Shown piece by piece: positions 1 through 64,000 of a stretch of DNA of 64,000 nt. Positions within the stretch are counted from its first letter, which is position 1; every line of letters begins with the position of its first letter. Origin of the DNA: Ulota crispa (taxonomy: Eukaryota > Streptophyta > Bryopsida > Orthotrichales > Orthotrichaceae). The notes below the pieces were generated by a model, which did not search any database, was not told the DNA's origin, and saw only the letters and a list, made by a program, of their open reading frames with translations. The position numbers were made by a program, and so were the translations under genes. The DNA lies in the NCBI GenBank assembly GCA_963920765.1, contig OY987248.1:18882539-18946538 (forward strand), in the 5' to 3' direction.

Positions 1-85
1 TAAAAACAACTAATTCTCTGACTTCAACAAGGTTTCAAAGTTTCTTGAACATCCAAATTTGATGCCTTTGGCATTTAGGGGTTAA
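1..85. mobile_element. Right end of a TTAA-flanked element cut by the window edge
   Basis: The stretch ends in GGCATTTAGGGG followed by TTAA at 82-85, the same right terminus seen in the mini-element at 40,352-40,423. Only the right end lies in the window, so length and subfamily are open. The assignment rests on the terminus alone. Confidence 0.5.
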
Positions 86-165
86 GGGCATCCCACTTGA
101 CCTTAAAAGCTTCATCACCAAGAAACACAATGTTTTTGTTTTCATTGTTGACAACATGTTTTCCC

Positions 166-605
166 GCTGGGGTTAGATGGCATGCCATTTTGACTGGGGC
201 CCAGCTGCTTTTCCAGGGTGGCCCTGCTCGCTCTTCCTGCATGACCCCTCCTCTTGCTCGCTTCCTTCTTCTCTTTGGCTCGCTTCCTTCCTCCTTTCGG
301 CTTCCTCCTTCCCACTCGTTTCTTGTTAAGTTGTTGTAGGAATGTCAAGAAGCTAGCAACACCAGGAGCAAGCGACATGGAGCAACACAGCAATAGCTTA
401 ACAAGAAGCAAGCGGGAGGGAGGAAGTCGAAGGGAGGAAGGAAGCGAGCCGGAGAGAGGAAGGAAGCGAGCTGGAAAGAGGAAGGAAGCAAGCCGGAAAG
501 AGGAAGGAAGCAAGCAAGAGGAGGGATCAGGCAGGAAGAGTTAGCAGGGCCACGTTGGAAAAGCAGCTGGGCCCTAGCCAAAATGGCATGCCATCTAATC
601 CTAGC
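166..605. mobile_element. Fold-back element with GGTTAGATGGCATGCC termini
   Basis: Positions 166-186 and 585-605 are inverted copies of each other (GCTGGGGTTAGATGGCATGCC-like), and much of the interior also pairs, giving a long hairpin. The flanks hold a near-identical 12-base direct repeat (ACATGTTTTCCC versus CCATGTTTCCCC), which may be a target duplication. The inner arms are filled with a purine-rich repeat (see 415-525) and its complement. A shorter relative lies at 40,480-40,744. No coding capacity is evident; the open frames across it are by-products of the repeat. Confidence 0.6.
415..525. repeat. Tandem purine-rich repeat of about 22 bases
   Basis: About four imperfect copies of a unit like GGAAAGAGGAAGGAAGCAAGC run in tandem. 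The complementary pyrimidine-rich version lies at about 240-310 in the other arm of the fold-back element. Confidence 0.7.
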
Positions 606-1972
606 CCATGTTTCCCCCACATGTCCAACTAGCTAGGTACATCAAAGTCCAGCCAACAACAAATCTCCTTGTTTGCAAAAGCATATAGTTTCTCCATTAT
701 TGATCATTCAACCTACAAATTTTGAAAGAAGAAATATTTGAAGGAATGACACTGCACAAGAAAATTGCATCTTTTTGCCGTATCAAAAAGAATATTTTGG
801 TGTGTCCATGCATCAATTGCTTCCTTTTCAACCAAAGTTCCCCCAATCAGGTGTTTTGCAGTGTGGGTGCGGGTGTATATCAGGGTCTAGCGGGTATTAA
901 CCAATGAAATTCTACAAAAAAATCCAAAATAGTATATTTCAGTGCAAATATAGAAAATATCCGGTGCAAGCAGGCAAATACCGGTTGAATATGGGAAATG
1001 CCTGATTTTAACCGGGGAAGTCAAAATTTCTCCCTGGCCGCTGGTGCGGATGCCCAGAGCAGCAACAAAATCGTGAGCCCCTTGTGGAGGTGGAGGTGTC
1101 CAGGTGGGAGTGCGATGATGAAATCGAGCCTCGAGTAGTCGAGGGATCGAATTTAGGAGAGGTCCAAATATCTGAAGAGTGAAGAAGGCAGTTGCAAATG
1201 TTGCAAACGTGCAATGCAGAGAGGCATGCTCACTTTGCCCTGCTGCCATGTGCCACACCTATGCAAACACACAAGTTTCTTCCTCGACTCTGCTCCTCTG
1301 CTCCTCTTTCCCATTCAAGGGAATGAACGAAGACCCCGAAATCTAGAGGAGGCGCAGTAGCTCTGTAGCTGTAGCTAAGCTTAGCTGATTAAAGATAGCA
1401 ATGAGGTTGGGGCCATCAAGCCATGGTCGCTTGACTCGCTTCACTGCCCCTGCCATTACTATGCAGTCAGTCTGGTAGGTGGGGGATGCCCAGATGGATG
1501 CACACGTGGATGCCCAGTTGGATGCCCAGTTGGATGCCCGGTGCTTGCGCTGTGTGACCGCCAGTGCCGCCAGCGCCCCGATTTCCCCAGTTTCCAGTGG
1601 CTGATTTCCACCCAAGCAAGCTTCACTTGGACGATGTTGCTCATCGGGCTCAGGGCCATGTTGCCCTTGCTCTCAATTCGGCATTCTGGCCGGTCCCCCA
1701 CGCTGCCTCCTGCGATTTCTTCGACCTCTCCCAGTCATTTTTTTATCTCCTTTCACAGGATAATTGGACAGCGCCTTTGTTCCACCATTCGCCAATTTCA
1801 TCCTCTTATTTAAACTATCCTTATAAGACCTCTCTAATATCATTTATTTACCGGGCCATTCCGTTCATCTTTAAATGTCCACAAATGAAGATCTTTTGAT
1901 ATCAAGTTGGAGCCTAAAGCATTGATTTTTGTGACATCCTTGGCAGAGACTGGACTAAGCAGAGGCCTTCTC
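606..1972. other. Intergenic, no gene supported
   Basis: The left part is AT-rich; 1,018-1,800 is GC-richer and carries short open frames on both strands, none with a recognisable motif. At about 1,480-1,535 a 12-base unit (GTTGGATGCCCA) is repeated in tandem about four times. Confidence 0.5.
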
Positions 1973-2691
1973 TTAACCCCTGAAGGACCAAGCCCCCTTT
2001 TTGGGTTTGGGGACAAATGAGATTTCGGGCATGTACCTATGGTTAAACTACTTTGCATTGTTCTTTGAAACTTTTATGGAAGATGGGGAACTCAAAGATT
2101 TACGTGGGCATTTAATTTTTTCTTCATTCTGACATTTATTGAAGAAGTTAAAAATGAATTTTTGGGAAAAGGTTCAGATCAAGCAGCCCTAAAAATTCTT
2201 AAAAATTGCATCATAAATAAATAAAAATACAAAATAGGTTCTTTAGACTTATTTATAGGTGGGGGGTTTTAAATCATTCAATTTTCATTAATGAGATGAA
2301 AGTTATGAGAAGTTTTTGGTTGTGTGTAGGTGTGATTTTGAGAGAAACCATACCTACACATGAACAAAAACTTCTCATAATTTTCATCTCATCAATGGAA
2401 ATTGAATGATTCAAAACTTCCCACCTATAAATAAGTCTAAAGAACCTATTTCGTATTTTTATTTATTTATGATGCAATTTTTAAGAATTTTTAGGGCTGA
2501 CTGATTTGGACCTTTTCCCAGAAATTCATTTTTAACTTCCTCAGTAAATGTTAGAATGAAGAAAAAATTAAATGCCCACGTAGATCTTTGAGTTCCCCAT
2601 CTTCCATAAAAATTTCAAAAAACAACGCAGAGTAGTCTAGCCATAGGTACATGCCTGAAATCTAGGGGACAGTTGGTCGTTTAGGGGTTAA
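1973..2691. mobile_element. TTAA element, fold-back form (A-A type)
   Basis: TTAA flanks at 1,973-1,976 and 2,688-2,691 enclose 711 bases that are one large inverted repeat, with arms of about 340 bases meeting near 2,335. Both ends begin CCCC(T)(A/G)AAGGACCA-like and then run into the same inner sequence (…GGGCATGTACC…), so both arms derive from the same element end, called A here. It is non-coding. The twin copy is at 14,896-15,624. Confidence 0.8.
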
Positions 2692-4010
2692 CAAAGCACA
2701 ATGCAGGGGGCGGGGAAGCACTTTGTAAGAGTCTTGATTTGGAAAAGCTAAGCATATCACTAATTTAATATTGAATACTAAATCTGTAGGGCAAACCAAT
2801 GCTCCAACAACATCTTAAACTCATTCCAAGCCATCCACATCTCTCCAATTCTAGATTAAAGTTTAAATACTATCAGTCTTTGAACCACCACCCAATTAGT
2901 TCAACTTTTTTATTGACTGTTGCGAAGGTCAAAACTAGCTGTTACTGATTTAGTTTCACCCATGAATATCAATTCTTCTCAAACTTTCCTCCACTCTTAA
3001 ATTCATTTACTTTCAAAGTCCAACCATAATTTTTCCATTTCAAATAGATTGCTTCCTACTAGATGTTGGTTCTCCTTGGCCATTAACTTTCGCTTTTGGA
3101 AGGTAGTGAAATCTATTAATTGGTCTAGCAATTTACAACTACCAAATACGATACGGTTCTTGAGAATATTTTTTGTAGTAACTAAGAGGCTCATCAGCTT
3201 ACTCTCTTTATTGTATTTTAGAGATAGTAGAGTGGCAAAAATAAATATTATGGTGAAGCCGCATGTATGTGCATACATCTATGTCTTGGACAAAAATCGT
3301 TTGCACCTGGAAGTGTTATACGGTTTCATCTATATATCAAGCCCGGATATCAAGCCAACTTGCCAAATTTTCAAGCGACTATTTTAGCATGGTACCCACC
3401 TTCTTATTCTGTGCATTGAGGATGCTCCTACACTGCAATGGAGCATGACGTTGCAAAGGTGAAAGCAGAGCTGGATGCTGATTGTTGACCCAAACCGATT
3501 TCCCACATCAATAACAGCGGAGGCATGTTACCATGCTAATGACATGAGCTGCTGCCGAATGAGACCGCCTGTTTCTGTTGAGCTTGAATTGGCTAAAGGT
3601 CAGAGGTACGACCTCCACGTCCACGATGTTCCCCTTCCGGCCTGCTTTGGCAACAGAATTTCCAAATGCAGCATGACTGCCCCACAAGTCCAACTAATTA
3701 ATTGAACTTCCCCAAAAATAACCCACTAAACATTCTCCCTGCATGTTCTCAAAGCCGTAGCTCCACATTCTCACTTGAATGCTTCTGAAGCAAGGAGGGT
3801 AGGATAATAACATCTCCACACGGCCCACACCAGCACCAACTCTGTTGGTGCTCCAAATTGGGAGGCGGCACTAAATGCACCAGTTTTCTATTCAATCACG
3901 CCCAAATGAGGAAATTTACGCCTGCGGCAATTACAGCACTTCCAGCCTGAAAACAAGGGCCTCCAAAGTGGCAAGAATGCAAAAAAAACAAAACAAAACA
4001 ATCGGTCAGA
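2692..4010. other. Intergenic, no gene supported
   Basis: AT-rich DNA with short open frames (for example 3,049-3,387 and 3,475-3,705) that carry no recognisable motif and have no consistent splice context. Confidence 0.45.
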
Positions 4011-4019
4011 GCCTCGCAG

Positions 4020-4305
4020 TCGCAGAGTTTTATTTTTAATTTTGTCAAGGTAGAGCGACCCGCACCTCAGAATGCAGGCACGTAAGGAAAATTTAGCTAA
4101 AAGTGGAACACACGGATGATTAATAGAAGTTCATCCAAACAACTACTAACCGCTAATTTCATCCAAAATACGGCGAACTGCGTTTCCACTCAAGCAGGGA
4201 TGTGACAATTTCATCCAAATTTTCACTGGAGTTTCTCAGTGTAGTTGTCGCCATCTCACTTTTGAGGTAATATTTAGGCAAAAAATTTGCCAAAAATTAA
4301 ATGAC
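4020..4305 (+). repeat. Dispersed repeat of about 280 bases, copy 1
   Basis: It shares a series of blocks in the same order (TTTTGTCAAGGTAGAGCGACC, ACGTAAGGAAAATTTAGCTA, TTCATCCAAA, GGCAAAAAATTTGCC) with 52,985-53,270 and 54,975-55,258. The ends are T-rich at the left and GGCAA-rich at the right, but I could not fix termini or a target duplication. It is probably a short non-autonomous DNA transposon. Confidence 0.55.
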
Positions 4306-4750
4306 TCGCTGAGTCGCTGCCCAGCTTGGGAGAGATAAGCCCACGAGCTCGTGGGATGCTCAGGAAAAGGAATGTGAGCCAATGGTTGCCGGGAATGTGA
4401 TTCTTGTGCGATCCGCAAGAGCTGCGCTTGCATTAACTCAAAGCAACAGTTTGTGGGTGGAAAGGCCAGAGTGGGCCAATCTTCGCCATCGCCCCATTTA
4501 ATGCCATCTCATGTTTTAAGGGATAGTTTGAAGGAAACTGATGTAGAGTTCCTACTGTAGCATGCTGAATTAAGCTGTGCATTCGTTCCAGGAGGGTATG
4601 TCGGAGGGTATCTGCACCAACCTCTGCACACAACTATTTTGTGCTTCCGAAAATCCTAACGTGAATCCATTAAGGAAATGCTAAATTTCGAACAACCTAC
4701 TGTATGTATTGGTTTTATAACGACGAAAATTACGTAAAAATATCATATCA

Positions 4751-5162
4751 ATAAAATCAGGGAATTGATATGCGTACCACAGCTTCTTTACTATCCCACC
4801 ACACCCCGGGGTAAATTTTAGATTTCTACCATCAAGAACCTGAATTTGAGGATTTGAAATTCAGATTTGGACTCAGAGACAATGATTTTGTTTTAAATAA
4901 CAAAAAAAGTTGTAATTGAACAACACATAATGAAAAAGCTTAGCTCGGGAGAAAAGTATTACTTTTATTTTTGTTTATAAAAAAGATAAGCTTTTTCATT
5001 GGGTGTTGTTCAATTACAACTTTTTTTGTGCTTCTATTTGAGTTCAAATCTGAATTCCAAATTCTCAAATTCAGGTTCTTGATGGTAGAAATCTAAAATT
5101 TACCCCGGGGTGTGGTGGGATAGTCAATAGGTGTGGTACGCATATCAATTCCCATAAAATCA
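4751..5162. mobile_element. Mutator-like fold-back MITE with perfect 9-base duplication
   Basis: The element spans 4,760-5,153 (394 bases) and is flanked by identical 9-base direct repeats ATAAAATCA at 4,751-4,759 and 5,154-5,162. Termini are GGGAATTGATATGCGTACCA and its complement, and the arms pair over about 150-190 bases, including a palindromic CCCCGGGG block. A 9-base duplication with G-starting long inverted repeats fits a Mutator-like element. A diverged relative is at 52,715-53,405. It does not code for protein. Confidence 0.85.
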
Positions 5163-6015
5163 GTACGTTTCGCTAATGTCGGTTTTAGAATCCCGCTGAT
5201 ATTAGACCTTGCTGATTTAGTGAGGTGGTCAGTGTTCAGAACTTGCATGGCCGCTCGAACGGCTGGAGTGCTGGACCAGTGTGTGTGTGTGTGTGGGGAT
5301 TTCCACTAAACTAGACCTTATCCACCATTCTCTATTAATAATTTCCTTTTATTGATGCATTCTGGTTGTTTTGTATATTATCACTTGGCCCGTAAGAAGG
5401 TTGTTGTCTAAAATGTGGACACATTACAAGGGAACACTGTCAAATTGGACAGTTGACAGTTTTTGTTGTCGATTTGGACACAATTTGGACAGTGGTTTGT
5501 CATTTTAGACCCATTTAGTCAATTTGGACACAATTTCTTGTAGTAACAATGAATGATTTTAAATGCTTAGTAGGTGCACAAAATGGAAGAGATACATCCC
5601 AGTACATTTAGAAAGCATTTTTTAGGTTTATTATTTAACGGTATGACTTGCTTGATTGTTGGATGCTTTATGATTTTTGCACTAGGTTTTGCATCAATTT
5701 ATGTAGAGATAGATGAAGAAAAAACTTGCAAAAAGAAAGGTTCGATTTTTAGGATCTTCTTAGGTCATTATTTATATTGCCTCAAAAGATTTGATCTACA
5801 TGCTACCCTCCCATCACTCCTAGGGGTTAAACATGACTTTGTTAAAATTCAAGAGAGGCTTTCCACACTAAATATCCAGCTTTCTTTGAATATTTTAAGT
5901 ATACTTTTTGTTACAGCTTTGTACCCAAATACCATATCCAATTCGTTGCATCAATTCTTGAGCCAAGTCCCACTTTCTTGATGCCATAAGTTCCAAAAAT
6001 TATTACCACCACTTT
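5163..6015. other. Intergenic; one unassigned 135-codon open frame
   Basis: Holds a short GT microsatellite at about 5,280-5,294 and a region at 5,405-5,545 rich in repeated TTTGGACA motifs, perhaps a decayed short transposon. The frame 5,574-5,981 (135 codons, two hydrophobic stretches near residues 20-45 and 105-120) resembles nothing I know and has AT-rich composition like the surrounding non-coding DNA, so I do not call it a gene. Confidence 0.4.
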
Positions 6016-6250
6016 TAAGGTAAATTGGGAAAAAGAGTACTTTTTGGGACATTTGAAGTTTTTGGTGATCACCTAAAACCAAGCTAAGGTTTTTTTTGGG
6101 TACACGTGTCGTCACTTGAGAGGAGGAAATTGTGAGAGAAAAATTTTAGTGACTCAAGCTGAATCTGATACTTTCAAATCCAGTTTAAGGTGACTTCTCT
6201 GGATCCAAGTGGCGTACAAATTGGGACCCCCGTTTTCCCAATTTACCTAA
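6016..6250. mobile_element. PIF/Harbinger-like MITE, TAA duplication
   Basis: The element at 6,019-6,247 (229 bases) has inverted termini GGTAAATTGGGAAAA… and …TTTTCCCAATTTACC, flanked by TAA on both sides (6,016-6,018 and 6,248-6,250). A 3-base TAA duplication is typical of the PIF/Harbinger (Tourist) class. Relatives are at 11,313-11,589 and 11,624-11,857. Confidence 0.7.
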
Positions 6251-6740
6251 TATGGTGTTCACCATGCACACATTTCCAAGTGAAACCGGACAAGGGACAT
6301 GAGACATACAAGTCCAGCCTAGTGGGATTTGAGAGTTCAGTGGCACTTGGGACATGAGACAATTAGGAGTGAAACCGCCAATGAGCTGTAGCATTTTGTA
6401 TTTTACTGCTAAGCCCGCAAATCTTTCCCCATAGAGGGGACCGGGGGTCAATCTCTGAGAAACAGTCATAGAAGTCATGCACTGCTTGTAGTTGCGACGT
6501 ACAGTTTTCATTTAGTATGCGCTTGTTTTTCAAAGCTTTTTATTAAACTGGTCTACAGAATTACAGCTTCATCTTGTCAAGGGTATGAGATTATGGGGTC
6601 TAAGCTATCTTCCCCCTTTTGTTGTTTTCATCATCGTGCATGGTCTCCAGAATCCCAACTGTATCTGAAGAGTAAATTGACTTTATTACTCTACGTTCAG
6701 TAATACACCAAATTAAAACTCATTAATGTACACGTACACT

Positions 6741-7665
6741 TTAACCTCTAAAGGACCAGACCCCTTTTTCAGAAACATAGCGATTTTGGGCAGGTATCTG
6801 TGATTGGAGCTTTTCATATTTTAGGCTGAAATTTTAACAGAATGTGGTAACGAGGTTTATCTTTCATATTCACTAAATTTCATGACATTTAAAATTATGA
6901 ATAAAAAGTTATGGCTGAATATGTTGTTTTTTTTTTAATATTTGTCAAGCAGCCTAGGCAGATTTTTTAAAATCACTTTTTTCAAAAACAAAATTTTTTA
7001 GATTGGTTTAGGAGATTTATGTGAATGTATGAAGCTTTGAATCATTTCGTCTAAATCAACAAGACAAAGGTTATGAGGATTTTTTATTTGTATGCAATTA
7101 TGGATTCTCTACTCCAAATTAAACTTTCAAGTCCTTTATTTTACTCAATTTTCAACATTTTGGAAAAAAACAAAACCAAAGGATGAATATTGTTTATGAC
7201 GACATTATGACCATTGGGATTGGCATTTTTCATTTCCATAATTATGTTTTTAACAATTTAGTGTTTTGAATCATTCTCTACTTCATTTTACTTACTAATT
7301 TTTTTTATATGTTATATAACTCCAAATGAGTTGAAACTTTTTTGACATGTACATACCTTAGGTGGAATAAGGAATTTAGAGAAGCACCATCCACATGGCC
7401 TTATTTCCTTAGGAATTTCACCTTCTAAAGGGTAGCCACCTGATTTTTCACAAGACATTTTTGAATATTAAAATCATTCTAACTTCCAATCTACATAGTG
7501 GAAAACTCTGAATTTTTTTCCACATCTTCTATAACCATTCTTTTACAAGATCCTACGGTCACATATGCACAAAAATGTTTTTATATTCAAATTTGTTTGA
7601 TGCTCTAAAAATGGCAATTTTGAAGAGTTTTTGGTGAAAACTTTGCATGGACTTTTAGGGGTTAA
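6741..7665 (+). mobile_element. TTAA element, subfamily II, A-to-B form
   Basis: TTAA at 6,741-6,744 and 7,662-7,665 enclose 917 bases. The left (A) end reads CCTCTAAAGGACCAGACC and the right (B) end …ACTTTTAGGGG. Only the terminal bases are inverted repeats; the interior is asymmetric and non-coding. The closest relatives are 13,391-14,305 (reverse orientation) and 39,235-40,162. The right TTAA is shared with the next element. Confidence 0.8.
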
Positions 7666-8581
7666 CCCCTAATGGCCCAAGGAACCCACTTTGGGCTTTA
7701 TGAGAACTTGGGCAGGCTCTATTGACTTCATAATTTGGAAATTTTTCATAATTTTCTTAGGATGGATGCTACTCATCATAATCTACATGTGAAGCTTTAT
7801 TTCATGTCATTTCAATAAGTAATTCAAAAGTCAGAAGGTGTTTTCAATTTCAATGTCAAATCGGGCAGCAAAAAATGTATTCTAAGTTTTTTTTTAATTT
7901 TTTTATAGAATTGTATAGATTGATACCTACTCAAAAAAAATTGAATCACTCAATTCCAAATAATGAGGTAAGAGTTACAAGGAGTTTTCTTTTGCGGGCA
8001 ATGAAGGTAGGAAGAGGGTAGAAAAAACATATAAAGTTATCTTTTACTCTCAATTTTGAAAAATTACAAATGATAATGAAAAATAAAGTTACTAATTGTC
8101 TGTTAGAGCATTCTCACCATTGGGATTAACAATTTTCAAATTGTTCCAAAACTTATTAGCATATTAGTTATATCTTTCATTCATCAATACCTTTCACTTT
8201 ACATTTTTTGTAAAAATGAATCCAATTTTTTTTTGGTTAAATTTTTTTATATATGCTTTCAAGCCATTTTCCAACATATTGCAAAAATTGCACAAGAAAT
8301 ACAACATATGTGTGTTTTTCTAAAAAGTTTGAAAATCAAAACTTCACCTTTTGGAAGGACTAGAAAAACCTACATTTTGAAATTTAGGCACATTGATTTT
8401 GCAATTGGTGGGGATATTCATTCTAAAATTTTGGGACAATGTACTTGTGCAAGTCAACCAAAGGATCCTACAATTAGATTTGTGAAAAAGTAAATTTCAA
8501 TGAAGATTTTGACCCTGGTTTGGAGACTAGTATTTTGAAGCAGTTTTGGGCCTCTAAACACAAAAGAATTTTAGGGGTTAA
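7662..8581 (+). mobile_element. TTAA element, subfamily III
   Basis: TTAA at 7,662-7,665 (shared with the preceding element) and 8,578-8,581 enclose 912 bases starting CCCCTAATGGCCCAAGG and ending …TTTTAGGGG. It is a near-colinear copy of 51,237-52,149. An open frame at 8,233-8,493 (86 codons) is also open in the other copy; see findings. Confidence 0.8.
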
Positions 8582-9337
8582 GCAGATTCAAAGGCAGATT
8601 TTCAATTCTCATTTGCTCAAAGATCCTTGGAATACTCTTCCATTCTCGTACTCCTAATCTTGAGGTTTATAATCATCCCAGCCCAGTTTTTGTCCGTCCT
8701 TTTGCGTATTTTATAAAATTCCAGGCCTCTGGGAATTTAGGTTGGGATTTGGGACCTTTACTTTCCCAAATCCATGGCAAAAACGTTTGCAACAGCGATT
8801 TAATAGGCGGCAGAGTGGGTTTTATTTATTTATTTACAGTATTTACTTACTTAAAGGCGAGTTTCACAGTTTCCTTGCTTTCATGGAGAGTCAACTCATA
8901 AGTAGAAATTTAGTTTTGACTTAAACTTAGTAGGGCAGCAAGATTTAGAGTATCTCCTTCATTTGGCTCTTTTGATGATGAGCTTCATTCCTCCATTTCC
9001 TCCCTCTTTCCTATGCCTTTTGTGGTGTAATTCTCCTGCGTGCCACAAGACCTCAATCTTCGTATTAATAATATGGTTAGAGGAACAGGCTGGCCCTCTT
9101 GACAAAGCATTCTTTGCATTAAACTAAATGTGTCCTTTTCCAACAAAAAGTAAAAAACCAAGAAAAAGAAAAGCTGTGAAGCGAAGAGCGATAAAAAAAA
9201 AAAGAGAGGGTTGTGGAAATACTGCACTCACGAAAGAAAAATATCTGGTTATTGACAACCGTGCAGCCAAAGAAATGAAATCAACTATAAATCCTTCATT
9301 AGTCCGTCCACACCCTTACAAGCAAAATTTAACTTGC
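8582..9337. other. Intergenic, no gene supported
   Basis: Contains a TTTATTTATTTAC-type AT-rich patch near 8,820-8,850 and a Lys/Arg-rich short open frame at 9,128-9,340 with no recognisable family. I see nothing else. Confidence 0.4.
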
Positions 9338-9656
9338 TAAGGGCATCTCCACCAGTCCAGGCTTTTTCAAAGTTTTCATCTGGTTTGGCAAAGCCTCAAG
9401 GCTCTCAATCTCCACCCATGCTCTTTAAAAAGGTGGCCTTGCACTCCAACATGTCCCATAAATAAGCAGTTGATCACTTATCAAAAGAAGTAGAGGATAA
9501 AGCTCACTAAACTTAATGTGAATATTGAGTGAATAGTGGCTTGAAGAGTGGCTTGCTAGACTTGCTATATCAAAGTGTTTGAGAGGGTTTTGAGAGGGGC
9601 CTCAACACTTTTCATCCACTTTGAGCAAACCAGAGTCACTAGTGGATATGCCCTAA
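9338..9656 (+). mobile_element. Harbinger-like MITE with GGGCATCTCCACC termini, copy 1
   Basis: The element at 9,341-9,653 (313 bases) has inverted termini GGGCATCTCCACCAG / CTAGTGGATATGCCC and TAA on each side (9,338-9,340, 9,654-9,656). Termini of this type with a TAA duplication are common among plant Tourist-like MITEs. Copies lie at 34,322-34,635 (inverted) and 35,476-35,775. Confidence 0.75.
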
Positions 9657-9920
9657 GACTTTAAATCTATTTTGAAAAGCCTTCAAAATTCTCATCCCCA
9701 CCTTGCTCTTCAAAAGTGCCTTGTAAACGGTCAATTGACCAATCATTAAGTGGAATATAGGATAAAGCTCACTAAAATTAGGATGCCTAGTGATTTCAAG
9801 GGTCATTGCTAGACTTGCTTGATTTGAGAGTCAAGAAAACATTTTGACAAGTCTAGAGTTCTTATCATCCATACATTGCAAGTGTAAGACCCTTTGCATG
9901 TAAGGGTGAGGATGCTCCAA
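9657..9920 (+). mobile_element. Diverged second copy of the GGGCATCTCC MITE
   Basis: Directly after copy 1 the inner block order (CTCATCCCCACCTTGCTCTT, GGTCAATTGACC, AGGATAAAGCTCACTAAA) repeats with many changes and ends near GAGGATGCTCC. Its left terminus is degraded, so it looks like an older neighbour. Confidence 0.5.
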
Positions 9921-10423
9921 GTTAGGAAAATCTCAACCTCAAACTTCAACACCATGTGATTTAAACCCCTAAGGGCCCAAGCCTTTTTTTGTGAAAGTCA
10001 CTAAAAACTGCCACTTTTGGGGGAAGGAGTAGAAAAATAGGAAAAAAAGTTTTTGAAAATTGAATCATAAGATCTTTCCCTAGACTATGGGAGGTACTTG
10101 TGGGAAAAAAATCACCTCATTCTAGAGGTAGAAGAGTAAGATATATATTGACAATGGAAGTGACAAAAAAAAATTCCTTGCTACCCACCAAAAATTCAAA
10201 AGCCTTTGACCACTCTTACATCAAAAAAAATGCTCGATGCAAAGTTGAGGTTTGATTGTTCTACGTAAAGACCAAGTTAGGTATATGTTGGTGGAGTATT
10301 TTCAAATCAATCAAAGGTGTACAAAATACTTTAAAAAATCTTTAAATGGCGGAAGGTCATGAAATTTGCAAGTACATTTGATATAATTGGGGGCTTTATA
10401 TAAAACTCAAAAATTCAAGTCAT

Positions 10424-11163
10424 GGGTAGTTGCAAGAAACACTTCATTGTTTTGTCTCAAACACCCTTAAAACCGGTAGAACTGGGTAGTACTATGAGCT
10501 TTTGAAATAATTGTTTTCTAAATAAAATAAAATATGGAAAATTTGTAGAGCACTCAAAATAGCACACTTGAGAAAATTTAGACCTAGAAAAATGTTATTC
10601 TAAAAGTTGTGCACACAAATAGAGGGCCAGAAATTACCAACAAAAAGACAATTTCTTTTTTGCTATTTAGAAAATAGTAAAAAAATTCAAAGAAATTTTA
10701 AAAAAAATGTCCATTTTTTACCTCTTTGAGTAGCTTCACCTGATGCAAGTGGTTTTTGTAGGAAGATTTTTTTTTTCACCAATCATTCAAAAAAGGATGC
10801 CCACTTTGAGGGTGTGTGCACAGCATGGAATTTAGAATTTTATAAAACCCTTCTACATATCCATGTAATGCTCTATGATGAACAACTACCCTGCTTTGTG
10901 GCATGAGATTTGCTTTTTTGGACCCAAAATATTACTAAAAATCCCCGAAATGGCCAAGGTAGATACTTATTTGGAGGCTGTTCAAAAATAGTAAAATAAT
11001 TTTAAAAAAAATTCAAAAATTATAGAAGGTTTGTAACTATGACATGTACCTTCCTCTGAAAATTTAGCTCAAAAGAACTTGCTGTGCAAAAGTTACAAGC
11101 CAAAAAGCACTTGCAAGAGGTGACGGGGACAAAAAATAGTACAAGTGTTTCTTGCAATCACCC
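10424..11163. mobile_element. Nested element with GGGT(A/G)TTGCAAGAAACACTT inverted ends
   Basis: Positions 10,424-10,444 and 11,143-11,163 are inverted copies, both containing TTGCAAGAAACACTT. Weaker pairing continues inward. No clear target duplication was found. It is non-coding. Confidence 0.55.
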
Positions 11164-11312
11164 TCACATTGATGAAAACAGAGAAAACCAAAGATCCTTA
11201 GCCTATGACAACTTAAGTAAAAAATTAATCAAAAAATTCATACTCAAATAGCTTAAAAAACTAAAGCACCAAATTTAACAAGGGGCAAAAGGAATGGAGA
11301 ACGTGTTATTCA

Positions 11313-11589
11313 TTAATTTGGGAAAATGATGGGTACCATTTTGTACGTCACCTTAATCCAAAATAGTCACCTTAATTCAAATTCAGGAGGTCACATTAAA
11401 CCTAGTTAATGAATTTTTGTCCAAAATTTCAGAAGTTAGTGAACTTTCTGTCCAAAAAGAGCGTATTTTTGGAAGATGTGTATCTCATTTCATTGGAAAA
11501 CAATCAATGGATTCCCATTCAATGAGTATGGCAATCTCTGGAAAAAAAAGAGCAAGAAATCCCACTTTGTATGTTTTATCCCAAATTAA
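11313..11589. mobile_element. MITE of the AATTTGGGAAAA family, copy 2
   Basis: The left end ATTAATTTGGGAAAATGAT and right end GTTTTATCCCAAATTAA are inverted, and the adjoining block (GTACGTCACCTTAATCC) matches the complement of the right part of 6,019-6,247. The element is degraded and its duplication is unclear. Confidence 0.5.
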
Positions 11590-11623
11590 CAAATAATGCA
11601 TTAGAGGTTTGAACATCATATTT

Positions 11624-11857
11624 GTTAAATTGGGGAAAAGAGTACATATTGGGACTTTCAAAGGTTTTAGGTGGTCACCTCAAACCGAACTCGCAGCGTA
11701 TTTTTTGGTACACGTGCCCTCACCTGAGAGGGGGAATTTGCAAGGGAAAAAATCTTAGTGGCTCATACTGAATCCGATACCTTCGAATTTGGTTAAAGGT
11801 AACTTTTTGGGTTTAAGGTGGAGTACAAAATGGTACCTCTGGTTTTCCCAATTTAAC
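11624..11857. mobile_element. MITE of the AATTTGGGAAAA family, copy 3
   Basis: The termini GTTAAATTGGGGAAAAGAG and GGTTTTCCCAATTTAAC are inverted; the interior (TTTTTTGGTACACGTG, ACTGAATCCGATAC) is colinear with 6,019-6,247. Confidence 0.65.
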
Positions 11858-12198
11858 AAACATGGTGTTTTTGGGAGTCCCCCAATATGGGCACCTTCCA
11901 CTCCACTCCCCTTTGTCCAAGTATCGTTCACACCTTGTGCCACAAGGGTTGTGGAGTCAACACCCACTTATAGAGGAGTGGCCTTGCCCAAACTGCCCCT
12001 GCTTGCCATGCTTTAAAACATTCTAGATAACTTCTTCATCAAATGTTCAACTATAGAAAAAATTAGATGTTTGCACAAGTCTTGGAATTCCTTACCTTCA
12101 ATAAAAGTTTTAAAAAATCACACAAACTAGTTTAGCTATTGGTACATGCCTAAAGTTTGTTTGTCCCTTAAGGGGACAGTTGGGCCTTTAGGGGTTAA

Positions 12199-13386
12199 TG
12201 CATAGTGGTGATTCCCAATCAAGGTAAAGTAAGTGAGAGCAACACTATCTTGATATACTACCAAGTTTGTGTGATCCATATTTTGGAAGTTTTTCTCTCA
12301 TGTTCTGATTTTTTTGAAATTCAACATAATAAGAAAAGAAAGATTTTCTGAGCATTATACTATTGAAATGTTACGATCGGTTCATCATGTTACTAAAATC
12401 ACAAGGACCTTTATAATATCACGTTTTTAATCTCTATGATATTATAACATAAATGCAATTTGAAGACTTACTGAATTTTTTACTTTGCATTCTATTTAAC
12501 ATACAAAAATCCTAGCAAAACTCTTACTAATATAGCAAGCGCCAATTGCTAGCCTATAAAATGAAAATCAGATCAGTGCAGACGGGTTCATTCGACCTGA
12601 ATTTCACTCAGAGGTCCAACTTTGCTCTTCTTATTTATTTTTTGCTTTTTTGGGAACTTATTGATTTCTTTGTCTCACTGGTTTAATCTCTCTGCAGTAT
12701 CCAAAAAAGAAGGTGGTTAGATTGCACCACTTTTGCAAGAAGAAGATTAGGAGAGGTTTACATTATGGCTCATGTCCCTCTTGTACAAATTCCAATTAAA
12801 CGTAAATTTTCAACTTTGTTGGGTTGTAAATGGGCCAAAACAATAAATGTTTAAAAAAAATGTTTAAATACCTTTGCAAAATAACTAAGCCTAAGACTTA
12901 GTTTGCAATATGGGATTTCCTTTGTGCTGAATTCAACTTTTTGAGTAGAACCCTACTCTCTAGGCACCCAAACTTCTAGAAAATGTTGCTTGAACTTAGT
13001 ATGCAACTAATATAAGATTTTGAGAATTCAACTAGACTTGGAGCATAGCGTGAATTGCCCCTAGGATTAGCAATGTTAGGAAGTAAAAACCTGGTCAAAG
13101 TTATTTACTTACGTTCCTAGTGCAACTTACCTCCTAGATTTGTATAAAACAAATACCTAACAAAGGATTTTCGTAGGGAAGCACAAAATTCCTTACCAAA
13201 TCTTTATGCCGTGTAAAGAACACCCCACAAAGATTTTTGCCATAAGGCTTTGTTGTCTTGCGCGCTCTGGGCTTTGCCCTTCGAGTAACAAGATCTTACA
13301 AAAAAAACCCCCTTGTGGAGATTCCTTGCCCTATACATAATCCAGTTACAGTTGAGAACTTTACATTTTACATTGAAGGAGTAACT
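12199..13386. other. Intergenic, no gene supported
   Basis: AT-rich DNA with many stops in all frames. No recognisable repeat terminus or coding motif was found. Confidence 0.45.
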
Positions 13387-14309
13387 TTAACCCCTAAAGG
13401 ACCAAGCAAAGTTTTCACCAAAAACCGAGCCAAAAACTCTTCAAAACTGCCATTTTTAGAGCATCAACCAGATTTGAAAACAAAAACATTTTTATGCATA
13501 TGTGACCATAGGATCTTGTAGAAGAATGGTTATAGAAGATGTGGAAAAAATTTCAGAGTTTTTCACCACTGGATTGGAAGTTAGAATGGTTTGAATATTC
13601 AAAAACGTCTTGTGAAAACCCAGGCAGCTACCCTTCAGAAGGTGAAATTCCTAAGGAAATAAGGCCATGTGGGCGGTGCTTCTCTAGATTCCACATCCCA
13701 CCTAAGGTATGTACATGTCAAAAAAGTTTCAACTCATTTGGAGTTGTATAACATATGGAAAAAAATTAGTAAGCAAAAAGAAGTAGAGAATGATTCAAAA
13801 CACTAAATTGTTAAGAATTTAATTATGGAAAGAAAAATGCCAATTCCAATGGTCATAATGTTGTCATAAACAATATTCATCCTTTGGTTTTGCTTTTTTT
13901 CCAAAATGTTGAAAATTGAGTAAAATAAAGGACTTGAAAGTTTAATTTGGAGTAGAGAATCCATAATTGCACGCAAACAAGAAATCCTCATAACCTTCGT
14001 CTTGTTGATCTAGACGAAATGATTCAAAGCTTCATACATTCACATAAATCTCCTAAACCAATTTGAAAATTTTGTTTTTTAAAAAAGGAATTTTTAAAAA
14101 TCTGCCTAAGCTGCTCACCGAATGTAAAAAACAACATGTTAGGCCATAATTTTTTACTCATAATTCCAAATGTTATGAAATTTAGTGCATAAACCTCGTC
14201 CCCACATTCTATTAAAATTTCAACCTAAAATATGAAAAGCTGCAATCACAGGTACCTGCCCAAAATCGCTATGTTTCTCAAGAAGGGGGTTTGGTCCATG
14301 AGGGGTTAA
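13387..14309 (-). mobile_element. TTAA element, subfamily II, reverse orientation
   Basis: TTAA at 13,387-13,390 and 14,306-14,309 enclose 915 bases. The left (B) end is CCCCTAAAGGACCAAGC and the right (A) end …TTGGTCCATGAGGGG. It is colinear, reversed, with 6,745-7,661 and 39,235-40,162. Confidence 0.8.
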
Positions 14310-14895
14310 GTCCAAATCCAAAAGCACGAAATTGTAGTTCATGTATTCATACCCATTATATTAGGGGTAGTCACACCTTTTTTGAGAATGAGAGTTCTAT
14401 GTAGAATCAGAAGTTATCAAGTGGAACTAAGACCCAATGGGAGCACTTTTCCATGAGTAAGGTATGACTCCCCTTTGTGAGCAATGGAGAATGGAGAATG
14501 AGTTTACCTAAAAACATTGATGCGATAAGTATGCAAGTTCCATTCACACTAAAACAAAAACAAGGAGGGTGAAAGCAAGAAGAACAAGACAAAATAGAGA
14601 AATGCATCAATAGAATACCTTTGTGCTAAAACATCTTCATGCCCATTCTTCTCCTCCAAAGATGAAGAAAAAACTTCTCAGTCTTCAAAAGAATAGGGCA
14701 TGCATAAATCAAAGAGAGATTGCCCCTTCCCCAATCTCTCAAGATTGAGAATGGGGTGAAGAAGGTTTGACTACCCCAAGTGTGCAATTGTGCATCTTGG
14801 AGTGGGATTTTGAGCATCAGCCTTAAAAAAGAGACTTTTCTCTCAGTCCGGGCCCAGAATGAAAAAGGCAATCTTAACTAGGAAGACGGCATGTA
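14310..14895. other. Intergenic gap between two TTAA elements
   Basis: Short open frames on the minus strand (14,407-14,610 and 14,626-14,871) show no recognisable motif. Confidence 0.4.
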
Positions 14896-15624
14896 TTAAC
14901 CCCTAAAGGACCAAGGGCCCTTTTGGGGGACAAATGGGATTTTTGGGCATGTACTTATGACTAAACTACTTTGCGTGATTTTCTGAAACTTTTATTGAAG
15001 GTGAGGAATTCAAAAATCTATGTAGGAATGTGATTTGTTCTTCATTCTGACATTTATTGAAGAAGCTAAAAATGAATTTGTGGAAAACATGGGACTCCGG
15101 GCAGCCCAAAAACTTCTTTGAAAATTGCATTTTTTTCAAATAAAAATCTGAAATAGGTTCTTTAGATATATATAGACTTGGGGAGCTTTGGATCATTCAA
15201 TTTTGATAAATGAAATGAAAGTTATGAGAAGTTTTAGTTTGCGGTCAGGTGTGGTTTCTCTTGAAATCACACCTACCCACAAACTAAAACTTCTCATAAC
15301 TTTCATCTCATTTATCAAAATTGAATGATCCAAAACTCCCCAAGTCTATATAAGTCTAAAGAACCTATTTCAGATTTTTGTTTGAAAAAAATGAAAATTT
15401 CAAAGAAGTTTTTGGGCTGCCCGGAGTCCCTTGTTTTTCAATTATTCATTTTTAGCTTTTTCAATAAATGTTAGAATGAAGAGCAAATTACATTCCCATG
15501 TAGATCTTTGAATTCCTCACCTTCAATAAAAGTTTTAGAAAATCACGCAAAGTGGTTTAGCCATAAGTACATGCCCGAAATCCCATTCGTCCCCCCCAAG
15601 GGACAATGGTGCTTTAGGGGTTAA
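14896..15624. mobile_element. TTAA element, fold-back form (A-A type), second copy
   Basis: TTAA at 14,896-14,899 and 15,621-15,624 enclose 721 bases forming one long inverted repeat centred near 15,258. Both ends are A ends (CCCCTAAAGGACCA… and its complement). Pairing is closer than in the copy at 1,977-2,687, so this one looks younger. Confidence 0.85.
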
Positions 15625-16851
15625 GACCCACTTATCCATACACGGTCCAGATTCTCTTGCTTTTCTTTTCCAGGCACGACTCACACGAGTGAACAAACTT
15701 TTATAACTTAGTTCCCGGCAAGAAAGAGTAAAGCTTACGAATAGTCCGTTGCTTTACGAGTGTCTGGACGTCTCTGGAGCAAGAAAAGTTTGGCTTTTTT
15801 ATGGAACCCCCAGCACGGCAGCACCCCTAGCTAAGTTACACCGAAAAATCCGAATGGCGAGACCGCAAAGTTAGTGTCACTGCAAATTTCACGTCACTAC
15901 GATATTGTTTTCTGCAGAAATTAGTGCAGTAATTATAGATTCTGCATTCCTTTCAATATATACAACTGGTTGTCGTAATTGTCATAAATTACTGTCACAC
16001 GCACTGAAAGGATAAATCAATGTCTTGTAAATGCTTTACATCCGAGCATGCTTAGAAAGCTAATATGCTTGTTTATTGTGCTTCGTGATTTTTGTGCCAG
16101 GCTTTTAATCAATTCATAAAGAGATGGAAGAAGCTTCATCCTCTGCACACTTAGGATTTAGCAGCGGGGCCAGGTTAATATTTCTAAGTTACATCAACAA
16201 GGCTTTGCGACGTCCATCTCCAGTCCGACATTTTCACCTCCACAGGATTCACCAATTTCAATTAGCACTGAAACGGCACTCAGGAATTAATTGCCACCAT
16301 TATTGTTTTCATTGTTTTTTTCTTGCTGGTGGGGTCGAGCAGTCTGGAGTGGCTCAAAAACCAGTGAGGGTTAATGATCAGGAAGCGCCAGGTGGAGGCT
16401 CCAGTTAGCAAAAGACGGCCCCGAAATACTCCAGCGATCATTGATCAGCTTGCCTTCAAGCCGTCGCACCACTCGAGTGACTGGACTAGAAGAGTGACTT
16501 CACCTTTTTTTTCCCTCCCTTCGATAATACGCACAGACTGGTACCTTTGCAGGATCTGACAGGCGGCCCTGCCATCCCCTTCAGCATCAGCCCAATTGTT
16601 CAGCTGGTGTCGTTGCCGCACCACCACGGACTCTGCAACCGCCGCATTGGATTCTGCTCCGATTTTGCAACTAGATTAGTTGTTGCACACTCGCACTGCA
16701 GGGCATGCCCCATGTGAGCGGACAACATACCCCGGCCACTGGCTCCGTTTTCTCTCAGCTGGAGTTGCGAACTGGCGTGGTTAAGTTGAAAAGGCATAGT
16801 TTTAGTAGTCACAGGTGGCAGGAGTTTTTTAAATTTGAGTGTAATACCAGG
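15625..16851. other. Upstream region of the NPH3 gene
   Basis: Composition turns GC-richer towards the gene. No TATA box or repeat end stood out. Open frames at 16,124-16,408 and 16,600-17,064 (minus strand) carry no recognisable motif. Part of this is probably promoter and 5' leader. Confidence 0.4.
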
Positions 16852-19800
16852 ATGGCGCCTTGGGCGAGTCGTCATGGTGGGCATCAGGATTGCAGGCTGC
16901 CCAGCTTCTCCAAGAGGCCATGGAAGAACAGATCGTCGACTCTGCCGGACACAATTGTGTCCAGTCCCACGACGGTGCTGTCGCCGCGACAGTCCACGGA
17001 GACGAGCTCCGTGACCAGTTGCGAGGAGCCGCAGCCGGCGCACCTCAACCACATCGTTGGTCACCTCGTCTTTGACACTGTCCGGAAATCTCGTGAATTT
17101 GAGGTGGAAGCCGCTTGTTTCGAGCCCATCAACAGCAGAACATGGTACTTCGAAAACTGTCTACTCACGACAGGACCACCGTTCTTTGCTGCTTTGGAAA
17201 TGTGTCCTGAGAGAGAGTGAGTGTGTGTGTGCGTGTGGGTTTTAGTATATGATGCTTATATTGTACTGATTTTCCTTGATTCTAGGACTTTCACCACCGA
17301 CAAGCCGAGCGACTTGCTTGTAGAGGTCAACGACATCAGCTTCCATCTCCACAAGGTATGTCAAGACCTCTTACTTGCTCTTTCTAGAACGTAAATTATC
17401 GCATTTGTCTGTGTATGAGCTCTGAGTCACATTACACGCTCTCAAACTGTCTCACCTTTCGTTGCTGAATCTCCCAACTCTTGCACTAGTCTTTGAGTTT
17501 TCTTCAGCTACATCAGAAACTGCACGGAAGAGGAGTGTTTAGTCTCAGACGCTGAGAGATTTAACGTGTCAATGACGAGTGTGCACTAGTGAGAGATTTT
17601 GTGCTTATGTATGTGAATGTCAGCTACCAAAGATGAGAGTTTTAGCTTTTGAAGTGTCGAGGGATTCGTATGCCAGGTTTTTAGATGGTGTGAGAAATGC
17701 CAGCTTGCTGCTGTGTTTCCTGGAGACGGTTGCTCCTGTTTTTTTTGTCGAAATAAGCAGCTTTTTCTAACTCTAGAGTGGTAGGTTACGTAGAGGAGAG
17801 CGTTAGCTTTTGGTGATCAAGGTTCTGGCTTTGCAATGCGTTTCTGCGGCATGCATGTTCTACAGGGTGCGCTCTTGGATATTTTTAGCTTCGGACGTTG
17901 CGGTTATTGGTTCCTGACACCGACGAGAAACATGTGTGTGTGTGTGTACGCAGCTGCCCATCCTCTCTCGCAGCGCGCTCCTGCTCCGACTGGCGGCGAA
18001 GTTCCCCACGTCGGAGACAGCATGCATCAACCTGGGCTCAGTGCCAGGCGGGGCGGACTCGTTCGCGCTGGCGGCGAAGTTCTGCTACGGCATCGACGTG
18101 GAGCTCACGCCGTGCAACGTCGCAGGCCTGCGCTGCGTGTCGGAGTACCTCGAAATGACGGAGAGTCTGGAAGAAGGCAACGTGAGTTCCAAAGCGGAGG
18201 CCTACCTCAACTCCGTGGTGCTCAACTCGTGGCACGAATCCATGGTGGTACTCATCTCATGTGAATCTCTGCTACCATGGGCGGAGGATCTGCAAATCGT
18301 CCAACGCAGCTGTCAATCCATCGCTCGCAAGGCGTGCGTTCCGAAGATGGGCACCCGCAACGAATGGTGGTACGACGAGGTCTCCTCCCTCACGCTCCAC
18401 TGCTTCGAGAATGTCATGAACGCCATGGCACGGAACCTCATGGATCCCAATTTGATGGGCGGCGCGCTTGAGCTTTACGCACAGAAATGGTTACCTGGCG
18501 TGTTCAAACACTCGGCGGAGAATTCTCCAAAAACGTCGCCGAGCACACCCCCGAGTCGGCTGAACTCCCCCACCGGAGTCGCCTCGCCAGAGCATGACGA
18601 CTTCTTCCCGGAATCCACGTTCCCGAAGCTGCATGATGTGATTCTGGAGCAGAAGAAGAACCGCTTCATTATCGAGACGATTGTCACCCTCGTGCCGCAG
18701 CAGCGAGACGCTGTTGGCTGCCAGTTTCTGCTTCGTGCGTTGCGTGCAGCGAGCATGTTCAACTGCTCCGTCGATTGCCGTGTGGAGCTCGAGAAGAAGG
18801 CCGGGCAGCAGCTGGATCAGGCGAGCTTGAGCGACTTGCTCATCCCGTCGTTTTCTCACACGAGCGAGTACCTCTACGACGTCGATCTCGTGAGCCGGCT
18901 CCTGGATCACTTCCTCTCACAGGTAAAGCATCACAATCAGGCAACATTTACATGCAACAGCCTTCCGAAATTTTACACCAACTCTAGAACATTGCAACCA
19001 TTGATCCCATGCCTAAAAAACCTGTGATTTCGAATGAATACGCTTCATTACACATCGTGTTTTCTCACCTTTAAATCCCTTCATATATGCTAAGATTCCT
19101 ACAAATTTGCAGGAGCAAGGTGTGGGAATGGTCATGAAGCATAACAAGTTCTTCAACAAGAAGATCATCGGAGCGCTGTTCGCAGGAAGCGCTGCGGCGA
19201 CCAAGCAGTCGCGAATGCAGCAGCAGCCAAGTGTGCGTTGTAAGTTGGTGGCGAAGCTGTTGGATTCGTATCTCGCCGAGGTTGCGCGTGACAGCAAATT
19301 GCCGCTGGCGAAGTTCCAGTTGCTGGCGGAAGCTGTGCCTGTTGCTTCAAGAGTCTCGGACGATGGATTGTACAGAGCAATCGACACCTATCTCAAGGTT
19401 AGTCACTGTTTTCTCTTCAAACCCTAAATCCTAAACCCTAAAACCCCGAGCTTGCAATGCTGGCAACCTCGATCCCCGGTACAGGAATGGTACGTGTTTC
19501 TGATTGTGTCTCCTGTCGATTCAGACTCACTCTGGTTTGACGGAACTGGAGAAGAAGAAGCTGTGCCGAGCTTTGGACAGCCAGCGATTCTCCCTCGCGG
19601 CGTGCATGCACGCTGCGCAGAACGAGCGTCTTCCCCTCCGCATTGTCGTTCAGGTTCTGTTCTGTGAACAACTGAAGGTGCGAGACGCCATCACGGGAAT
19701 CAGGCAGTCGATCGACGAGGATCGCGCCGTTGCCGGCGGTTTAGGGTTTCATCCGCAACCGCACCTCATGCGAGACGATGCGCCCGACTCGAGAGCCATG

Positions 19801-20255
19801 CTGCACACGACGAATCAAATGGAGATTCGCGCTTTGCAAACGGAGCTCACGACCATGAGAATCAATTACACGGAACTGGAACGGAATCTCGCTGCCATGA
19901 TGGACACGGTATGAAACATCTCCACATTCGCACTTGCAAACGTCTTTTTCAAAACACACTCCTCTGTTTAAAAAGACCGTTAATTGTGCGTAGAACTAGC
20001 TTCCCGATCAAACAAACAAACACACAAACATGAAAAGACACACAGCTGACATGGTTGCAGACTTCGCTCTGGATGTGGCAGATGGAACAATTGCAAAGAT
20101 CGAGACGAAACTCGGGTACATCGTGGGCAACGCCCTGGAGAAAAGCGAACAAAGGCGAGACGTCAAGCAAACAACAAAAACAGCAGGAATCGTCGTCATC
20201 GCCCTCGAGATCGCGACCTACAAGCACGCAAAGATGGCGGAACTCCATATCGTAG
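16852..20255 (+). CDS. NPH3: NPH3 phototropism signal transducer (BTB/NPH3 domain)
   Basis: Six exons (16,852-17,216; 17,286-17,355; 17,954-18,922; 19,113-19,397; 19,525-19,908; 20,061-20,255), all GT-AG, give one 755-residue frame, close to Arabidopsis NPH3 (746). A BTB/POZ domain starts near residue 130 (SDLLVEVNDISFHLHK, then LPILSRS). The NPH3 domain runs from about 283 to 620, with the family block GLYRAIDTYLK at 553-563. A coiled-coil stretch follows. The last exon ends RWRNSIS, placing a serine third from the end in an R-x-S context, the 14-3-3 site phosphorylated by phototropin in NPH3. NPH3 is a plasma-membrane substrate adaptor of CUL3 ubiquitin ligases acting with phototropins. The phrase SWHESMVVLISCESLLPWAE (237-256) resembles NPH3 itself more than RPT2. 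The start is uncertain: the frame stays open and GC3-rich back past 16,852, and ATG 17,200 would give 639 residues. Confidence 0.9.
19420..19446 (+). repeat. Telomere-like CCCTAAA motifs in NPH3 intron 4
   Basis: Three CCCTAAA-type heptamers (one altered) lie within 27 bases inside the intron. Such interstitial telobox motifs are common near plant genes. Confidence 0.6.
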
Positions 20256-21656
20256 CATTGCAATCGGTCAACTCTTGTCATTAGATCTTCTGTTCATATT
20301 GTACCTTTGAGCTAGAATTAGGGTTAGGGTTAGGGTTTTAGGATCAACCAACATAGGGTGGGATCATGGCAGTCTCACGGAGTGTAGAAAATTTTCTTCA
20401 TGCCGCATTTGGGGTGTCGTAGTGGCGCACAAGTGTGGGCGTGAATGCGACTTTGTATATTTTTGTACTCTAATGCCAGACAGACCATGCAATGAGCATA
20501 TTGCTCTGAGAGCCTCTTTTTTTATGTACCATTTTTGTGTCTGACCTGTTTTTTAGTAATTTGGGTGTGGTTTGAGAAGCTTTTTACGATGAAGGTTTTG
20601 GATTGCAATAGAAGTTTTGTCGAGGCATGGACCGAACAGGACTTCTCTTCCAAGGTCAGGGATTTTTCGTACTAGCAGGTCTCTAAAGCGATCTAACCTT
20701 AAGAGATGAATAATGTTCAATATTGAGTGCTCCAACGTTAGAATGGGAGGACAGAAATAGGTTCGTAGTGCTTGGTATTGCTTGACACCTGGAGATCTAA
20801 TCTTCTCCAAATCTTTGAGTTAGAGTAAAAGCAGGTTCTATTGATGGTAACGTAGAGAAGGAAACTGAATCTATTTGCACAGATTATGAACTATGAAGGT
20901 GAACCCAATTGTAAAGCATGAAGATTGTTGAAACTTTACGCACGTTTTGTAGGTAGGTGAAGGATAAGTAGATGACATGCACACAGCTTTTTGATGAAAA
21001 CCCCTAACAGTGAAAGTATATAATTCGAAACCCCTTGACATGCAAATAGTAATGGAGAAACCACAGTTTGGCTGTAGATATTTGAAAATTGTGTCTGAGA
21101 CTCCACCGTTTGGAGAGTGGAATTGTATGGAAAGAGATTGTCCTTGATTCTAACGTACATAAGAAAGCATTGGCTAGTCCTCTTTGTAAATCTTCTTGTA
21201 CAACATGACGACCACCATTGAGAATCCTCACAGTTATGATTGGAAAAATGCTGTGCAAGGTTTAGGGTTTACAGTGGAGAAGTCTTGGTTCAAAATCGTT
21301 TCATCTTTCCAAGGGTCACTACAGGGACAAAGAGACATTTGCTCTGTACTGCACACCCTTTCGTGCTTCATAAGCCCACATGGGCTGTTCTTTCGCATCC
21401 AGCTGGGCGTGACGGAGATGGACAGTCTCAATTTAGATGGTCATGCTGGGATTGAGCTCGGTCGTAGTGTTCGTAAGAGCTTTACCTGGTCTTACTGGCA
21501 TTTCAGGCGCAAGGAAAAGCATACTTGCAAACACGGATGGAATGGGGCAAGCCGATGACGAGGATAAAACAGGTGCAGCTTGGGGCTGCAGACGTCATGG
21601 GGTGTAGGAAGTTCGAAGTGTTGCAGATTTCTCACTAGGCTGCTGCTCCTGGCGCC
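20256..21656. other. Between NPH3 and the coiled-coil gene
   Basis: It includes the 3' side of NPH3 and the probable promoter of the next gene. At 20,318-20,340 there is a short run of TTAGGG units ending in TTTTAGG. No other coding sequence is supported. Confidence 0.45.
20318..20340 (+). repeat. Short interstitial TTAGGG run
   Basis: Three TTAGGG hexamers in tandem followed by GTTTTAGG, just downstream of NPH3. The unit here is the hexamer, not the TTTAGGG heptamer usual in plant telomeres. Confidence 0.75.
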
Positions 21657-24600
21657 ATGGAGACATGCTGCTCTACGCCGGATTTGCCAAGTGAAGAAGA
21701 CGACTCGAACAACAACGAAGTGCTCAACCGTGATCCATGCCGATCCATGAGAGACAGCATTTCGGGGCCAAACCTGCCTCTCACGCAGAAAAGGAAATGC
21801 CCGCCATACTATGGCGTGCACCGTGACAAGGAATCCCTGCTGGAGGAAGCTCAGGAATTGCAGGAGGCGTTTCAGGATCAAAAGTTCCATTTCCAGGTCC
21901 ACAAGGAATTTCATCACGCAGTGCACCGGGAGAGCAGGTTTGTTCTTTCACCATTCTCTTTTTTCGCCTTCAGGCTTGAAAACCAACAGAAATGTACCCC
22001 TCCACATTTGCAACAAACTTGTACAATTAGGTTAAGAGCTTGATGTTTGAGTGCAACTTGAGTGCTCGTGTTGAACCGAAAACCCCATCCTTTTGTGCTC
22101 TTGAAGGGCTAGTCTGCGTTGAAGGAGAGAAGCTTTGAGTTGCAGCACTGTGAGATTTTCAGCATACTCATGAGTTTGGTTTTTAGTATACATCTCTTTA
22201 TTGTGTATACAAGTATTGGTAGACTCCTGTTTGCTGCTGTTACAAAGTTCACAAGCAAATTATCCAACTGCCTTGTATACCATTGTAATATCTTGTAATC
22301 GGCCATAGCAAACTATTCTATGCGATTACAACAAGTCATGTAAGCACTGTCTGAAGTGCTACCTTGTTTGGAACAGAGAGAAGTTTGAGTTACTGCTAGA
22401 TGTCCTTTTATTCTTTTAGATTCCTTCAACTCACAAAGGACCAAGAGGAAAAGGCCTAGTATAGTGTAGGCTTTCGCCTTCTACACTCAATGCTTGATAT
22501 TTGTGCAACTAGGTAATCTCTATATGCAACTTGCAAGAGCTTTTCGAAGAATCTTGTCAAATTATCAAGCCTACAGAACACATAGTTACATGGTTTGAAT
22601 AGCCCTCAAGCCGTGCCTGCTCATGTCTTCTTTGAGTCTAATTGACAATTTACAAAATAGGTCTCCTAGAGATTGAGTTTATTTGACATGTGTTTTATTA
22701 CATAACACTAGGAGCTTCTCTACATTTTGACCACCACACACTTTTTCATACGTTTTGACATGCAAACAGTTCAAATCACATTCAGAATTCTATGTCCCTT
22801 GTGATTGAACAAACCTTCGAAACTATATGTGATATTGTTGTGTGCTTTCTTTTTATTGTGATCCGTACTACGTGTAGTTTAAAATCATTTAGCTACAATT
22901 CAATAGAAGAAGTTGGAACTTATGAAAATATTGGCTCTTCATTCCATTCTTCAAGAAGTTAAAAAATGGTCTTGGACTCTTAGGGTTTAAGAAGGTTTGA
23001 AAGTCACTCTGAAAACAGGATTTGTCGCAGTAGGGACGCGCAGTCCTGCACGGTGGGACTTCCATACTGCCGGTCCTCTACACTTCTCCTGTACTTTGCA
23101 TTTGATTATCATTGTGCTTCTATTGTTGTTAAGACTTCCTCCGTGGGATGATGGTTGCCAGGCGATTAGAAAGCCAAATCGATTTCCTGGAGACGTCAGG
23201 TTTAGAAGCACCGCGAACTGGCACTCTGACAAAACTGAGGTCCAGGGTGAAAGGTTTGTTCAATCAACTCTGCTCGCAGAATGTCGTGGAAACATGTGCA
23301 TTTGGTAGTTCACAATGCTTCCGTTACTTTTGGGGCATATGTTTTCGTTGTATAAAGTTGGATGAGATGTGCAGGGTGCAGATTTCGGCTTGTGGAAGTG
23401 GAGACCACTTGTGCCACAAACGCCGAGGTTGTGAGAAAGCTCCGCCTGGACTCGCAATTCATGAAGTCTCAAGTAAGTATCTGCTGAACACACCATGGTT
23501 GCTGAGATAAATCTTACAAGGATTGTCCTCTCTTGGGGCTCACACATTATTGTTCTTTAACGTTAAATTTGAAATATTGGTGGGAGGATGATTGAAGTGG
23601 TGTCACTTGAACCCATGGTACTTTGGAACCAAATCATGAAATCATTGAGCTCTTGTCGTTACCCACGCAAACATGGATAACGACCCCAGTTTTCCATTCA
23701 AAGGGGGCTAGACATATAGAAAAATCATGGTTACACAAATTGCTAATGAGTCCGACCAAGTGTATGAATAGAGTCAGTACAGATGGAATAACAAGGTCCG
23801 TGATGGTTTTTGTACCCTCTACCTTACAGGTCCTGACATCACAACAAAGTAGCAAGTTTCACCAAACTTACAAAATTGGTTAGAACACGGGGAATGATAT
23901 ACCGTGAGCCGTGAGCATGCATTTTTTGTCAAAATATTACAATTTTGCCTATAACCGTGTATATAGGGCCCTAAAATTGTGCATTTCAAACTTTCACCTC
24001 TTAAATAAACTTGCAGTTTTTTAATATTTTCCATCCCCGCTCACAAAACCTTGGCTCACCTCTCATGGCTCACCCTTTTACGCTCACAAAATAGCGTTGT
24101 CCGTTAGAACACAAGGGTTTGGGAGTTCCTTCCTGGTGGTCGATTCTGCTTGACATCCTGGCATATTTCCTGCACACCAATCTTGTGTATAATTTCCATG
24201 CAGGTTGTGTGGAGTTCAAGTGCATATACTCATCTTACAGCAGGAGTGAGGATTTAAGTTTGTGTTTGATCTCTTCCTGAATCGGATTGATGTTGTTTAT
24301 CAGAGAGCCGGCAGTGTTCATATAGACGCGATTAACTATCAAAACGCAAAGTTCATATTCGTGACTACTTGATGAGTACTGCAAATTGATATACCGGTAT
24401 TTCTGCAATGTGCTATTTCCAGCCACGTACATCATATAAACCTTAGAATCCATATGGATGGATAATGAAGCCCTTGTGACAAATATCGTTGTTTCTATGG
24501 GCTTGCTTACAGGAGGCGACGGTGCAGAGGGATGCATTTGCCCTGGAGGTACGAAGGTTGCAGAGGTTTCTGTTTCATTTGAACAACTTGTACAGAAAAG

Positions 24601-25222
24601 TTTGTTACGAAAACAAAGAGGTCATCCGTATTAAAGAGCAGATTGTGAAGCTCGCAGCCAAGTATCAAGAGCTAGAGCCTTCTGTATCTGTAAGTTCAAC
24701 CTCTCACCATCAGCTTTGACAGCAAAGAGTTGTCAGTTGTCAGTGTGTGTCACTACGAGAAATTTTTGTTGAAGTCAACATAAATTACATGATTACAGTG
24801 ACTGTCTTTGAATGTGTGAATACTCTAAGTTGGGTAGGAATTCACGTTCCCCCTAAACCCGCCTTAAACCCTAAAACCCTAAAACTGAAACCCCTAGCAT
24901 CCTAAACATGACCTCTGAAACCCAAAAGGCTATGACGCTTGTGATGCAGGCGAAGAATAAGAGCTTGGAAAATATGGCAGTGAAAACGTTGGAGTGGACG
25001 GCCAAGGGAGCTGCAGCCAACGCCGCTTGTGCAACAGACAACAGCAGATTTAAAAGTTTGCAAGAGGAGTCAAAGTATATGATGGATATGTTGTTCAACG
25101 AGAAGCTTGCCATGGCAAACTTCACAACCAAGGTGAACACTCTGGCTCACGAGGTGAGATTAGCAGAGAAAGAAACTCGGGAGAAGGCTCTTGAAGCAGC
25201 AGCACCACTTGGAACCCCATAA
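21657..25222 (+). CDS. Unrecognised coiled-coil protein, five exons
   Basis: Exons 21,657-21,937, 23,162-23,253, 23,375-23,472, 24,513-24,689 and 24,950-25,222 join in phase through GT-AG sites into 306 residues. The start ATG sits in a good context (GCCATGG). The first 50 residues are acidic and Ser/Asn-rich; the rest is mostly charged heptad-like helix (for example DKESLLEEAQELQEAF, RRLESQIDFLE, RDAFALEVRRLQRF, KVNTLAHEVRLAEKE), so a rod-like coiled-coil protein is likely. No signal peptide or membrane segment is seen. I do not recognise the family and propose no function. Introns 1 and 3 exceed 1 kb, and intron 3 carries a MITE. Intron 4 holds a cluster of CCCTAAA-like motifs near 24,850-24,900. 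The three-phase consistency of five exons is the main support. Confidence 0.65.
23879..24112 (+). mobile_element. Mutator-like MITE inside an intron, perfect 10-base duplication
   Basis: The element at 23,889-24,102 (214 bases) lies in intron 3 of the coiled-coil gene. It is flanked by identical GTTAGAACAC at 23,879-23,888 and 24,103-24,112. Termini GGGGAATGATATACCGTGAGC-like and GGACAACGCTATTTTGTGAG are imperfect inverted repeats, and copies of GCTCAC/GTGAGC lie near both ends. Relatives are at 26,328-26,583 and 29,157-29,401. Confidence 0.8.
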
Positions 25223-26327
25223 ACCCTGGAACTCTCCAGGCACTCAGTCAGTCTCTCAGTCAGGGGGTGTGCGTCATGACAAGCAAACAGCATCCGTAAA
25301 GAAAAACCCTGGTTTTTCCAAAAGCAAGCTTGCTAACCTTATTCTCAATATCATGAGAAGCACGTTAACCCTTAAATGGCTCCCCACAGTACAAATGGGT
25401 AGTAGAGGCAGAATACTTGCGTTGTCAAAATCTTAGTTTTATAAAGAAATTAAAAGACCAAACAAGCTACTTTGTTCATCTCTAAATGCGTAAGGCACCA
25501 AATTTGGGCGTTCATGAAACTTGGAGACCTTGTTGAAGGTAGAGATTTTGATAGTCTAAAGTTAGCTTTAATGTCCAATTTGAATTTCCTTCATATCACA
25601 TTTCAATTGTTTTTGGTGGAAGCTACACTACAAGCATGTCTCTTGCTTATCAAAAAGTGTGATGAATAGTGTCACCAAAGTGCTTATGACAAGCTGCCAT
25701 ATTAGAAAGACGGGTAGCAAGTTGTGATTAAAGCCAAGATCTCCTTTGGGCACTGCCTTGGGTAGTGAGGGCTCTTTTACTAAAATTTCATCATCAAACA
25801 AAATCTAAATGTGTTTTTGCACTAATTTCACTTGGAATGTTTTTGTTATATAAATCAAAATTCATTCACCCTTGAAAAAGCTTTCATTCAAGATGATTTT
25901 TAGTCAATAATTGGGGCTAAACATTTTCTTTGTATTAGGTCGTAGCTCTTTGACAGTTGCATTGCATTGTAGGCTTGTTTGTAAAATTATGATCATGGAT
26001 TTGGAAAGGGAGTCATTAGTTTTGAAGTAAAAACAACAAGTACTAAATCATCATAAGTGGTGGTTTCCCTATTTTGTACTGAAAAGTTGCCAATTTGCAT
26101 AACAAGTTTTGGGCAGCTCCAAAAAAAACAAAAACAAATTGTACTCATCCACATTCAATTGCAAATCTTTTAATGTTTGCGTGGCTTTTTTAGAATTTTT
26201 TTTTACAACACCAACTGAAAGCATTGAAGTCAAAGATCCTATGGCTACAAATTTGTTTTGATGCTTAATAATGATCTCACAACTACAATTCAAAAACTTC
26301 CAAAATGCCTTCCTGAAATGAGAAAAA
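25223..26327. other. Intergenic, no gene supported
   Basis: At 25,365 a TTAACCCTTAAATGG stretch resembles a TTAA-element end, but no partner was found. A short open frame at 25,472-25,669 is not convincing. Confidence 0.4.
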
Positions 26328-26583
26328 GGGACAACGCTATGTAGTGAGTGTAAAATGGTGAGCCCACAAGCAGTTAGCCAACATTTTGTGAGCGGGAGCC
26401 AATTTTGAACTCAAAATCTATAGAAAAACTTAAAAAGAGCAAGTTTTTTGAAAGGTAAATGCTTATTATGCTCAATTATAAGACTCTACGTACATGTTTA
26501 TAGCTAAAATTTGATTATTTTGACAAAAAATCTAGGCTCACTGCTCATGGCTCACGGCTCCCCACTCATGATTTAGCATTCCC
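26328..26583 (-). mobile_element. GTGAGC-family MITE, copy 2
   Basis: The ends GGGACAACGCTATGTAGTGAG and …GATTTAGCATTCCC are inverted, and the interior is colinear in reverse with 23,889-24,102. The flanks ATGAGAAAAA / TTGAGAAAGG look like a decayed duplication. Confidence 0.7.
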
Positions 26584-27727
26584 TTGAGAAAGGTACCCTT
26601 AGACAAAGAAATTTTTCTTGGCAAAAATTTGCCTAAACCTTATCTCAAACCTTGAGTGGCAATTACAACACTTGAAGATTTCAATGAAAAAATGGATGAT
26701 ATTGCCAAATTCTTCCTCAGCTACGCACTAGGTTTGCCAATGTTGGATGAAGTTTACTAATATAAGTAGACTTTATGGATGAACATGCACATGTCTTGAG
26801 CCTATCCAAATTTTCCTTACTTGCTCAAATCCTGGGGTGCAAGTGGCTCTACCATCTCAAATACAAAAAATAAACCTTGTCCTCATGCATTTAAGGTAGC
26901 ATCACCCATCACTATTATTGTCCCCATCCCCAACACCTACTATTCATCTTTGTGATGTCAGTCACTCACAATTAAAAAAAATTAGTTATGGGTGACAAAG
27001 TGATGGTTATGGGTGATTGGCATGACGACTTTGAGTGCCCCATCTCACTATTTAAGAACTCTTGAAGTTATTATTGTGAGTGTATGAGCACACTCAAGAC
27101 ATCTCCAACACACAACTATACAATTTTAGTGATTTAGGACTTTGAATAATCTTTGTGAACAAATGCTTAAAATTGGAACTTTCAAAGTGATGCCAATATT
27201 TTTGATTCTATCTTGCTAACCTAGGAATATTATTTTCAAATCCTTAAATCCTTAAACTCACAATTATGGGTGCTCCTACCTTAAGAGTTAACCCCTAAGC
27301 GCTCATAGTTGAAACATAAAAAGCTTGACTTGTGTGCAATCAAAGTGCCCTGTGAATTACAAAATACGATTCACAAGATCTGACCATAGGAATTGTTAAT
27401 GGAAAGCGTCTCCATCATGCTGGACCCAATTAGAAGTGATTTCATTGAACGTGCAATGAGATTATATTGGTCATTTTTGAGTTGACCCAGCTTTTCGAGA
27501 GACATTGTAATATCCCTAACTCTATTATCGTCAAAGATATCTCAAATGTGCTAAAAGTCAGAATGGGCTGCCATCTGTCAGTGCCACGTGGAAGGGAGCC
27601 ACCCTCCGCAAGGACTTGACTGTGAAGCAGTGGCGACGACAGAAGAGACTGCTTGTTTCTAGACTCTAGATACTCCCAAGCGTGAGTGATTGAGGTTGGA
27701 GCCCCGATTGCGGACGCGCTCAAGAGA
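26584..27727. other. Intergenic upstream of the cupin gene
   Basis: AT-rich. TTAACCCCTAAGCGCTCA at 27,288-27,305 is a lone TTAA-element left end of the GAGCGC type; no right end follows. The last 150 bases are GC-richer and may be the 5' leader of the cupin gene. Confidence 0.45.
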
Positions 27728-29789
27728 ATGTGGAAGCAGCGTCCTCACCACCACCATCGCCATGCCTGCCTGTGCATCATCGTCGTCCTCGTCTTGCATC
27801 TCCACATCGTCGCCTCGTATGGCCATTGCCACATGGCCACCACGGATGACCTTGTTGCGCTCCTGAATCTGCAGCCCAGCGTGGAGGGCGGCTTCTTCAC
27901 CGAGACTTTTCGAGACCCCGACATCTTTCTTCCTCAGACCCTGCTCCCTTCGCATTGTATGTCTCTCTCTCTTTCTTGCTGCAGTTCTCCTATGTTTCCT
28001 GAACCCTAACTGCACAATGTTCAGTGGGGGAAATTACAAATAGGGGCACACAAATGAAAAATATTATAGATAGCGGCACAATTTCAAAATAATTACAAAC
28101 AGTGGCACAATTTCAAATTTGTTTTTGTAAATTCCCATAAAATTTTGGTTTGGGCATTGGTTGATTTAGATACATGTTAACTAACTTCCAAAAAGCTATG
28201 AGGTCTGTCCAAATCAAGCCTAAATTAGGAAATTTTGGTAGAGGGTCTTGAAACTGTGCACCTACTCGTAAATATTTGAAACTATGCCTCTATCTGTAAT
28301 TTTTTTTTTTTTTTTTTTTTTTTTTGTGCTCTGTCTGTAATTTCCTCTATTGAGTGCATTGTTTTGTTTTTGAGGAAGAGTAGTGCGGAGCTAGGTTGAG
28401 AGTTTTTGTGATGGAGTTGTAGTGGACTGGACCTTTGGTTGGCAGTTAAGGTGGGGCGTTCTGTGAGTACTGCTATCTACTACTTGCTGCCTTCCGGGAA
28501 TGTGTCCCATTTGCACCGGATTCCATCGTCTGAAGTCTGGCACTTTTATAGTGGCGACCCCATTACGGTATTGTGAAATTGTCTCTCTCTACGCTCCCTG
28601 AATTCTTTGTCTACAGAGCATATGGAGATCTTGTTTATATGTCATTGTCTAGTTCTTCTTTTGTGTTGAGTTTGTCCTTCTGTAGACTCTTGATTGAACA
28701 AAATCCGTCCATTGAGGCATGTCAAACTAGAGAAACAGTATCTTCAAACGTGTTGTTTCTTGTTGTAGCGGCCAGCATCACAAATTTTGACCCTCGTGGC
28801 TTACTTGGGTTGACTCCAAGCAACCCCATTTTCAACCTAAAGTGATGTTCTTGCTGAGATGCATCATAGTGTGTTGGTAGTCATTTCTTGTCCGGATTTA
28901 TATGATAAATTGCATATGTCGCTGTTGGCTAGTTACAAACAATAGTGCTCACGATGTGAAGCCAATCCGGTTTGTAAATCAGTGGCTACCTCTCTTGTTG
29001 CTCTGCAACTCAAAAGTAGCTCACTTACAGACCGTATTAACTCACATCGTGGCCATTACCTAGTCCAAAATGAGGTTTTATGTTCACAGTGCCTTGTTTT
29101 TTGCATGGAACACACTCCTTTTCTATAATCCATTGGGACATGATTAATGGTTACAAATATGATGTTATTTTGTGAGCGTAAAATGGAGATCCATGAATGG
29201 TGAGTCAAGATTTTGTGGGCAAGAATCAATTTTGAGCTCAAAATCAATGAAAAAACAAAAAGAACATCAAGTTTTTCAAGAGGTTAAAGTATAAAGTGCA
29301 GAATTACAAGACTATGTACACGGTTATAAGTGGAATTTATTATTGTGACAAAAATCTAAGCTCACGGCTTACAAATCTCTGCTCATGATGTAGAATTCCC
29401 CATAACTGTACTCCTAGGAAGTCCCTAGGGCCTCACATTGTGTGGACATGGGTGCATCTCAGGTATTCGAGATTGACGATGATGGGAACATGAATCACAC
29501 GGTGTTGGGTCATGATCTCTTGGCTGGGCAGAAGGTGCAGTATGTGCAGAAACCGTGGACGTGGTTTGGAGCTTACCCGACCCAGGATGTAGTCCATATC
29601 CCTCAACCTGGAAGTGGTGGATCCTTGGTGAAAGCGGCGCCTAGAAACCCTGACAAGCACTTCTCTCTGGTGGGGTGCACGGTGGCTCCAGCATTTGAGG
29701 ATGTGGATTTTGAGCTGGCCACTCGCAAGGAGTTGGTGACCAAGTACCCCCATGCAAAGGCTATCATTGAATATCTCACTTACCCATGA
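27728..29789 (+). CDS. DUF985 (Cupin_5) family protein with an N-terminal hydrophobic segment
   Basis: Exons 27,728-27,956, 28,446-28,567 and 29,463-29,789 splice in phase by GT-AG to 225 residues. The family signature is clear: LLNLQPSVEGGFFTETFRD, then STAIYYLLPSGNVSHLHR with SEVWHFYSGDP, and near the end SLVGCTVAPAFEDVDFEL. DUF985 proteins are small RmlC-like beta-barrel cupins; a His-rich pocket is formed by the HLHR and EVWHFY strands. Their reaction is unsettled, so I assign none. Residues 13-30 are strongly hydrophobic after a His/Arg-rich start, like a signal peptide or anchor, unusual for the family. An internal ATG (27,833) would remove it. Two introns each carry a short transposon (28,027-28,347; 29,157-29,401). 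Confidence 0.88.
28027..28347. mobile_element. MITE in cupin intron 1
   Basis: The left end GGGGAAATTACAAATAGGGG and the complement of the right end (GAGGAAATTACAGACAGAGC) are inverted repeats. The flanks TTCAGTG / TTGAGTG suggest a 7-8 base duplication, as in hAT elements. It includes a run of about 26 T residues at 28,300-28,325. Confidence 0.55.
29157..29401 (-). mobile_element. GTGAGC-family MITE, copy 3, in cupin intron 2
   Basis: It is colinear with 26,328-26,583 (TTATTTTGTGAGCG at the left; CTCATGATGTAGAATTCCCC at the right). It ends about 60 bases before the exon 3 acceptor. The target duplication is no longer readable. Confidence 0.65.
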
Positions 29790-32504
29790 GGATCCTGCTT
29801 TTCAAACTTTGATCGCTAATGAGGGCTTGCTGTGTAGCTTTCCTCGGTTTTAGAGTCCTCTAATACATTGAACAGTCTTTTTGTGAATTTACAGAACAGT
29901 TCCTGGATATCACTTTATTTTGTGAGTTTATGTGGAGATTGTTGTTGGTTTGATTTTATTATGGTGTTAACCACGCTTTTGGACAGATTCAGGCCGGGCT
30001 TCAGACTTTGACATTCTAAGTTTATATTAGATACAACCACGCAGTACTATAAATACTTATATCACGCTATATTATATAATGCATGACACTTATAACCAAC
30101 AACTCCAAATTTGAGCGAGCGGCTAGTTTACTGCTTTCTTAAAAAAGAAGTAATCCAAAATCTAAGACCACCAATATGAAGCCTAGATTCTATTCTTCTT
30201 ACGAGTGGAATTGCTTTTGGGCTAATGGGTGTATGTATTGTGCTTTAGTATTTCTTGTTGTGACAATTTAGCTGGTTATAAATGTCATGCACTAGATGGT
30301 TTGGCTAAATAATCTCATCTAGGGCCGTTTGTACGACCATATAAACTTGTGTTACACTCAATCTGATTTTTTATTTGAAGAAATCCCAAGGGTACCAGAG
30401 GGAAGGCTCCATTTGAGTGCCATATAACCAAAAATTGACATCCTAGTAGACAGGTTATTCAAGTTCGAGAACTGGGTTTTCTTCGACTGTATGTACTGGT
30501 TCATGCCAATTTTTCATATTGTCTGTACAAAATCATGACTGTGATGGACATGAATGCATGGATGTGTTCATTGTTTCATTCAAGGTAAGAAACAAACACT
30601 TGAAACCAACGCAAGGTTTATGCATATGTTGTATGCTGTCTCTTTTACAAAACTGCAGTCTTTGATATCAATTTTATGGACTGTTTTATGTTTTTGAAGC
30701 ATTGGATTGACATGGAAGTAGCCAACGTGGTCATGGTTTCATTCAAGGCTAATAAAAAGCAACCTCTGTTTTGGTTAACTTTTGAGCTGGATCTGTTGTG
30801 CAAAGCAAGGTTCTAGGCAAGCTATAACTTATGGTCGGAATGTTACAGACGTTTCAGTATGAACCCTGTGACCCATAAATGGCTAAATCCTTCGTTGAGC
30901 TACTCAGACATACATCCAAACAGAACAAAAACCTAAAGTTTTGTTACGTTCTACCCATTTTTTACAAGTTGTATCTTTGGATCCTGAATACGGGAAAAAG
31001 ATGATAAAGCAGAATTTAGGAGTAAAAACAGGTTGAAAGATTGTATTATTGATCATAAAGGTCACAAGTTTCAAAGTGTTGTAAACATAAATGCCAATTT
31101 GGAGGCTTGAAAGTATTGTCCCCTTTTGTCCTACATTTTGCAAGCTCTTGTTTTCTGCACTCTTTCCAACCATTCTCTTGAGCATTTTATTGCAAGGATA
31201 GCAAACAGTAGAGGCTTTATGTGGTTTGATTTCCTGAACTAGGAAAAAATCTTTGTACTATCAAAAGTGCATTTTGAAAAATCTTCCAATAAAGTGAGGT
31301 TAGATCATAATGTCTTTAATTTTTTATGGTTTGTAAGCTTAATAAGGATCCCACTGCAAAACCTAACAACAACATGGATATAAAGAACATCTTGGGTTGA
31401 TAAATGAACAAGGATTGCAGAATTTTAAATATAGATTGTATCTTTATTGTTGCACCAAATCAGTATAAAACTTGAATTATATGATTGTACTATGCTAGTA
31501 TGGAATTTTAGTTTCAAATTTTAAAACATTTCTCAATTTAACCACAAAGAAATTAGTGTTAATTTAGGATTTTTTTTCTAAATTAGACTTCAAATGTGAT
31601 AATTTTATTATAATAATTCTTTGAATTTTTGTTATTACTTTAATGTATGAGATCATTTTTCCAAGAATACTTTTGAACCAAAAGTTTGGTGAATTTTCAC
31701 ATGCCTCTTTTATGGTTCGTATTCTTACAACGTTTGCTCTAGTTATTGATAACCAATATGAAACTTAGATACATATATTAAAACTAAAGTTAATTGAAAA
31801 CTTCAAAACAAATGTACTTATAACCACTTTAGGCAAGCATGATTTCACATATTGCACAACTGCAAATGGTTTGAAACCAGGTTCACGCGTTTTGACCAAG
31901 CTCTACATTATCAAAAATAATCAAACATAATAACATATCAAATAAGCATCGCTTAATTATCACTTACATTTGGCTCATTGCATAAAGCTACCTATCCAAT
32001 GGCACTATGTTGATTTTGTTTGCCTCAATAACTACCTGTAATTTTCTAGATCATTTGTTGTTCATGCCCTCCAACCATGTTTGCAACTTTCAAATTCGAA
32101 GAATTAATCATATTCCTTGAGTAAATATTATAGAAAATTGAAAACATAGACTATAATAAACACATAATAGGCAAAACTTTAAGGGAAATCTTCTTTTCGC
32201 ATACAAGCCATACGGCCATACCACTGCGAGTTCTTTGCTAAATAGCATGATTCACTTTTAAATGGTCCTTGGGTTATACGAGACATGAACTCATAGTTCA
32301 AGTTCAAAAAAAAAAAAAGGTGATAGGCTGATCAAAATCTGGGGCATTGGACTCAGTTTCAGTCTTGGTTGTTCTAAGTCGAAAATTGAGGTCACACGTT
32401 AGCTCATCCAAATTCTGATGGTGAATTATTCTAAGTGTTGTGTGGATGAACTCTTTAACAGAGCTTTTTGGCAAGACATTTTTTTGGAACAAAGTTTAGC
32501 TACA
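29790..32504. other. Long intergenic stretch, no gene supported
   Basis: AT-rich, stops in all frames, no strong inverted repeat and no family terminus noticed. Its first few hundred bases are probably the 3' end of the cupin transcript. Confidence 0.45.
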
Positions 32505-33417
32505 TTAACCCCTAAATCCCTGAGTGTCCCCTCGAGGGACAAATGGGATTTTGGGCAGGTACCTACAGCTTCAATTGAAACTTTTTTTGAAGATAGGAAA
32601 ACACATTAGCTTTTGGAGAATATAATTTTTATTCCAATCAATGCCCAAAAGCAAAAGTTATGCCTAGATAAGAAATTATTTATGCAAATTGGGCAACAAA
32701 AAAAATTTACAAAAACTTTAATTTTTTTTATTTTTGATTTTTTCCTCATAGGTTATAGTTTTGTCTACATCTGAAGCTTTGATCCATTCCATTTGGACTA
32801 GTTATGAGAAAGTTATGGACAATCTTGTTTTTTGGGCAGTTCAAGCATCTTTTTGAAAAGATAACTTATAAACTTCATTTTTGAATGCATGTTTAACATT
32901 TTTTCAAAAACAATTGTTGGAAAGGATGAAGTTTGCTTGCTAGAACAATCTCACCATCAGGATTATTGAGTTTCAATTCTATTGCAAGTTTATTTACAAT
33001 TTAAGTTTTTGTTCAATCTCATACCTTCTTCTACCTAATATTTTTTTAAGAATGAAAATTAAGTATTTTTTGTTTTTATTTTTTTCTAAATATTCTCAAC
33101 TCAATTTCCCACCTTAAAAAAATAAACCTCAAAACTCTGAGGTGCAAAAAATTTAAGTTAAAAAAGTTCAAAGTCAAATAGTTAATCATGCAAAGTGCAA
33201 AAAAGTCTATTTTTTACACTTTGAATGCATATATCTTGCAATCTATGTAGTTAAAGTTTTTGAATTTTTGTTTCCACATTCTTATACTAGTTTAGTACAA
33301 GATCCTACAGTTAGATATGCAAAAAGACCAATTTTCAAAAAAATTACTCTTTACAATAGAAATGACAATTTTGAGTGTTTTTTGACAAAATAAAGGCCCC
33401 AACAATTTAGGGGTTAA
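32505..33417 (+). mobile_element. TTAA element, separate A-to-B subfamily
   Basis: TTAA at 32,505-32,508 and 33,414-33,417 enclose 905 bases. The left end CCCCTAAATCCCTGAGTGTC then GGGCAGGTACC matches A ends; the right part (GAAATGACAATTTTGAGTG) matches B ends. It is more diverged than the other copies. Confidence 0.75.
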
Positions 33418-34318
33418 ACTGAGAAATTAGGTTACTCCACAATAAAAAATTTACATTTACCACTATATAAATAATTACTAATATTACCATAATTTTCATC
33501 AGTACTTATTTTAATAGAATTTAATAAGGGCCTAGCAACAACAACAAGATTACTTAAAAATAAACTAATGGAGTTGAGGTAGTAAGCCGTGAGTCATGAG
33601 TAGAATTCTAGGATAAGGCTACTCAATTTCACTCTTTTGTGTAGATTAAGTGAAAAGATGGATTCAAATTGTCAATATGTCCCTCTCAAAGTAAGGTAGG
33701 AGGGTTTAATTTGGACTAGGAATTTTGAACTAATCATGTAGGATCACAAAAACAACGCACAGAGGTTCTTAAATGGGTCACATTTTTTTATGTTTAGAAA
33801 TTGTACTTGTGTATGCACCGTTTTTGAGCCATTGTTTGTGTGCTTATTGGTCATAATTGTGTTCAAATTTTTGTTTTAGTAAAATATAGATACATGTCAT
33901 ACTAAAATAAATGAAAACGTGTTCTTGATCATGATTTGAGTAATAGAATATGGAATGGTTGCTTGCACACTTTAAGGAGCCTTATTGGAGCATTCTTGGC
34001 TTTCTAGTGATTGCCTTTAGGACTCATTTGCTTCATTTACAAATCGCCTTTGCATCATGAATACTACCACCTATGATCAAGAATAGCTATGTATGCACCT
34101 TTTGCTTTGATAAATTGTAGTTAATTCATACTAACTCAAAAAATTTTAAATTAAATGGCCACAGAATTGTCTCTTCTTTGGCTTTCCACTAAAAATATTT
34201 CCATTTTACCAAGCTGCCCTGATTTTTTTTTTTGACAAAAGCGCACTTTTGCTTAGATGGTCTATTCACAAGTCTCCTACCTTAGTAGTGTTTGTGCCAA
34301 ACATTGCATCAAAGTTAC
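33418..34318. other. Intergenic, no gene supported
   Basis: At 33,585-33,610 a GTAAGCCGTGAGTCATGAG stretch looks like one end of the GTGAGC MITE family. Nothing else was recognised. Confidence 0.4.
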
Positions 34319-34638
34319 TAAGGGCATCTCCACCGGTGGCTCGGGCACGCTCAAAGTGGATGAAAAGTAGCCAGGCCCCTCTCAAGACCCTCTTGAACTC
34401 TCTTATCTAGCGAGTCTAGCAAGCCACTCTCCAAACCATTATTCATGCACTATTCACCCTAACTTTAGTGATCTTTATCCTCTACTTCCCTAAATAAGTG
34501 GTCAATTGCTTATTTATGGGGTGTCTTGGAGTGTTAGGCCACCTTTTCAAAGAGCATGGGTGGAGATTGAGAGCCTTCAGGCCTCGCCACAAGAGATGGA
34601 AAACTTTGAGCGAGTCTGCACCGGTAGAGATGCCCTAA
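34319..34638 (-). mobile_element. Harbinger-like GGGCATCTCCACC MITE, copy 2
   Basis: The element at 34,322-34,635 (314 bases) has TAA on both sides (34,319-34,321, 34,636-34,638) and termini GGGCATCTCCACCGGTG / CACCGGTAGAGATGCCC. It is inverted relative to 9,341-9,653. Confidence 0.8.
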
Positions 34639-35475
34639 CAAAACGATTTTTGCAAATGAATGTGTACAAATGAATGATAACTCACGACGTGTGTGCATAC
34701 CGTACTAGGGTGCGTGTCCCCACCAATGAAAAAACAACAGGATAGATAAATTCCCTGATTTTGGCATTTGGAAATCATAACATTCAGTAGCTTGAAGAGA
34801 GGCTGCCTTTCCCTCTCTTCAGGTATTATCCACAAACTTCATCTTGACCAAAAATATAAAATAAACAGTTTTTTTTTTTTTTTTAATTTTTTTTTAATTT
34901 TTTAACACGTCTAGCCCCCTCGATGTGTGTGCATTGAACTAAGCCTCCCTTTCATAAACTCTAACAAATTCAAACAAGTGTCCTCATAGTTAAAGAAGGG
35001 TGTGAAATATTCCACACCATTCTCTTAGAGGGAGGACAGCCTTTACTAGTGCTACTGAATGTTATGATAGAAAGCTGCCACCAGCTGAAATTTAGCAAGC
35101 TTTTTAAAAAGGCTGGTGGGGTTCTGGCCCTTGCACGAACGTTTGCAGAAAGAATGACGTCAGATGGATGTCATTCTTTTTATAACAAAACCCATGGTCG
35201 CATTCCTGCCTTCCGAATTTCCGATATTGACTTCCAAATGTTCCCTGCACTTTTGCTCTCACTTTTGCTCTTTCAGGCAATGAGGGGTACCCTTTTTGCG
35301 TGAAGGCTTTCCCTTCAATTAACCACTTGGCTTCCTCAGAGTCAGGGTTTAATTTCCTGGCGAATGAGTGCCGTGTTGTCCCCTCCAGACTGGAGAATAT
35401 CTCGAGGGAATGAAACTTGTTGAAGGAAATCTGTTAGAGGTGGAAAATTTTTGCCAAAAAATTAAACCATGCTCA
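34639..35475. other. Intergenic, no gene supported
   Basis: Contains a T-rich run at about 34,869-34,905. The open frame 35,049-35,303 has no recognisable motif. GGAAAATTTTTGCCAAAAAA at about 35,441-35,460 resembles the right end of the 280-base dispersed repeat. Confidence 0.35.
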
Positions 35476-35775
35476 GGGCATCTTCATCAATCCGGTTCTT
35501 TCAAAGTTTTCCATCTGTTTTGGCCGGCCCTCAAGTCCCTTGATCTCCACCCATGCTCTTCAAAAAGGTGGCCTTGCACTCAACACACATCATAAATAAT
35601 CAGGCGACCACTTATCAAGGAAAAGAGAGGAGAAAGTTAACTAAACTTAAGATGCATAGTGTCTTGAAGGGCCCTTACTAGACACGGTAGGACAAAGTGT
35701 CTTGAGAGGTTTTGAGAGGGGCCTCAACACTTTTCATCCACTTTGAGAATGTTTGAGCCACTAGTGGAGATGCCC
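35476..35775 (+). mobile_element. Harbinger-like GGGCATCTCCACC MITE, copy 3
   Basis: 300 bases with termini GGGCATCTTCATC / GTGGAGATGCCC, same orientation as 9,341-9,653. The flanks read TCA and TGA, so the TAA duplication has decayed or the site differed. Confidence 0.7.
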
Positions 35776-36531
35776 TGACAATTTCACTTGGAACCAACTA
35801 TTTTTCTTTTAGCCCTAAATATTGACAACTTTTGGGTCCGAGTATCTAAGGGAAGTCTTACACTACATCCCATGTCCAATTTTTGCAAGTCCCACCTCAA
35901 TATAAGATCTTGACTTTGTTAGATTCTTAAGGGCAAATAAGAGTACTAAAGAAAGTCAAGAATGTTTAATGCAAATGTACTAGTGGAACTGAGGCTGAAA
36001 GTTGGGCCTAATAAAACAGTCAATCCAAACCTTGAATGAAGTCCCACCTTAAATGGAGCCAAAACTTCCAAAAAGTATTCCCATGAAAAAAACATGCAAT
36101 GAAACAAAACTTGGGGTTGGGGATGTAATGTGAAGCACGGGTCCCAACATTTGACTCTACACCAATCAAATTCTTAAATTTCATTGCAGCATGGGACATA
36201 GTGTGAACAACCATTTAGAGCACTTTGCCATGGTGGTATTTGAAGGGGACATTGGACCCCTTCAATGCTTGCCATGCCGCTAGGGGTGCATGATTCATTC
36301 TGATTTGAAGTTTAGCCTCCATCCCATGTTTCTAGGCTTTGTGGGGTTGGAGAGCTTAAACCCCTATCTTGGATGGGGGGCCATGCCCATTTGGCATTAA
36401 AAAAAAATTAACTAAAAATTCTTAGAAAAGCTTTTTGAATAGTTTTTTTTTCAATAAGTAAAGTACAATATTTATAATGATTTGAGTATTTATCTTTATT
36501 ATAAAAATATATAAATTATCAACTTTTGTAT
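35776..36531. other. Intergenic, no gene supported
   Basis: No recognisable element ends; TTAAACCCCTATC at 36,357 resembles a TTAA terminus but has no partner. Confidence 0.4.
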
Positions 36532-36952
36532 TAGTTATAGGGAATTACTATAGCAACACCCTAAATTGCTAACGGGACACCCCCTCTGAGCATGAAAATG
36601 TGATATTTAATGTTGATTTTGCTGATTTTTTAATTTGGGTCAAAAGTTTTGTTTTTCCTTTATCATTCTAAGGTTACACTAAAAAAAAAGTGTGCTTAAA
36701 TTTCAAACTAAAAATATAGGACTTTTGAGTTACCTAAAGCAAAAACATATCAAAAAATAGTATTGGTGCTATAATATTTCAACTTTTTTTTGTATTTGTC
36801 ATGTTTTCTTTCAAGGAGATGATAATGTTATGATTGAATGAATGATGGACCACTTAATAAATCAAAAATAGCACTAAATTATCAATTTTCATGCTTAGAG
36901 GGGGTGTCCCGTTAGCAATTTAGGGTGTCAATTTAGTAATTCCCTAGTTATA
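36532..36952. mobile_element. hAT-like fold-back MITE with perfect 8-base duplication
   Basis: The element at 36,540-36,944 (405 bases) is flanked by TAGTTATA at 36,532-36,539 and 36,945-36,952. The termini GGGAATTACTA… and …TAGTAATTCCC continue into arms of about 60 bases that include CTAACGGGACACCCCCTCT and its complement. An 8-base duplication fits hAT elements, though the terminus is not the classic CAGGG. It is non-coding. Confidence 0.85.
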
Positions 36953-38159
36953 ATGACATTAATAATATTAAAATTTTCACATTTTTTAATATCATACTTT
37001 TCTCACCATACAATGAATTTTTGTTTTATTTTATGTTAACAAACTAGTCTAATGAGATTCTATTTAACCCTCAGCAAGAATTTTTTTGGTTTTCTCACCG
37101 ATGCTTGGGTGGCATTTTTTGAAAATGGTTTGTAGCTTGCTGGTTTTGTCCCTATTTTGGTTGGAGTTGAAGGTGGCCCTAATGCATGGATTTTTGGAGC
37201 ATCATGGGTTTTTTTGTAGATAAAAGATAATCTTTGGTCATTTTTTGAAAACATCCAAATAACCATTGCCATTACTTAAGTTTTGTATTGAATTGAATTA
37301 GGCAACACCTCAAGAGAATTAAAAAGTTCAAATAATTTTAAAATGATGGCATCAACTTTGAATTTGATAAGGATTTTATGGAAGCCTAGGCTGCAATGCG
37401 ATTTTTATTATTGCAATCTGGCATTTTTTGAAAAAAATTCCCCTTTTTTTCCTATAGGCTTGAAGCTAGCCTCTTTTTTTTGAGGCAATTGGGCCCTAAA
37501 TTGCCCAAAAAAAAACACCGACCCTCAATTTCTTGAATAGATACACAAAATTTGTTAGAATTTATATATCATTTCAATTTAAGTCCCAAGAAAATATAAG
37601 TTTTTACCAAAAAATAGAAAATTAATATTTTAACATGTGTATAGCTAATAAAAAGTATAAATATACCTAATAATCAATCATCTATTTTTCACAAGGTAAC
37701 AAACAAGATTTTGAATTATGAATTCCTAATTTATCAAACTTGTTGATTAAAAACTTTAGAAAAAAACAAATTATAAAAAATTTGATACTTTCATATACAT
37801 TTGACTTAAAAAGACTATTCACTTCATTAATCAAATTCAATCCAGTTCTTTATGGGAGAAAAAGAAACAAAAAAAAGAAAAGAAGGAAAAGAGAAACTTT
37901 AAAAATTTCAAAGTGACTCTCTGACAGGTCTTCTATGGAAGTCCTCAAGGGTATGGACTATGGAGCAGGGTTTTTCTGAGTGACTGCTGTCCTCATCGCA
38001 TTGGAGTTTTTATGGAGGGAAGTAATAACATTAGTCGAAACCTGTCAGAGTTGGCAAAATTTCACCAGCAAAAAAAACTCTAGTATGGAGGGTCCAGGAG
38101 GGCCTTCTTCAATACCCATCCAATTCTCGGATGTTTAGGAGTTTCATGGCAAGCAGCTC
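36953..38159. other. Intergenic with one dispersed repeat
   Basis: Holds the repeat at 37,236-37,510, an A-rich patch at 37,858-37,895 and no supported gene. Confidence 0.4.
37236..37510 (-). repeat. Dispersed repeat shared with 54,700-54,960 (inverted copy)
   Basis: Blocks such as AATTTTAAAATGATGGCATC, GGAAGCCTAGGCTGCAAT and CCTATAGGCTTGAAG recur in reverse complement at 54,700-54,960. Ends and class are not resolved. Confidence 0.6.
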
Positions 38160-39234
38160 TTAATCTAAAGGACCATTGTCCCTTTGGAGGACAAATCGGA
38201 TTTTGGGCATGTACCTTTGGATAAGCTACTTTGTGTCATTTCTTGAAACTTTTATTGAAGGTGGGGAATTCAAAAATCTACATGAGCATCTAATTTTTTC
38301 TTCATTTTGACATTTGACAAAAAAATTATACATGAGTTTATCAAAACTAGGGGAGGAAGGGCAATTTGAGCAGCTGAAAAAACTTCTTTAAAAATTGTGT
38401 TTTTTAAAAATAAAAATTTGGAATTGGTTCTTTAGATTTTTTTGTAAGTGAGCAGCTTTAAATCATTCAATTTCAATCAATGCCATGAAAGTTATAAGGA
38501 TTTTTTGTTTGCGGGCAATTATAAATTCTCTACTCTAAAATAAACTTTGAAGTCCTTTACTTCACTCAATTTTCAATATTTTGGAAAATAAATTAAACCA
38601 AAGGAAGTAGATTGTTTATTACACTACAAGGAAACCATGGTCAAATCTACAAAAAGTTGACAAAGATTGTGACCTAATCTATAGTATACTATAGATTAGG
38701 TCACAATCTTTGTCAACTTTTTGTAGATTTGACCATGGTTTCCTTGTAGTGTTACAACACTATGACAATTGGGATTTGCATTTTCCATTTCAATAATTAA
38801 ATGCTTAACAATTTAGTGTTGTGACTCATTCTCTACTTCTTTTTACTTACTATTTTTTCCCATGTCTTGTATAGTTCCAATTGATTTGAAAATTCTCCCA
38901 CACATACCTAAATTGATCTCCTACATGGAAAATAAAAGCATAACTTTGGGTAGAGCAACTTTTTTCATGTAAAAGTGGTCAAAGGCTTTTGAAAAATATT
39001 GGTAGCAAGGAAAAAAACTTCTATCCTTCACTTTAGATGTAAATATCTCCCTCCTCTTCATCTAGAATGACCAAATTTTTTTCCCATCAATACCTCTTCT
39101 AGTCTAAGGCAAGATCCTACATTTGGATTTTCAAAAAAATAAAAATAAAAATCTACCTTTTTACTCATCCCCTAGAAGTGACAGGTTTCAATGATTTTGG
39201 CAAAAAATAAAGGACTTCTTCCTTTAAGGGTCAA
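38160..39234 (+). mobile_element. TTAA element, A-to-B form, carrying a nested CACTA palindrome
   Basis: TTAA at 38,160-38,163 is followed by TCTAAAGGACCATTG, so part of the CCCC start is lost. The right end meets the next element at TCAA (39,231-39,234), a one-base variant of TTAA. It is 1,067 bases, about 934 without the nested insert at 38,622-38,751. Confidence 0.7.
38619..38754. mobile_element. Perfect 130-base CACTA-type palindrome
   Basis: Positions 38,622-38,751 are two 65-base arms that are exact reverse complements with no spacer (centre between 38,686 and 38,687). The ends are CACTACAAGGAAACC, close to the CACTACAAGAAA terminus of plant CACTA (CMC/En-Spm) elements, and TTA flanks both sides (38,619-38,621; 38,752-38,754) as expected of their 3-base duplication. 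No mismatch is visible between the arms, so it is a young insertion or is kept identical by repair. Confidence 0.9.
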
Positions 39235-40166
39235 CCCCTAAAGGACCAGACCTCCTTTTTTAGCAGCATAACAATTTTGGGCAAGTACCTATGGTTGGAG
39301 CTTTTCATATTTTAGGCTAAAATTTTAATAGAATGGAGGGACAAGGTTTCTCTTTTATATGTACTAAATTTCATGACATTTGGAATTATGAGTAAAAAGT
39401 TATGGCCTAGTATGTTGTTTTTTACATTTGTCAGGTAGCCTCGGCAGATTTTTAAAAATCACTTTTTCTAAAAACAAAAGTTTTAAATTGGTTTAGGAGA
39501 TTTACATGAATGTAGGAAGCTTTGAATCATTCTGTTTTGACCAACAAGATGAAAGTTATGAGGATTTTTTGTTTGCAGGCAGTTATGGATTCTCTACTCC
39601 AAATTAAACTTTCAAGTCCTTTATGTTACTCAATTTTCAACATTTTGGAAAAAAAAACAAAACCAAAAAATGTAGATTGTTTATTACAACATTATGACCA
39701 TTGGAATTGGCATTTTTCATTTCCATAATTAAATTCTTAACAATTTAGTGTTTTGAATCATTCTCTACTTCTTTTTGCTTACTAATTTTTTTCCATATGT
39801 TATACAACTCCAAATGAGTTGAAATTTTTTTGACATGTACTTTACTAAGGTGGAATAAGGAATTTAGAGAAGTACCACCCACACATCCTTTTTTCCTTAA
39901 GAATTTCACCTTTTGAAGGGTAGCTGCCCGGTTTTTCACAAGACGTCTTTGAATATTCAAACCATTCTACCTTCCAATCCACATGGTGGAAAACTCTGAA
40001 ATTTTTTCCACATCTTCCAAAACTATTCTTCTACAAGATCCTATAGTCACATATGCATAAAAAAAATTTTGTGGTTCAAATTTGGTTAATGCTCTAAAAA
40101 TGGCAGTTTTGAAGAGTTTTTGACTCGGTTTTTGGTGAAAACTTTGCTTGGTCCTTTAGGGATTAA
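39231..40166 (+). mobile_element. TTAA element, subfamily II, A-to-B form
   Basis: It starts CCCCTAAAGGACCAGACC after TCAA and ends CTTGGTCCTTTAGGGA before TTAA (40,163-40,166); 928 bases. Colinear with 6,745-7,661. It abuts the preceding element through the shared target site. Confidence 0.8.
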
Positions 40167-40347
40167 ACCTTAAATGGCAATCTTCCAGTCCATGTGGTCA
40201 ACTACATTGAATATTTTTGCATACATAACATAAATATTGTACTAGAGTTTTGTACAGTTGAAGTTTTTAAACTAACTTTCAACTTTCACTTTACATCAAC
40301 ATACAAAAAACACAAATTTTGATAATTCTTTATGAAAATACCCCGGA

Positions 40348-40427
40348 TCAACCCCTAAATACCCACAGTGCCGGATTCCCAATGCTAAAAACACCACGTT
40401 CTGGTGTCGTGGGCATTTAGGGGTTAA
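40348..40427. mobile_element. 72-base mini TTAA element
   Basis: Between TCAA (40,348-40,351) and TTAA (40,424-40,427) lie only 72 bases with inverted ends CCCCTAAATACCCACAG / GTCGTGGGCATTTAGGGG. It keeps nothing but termini, so it may mark the minimum DNA that was moved. Confidence 0.7.
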
Positions 40428-40479
40428 GGATCTCCTACCAAGGTAGAATGATTATGTCATGAGTGCACCAACGTACACG

Positions 40480-40744
40480 GTTGGTATTGGATGGCATACC
40501 ATTTATGGGGGCCAAAGCGAAAAATCTGAGCTTTTTTTTCAAACAAGGGTGAAGCCGTGAAAGTAGCGATCTACTCCTATGTTGGAGTTGGACATCAGGC
40601 TAAATTAAGATCTCTGAATCTAAGTGTGAATTCAAAACTTTTTAATTCAATTTCCTGATTGTAAATATGGAAACTGTCATAATTTCTGACGTGTAATAAA
40701 GCTCTGATTTGGCCCCACAAAACGGCATGCCATCTAACCCTAGC
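40480..40744. mobile_element. Fold-back element of the GGTTAGATGGCATGCC family, copy 2
   Basis: The ends GTTGGTATTGGATGGCATACC and GGCATGCCATCTAACCCTAGC are inverted, and inner blocks (TGGGGGCCAAAGCG… / …TTTGGCCCCACA) pair too. Related to 166-605 but lacking the purine-rich repeat. Confidence 0.6.
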
Positions 40745-42194
40745 CAGCGTAAGAGAGTGCAAGGAATAAAGCAATTTACATACTAACTTACTGTCCGGTG
40801 GACCTTTGATGTAGAAATTCGTCCTCGTGAACGATCGAACGGATTTCAAATTCACTCTAACTTATTCCAAAGAAGAATTCTTCGCCGTCTACAGTGACTT
40901 GACTTGGTTGTAATTAGCGGTGAAGTACAGCAACACGAGAGGATGACGTTGACAAGTCGAGAAACAAGTGAGCCTTCCTCTTCCCAGCTCCGTCCATTTA
41001 GCAGGCGTGGGTCCCCAGAAGACATCAACCAGATACTAAAGAGCAAAGAGAAAAAAGCAAAGCACGGAAGCTCGGGGAACCAGCAAAAATATTTCGTCTC
41101 AGAAAGAAGCAGACAGTCTACTCTACGGCTCCCACCAAGCCCACCGATTGCGCATGTGACTGCGGTTATGGTTGGTGTCTACCTCGTGACGGAGCTCCCA
41201 AAACAACCCCTCGTGATCAAAATCTACACATGGGGAGCCTCCTCCACCAGTAAAAATGGCACATATTGGTCGTGAAAGCAGAAAATTTAGTCATCCCTGC
41301 TTTTGGTGAAAAAAACTGAAAATTTGGACAGCAAGGCTCACGTGTGGGAACCAAAAAAATGGCAGCGAGCAACGTCGCGTGGTCCTGTCCGAGTGAGTTT
41401 CTCCTTTTTCTCCACTATCTAGCCCAGTTGAAGATGGCGCCTCCAATGCCGTGTCCACGAAAAGGTCAAAATCTAGGAGTTGGAAACAATTCCCAAGGCT
41501 GCTTCCTGCGCAGCCGCTTCTTGGCACAGCCGCCACTTGGAATTTTACTAGGACTGCGCATTGCACCCCACGCCCTTCAGCTCCGCCTCTCATATCACTT
41601 TTGCTTCTCATGCAAGCCTCATAAAGTTAGAAATTCCTTATATATCTAGGTCACTTTCTATTGCTTACCACGCGCTTCGATTCTCAACGCCCACCAGCTG
41701 CTGCGCCAGTCAGTGGCATAAAAAGCCTCCACAGCAGCGCATTGGGGTTTGTGATCGATTCAATTGCTGCGAACTTCGAGTTTCAGCGTGCAAGCTCAAC
41801 ACAACACAACAGAGGTGATGATATTTTAGACATTTCTCTTCTGAGAGACATTCATCGATCTGCGAAGAACTTGAGCTTGTGGACCTGAGTCCCCGTTGCA
41901 GCCTGAATGTACACACTTGGGTCTAGGAAGTTTATGGACGGCATTGAGTGGATTTTGAGCTGTTACGGCTGCATCACCAGGATCCTGAGATAGGTCGTGG
42001 TATATCGCCGCCATAGATTTAGGTCTCGCTTCGGCAGCAGCAGTACTGTTTCATTAGTAGCCGGAGCTTAGATCTGCGCGAAGTCCACGTTTGTGATTGC
42101 GTTAGAAACGAAGAACTCAATTTCTTACTGAAGCCAAATTTGGGAGGGGATTTGAAATCGAAGTTCCGTGATCGAGCAGCTGTGTCAGTAGAGA
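40745..42194. other. Upstream region of the EamA transporter
   Basis: GC-richer than the repeat blocks. Open frames at 40,904-41,275 and 41,291-41,611 (minus strand) have no recognisable motif. A TATA-like site lies at 41,639, so a 5' leader of about 500 bases before the ATG is plausible. Confidence 0.4.
41639..41645 (+). promoter_or_regulatory. Candidate TATA box of the transporter gene
   Basis: TATATAT within CCTTATATATCTAGG, in GC-richer DNA 550 bases before the start codon, the only clear TATA-like site in the region. Based on sequence and position only. Confidence 0.35.
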
Positions 42195-45100
42195 ATGCTC
42201 ACGTGGAGACCGTCGTTACGCTGTGGAGCCACCGATCGGCTGTGCAGTACCGAGTTCTTTGGGTCCCGCCGCCTTCAACCTCATCACAACAATGGCCATG
42301 GCGATCGAAGGATCAACCTCACAAGTTCAGTGCAGGCATCGCATACCAGCTATGGAAGCAGGAAAGGCGGTGCTTCGTTAGCTTACGTGAGGAGCTTAAG
42401 CCTGAACGGACGAAAGCCTGCAGCAGATCCGTCGACAAATCAAGAGAGTTCAAAGAGTAGATCGGTGGCTGATGGAGCGACTGTTGAAAGGCTGCATGTG
42501 ATTCCCTACTCGGATCTGGTATTGAGGCGCAAGTTGGAAAGCGGCGTCTCGTTGATCGAAGCAAGCGAGAGTGGATCCGAGAATGAATATTGTTGGGAGG
42601 ACGCGTGGAGGCTGTACATGCAGAGTCAGACCGGTACCTTGAAAGAACTCGCTGCACGAATGCAAGAATGCAATCCCCAGATCGACAGCACCATCTCTGA
42701 TTCATTGCCAGGGGGAGCGCCATTGCCGGTAAGCATGCTCCCTGAACTCAGCAAATTCGTTCCGAAAACTTTGGCTTCGTTCATAACTTGGTCGTCACTG
42801 CATCCACCCGGTCCATCTCTCATCAAAATAGTATTGAAATGATCAGTGGTCATTTGTGAAAATAAAAATGTGTTACGTTGCGGCGAAATACAGCAGCATT
42901 TATATGTAAATGTATGACTAAGAGCTGCGTGACCGTTTTCTCAGAAGACTTTTGACTCGTCAAAGGAGAGAGCTTCAGCAATCAGCGATGAAAAGTCGGA
43001 GGATGCACAAGAGAGTTTCTTACCAAAGCTGTGGGCAAAGAAACTGGGAAGGAGGAGAACAAGAGGCCTGATGCTGCTCAATGTGCTCGCCGCCCTTTAT
43101 GGCTCCAGCACTGTAGCGGCTAAGTTCGCAACCGACGCGACTCCGGGGCTGCCAGCCAGCCTCAGCAGCCTTGTGCGATATTCATCCGCTCTGCTGGTCT
43201 TCCTTCCAGCGCTACGCCATGTCTTATTAGGTCGAAACAAAAACCCCGCACTTCTGAGAGCCGGCACTGAGCTGGGAGGGCTGCTGTTTGCTGCGGCGGT
43301 CCTTGAAACTTGTGGCGATGGCGGGGCTTCCAGCGATGCGCCGCTTCTGTTTGCTTTCACAGTAAGTACTACTACGCACCCCATAATCTGCCGGCGATTG
43401 ATTTCACATCGTCCATTCATGAGCCCTTGTTTATTTGCCGATGCATCCATATTGCAACGAAATTATACACGATCTGATCTGATACTTCGTGGTTGTCTGA
43501 AATGAATGGCAGGTGATATTTGTTCCCATCATGGAATTATGTGCAGGCCGAAATTCTGTTCGCAACATCACACGAATTGCATCTCTCGTGGCACTATCAG
43601 GTACAACCAACTCAATAGCTTGTCATTGTCGATCTGTAACGTACTTACTCGCACTCCCTGCTCTTTCAAAATCACGGAGTTTCAAACCTTTGGAGCAAAG
43701 TTTACTAAAATAATGGGCAGTTATTAGAATGTACAACAGGCGTAGACGTTTTGATACACTATTCTTGTTCAGCCATTGGAACGTATTAGAGTAGTCATCT
43801 TGGGTCAGGAGTCGCTCTCCTTATCATGCCCTGCAGGAATTTTAAAAGAATAGTCATCTAATACATTGTGATCATTCACTGTTCTTTATGCATTATGTTC
43901 CGTTCTATTTCTTCTTTTGTTTTGTTTTTATGTATTTCATAACCTGTATTTTTCGCTGGCAGCCATGGTTTAGAGAGTTATCAATGATTTTGGTTTACAA
44001 CAAGTGCAGGGATGGGAGTTTTGGAGGAGGAAGGGCTGGGGTGGAAGGGCATATCCCTACCTCAAGTGGGAGACGTCTGGGGCTTGGCCGCGTCTGCTGT
44101 CTATGCCCTCCACATCTTCCGATCCGAAGCGCACAGCAAGAGCTTCAAGGCTTTCGATTTGTCAGCCATCCAGTGCGGCACCGTTGCCGCCCTCAGTTTG
44201 GTGTGGGAGCTTTCTCGAGTCCTTCACGGAAACACAACCATCACGGAGTACGTGAGCCAGTTGCAGTCTCTGCCTTGGGGTCCTCTCATCTACACGGGTC
44301 TTGTATGCTCAGGACTGTGCAGCTGGCTAGAAATCCATGGCCTCCGTTCAGTTCAGGCTTCTACTGCAACGATGGTCAACACGACCATCCCCATCTGGGG
44401 AGCGTTCCTGTCCTTCTCTTTGCGAGGCGACACTCTCGATGACTCGGCAATTGTTGGAGGATTGGTGATCCTCGTGGCGAGCTTATTTGCACAGTTGGTC
44501 AGCAAGCAAGATGACACTAGTGCTCTACCTAGACCACGACAAAACGCGGCCACCAGAACTCAACCTCAACCACCAATAGAAGCCTCAGGTTGTAGTCCTG
44601 CTGTACCATCAGATCCTCAAGCTCAAAAACATCAGCCATCACAGCCCGTGGCCGATCATGTGCAAGGTGCAATCATCACCTCGCAACTCAAGTTCCCCTA
44701 CTACGCCGCGCAAGCCAAGCGACTCCTGGTGGAAGCTAAGTTGAAGCTTTTGTTCGTGAAAAGTTTGGTCATGTCGACTTTGCTCACGAGCACTCCACCA
44801 GCCCCGTCGGGCTCGCTCCATTCGGCAGCACCAGGCGCCATCGCCACCTCCGTGACACTGCAGCACGCAGCAAACGTGGTCAGCAACGCCTCCTTGCAAC
44901 TCCCTGGCATGGGCACTCCTGCTGCACTGGTTGGCCAGTGGCAGGACATCACCACAGGGATGCTGGAGTCTGCCATCACAGCCTTGGGCTCCGACATCGT
45001 GCAAGCCATTGAGGAGGCAGAGGACATCGCCAAACTCCTGGAGCAAGCTGCACAGACCGCCATGGATCATATGGCCATGGCTGCTGCATCCGCTACTTCT

Positions 45101-45268
45101 CTAGTTGACTTGGTTAATAGCACGTCCCTCGAAACAGTCAAATCTGTCGACATAACTACAACAACTGCACTCGTGGATAACTCTGTAGATTGTGCACTTC
45201 CTCTGGTCGCCCATCACGCAGCCACGGTACTGCAGATCCTGCTCACATGTTCCTCCCATCCTAATTAG
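42195..45268 (+). CDS. EamA/DMT-family membrane transporter, probably plastid, with long C-terminal extension
   Basis: Exons 42,195-42,728, 42,945-43,361, 43,513-43,600 and 44,010-45,268 splice in phase (GT-AG) to 765 residues. Residues 1-220 are Ser/Arg-rich at the start and could include a plastid transit peptide. The transporter core, about 221-509, has two EamA repeats of hydrophobic helices: LLNVLAALYGSSTVAAKF opens the first, FTVIFVPIME and VALSGMGVLEEEGLG end it, and DVWGLAASAVYALHIFRSE opens the second, which closes with STATMVNTTIPIWGAF and GGLVILVASLFAQL. This matches the plant DMT group of predicted chloroplast solute transporters; the substrate is unknown. Residues 510-765 form a Pro/Gln-rich linker and an Ala-rich helical tail that I do not recognise and that is unusual for the family. 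Confidence 0.85.
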
Positions 45269-46930
45269 AACTTAGATTCCATTCTTTGTTTGAAGGGCAA
45301 ACCAGCAACTTTATATTCACTCGATCTGATTGATTACTCTGATAGAGTTATACTTGTCAAGAACTTACAGAAAGCTTCTATTATGTCCATAAATTGAAGC
45401 GTATAGATAGACCGATTAAGCAACAAATTGATAGTTAAGGGTGAATCAAGACTAGATAGATAGACACCCTTTCACCCTCTGAGAACACTGATCGCCTTTG
45501 GCAATCATAATGACAGCTGCATAGAAGCTAGCTGCACTTTTTTGATCGAAATTTCCATGTTGTGATTAGATGGCAAGTAGTTTCCTCTTAGACGACTGAG
45601 TTGGGCATTAGGCTCTTTCCACTTGAGTTCTCATGTGAAATAAAAAGAGCGAGATATTGTTCATGAATAAGAACACGGAGCTTTGACTGCACTTAGTTGA
45701 GATGATCACCAAGAAGCGCAAAACAACATAATTATACGTAGGCGCCGTAGAGTGTGTAACATGCTTGAAGTGAAAACTACTAACACTAATTTGTCTATAT
45801 CAAGCAGGTGTTTATAATTCAGGCCTCCCCATCTCTTAGACATGGGGCACTACTCATCAAGACCAACTTTTAAAGTAGCTTGAGATGAGGAGCGCTCGAT
45901 GAATAAGTACAAGGGAGTGCTCCCCTTGTCGAGGTGCTTATAAAATTTTGTTTCTCCATCTTCACTTCGGATTTGCCAAACTTAGTACATTTATACTGAC
46001 AAGCATATTCTCTGGCTTTCGTTGATTACGCCCCATCGCCTTCTTCTAGAATACACTCTATAGAGCTTGTTAGTGACTTCTGCCTCTCAAATACAAACAA
46101 ACGGCCTAAATTGCTAAAATCATGTTATTTCACTCTACAATAATAAGTACATCAGCCTCATAAATTGTTAGAACCTAAAGATATCCTTCAACTCCATTTC
46201 ATCTCAAATGTAGATGCATGTATTTTAGCAAAGACAGTAGACATAAGTCTTCGACGATTCAAGTGCATAAAACCTAGAGTTGTTTCAGAATGTTCCTGAC
46301 TTTGACCAAACTAGCATAATTTTCAACGAGCATGATGAGTACTAAAACAAACTAGCAACAAGCAATTTTGTTAGCATGATAGAAGATCTAGTGCCAGAGC
46401 AATACATGAGCACAAATAGAGGAAGCAAGAATCCAACAATAAGTAGAGTGGATGTTTAACCAATAACTCAGCATTACTAAAAATACAGCATTGAAGGAAT
46501 AAATTTACACTATTTTAATCAAGACACAAATCACGGCGACTTAGACTTATCTATTGATTAAATGTCCGATGAGCAGAGCAGTTTTATGGCAAATAAAATA
46601 AGCAGCTATAATGATGAGAAACCGGCTCTATTGCTTTTCTTCTCCTGATTTCGGTACTTGAAGAGACAAACAAGCCACGGTAGTGACAGCACAAAACTCG
46701 ATATGCTCGTGAAGATGTGATAGTAAATGAAACCAACTCACCAATTACATAAGCATATGATATCTTTATAAACTTAAAAGCAAAAAATGCATACCTTAGC
46801 ATAGCCTGAAACAATTTATAACACTCTCGTTAGCAACAATCCAAAGACTGAAATGGTTACACAATGGAACAATGTTGCCTTACCCTTGAAGTAGCTATCA
46901 GTAACATCATCTGGAGGTTGAAATTGCTCC
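45269..46930. other. Intergenic, no gene supported
   Basis: AT-rich DNA with short frames only. No repeat termini recognised. Confidence 0.4.
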
Positions 46931-46942
46931 TTTGCCGTTGGC

Positions 46943-47320
46943 TCATTGCCCTCCAACGGTGCTACTAAAGAATGAGGCCTTTAGCATTTCACCATTGTCA
47001 TGCTTCCAAACGTCAGCAATCTTGGTTTCAAGAATATCAAATAAATCGCTAAATTCATTAGGTTGGCAAATGTCCAAAATTTGGCACAAACGCCCGTTCA
47101 GGATCTCAGATTTTTACCGCTCCTAGTTATAGAGATTTACGCACTTGAGTGTTGCATTTTTTAAGTTCAGCTACACTCCATTTTAACAAATACAACCCGA
47201 ATTAAGTTTCTTTCGGCATGCCAACCAAGCAAAAAACTTCTGCACTTCATTTTGCCAAGGATCTGATGATTCTATTCGACCTCGACCTGGTTAGATATGT
47301 CTCAAAGTGCGACAATGTCG
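46943..47320 (-). other. Possible remnant of an unrecognised coding region
   Basis: Two protein-like stretches read on the minus strand: about 58 codons at 46,943-47,120 (including CQILDICQPNEFSDLFDILE) and about 35 codons near 47,190-47,290 (including DPWQNEVQKFFAWLACRKK). They are not in one open frame and I could not join them by convincing splice sites. No family recognised. They may be exons of a minus-strand gene, a remnant, or chance. Confidence 0.2.
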
Positions 47321-47330
47321 TGCAATTTTA

Positions 47331-48126
47331 GTGCTCAACTCAATAGCAAGAAATACAATAAACATCAACAAAGGTGCTCTATAAATCAACGTCAGGTCCT
47401 GGCTATGGCTAAAGTGTGTTTGAGTACTTCATTCCGGGCTCCGTAAAATCAAAAGAAACACGTCAAACGGTATTCTTCATTAAAACTAAGAGAATTCACC
47501 AAAAGTTCAATGAAATACTCATTACATTAACATTAGGTTTGGGCATAATAAGTGATGCATGCTCTATTGAGACAGTCTACCGTGGTTGCCAATTCCAAGT
47601 GTTAAAGAAATACCTAAAAATTGGATCCTTCTTCACATTACATGAAAAACAACTCGTTGCTATGCACTTGGCAAATATAAAGCTCAATAGATGCAACTAA
47701 AGAAGGAAAATCATAATAAAGTAAAACTTATCTTACTCAACAAAGAATTTACATAACAAAATTTGCTAAGAAACTTAAAAACTTACGTCAAAGTCTCTCT
47801 GAGTTGAAATCTCTCTCCAATTCGGCTTTTCTTTTGAAAGCAATGGTGCGCAATTACCTGCGGTACTGTCGTCGGTGTTGCGTTTTTGGTTGAGAAGCTC
47901 TTATAGATTTTGTGCTACAATACCGTCATGTCGTTTGCGCTCAGTGTAATTGAGTTGTTTCACTATTCAAAATAATCTTGAGCTTGTGAAATTTTTTAGT
48001 AAGTTGGTTAAATTTACGCTTCTTGAGACGAGTCTTGAGGACATAGAATAGGTTGACTATGATATGTTTATTTGGAGTAAATGGGACATGATGACAAAAC
48101 ATTAAAAATGATTATGTTCACTTAGG
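47331..48126. other. Intergenic, no gene supported
   Basis: A 94-codon frame at 47,416-47,700 has no recognisable motif. Nothing else was seen. Confidence 0.35.
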
Positions 48127-48759
48127 TTAACCCTTGAGCGCCCACGCCATTTTCACCAAAATGAGGTTTTTGGGAGACCTACAATTTTCATGTATTGTAT
48201 CTTAGTCAATTCAATGATTCACAAAAAGTGGCCACTCAAAATAGTGGAATATCTACTTAGAAAATGGCTTGCAAATTTTGGTAACAATTGACTGTGGGAG
48301 ATGGGAGATTATAACATTTGATCAAACAACTTGTGATGGCAAATTTTTATTTTGGCAAGTATTTGCTATTCAATGATTTTTACAAAATTTGATAAGCCCT
48401 CAAAGTAAATCTCCTCATAACTTTCATCTCACTTATCAAAATTGAATGATTCAAAGTTCTCCACGTATATTTAAATCTAAAGAACCAATTTCAAAAATAA
48501 AAATAAAAAACATATAATTTTTAAAGAAGTTTTTGTGCTGCCCAAGTTGCTTAATAAGCAAAGAAAACTACATATCATACACTAACATTTGAACCATAAA
48601 GTCAAAAGTTATGAAGACTATTGGACCTTAAAGCTAAGTACTCCTTGGACACATCATGTGTGAAAATTTCAAAGAAAACAAATGAAACACCCATTTGTAG
48701 TGAGCTGACCAAAATTGCTATGTTGCCAAAAAAACTCTCCTTAGGGCTTTAGGGGTTAA
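48127..48759 (+). mobile_element. TTAA element, GAGCGC-type start
   Basis: TTAA at 48,127-48,130 and 48,756-48,759 enclose 625 bases starting CCCTTGAGCGCCCACGCC and ending GGCTTTAGGGG. An inner block (CTCATAACTTTCATCTCA…) is shared with the arms of the fold-back elements at 1,977 and 14,900, linking this subfamily to the others. Confidence 0.7.
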
Positions 48760-48994
48760 CCCCTGAGCGCCTAGAGAAAGTTATTTTAGGGTTTAGGAGA
48801 AAATGGGGGGTTTAATGGCTACCACAGCTTGGAAAATTACATCCAGAAAAATTGATTGCAGGATTTGAAAAAGGACTACCTTTGCTGATGGGGACCAACC
48901 ATGATTGTTTTCACCGTACGGATTGAGAGAAAAAGTGAGATAAAGTTTGTGGGCCCATCAACAGTATAATGTCAACCGGGCACTTAGGGATTAA
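48756..48994. mobile_element. Short TTAA element next to the previous one
   Basis: 231 bases between the shared TTAA (48,756-48,759) and TTAA at 48,991-48,994, starting CCCCTGAGCGCCTAGAG and ending GGGCACTTAGGGA. Confidence 0.65.
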
Positions 48995-51232
48995 AGGACT
49001 TCAAATTGAACACATCATCATGCTCAAAGGTATAAACTTAATCATAATTTATGAGTTGATTTTCCAAAATCTAATAAGAAAATAGAGTCTTCTTTTTTAC
49101 TAAATTTGGTCATGATCACCATAACATGAAAATCTATTTAGAAGGAACTTTGAAACTTTTTGGAGATTTTTGCTTGAAGGAAAGATGTGTGTATGGTCAT
49201 TTCCTACATACTCGTGCAATCAAATCTCAAAAAAACATCACTAATCTTCTTCAATCATTTGTCATGTAAAATCATTAATTTTATGTAAAATAATTCACCA
49301 AAAATAGAGTTTTGGTTTTTTGGAACTCAATATTTGGTGTGCTTGATTGAGATTGTACATGGAATCAAAGATCAATGATACAAAATACAAAAGTTTCAAA
49401 TGTGTTCTATAAAACGCTAAGTTCTCTAAGTGGTAAAAAGGGTTGGGTGTAAAGATTTGCAAGGGTATTGTACATGAGTTAACTTTATTATTAGTGCAAG
49501 GCATAATAATTGAAATAACTTGTGTACTAACCACTTTTTTTGGTAGAGTAAACTAAGGTCAAGGAAAAACTAGCTGCTAGTTCAAAGCTAGTCGGTTGAG
49601 ATGAGAACAAATCACTTGCTATTTATAAACATAGGTTGAAAAACAGGTCAAAGATCTTTAAATTTTTTACTTTAGAGAAAATAATCAAAACAGTTCATAA
49701 CATTGTTAACGGGCTGGACTTCTTCCCCCTCATGTTGAGGGATATTCCTCCCTCGATACCTAAGGGGAGAATTTAGTTTAAGATGGTGCAAGCTGATTGG
49801 CTCTCGCTGGGACCTTGTGGTTTAGATTTGTTGGGGGATTCTCATATTGGGGGAGCAAAAGGGAACCCCCTAGTGAAGGTTAACAATGTTATGTTCCTTG
49901 TTAAGGTGGGCATACACATTCCCGCTCGTCTCCCAATACCGCACTCTAGAAATGAGTTGTTTACCGTGCATTATGGACCAAAACTTGCTTTTTGAATGTG
50001 GGTGCTGGTATTAGGTCAAAGGAGCGACGGTTTGTGGAGGCGACCAGTTAGATTCAAGCATTGTGAAGACGCCTTTACAAAGGCGAGAGGGACAGCAATC
50101 AAGGTTGACAGCATTTGGTTGATCGAGGAGGCCCCAATAACGACTTTGACATGTGACTGACTGTGCCAAAGATTCAAGCTGGCCAGAAGACTGTGTTTGA
50201 TGCATGAGATTAGAACATGAGGTGACGAAGTAAGGCAAGAGTCGAGTGCTCTAGCAATTCTACATCAGACTGAATAGGGATTTTGAACAACCACTTACTG
50301 GCTCTGAACTTGTGGTCAACTGTCAGAGTTAAAGCAGAGACAAAATCACGTTGCAATAGCTTTAGTGTAGTGTATGAGCGCTTTTAGACTCCTAGGTGTT
50401 TCAATTTTGAAATTTTATACAATATGTTTTATTGCTTATTTTTTTTCTGAAAATGAAGTTCTCTAACACCTTATTAAAAGGCTCACCGTGTACATTTTTT
50501 TTTTTTAAATTTTCGATTCTTCTAAGAACCCTAACTGCTTAAATGGACGGGTATGGGTATGCCCACCTTAAACCGGTTCAATATAGAAATGGAAGGAAAC
50601 CAACCGAAAAATTCAAATATTTCCCGGACCCTGGAGTACACCCTAATTTCAACAGATCTTTGTATCAGGTCGTAGGTCTGGAATTTAGGTGGTAAAGGTG
50701 TATTTTCCTTACTAATTCTTTAAAAAAAAATGAGAATTGCAAAGATATGTACAGTATCTTACTTCCCACTGTAATAGAAAATTAAGCAAAATTCCTAATA
50801 AATTGTAGCTTCAACCAATATACTTGTACCACCTCCGCTCGACAAAAAAAGAGAAGAATGAAAATAGGAAGGCTAATTCCTGTTTTCATCCAGGATTCCG
50901 GTACACGTAAAGAGAGTGCACCCCGGAATACTTTGTCTCCAAAAACAGCCCAACGAACAGAGCACCACTCATCACATCTTTCATCCAACAAATCATTACG
51001 TGGCCGAATCAAGCGGTCGGTTGTCGTTTACAAATCCCAGTGAATTCTGTCATGCTTTTCCCTGATTTTCCGATTGCGACGTCCGGTACTCTAGTCCATC
51101 CATTAGTTTGAAAAAGCTCAAAAAAAAAAAAACTGCCTACCAGTGATCGATGTAAGTTGCACATTCGCCACGTCAACTGTTCCTCTGAACTATTTTTACT
51201 AGTCGAGTTATTTTTGACCGATTTTTTACAAA
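48995..51232. other. Long intergenic stretch, no gene supported
   Basis: 49,690-50,350 is somewhat GC-richer with open frames on both strands (49,783-49,995; 50,011-50,238 minus), and 50,782-51,012 is open on the minus strand, but I recognise no domain. A T-run lies at 50,497-50,506. Confidence 0.4.
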
Positions 51233-52153
51233 TTAACCCCTAACGGCCCAAGGAGCTCACTTTGGGCTTTATGAGAACTCGGGTAGGCTCTATTGACTTC
51301 ATAATTTGGAAATTTTTCATGAAATTTTTAGGATGGATGTTACTCATCAAAATTTACATGTGAAGTTTTATTTCATGTCATTCTGATAAATAATGCAAAA
51401 GTTATAAGGTTTTTTCAATTTCAATGTCAAACCGGGCAGCAAAAAATATATTTTAAATTTTAAATTTTTATATTTACATAATTGTATAGAATGATACCTA
51501 CTCAAAAAAAATTGAATCACTCAATTCCAAATAATGAGGTAAGAGTTAAAAGGAGTTTTATTTTGCAAGCAATGAACGTAGGAAGAGGGTAGAAAAAACA
51601 TATAAAGCTATCTTTTACTCTCAATTTTGAAAATTTTCAAATGAAAATGAAAAATAAAGTTACTAATTGTCTGTTAGAGCATTCTCACCATTGGGATTAA
51701 CGATTTTCAAATTCTTCCAAAACTTATTAACATATTAGTTATACATGTCATTCATCAATACCTTTCACTTTACAACTTTTGTAAAAATGACTCCAAAGTT
51801 TTTTTTGGTTAAGTTTTTTTATTTATGCTTTCAATCCATTTTCCAACATATTGCAAAAATTGCACAAGAAATACAACATACATGTTTTTCTCCAAAAAGT
51901 TTGAAAAACAAAACTTCACCTTCTAGAAGGACTAGAAAAGCCTACAATTTGAAGTTTAGGCACATTGATCTTGCAATTGGTGGGGATATTCATTTTGAAA
52001 TTTTGGAACAATGTACTTGTGCAAGTCAACTAAAGGATCTTATGGTTGGATTTGTGAAAAAGTAAGTTTCAATGAAGATTTTGACCTTGGTTTGGGGACT
52101 AGTATTTTGAAGCGGTTTTGGGCCTCTAAACACAAAAGAATTTTAGGGGTTAA
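51233..52153 (+). mobile_element. TTAA element, subfamily III, second copy
   Basis: TTAA at 51,233-51,236 and 52,150-52,153 enclose 913 bases, almost the same length as, and colinear with, 7,666-8,577. The start is CCCCTAACGGCCCAAGG, the end TTTTAGGGG. The open frame at 51,745-52,065 overlaps the equivalent of 8,233-8,493. Confidence 0.85.
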
Positions 52154-52255
52154 CAATTTCCCCTTGAGGCTTGATCTTGGGTTTTGTTTGGCTGCTGTTA
52201 CATTGTGTTTTGGTTTCAAGGTTTGTTTCAATTGTGCATTTAGGTTGCCCCACAC

Positions 52256-52336
52256 TAATTTCTCAACATTCTACTCTATATAAATACTTATTTTTAATTT
52301 CTCAACATTCTACACTATATAAATACTTATTGGTAC
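52256..52336 (+). repeat. Tandem duplication of about 40 bases
   Basis: The block TTTCTCAACATTCTAC(T/A)CTATATAAATACTTATT occurs twice in direct succession. Confidence 0.75.
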
Positions 52337-52359
52337 TATAGTAAATTTTATTGATAAGT

Positions 52360-52712
52360 ACTTTAATAAACAACAACAATAAAGTTGTGGAAAAACAAAT
52401 TAGCAACATTTAGATTGTAAATCATGTGAAACCGTAATGTTTAGAGAGTTGCGTGCGCCTCCAAATAGTCAAGCAATGAGTCATGAGGTAACCTTTCATG
52501 GTGAGGCAACCGAAATGCACAACTTAGTATAACTTAGTATAACTTACATTGAAGTGCATTTAGATTGCCATACCCTAAAAAGGTACCTCATGACTCATTG
52601 CCTTGCTATTTGGAGGTGCACGCAACTATATAGATACTAGGGTTTCACAATGATTTGGACATCGTTACATATATTTTTTTGTAGCTTTATTGTTGTTGCG
52701 TGGCCCTTTAAA
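52360..52712. mobile_element. Fold-back MITE with AACAACAACAATAAAG ends
   Basis: The left arm (AACAACAACAATAAAG, GTGAAACC, GTTGCGTGCGCCTCCAAATA, GCAATGAGTCATGAGGTA) is mirrored by the right arm in reverse. Pairing runs about 140 bases per arm with the centre near 52,535. Target duplication is unclear. Confidence 0.7.
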
Positions 52713-52714
52713 AA

Positions 52715-53405
52715 GGAAATTGATATGTACACAATGGGGGTTTGATATATGCATACTTGGGGAGGGGGGTAAATTTTAAATATTTACCATCAACAAGTTG
52801 AATCTGGAAAATCTGAATTCAAATTTGGGTTTAGAGACCTTGGTTTAGTCTAAAACTATAAAAGGTTACAATTAAACAATGCCTTGTGGAAAGCTTAGTT
52901 TTTTATAAACAATGGTAAAAGTAATAATTTGCTCTCTAGCTAAGCTTTTTCATTAAGCATTGTTCAATGGTAACCTCTAGGATTTTTTTTTGTTTTTGTC
53001 AAGGTAAACTGATTGGCACTCCAAAATGTATGCACGTAAGGAAATTTTGGCTAAATTTGGAGAGAATGAATGAGATGTGGAATTTCATCCAAAAAACTTC
53101 TTATTTACAATACTTTAATCTAAACTATGACAAATTGGGTTTCCGATGAAGGAGGGATCTGGCAATTTCATCCAAGTTTTTCACTACAATTTCTTAGTAT
53201 ATTGGTAACCAAAAGACTTCTGACGTAAGATTTAGGCAAAAACTTGCCATAAAAAGAACACTCGTAACCTACTTTGTGATTCCAGACTGAATCAAGGTCT
53301 CCAAATCCAAATGTGAATTTGAATTTCCAAATTCAACTTGTTGATTGTAAGTATCTAATCCCCAATGTGCATATATCAAACTCTGGGTGTGCACGTATCG
53401 ATTCC
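52715..53405. mobile_element. Mutator-like fold-back, copy 2, interrupted by another repeat
   Basis: The ends GGAAATTGATATGTACAC / GTGCACGTATCGATTCC and the inner arms match 4,760-5,153. Flanks CTTTAAAAA / ATTTAAAAG look like a decayed 9-base duplication. The interior is split by the 280-base dispersed repeat at 52,985-53,270, so that repeat is the younger. Confidence 0.7.
52985..53270 (+). repeat. Dispersed repeat of about 280 bases, copy 2
   Basis: Same block order as 4,020-4,305. It sits inside the fold-back element at 52,715-53,405, with GTAACCT on each side as a possible target duplication. Confidence 0.6.
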
Positions 53406-53937
53406 ATTTAAAAGTTGTATTTTGAAAGAATTATTGATGAAAAATCATTTGTATATTGTAAAATGTAGAGAAATTAGTGTGGGGCAACCCCAAGTGCACA
53501 TTATTAGTGTACTGTAGTTGTGTTTCTTCGTGAGATAGATGAATGCCTATAAATCGGAGTAAAAGAAGGAGGATTCGTCAGTCCCATCTACCTCGGAACT
53601 TAGTTTCTCCACGGACTTTTACAACTTTTTTCGAACTTTCTGAAAACAACAGCCAAGCTGACTCAATTAATTTACTAAACTTTTCCGACTAACTGTCAAG
53701 AGAATTTTTCTTCATTTCTGGGATTGTTTTACTTTTTTTTAGTTTGATTCGGTGAGGCGGCTGGGTGACGGTGGAGGCAAGCGACTGAAGGCCCGTTCTC
53801 ACAGGGTTTTTTTACTGGCGAAAAGCCACTTGCTACAGATTTCCCCCAATGATTTTCCTTCCCTCTAGATATTCGGGGACAACAAAACACTAATTCGAAA
53901 GAAAAGAAAATCATGCGTTCTCACTAGACAGAGTCAA
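53406..53937. other. Intergenic, no gene supported
   Basis: Mixed composition with a short open frame on the minus strand (53,729-53,914) that has no recognisable motif. Confidence 0.35.
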
Positions 53938-54668
53938 ATGTGTTTTGGTGAGGAAAATTTTGTCATCTTCCCTAATAAAGGTTTTCAGAATTGGTCTTAG
54001 GATACATCCCTCAAATGTCTGAGAAAATGCGTCAGTGAAAGACGTTTGCTAAAATGATGCATTCCCCCATTTTTAATAACCAATGGGATGATGCTATGTG
54101 ACCTCAATGGAAGGGAGCAATCAAGTGGGACCTTCTACAATGTTGGGTATCTAACACTTTTTTGTGCTTTTTAGTTTTATTTATAGTTTTTTATTCATGT
54201 TTATTCCTTTGATGTTTACTACCAATGAGAGTGAAATTCTTGGTAACTCATCTAAAACAATGTTTACCATGGATGGATTAGTTTGTGAAGTTGCCAATGA
54301 GAATAGCATTCCCATTGGACAGTTGGATGTGTTTGGGTGAGAATCCTTTTGTCTTCTTCCTTGGCGTGGGTTCACTAACATGGTTTTGAAATGAGTCCCT
54401 CAAACATATTTGGAATGCATAAGTAAATCACCTCCTTTGAAGTGACGCATTCCCCCATTATAAGCAAGTGATGAGAAGGTTCCATGTATGACCTCAAAAA
54501 GTGGTAGTAATGATGTGGGACCTTCTAGGTGGTGGGGTTTTGAACCTTTCTTGTGCTTTTAGTTGTATTCATGTTATATTATTCACGTTCACTCATGAGA
54601 TGCTCCTTGCCAATGAGAATGAAATTTTTTGGTTATCCATTCCAAACAATGTTTGTGGCTAACTAAAT
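53938..54668 (+). repeat. Direct duplication with a period of about 390 bases
   Basis: Blocks in 53,938-54,275 recur in order in 54,328-54,668: TGTGTTTTGGTGAG, TCCCTCAAA, GACGCATTCCCCCAT, GTGGGACCTTCTA, CCAATGAGAATGAAATT, AAACAATGTTT. The two units are clearly diverged, so this is an old tandem duplication. Confidence 0.7.
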
Positions 54669-54699
54669 TGTTGTTGGACGTGTTGATGGAAATAGGCAG

Positions 54700-54960
54700 G
54701 GTTTTTTCTTGGGCAATTAAATGCCCAATTGCCTTTGGAAAAAAGGTGAGTGTCAAGCCTATAGAAAAAAAGGGAGAAAATTCAAAAATTGCAAGATTGC
54801 AATCATGAAAATTGTTTTGCAACCTAGGCTTTCATAAAATTCTTGTCAAATTGAAAATTGATGCCATCATTTTAAAATTATTTGAGGTGTTGCCTAGTCC
54901 AATTCCATGCAGTAATAGAGTAATGTCAGTGATTATTTGGATATTTTCAAAAAAAGGCTA
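54700..54960 (+). repeat. Dispersed repeat, inverted copy of 37,236-37,510
   Basis: It contains AAGCCTATAGAAAAAAAGGG, CAACCTAGGCTTTCATAAAA and GATGCCATCATTTTAAAATT in the order expected of the reverse complement of 37,236-37,510. Confidence 0.6.
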
Positions 54961-54974
54961 ATGAATACTTATTA

Positions 54975-55258
54975 GCAGAGTTTTTTTTGTATTTGTCAAG
55001 ATAGAGCGACCAAAACCTCAGATAACACGCAAGTAAGGAAAAATTACCTATAATTGGAAAGAATGAATGAGGAGTGCCTTGTTCATCCAACATGTTTACT
55101 AATACAAGCTACTTTCATCCAAAAACTAACAAATCTGGTGTTTACTGCAAGAGGGACTTGGCAAATTTATCCACTTTTTCCCTAAAATTCTTAGTGTATT
55201 GGGAGTTAGTGTCGATTTCAGGTAAAATTTAGGAGAATTTTTGCCAAGAAATAAAACC
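54975..55258 (+). repeat. Dispersed repeat of about 280 bases, copy 3
   Basis: Same block order as 4,020-4,305 and 52,985-53,270, starting GCAGAGTTTTTTTTGTATTT and ending TTTTTGCCAAGAAATAAAA. Confidence 0.55.
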
Positions 55259-56373
55259 AACCTTATTGCGTACAAAAAAATCCCATGAAGCTGCAAAAAT
55301 CCATGCATAGCTCCAACCAAAAATAAGGATGGAGCCCACAAGCTACAGACCATTTGCCAAAAATGCCACACAGCCATTGGTCAAAAAATAATTAAAAAAA
55401 CTCTGGTAATAGGGCCATAAGTGAGACGACGAGAGAGCCGAGTCATACGAGTGGCGAAACAGAGCAACGCTACAGTAACTTTATATGAGTGCATCAGACA
55501 TCCTGTATTCCTGTCCAACCCTGCTCTTTAGCAGATTCTTCGGAACAAGCAGCCAGCCGTGCAAATTAACTTAACAGCAACAACCAGGCCCCACCACAGT
55601 CCCACTCATCTGACGAATGCTCTTGATATGCTCTCCGCAGATTTGCTTTATCTGGATGGTGATGCCCTTGGCCCCTTGCTCTTGTCACTTACCACCGGGC
55701 CAGGCGAACTGAATTCCACGGAGTGAATGATCTGCTTCAGTCGCATTCATTGCCGTACTCGTGTGCATCGCCGCTCCGCCTTTCTCCATTTCTTGCAGAA
55801 AAAAGTAAGCTTATTAGCCCCGCTAAAGTTCACCTGGCGGAGCTCCTCCGCTCAGGGTGGATATGAATATTCTGTGCAGGGAATGTACGTAACTTAAATC
55901 TCCTTCTCTGACAGAACGTCGACAACGAGCTCGTGTGCACCATTTTCATAGCAAAGCAGTAAACGAGCGCGGGGGTGCACCTTGCCGTCGATCGGATTCC
56001 ACAAACTTGCAAGGGGTCGACGATGTTTCTAAGTCTCGAACATGTGGCAAGGCTGGAATTCTGGGGAACAGGGGACGTGAACAACCCGTGTTGAGGGTGG
56101 CGAAATTGGCGGGGCGAAGAAAATCTTGGTTCGAAGGCATGGAGAGTAGAGTTCTTGCAGTTTGTTTGTGAATGTGTTGCAAGGATTTTATTGTGATTGA
56201 AGACGGAGGAGTAGAATACTAGTAGTAGGGAAGCATCAGGTTTTTTTCGGCTTGAAAATGGGTGACCAGGAGATATTTTTGCGTATTTGGAGAAGCGAAG
56301 GGGAGAGAAGAGCGTGAGTGGTTGATTGAACGGGAGTTGCGGGTTACAAAGTGCGGCGGGTCATGCTTGCGGC
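55259..56373. other. Upstream region of the EFFECTOR OF TRANSCRIPTION gene
   Basis: GC-richer from 55,400 on. On the minus strand 55,571-55,680 reads a protein-like stretch ending in a stop (GITIQIKQICGEHIKSIRQM is its core), and 55,693-55,768 another (start ATG, then LRGIQFAWPG). They lie in different frames, divided by a GTAAGT site but without an obvious matching acceptor. A short minus-strand gene is possible but not shown. Confidence 0.35.
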
Positions 56374-59197
56374 ATGGCGTCTCTTTGGAGGCGAGAGGAT
56401 TACGACGTCGTGAAGCACGACAAGTGTTTCTCCGACTGGAAGGTGAGCACACCACTTGTCGAATCGATCAACATTTGATTTGTTTGGCGCTTAAATTTTC
56501 TTGAATTTTGAATTTTGAATTAGTATCTGGGCGGGCGCGGGCGCGGGCGGGAGTTTTGACTGAAGTGGCGGGGTTGGTGGCTCAGATTCTGGTAAGTCCT
56601 TCCGACTGGAAAGAGCACCCGGTGGGGAGAGAAGGAGGCGAGCGGTTCCGGTCTCGCAATCTGCCCAGCCCGCATGTCGGGTCTGGGGTGTATGAGCTTG
56701 GGGTTACAGTACCTGCTTGGAAAGCACTGGATCTCAACGACGGTCGGAGTTTGACATCCGGGGACGTCATTGTCGTGTACGTCGGCCATGCTGATCACAT
56801 CCGCAAACGGTTGCAGCGGTATGGCCAAGCGGGCGCTCATCTCGAAGGCTCAAGGTAAACTTTCGCAACCTAACTTCCTAAATCACGCTTCTCTTCTTAT
56901 TCTAGATCATAGAAGTGAAGAACGGCAATCGAGATCGTTCTCGCTTGTCAACTTGAACGCTTTGTCAGTCACATCAGAGAGATCAGAGTTCAAGAACACA
57001 CGAGATGTTATAAAATTAATAGACAAAATGCAAAGCTGGTTATTAAAAACGTAGTCTACAAATTGGAGTTTGAAATGTTCAACCTGTCTTCGTTACAATC
57101 CTCTGGTTCCGTGAGGTATTAATTTATCTAAAATTTGATAGATGTGAAGAACGGCATTCGAGATCGTTCTCGCTTGTCAATTTGAACGCTTTTCCAACGC
57201 TTGTCAGTTACATCTGAGGCATTATAGTTTAAGAACACACGAGGTGTTGAAGATTAGTATACAAAATGTGAAGCTGGTTATCAAAAATGTAATCTACAAA
57301 GTACAAACTGGAGTTTGAAATGTTCGTTACAATCCTTTGGTTCCGTGAGTACTCCTGTTTTTCTGTATCATAGAAGTGAAGAACGGCAGTCGAGATCGTT
57401 CTCCCTTGTCAACTTGAACGTTTTTCTAACGTTTGTCAGTTACATCTGCGAGATTAGAGTTCAAGAACACACGAGATGTCGAAAATTAGTGTATAGAATG
57501 CAAAGCTGGTTATTAAAAACGTAGTCTACAAACTGGAGTTTGAGACGTTCGACCGTTACAATCCTCTGGTTTCGGAGGCATCTAAAATTTGATATGGATC
57601 TCTTTAGTTACGGTTCGCTCTGTGGAATCTTTGCAGATCTCCAAAGTCGCCAATGTCTAGGAAGGATCATACAATTACGATTTCCGAGCCGAGCTTCGCA
57701 CAATTTGAAGGCATGCGAATTAGTTGTGGTGAAGAGCATCTTAACAAATATAGCCAGTCAGCAACGTTGGAGGACAGGAACTTCCGATTTGGTGGCAAGA
57801 GGAGCAGCAGATTGGATAAGCAAGTGAGCATTCCTGAGAATCGCACTTCCGTGCCTGAGTTGGCTCCTGCTAGACAACCACCGCGTGGGCCTCGGCTGTT
57901 TTCTGAGGTTTTTGCAATGGGATGCTCGATAGCGTATCGATGGGCGTCGGTAAGATTATTTTCCAGCATTTGTCAAATTGTGGAATCGTTGTAGGCAACC
58001 TCAGATTAGTGGACTTGGTTGCTGTTGCGTTTGCTGAGCTACACCAGAAGCTGCAATTCGCATAAATGGACAATGATTCTGCTTAGTCGGATGAGGGTCA
58101 TTGGAAAGGTGCTAATGCCGTGCGTTGTGCAGACCAGAAGCAAAGAGGTAGCCGAGAACGTGGTATCAGATTTAACGGAAGCCTTCGACTATGCCTGGAA
58201 TAGGGGAGCGAATTCGCATGCGCGGGCTCAAGACATCCTTGCGAAAATTGTGTTTGGCAAACGAGGATCGTACACGCCCTGCTGTTCTAAGAGCAGCTCA
58301 AAATGGGCAGGGTTTCCATTCATGAGAAAGGGCGTCGGTATCAGGATTGCGGCGCACAGACCGGCAGAGGGGAAGGTGCGGAGGTTGCCAGGGCAGAGAA
58401 ATGGACGCGGTTTATTCATGTTACTGAAAAAGAGCCCGCGTTTGATGATCATCGGTGGGAAGTCTACAAAGCATCGTGAATTCACCAAAATAGATATTCC
58501 TGTAGATCGGTGCGGTGTGCTGTTAGAAAACGGACTCGCATGCAATGCTCTACCTCAGAAGGGTCGCAAACGATGTCTCTTGCACATGGATGCCAAGAAG
58601 CCGAGTCGAAGAAAGTCATCACAGGTAGCTTCTCAGGATTCAAGGAGCGGGAGCTTAGCCAGTGACCCGGCCAGCGTTGATTCTCGAAACAGCTTGTCAT
58701 TACCCCCGAGAGCTCCAGGCTCATGTTTCCCCATCCGAGTTCCTAAAAAGCCGACCACGCCGCAAGAACCGAAAAGGAGAGGAAGTGTTTCTTTCAGCAC
58801 GTGGTTAAGCAGGTCCGAGATTCTGAAGGCGAAGAGCGTGGAATGGTTGCTGGCAATGGAGGAAATCAAGGGTAAAGGAGGCAATGTCAACAACCCCTAC
58901 AACGATATCAGCACATCGCCGATTCTGAAGCCCGTGATTCTCTCACCTGATGTCAGTCCCATTGAAGAGCCAAGTCTAGTGCGAGTGAACAGAGTCTCAC
59001 TCAATATTAGTCGTGGTATGGAGCGAGATCAGCCAACTGATCATGATGACATGAATTACGTTCCGAAAGTGGACAATGGCATGCCATACTCAATTGTGTC
59101 ACGAAGATCACCCGTTCGGTGGCCTCCAGCTCCTTCGAGAGACGCATATGCTACCAGCTACAACTCCCCCCAGTTTCCTAGGTTAAGCTTCTCATGA
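56374..59197 (+). CDS. ET: EFFECTOR OF TRANSCRIPTION (ET) family protein, GIY-YIG-like domain
   Basis: Exons 56,374-56,442, 56,586-56,854, 57,637-57,949 and 58,133-59,197 join in phase (GT-AG) to 571 residues. The start follows the family pattern: REDY, VKHD and FSDWK, then SPSDWKEHPVGREG. A GIY-YIG-like fold is marked by GVYELG (57-62), VVYVGHAD (86-93) and the Arg-rich RKRLQRYG that follows. Exon 3 ends in the family phrase SIAYRWAS and exon 4 opens with TEAFDYAWNRG. One ET cysteine motif is visible, C344-x9-C354-x10-C365-x2-H368, containing KGRKRC. The last 190 residues are Ser/Pro-rich and probably disordered. ET proteins are plant-specific nuclear regulators linked to gibberellin response and cell differentiation; single-strand DNA cutting has been reported for Arabidopsis ET2. 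Intron 2 carries three 230-base repeats. Confidence 0.85.
56902..57580 (+). repeat. Three tandem units of about 230 bases in ET intron 2
   Basis: Units begin at about 56,904, 57,138 and 57,367 with GAAGTGAAGAACGGCA(A/G)TCGA-like sequence. They continue through TCGTTCTCGCTTGTCAACTTG and CAAGAACACACGAG to a shared AAACTGGAGTTTGA end. Units 1 and 3 are closest. They fill most of the intron. Confidence 0.85.
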
Positions 59198-60695
59198 CCA
59201 CCAACATCCCGCCCATGATCCCTGTAATATTGGTTTTACTGGTTTCTCCCTGTAGTTATCGGGATACCGCTTGTATCATAGATTCGTGGCATTTGTTGAG
59301 TTTCAACTTATGTCTTCCAGAGCACGTGCTGTTCTTCTAGAATCGAATGTTCCGATATTTTCTGCTCACAATTATTATTTTTTTCATTTTTAGCAATCAG
59401 TAAAGGGAAGGCACCGAATTTAGGGTTTTCCGCTCCCGAAGTAACGCTTTAGTTGTTTACTCATGCGCATCACTTTGCATGGATCATGTCGATTTGACCG
59501 ATATGTGTGCTGCACAACTTGTGTGTGCAGAAGTGTGAAAATTCATGGATAACATTGTCCTAACGCTTTCACTATGTTGTATGACGTGTTGGGATCAGTG
59601 TTCTGGGATGCAGGATTAATTAACTGATCTGAGAGGCCCTTTTCATTTTTTTCCAGTACTGAGGAATAATGATACAGAACCACAGATTAACACTTTCAAC
59701 AAAGCGTGAGATTCCACCACAAACAGGGCATACATCAAGGTGCTTTGCCCTAACTCTATTGCAATATAAAGTTCCATTTCATTCAGGTCTTGGCCATGGA
59801 CCCTTTCAAGCTGAGCCGCCGTCCAACTTTCGAGATCCTGTAAATAATCCATTTCATCCTTAAACAAAATTGTTAACCCTTGAATTAGCAGTGAATCGTC
59901 GAACAAACTCAATCAGTATACACTTACAGCTTCACACTCTGAACCGCAGATGCTCTGGAGAGTTTACCACATGGAAAGCATTCGGCAAATTGTAATAGCC
60001 TGCGCCAGAACAGTTCGGCGTCCAAATCAACCTTTACCGACCTCACTCTGTATTTCGTCATTTCCAGGTACTTGAATACTGCTGATGATCAAGCATTCTT
60101 GACTATAAGAGCCTATTCCTTGTTGTGGAGATCAAGAGTGCGGTTTAGATAATATTTTTCTTGGAGTGTTGGACTTGTCAGGCTGCCACCGTAATGATGG
60201 TGAACAATAAAACAAAATAGGTAGGCCGCCTGTGTTTAGACGTGGGTTCTGTGCTCTGTAGCTCTTTTACCCAGCAATCAAGGGCCATGATTGAACCCGC
60301 TTCTGCAGGGCCCGCCGCAGTCTGAGCCAGCTGCTCAAGTTCTTTGACCGAGCCATTGAAAGAGGTGCTTTAATAGTCGAGGCTATGCAGCAGTACTGAC
60401 GAATCCAATGCTACATGGCACTCAAAGAGAGCTCCAGCTGTCTTTCCCATACATGCTGCATGGACGTCGCCACCGCAGGAGGCCACTTGTCGAGTCGCGG
60501 TTAAATCTTAGCCGGATTTTGAGGACGGGATATACCAGCTGAAGGCTCCTCTTCCTAGCCCATCTTCATGAGACTTCCCCTGCTCCCTGTGTAGATGTTA
60601 GTCTTCCCTCGTGTGGCTTGAAATTGTAACGTTGCTGTATTCGTGCTGTAGTGTTGAACTTCGCCGGCCAAGTTATTTTTTGAGCATTTTTCAAG
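59198..60695. other. Between ET and the PMP3 gene
   Basis: Holds the ET 3' end and probably the PMP3 leader. Short frames on both strands (59,643-59,912 minus; 59,669-59,863) have no recognisable motif. CGTGCTGTAG at about 60,640-60,650 could be the acceptor of a leader intron. Confidence 0.4.
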
Positions 60696-61492
60696 ATGCC
60701 GATCGGTTCAAGAGGCGCTTACACGTTCGTGGATATCCTCTTGGCCATCCTCTTGCCGCCGTTGGGCGTCTTCCTCAAGTATGGGCTGCAGGTGAGAATA
60801 TACGATGTGTTTACAACTCTTTGTTCGATCGGAGTCTCATTCTAAGTATGTTTAAGCTGTAGCTCGCCATGGCGATCTAAAGTGGCAAAACTTCTTAGTA
60901 AAACGCATGCAAGTTTTGTGATGATTGATGGTAGTTTTATACTATTGAGCTGGTTAGTTTTCATTTCTTTCGGAGTTCGTGTACTTTTCAAACATCTACT
61001 CTGCTAATTCACACTTAGCTCTTCAAACGTACAGTTATAAGGATGCCTCCTGTTTCTGTTGGCTGTATGCGCACATGAACACTTAGCTGTAGTAATACTG
61101 TTAAGGTTGTACTCCCTGTTTTGGCTCTCACCGAGAGCAGGCAGTGCAATAGAGCACTGAATTTTTGTAGGTGAGGCTCTAATGCTTGTCATCATTTTCC
61201 TTGTGAGGCAGAGAACTTGGTGTTTTGGGAGTATGCCATCAGTTTAGGACTTTGCTGAAGCTGTAGATCTGGCACTGCTCCAAGTAGGCTTAAACTAACG
61301 AGGATAATGGAAGAGCTGCTAATCTAGGATGCCCAAAGACTTAACTTGTTGCGTTTTGTGATTACCAAACTGCTTGCGTTCTTATCATCGATTTGTTGGA
61401 CTGTGCAGAGTGAGTTCTGGATCTGTCTCTTGCTGACAATCCTGGGATATATTCCTGGTATCATCTATGCCATCTACGTTATTGTTGGTTAG
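60696..61492 (+). CDS. PMP3: PMP3/RCI2 small hydrophobic membrane protein
   Basis: Two exons, 60,696-60,791 and 61,409-61,492, join in phase at CAG/AGT by GT-AG to 59 residues. The family is unmistakable: DILLAILLPPLGVFLKYGL, then SEFWICLLLTILGYIPGI and IYAIYVIVG at the end. Family members are 52-60 residues with two membrane helices, here about 12-28 and 34-56. They sit in the plasma membrane and limit sodium and potassium entry and membrane hyperpolarisation; plant members are induced by cold, salt and drought. The N-terminal extension before the first helix (MPIGSRGAYTF) is slightly longer than usual. The 617-base intron at the loop between the helices is a common position. The transcript leader is not resolved. 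Confidence 0.95.
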
Positions 61493-62558
61493 GTGAGCAG
61501 GTGATTGGGCCTGTCTGGGCTCTGTTAATAAACTCCACTTTCGGCACCGGCGGTGCACTTGTGCACGTTCTCAACCATCTCTGTTGAAACAAAATAGTAG
61601 TTCCAAGTTATTCCTACGCTCCTTGTGAGTGGACATGGATGTGTGAGGATATGGTGTGATGTGGCTTTTACAAGAATTTCAAAGTATGTACTGTACAGTT
61701 AGAGATTGTTCTCTTTAGGAAGGATGCTTGTGAAAGGGAGTATGATATTGTGTTGTCCCTTCCATTATTGAAATGGATCCTGGAAGCTTTCTGGCTGCTA
61801 CAAGTTTTATGTAGAGCCGTTGAAATCAACAGCTTCTTTTATTTTTTACGTGTCATTACATGCTTGAAGTGTCTTTTGAGTTTTGTGTTGGAATTTGTTT
61901 ATTCATTTATGCATGAACTGCCGGTTTGAAACCTTCTAACATATGAAAGTACTGCATGATTCGAGATCTTGTATGAGATCCTTCAAGAGTGCAGATTAGA
62001 ATGTTATGGTGTCGCCATGTGAACAATAGTTGTAGCTTTGAAGGCCTTTTCTGGTTTTCAATAATTTCGTAAAAAAGTGAGTACTCATAAGTGCTGAGCA
62101 GTTGTACACACTGGAAATCTACTAGATATAATTTCACTCGTGTTCAACAAGATCTTCAATTAATTGTTCATATCTCCTTCAAATCTTGAATTTTTTCCAT
62201 ATAAGTTAGTGACAGGTCTTACGTACAGTGGGGTTCTGAATGTATTTGCATGTATATGAAACACGTGCGCATATACAGCATGGAATAATAATATTTTGAT
62301 GTTAGTTATGATTGGAAACATGGTTGTTTTTTCTTAAAGTTGGTATCCATTATACCAGGAATTGGGAAACCAACCATCCGAACATTTAATACTCGTTGCT
62401 GTGCCATATTTTGTTAATGAAAACAGTAAAAAAAGGTTAATTTGAGAACGTCATCGTGGTATATGTGGACTTGTCACAACCATAATGTTTTGTTTTGAAC
62501 TGTATAAAATTCTATTGAAAAGGGCATTCGGAAGTGGCAGTGGGGAGTCAATGAAAAA
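61493..62558. other. Downstream of PMP3, no gene supported
   Basis: Probably the PMP3 3' end followed by AT-rich intergenic DNA. Short frames only. Confidence 0.4.
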
Positions 62559-62684
62559 CATAATCCCCATATTCGATCAATATGGAGTTGACAGTTGAAT
62601 ATGGAGTGTATCTGTACATTGCGTTGATTTAGATGTATTTCATATTTAATTGACAATTCCATATTGATTGAATATGGGGTTATA
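62559..62684. repeat. Hairpin-forming inverted repeat
   Basis: The left arm (CATAATCCCCATATTCGATC, AATATGGAGTTGACAG) pairs with the right arm (AATTGACAATTCCATATTG, ATTGAATATGGGGTTAT) over about 43 bases with a few mismatches and a loop of about 40 bases. Most likely a small MITE; no target duplication is evident. Confidence 0.6.
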
Positions 62685-62858
62685 AGCAATATAGAAGCTG
62701 TAATTTTTTAAATATTACAAACTCTTTATTGGTGTATAAAAATTCACTTTAGAATATATCACATTGGAATATTATGGAATTGATTAGTCACTAAGTATTG
62801 TAGATTTGAAGTTTTGTTGTGTCTGTGGTTGTATTTACGAGTATTTGTCACATTTATA

Positions 62859-63975
62859 TTAACCTCTAAAGGACCATTGTCCTTACAAGGGACAAATGGG
62901 ATTTTGGGCATGTACCTATAGTAAACTATTTTGTGTGATTTTTTGAAACTTTTATTGAAGATGTGGAATTCAAAAACCTACATGAGAATCTATTTTTTAT
63001 TTCAATCTGACATTTTATGAAGAAACTTTGCTAGATTGGGCAGTTCGGGCAACACCTTCCTAGTGTACTGAAGAGTTGACCACAAGTTTGGGCAACTTGC
63101 ATGGGCAGGAATTTTAGTTTCAGTGGGCAGATTTTGTACGGGCTCTATTTTAATCACTCGGCCTGACAGTATGATCCAAGTGGGAGGCGGGGTGGGTGGG
63201 AACTTTGGGTGCCGAGGGGTGGGAACTTTGGGCACACTTTTGGGAACGCTGGGAGTACGCGCATGAGAGCGCTGAGAGCATGGCCACATTTAGAAAATTT
63301 TGCAGCTGCAGACCCCTCCAGCTGAAATAGGGACCTTTGGAATATGGGAATTGTCAGAATCACAGGGAGGGGAGAATGGGCCCGTGACATGGATTCCAAA
63401 ACCCTACATTCCACTTGCCCCATGCGGAAAACTAGTGTTTCATTGTTTTTAGTGAACTATACAAGTTTTTTTTGTTTTTATTTTTTCTAGTGGTAATATA
63501 CTAATATCACTATGTTTTGACCAATGCGATTCGTGTGATTTATTTTTTTGAATTTTACACAATGCTTCTAGTTTCGTGTAGGGTATATGCAAATTTCATT
63601 ACTTTGTGGCATTGTAAGATTTTACAAAGTATGATGGACACCTTCAATTGCATTGAAAATTTGATCTTCTACATGAAAAAAATAAACCTCAACTTTGCAT
63701 AGAGCAAATTTTTTTATCAATGGTCAAAGGCTTTTTAAAATTTTGGGCAGTAAGGAAAAAAACTTATTTTTCCACTTTAGATGTCAATAACTTCCTCCTT
63801 TACATCCAAAAGGACTTGAAAAATTTCCCACAAGTACCTCTAGTAGTTTAGTGCAAGATCCTAGAGTTGGATTTTCAAGAAAATACAATTTTTATGCCTT
63901 TCTCCTCATTCCCTCAAAAGTGGCAGTTTTCAATAATTTTCACAAAAAAAAAAGGCTTGGTCCTTTAGGGGTTAA
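62859..63975 (+). mobile_element. TTAA element, A-to-B form, with GC-rich internal insert
   Basis: TTAA at 62,859-62,862 and 63,972-63,975 enclose 1,109 bases. The left end CCTCTAAAGGACCATTG and the complement of the right end, CCCCTAAAGGACCAAGC, show the 14-base inverted terminus well. 63,045-63,430 is GC-rich and unlike any other copy in the window. Confidence 0.8.
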
Positions 63976-64000
63976 TACTAGTATATAGGCACATGCTTTG

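What the first reader, a model, noticed from the sequence alone, without database searches (positions are those of the whole stretch)
1973..63975. A swarm of TTAA-flanked, piggyBac-like short transposons in a plant genome
About 15 elements share 14-base inverted ends (CCCCTAAAGGACCA and variants) and lie exactly between TTAA sites at both ends. The base outside the central TA is T on the left and A on the right in nearly every copy, which argues for a 4-base TTAA duplication rather than a TA one. TTAA with CCC-starting termini is the mark of piggyBac-type DNA transposons, which to my knowledge are scarcely known from land plants. They make up about 12 kb of this window, none codes for a transposase, and most are 0.6-1.1 kb. 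An active source element should exist elsewhere in the genome.
Basis: partly seen in the sequence, partly recalled or inferred. Interest (0 to 1): 0.9.

Follow-up and report, generated by a model that had tools for sequence, protein, structure and literature searches.

The report
TTAA-targeting piggyBac-like plant miniature transposons
A stretch of plant DNA is littered with short, apparently gene-less jumping elements that sit at TTAA sites and have ends built much like those of the animal transposon piggyBac, a type rarely documented in land plants; the enzyme that moved them was not found here.

Summary
Fourteen paired elements (12,257 bp) share CCCCTAAA-type inverted ends, and 23 of 28 ends abut an intact TTAA. 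Sibling copies are 88-91% identical up to the TTAA and mostly unlike outside it, so these are mobile elements. They form about six groups with two end types, L and R. Homology inside the tip was confirmed by leave-one-group-out searches for L ends in 4 of 6 groups and for R ends in 2 of 5. The ends resemble piggyBac termini far more than Kolobok ones, but the strict CC[C/T]T start is met by only 2 of 28 (23 start CCC, mostly CCCC). An inverted repeat just inside the 14-bp tip peaks where piggyBac has its transposase-binding palindrome. Best reading: non-autonomous piggyBac-like elements (0.65). Membership is unproven: no transposase was seen, no host genome is held and no empty site was found. 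TTAA targeting is shown; a 4-base stagger is not. The copies are old, so an active source is not implied. Two elements are L-L palindromes whose arms are more alike within each element (89-90%) than between elements (76-79%), which suggests arm homogenisation near insertion. PiggyBac has been annotated in plants before.

The parts
1973..2691 (+). E1, L-L palindromic element with both TTAA (element 1977-2687)
6741..7665 (+). E2, group B, L to R
7662..8581 (+). E3, group C, shares its left TTAA with E2
9962..12198 (-). E4, group A ends around a 2.2 kb interior that holds other repeats; left site reads TAAA (or TTAA plus one A)
13387..14309 (-). E5, group B
14896..15624 (+). E6, L-L palindromic element
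32505..33417 (+). E12, own group; L and R ends found by profiles made without it
38160..39234 (+). E7, group A, left tip decayed, right site TCAA shared with E8; carries a nested 130-bp CACTA-like palindrome
39231..40166 (+). E8, group B
40348..40427 (.). E13, 72-bp mini element, TCAA / TTAA
48127..48759 (-). E9, divergent member
48756..48994 (.). E9b, 231-bp member sharing its left TTAA with E9
51233..52153 (+). E10, group C
62859..63975 (+). E11, group A
68..85 (-). unpaired end of a possible further element running off the window
38176..38194 (+). example of the inverted repeat at bp 15-33 of an L end (TTGTCC-N7-GGACAA, E7)

Best explanation
The elements are old, non-autonomous (MITE-like) cut-and-paste transposons that were moved in trans by a transposase of the piggyBac type. 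SHOWN: they sit at TTAA; copy boundaries lie at the TTAA; most have a 14-bp inverted tip starting CCC; an inverted repeat lies just inside the tip (within bp 15-36) in part of the ends; there are two end types, L and R; no transposase domain appears in the reading frames tested. INFERRED: a transposase dimer grips the outer 14-16 bp of both ends, a second DNA-binding module binds the inner palindrome (as the cysteine-rich domain of piggyBac does at bp 17-33), the ends are cut at TTAA and joined to a new TTAA. Insertions sometimes chose the TTAA beside an older copy, giving three abutting pairs that share one TTAA-type site. In two elements the L half has become a near-perfect L-L palindrome, with the arms made alike at about the time of insertion.
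For: 14 paired elements, 23 of 28 ends TTAA; the deviant sites TCAA and TAAA are also reported for some piggyBac elements (PMC10813416, passages). Sibling copies align up to the TTAA: E2/E5/E8 88-91%, E3/E10 91%, with 13-22 of 56 flank positions matching in these groups. Profiles of the subterminal DNA (tip removed) made without one group recover L ends of the palindromic, A, E12 and B groups at E 3e-20 to 2e-5, and R ends of B and E12 at 3e-5 to 1e-10. A matrix from 14 published coral piggyBac/CMITE ends puts 27 of 28 ends in the top 0.9% of 689 other TTAA-adjacent 13-mers (E7L 7.6%); a Kolobok matrix from 10 Xenopus ends places none better than 22%. Kolobok is RR...YY (PMC9587614). The inverted-repeat score at offset 15, over 24 ends (E9b and E13 left out), exceeds all 260 offsets from 40 to 299 by four measures, clade-averaged too; piggyBac has its palindromic transposase-binding repeat at bp 17-33 and asymmetric ends (PMC7351741, passages). 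Coral piggyBac MITEs also form tandem arrays (PMC2872659, passages); here 3 abutting pairs against 0.67 expected, P 0.024 in a simple simulation.
Against: No transposase in 10 of 31 element ORFs of 55 aa or more, nor in the 21 of 47 window ORFs of 110 aa or more that were scanned; the rest were not scanned. No genome is held, so no full-length relative; no empty site in the window. The rule CC[C/T]T at bp 1-4 is met at 2 of 28 ends; CCCT stands at bp 2-5 in 23, and the 5' motifs listed for animal piggyBac (CACTA, CCCTC, CCCTT, CCCAT) do not include CCCCT, though coral families have it. The matrix test is partly circular, because the elements were found by their CCCC tips and the coral matrix is dominated by CCC. 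The palindrome idea came after looking, and related ends are not independent; only 7 of 28 ends have 6 of 6 pairs, and L ends of B and E9, both ends of E1 and E6L show 4 or fewer. L and R inner repeats differ in sequence. Leave-one-out fails for L ends of C and the R end of E9, and is weak for E9L (0.03), R ends of A (0.02, 0.06, 4.7) and of C (0.03, 1.6; an unrelated place scored 0.03 in the same run). L-L elements evidently moved here, whereas LE/LE piggyBac is inactive in cells.
Confidence: 0.65

Rival explanations
1. Moved by a Sola-type transposase (Sola3 is recalled to use TTAA), a superfamily reported from the moss Physcomitrella.
For: Sola has 4-bp TSDs and very variable termini and occurs in some plants (PMC10741241, passage); the fern table lists more Sola (2,739) than PiggyBac (1,230) elements.
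Against: CCC starts with TTAA and the place of the inner palindrome match piggyBac. I could not compare with Sola3 ends: the describing paper is not held.
Confidence: 0.14
2. Tc1/mariner-type elements with TA duplication, ends beginning ACCCC, and a strong preference for TTAA.
For: Sequence and empty site would be identical to the TTAA reading; Tc1/mariner with TA TSD occurs in plants (PMC10741241).
Against: Would need near-absolute choice of T and A outside TA (23 of 28 ends TTAA). Known plant Stowaway ends (CTCCCTCC, recalled) do not resemble these.
Confidence: 0.09
3. Kolobok superfamily (also TTAA).
For: TTAA TSD (PMC9587614, passages).
Against: Kolobok ends are 5'-RR...YY-3'; these start with pyrimidines in 27 of 28 ends; Kolobok matrix ranks are ordinary for all 28. 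The plants listed in that passage are chlorophytes and rhodophytes.
Confidence: 0.03
4. An undescribed plant superfamily with TTAA targeting that only converges on piggyBac-like ends.
For: No transposase seen; the strict piggyBac start is met at 2 of 28 ends; in the passages I saw, a 207-genome plant MITE survey sorts MITEs into five superfamilies plus a special group, without a TTAA class (PMC12550479).
Against: Target, tip length, CCC start and inner palindrome all point to a known family.
Confidence: 0.08

Closest known systems
Coral CMITEs and AmiPB piggyBac-like elements (PMC2872659, passages seen)
   Same: TTAA, 13-14 bp ends such as CCCCTCAGTGTCCG or CCCTTTATGGACC (AmiPB2 right end, reversed), non-coding, tandem arrays, interiors mostly unlike the autonomous elements
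   Different: CMITEs are about 100 bp with a conserved 75-bp core; these are mostly 0.6-1.1 kb, AT-rich, in a plant, with L-L palindromes
piggyBac of Trichoplusia ni (PMC7351741, passages seen)
   Same: TTAA, outer ~16 bp plus palindromic inner repeat at bp 17-33, unequal left and right ends
   Different: inner repeats of L and R differ in sequence here; symmetric L-L elements evidently moved; no transposase gene seen
Xenopus T2-MITE / Kolobok (PMC6004289, passages seen)
   Same: TTAA-flanked MITEs
   Different: ends begin AG/RR, not CCC
PiggyBac entries of Ceratopteris (PMC6890710 table, passage seen)
   Same: PiggyBac-class repeats annotated in a seed-free plant
   Different: a count in a table; no structure described in the passage

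Membership tests
piggyBac superfamily (as MITEs) | TTAA target | tested here: met
   23 of 28 ends TTAA
piggyBac superfamily (as MITEs) | 4-bp duplication with 4-nt stagger | not testable with these tools
   indistinguishable from a TA stagger at TTAA; no empty site in window, no genome held
piggyBac superfamily (as MITEs) | 12-19 bp TIR with terminal motif CC[C/T]T (as worded in PMC2872659) | tested here: inconclusive
   TIR length met; motif at bp 1-4 in 2 of 28 ends, CCCT at bp 2-5 in 23, CCC start in 23. Read strictly it is not met; coral families III and IV (right end), which that paper places with piggyBac, also begin CCCC
piggyBac superfamily (as MITEs) | palindromic inner repeat at bp 17-33 and asymmetric ends (T. 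ni element) | tested here: inconclusive
   peak at offset 15, L/R types; not in every end type; known for T. ni piggyBac, not shown to define the superfamily
piggyBac superfamily (as MITEs) | related autonomous element with DDE_Tnp_1_7 transposase | not testable with these tools
   no host genome held; none in the ORFs scanned
Kolobok | 5'-RR...YY-3' termini | tested here: not met
   27 of 28 ends start with pyrimidines; matrix
Tc1/mariner (Stowaway) | TA duplication with free outer bases | tested here: not met
   outer bases T and A in 23 of 28 ends; a TTAA-preferring mariner is not excluded
Sola3 | TTAA with Sola3-type ends and transposase | not testable with these tools
   no Sola3 end sequences found, founding paper not held

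The most novel reading that the evidence does not exclude
A land-plant lineage keeps its own piggyBac-type system whose transposase accepts symmetric L-L ends, and its foldback elements are re-made as near-perfect palindromes around each transposition (copy-back from one half, or conversion through a hairpin). Two such elements, folded at the same homologous place, each have arms more alike within the element than between elements.
Probability: 0.2. Interest if true: 0.65.

Novelty: new variant of a known kind. Interest (0 to 1): 0.5.

Why it matters
In the passages I saw, a large plant MITE survey uses five superfamilies plus a special group (PMC12550479), and a plant annotation guide does not contain the word piggyBac (PMC10741241), so swarms like this could be misfiled. 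Here they make up about 19% of a 64 kb plant window. If the source is a piggyBac transposase, a superfamily best known from animals extends to a land plant and offers a plant-adapted TTAA system. The L-L palindromes give a natural test of whether unequal ends are required.

Tried and rejected
Whole-genome search for longer copies: no genome is held. Exact 18-base end in viral contigs: 0 hits. Rfam: nothing at gathering thresholds. Empty sites inside the window, by joining the two flanks of 14 elements, 3 abutting pairs and 2 G-ended candidates: the five spanning hits were trivial ones at the element's own locus, where the neighbour or the element supplies the same tip. Transposase remnants: none in the ORFs scanned. 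Weak matches below the curated cut-offs, taken as chance: SCAMP (E 8e-4) in an E3 ORF and absent from the related ORF of E10, Zemlya (0.007) and Peptidase_C98 (0.17), Inj_translocase (0.009). Palindromic-tetramer control: TTAA gave 16 end pairs matching at 11 of 14 or more, several of them nested, cross-paired or low-complexity; AATT gave 22, whose nature I did not examine. This count does not single out TTAA and I do not rely on it. PIF/Harbinger (3-bp TSD) and Mutator (7-12 bp) were dropped because the shared flank is 4 bases (sequence; TSD lengths). Literature: 10 searches; among the papers listed (lists are capped and ranked) none was seen to describe TTAA MITEs of a bryophyte, fern or lycophyte in detail; most subscription papers are not held. 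Of the 15 papers opened I saw passages only.

I also corrected the nested palindrome to 130 bp at 38622-38751.
Full report
OBSERVATION. The 14-mer CCCCTAAAGGACCA with up to 3 mismatches occurs 28 times on the two strands of the window, against a mean of 4.4 in 100 shuffles and never more than 10. Extending from these hits and from TTAA sites followed by CCC-like bases, I pair 14 elements: E1 1977-2687, E2 6745-7661, E3 7666-8577, E4 9966-12194, E5 13391-14305, E6 14900-15620, E12 32509-33413, E7 38162-39230, E8 39235-40162, E13 40352-40423, E9 48131-48755, E9b 48760-48990, E10 51237-52149 and E11 62863-63971, 12,257 bp together. A further end at 81 would run off the window. Of 28 ends 23 abut TTAA; the others read TCAA (2), TTGA (1, the E7/E8 site from the other side), TAAA (1) and TCTT (1). 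E4's left end can be read as TTAA plus one A, and E7's as TTAA with the first two bases of the tip lost (sequence).

THEY ARE MOBILE ELEMENTS. Self-comparison shows copies starting and ending at or close to the TTAA: E2/E5 6741-7665 with 14309-13387; E3/E10 7662-8581 with 51233-52153. Identity is E2/E5 91.2%, E2/E8 87.7%, E5/E8 89.7%, E3/E10 91.0%, E1/E6 77.8%; E4, E7 and E11 align to each other at only 56-61% over about 1 kb. The 56 bases outside the TTAA match at 12-26 positions over all pairs compared, 22 or fewer except one. Transitions exceed transversions (58 to 21 in E2/E5). Sibling divergence near 10% means the burst is not recent.

END ANATOMY. Aligned ends are of two types. L ends carry a block like TTTTGGGCAKGTACCTATGG some 40-60 bp in; R ends of groups A, B and E12 carry forms of AAAACTGCCAYTTTT. 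With the TTAA and the 14-bp tip removed, profiles made without one group still find the L ends of the palindromic pair (E 5e-20 to 1e-14), of A (3e-20 to 1e-14), E12 (8e-11), B (3e-8 to 2e-5) and, weakly, E9 (0.03); the C pair is not found. For R ends, B is found at 2e-6 to 3e-5 and E12 at 1e-10; A (0.02, 0.06, 4.7) and C (0.03, 1.6) are weak and E9 is not found. So homology beyond the tip is clear in 4 of 6 groups for L and 2 of 5 for R. E9b and E13 were not in this test.

TTAA OR TA. The outer T and A show that the target is TTAA. They cannot show a 4-base stagger: an element ACCCC...GGGGT inserted with a TA duplication into TTAA leaves the same letters and the same empty site.

WHICH SUPERFAMILY. 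TTAA is used by piggyBac and Kolobok; Kolobok termini are RR...YY (PMC9587614, passages), piggyBac generally CC[C/T]T (PMC2872659, passages). A matrix of 14 published piggyBac-type ends ranks 27 of the 28 ends within the top 0.9% of 689 other TTAA-adjacent 13-mers; the Kolobok matrix gives them ordinary ranks. This is partly circular, since the elements were picked by their CCCC start. Read strictly, CC[C/T]T at bp 1-4 holds for 2 of 28 ends; 23 start CCC, and 23 have CCCT at bp 2-5. Coral families III and IV also show CCCC ends, but the motifs listed for animal piggyBac do not include CCCCT (PMC10813416, passages).

INNER PALINDROME. A feature not used to pick the elements is an inverted repeat just inside the tip: TTGTCC-N7-GGACAA at bp 15-33 in E7, with forms of it in E11, E12 and E4. 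Six of six arm pairs match in 7 of 28 ends, against 0.016 per random place. Scanning 24 ends (E9b and E13 left out), offset 15 beats all 260 offsets from 40 to 299 by each of four measures, including the average over clades. In T. ni piggyBac a 19-bp palindromic repeat, bp 17-33, binds the cysteine-rich domain, and left and right ends are unequal (PMC7351741, passages). The match in place is striking, but I noticed it before testing it, and several end types lack it.

ABUTTING PAIRS. E2/E3, E7/E8 and E9/E9b each share a single TTAA-type site. A simple simulation expects 0.67 such pairs and gives P 0.024 for three or more. Coral piggyBac MITEs also form tandem arrays.

PALINDROMES. E1 and E6 are foldbacks with 319 and 340-bp arms, both ends of type L. 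Their centres fall at the same homologous place within a few bases. Arms within E1 are 89.0% and within E6 89.7% identical, between elements 76-79%. Of the informative sites 41 group arms by element, and 1 and 1 by cross pairing. Divergence between the arms of one element is similar to that between siblings of the other groups. So at about the time of insertion each palindrome probably had nearly identical arms, although the two lineages had already parted: homogenisation of a shared palindrome, or separate re-making, followed by decay (inference). The outermost part of the arms, about bp 15-45, differs and seems not to have been homogenised.

NO TRANSPOSASE SEEN. Ten of 31 element ORFs of 55 aa or more, and 21 of 47 window ORFs of 110 aa or more, were scanned with Pfam; no transposase was found. 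Host genes seen are NPH3, EamA, GIY-YIG and Cupin_5.

LITERATURE (passages only). PiggyBac is tabulated in a fern genome (1,230 copies, 122 kb; PMC6890710) and listed among angiosperm MITE superfamilies in a review (PMC10004981). A plant guide speaks of nine superfamilies of DNA transposons in plants and does not contain the word piggyBac (PMC10741241); a 207-genome MITE survey uses five superfamilies plus a special group (PMC12550479). So the type is little described in plants, but not new.

VERDICT. Real and well ordered, and best read as piggyBac-like MITEs; membership unproven without the transposase. Interest 0.5.

Noticed in passing
49901-50571 and 26891-27284: Two further TTAA-flanked candidates with G-starting ends: GGTGGGCATACMCAT (14 of 15 matching between its ends) and GGTAGNANCACCCAT (13 of 15). 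Their four ends are the only ones of 26 hits of the shared pattern that abut TTAA. RR...YY ends would suit Kolobok, though the Xenopus Kolobok matrix gives them ordinary ranks.
   Followed up: partly
38622-38751 (inside E7): A nested 130-bp palindrome with CACTACAAGGAAA ends flanked by TTA on both sides; E8 shows the uninterrupted site with a single TTA. It looks like a CACTA-type MITE (name recalled).
   Followed up: partly
4787-5127: Foldback with 96-bp and 46-bp arms (93% complementary each), outer ends near TCCCACCACACCCC; related segments lie at 52766-52968 and 53273-53358.
   Followed up: no
34311-35784 and 9324-9792: Another repeat family, with inverted arms 34321-34609 / 35501-35776 and a copy at 9324-9662; no Pfam domain in its ORF 34965-35303.
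   Followed up: no
56891-57594: Tandem array of a 232-bp unit, 2.4 copies, between ORFs that match the GIY-YIG model, so probably intronic.
   Followed up: no
27288-27391, 22946-22990: Single ends resembling the R profile weakly (E 0.27 and 0.06), the first beginning TTAACCCCTAAGCGCTC, without a partner found.
   Followed up: partly
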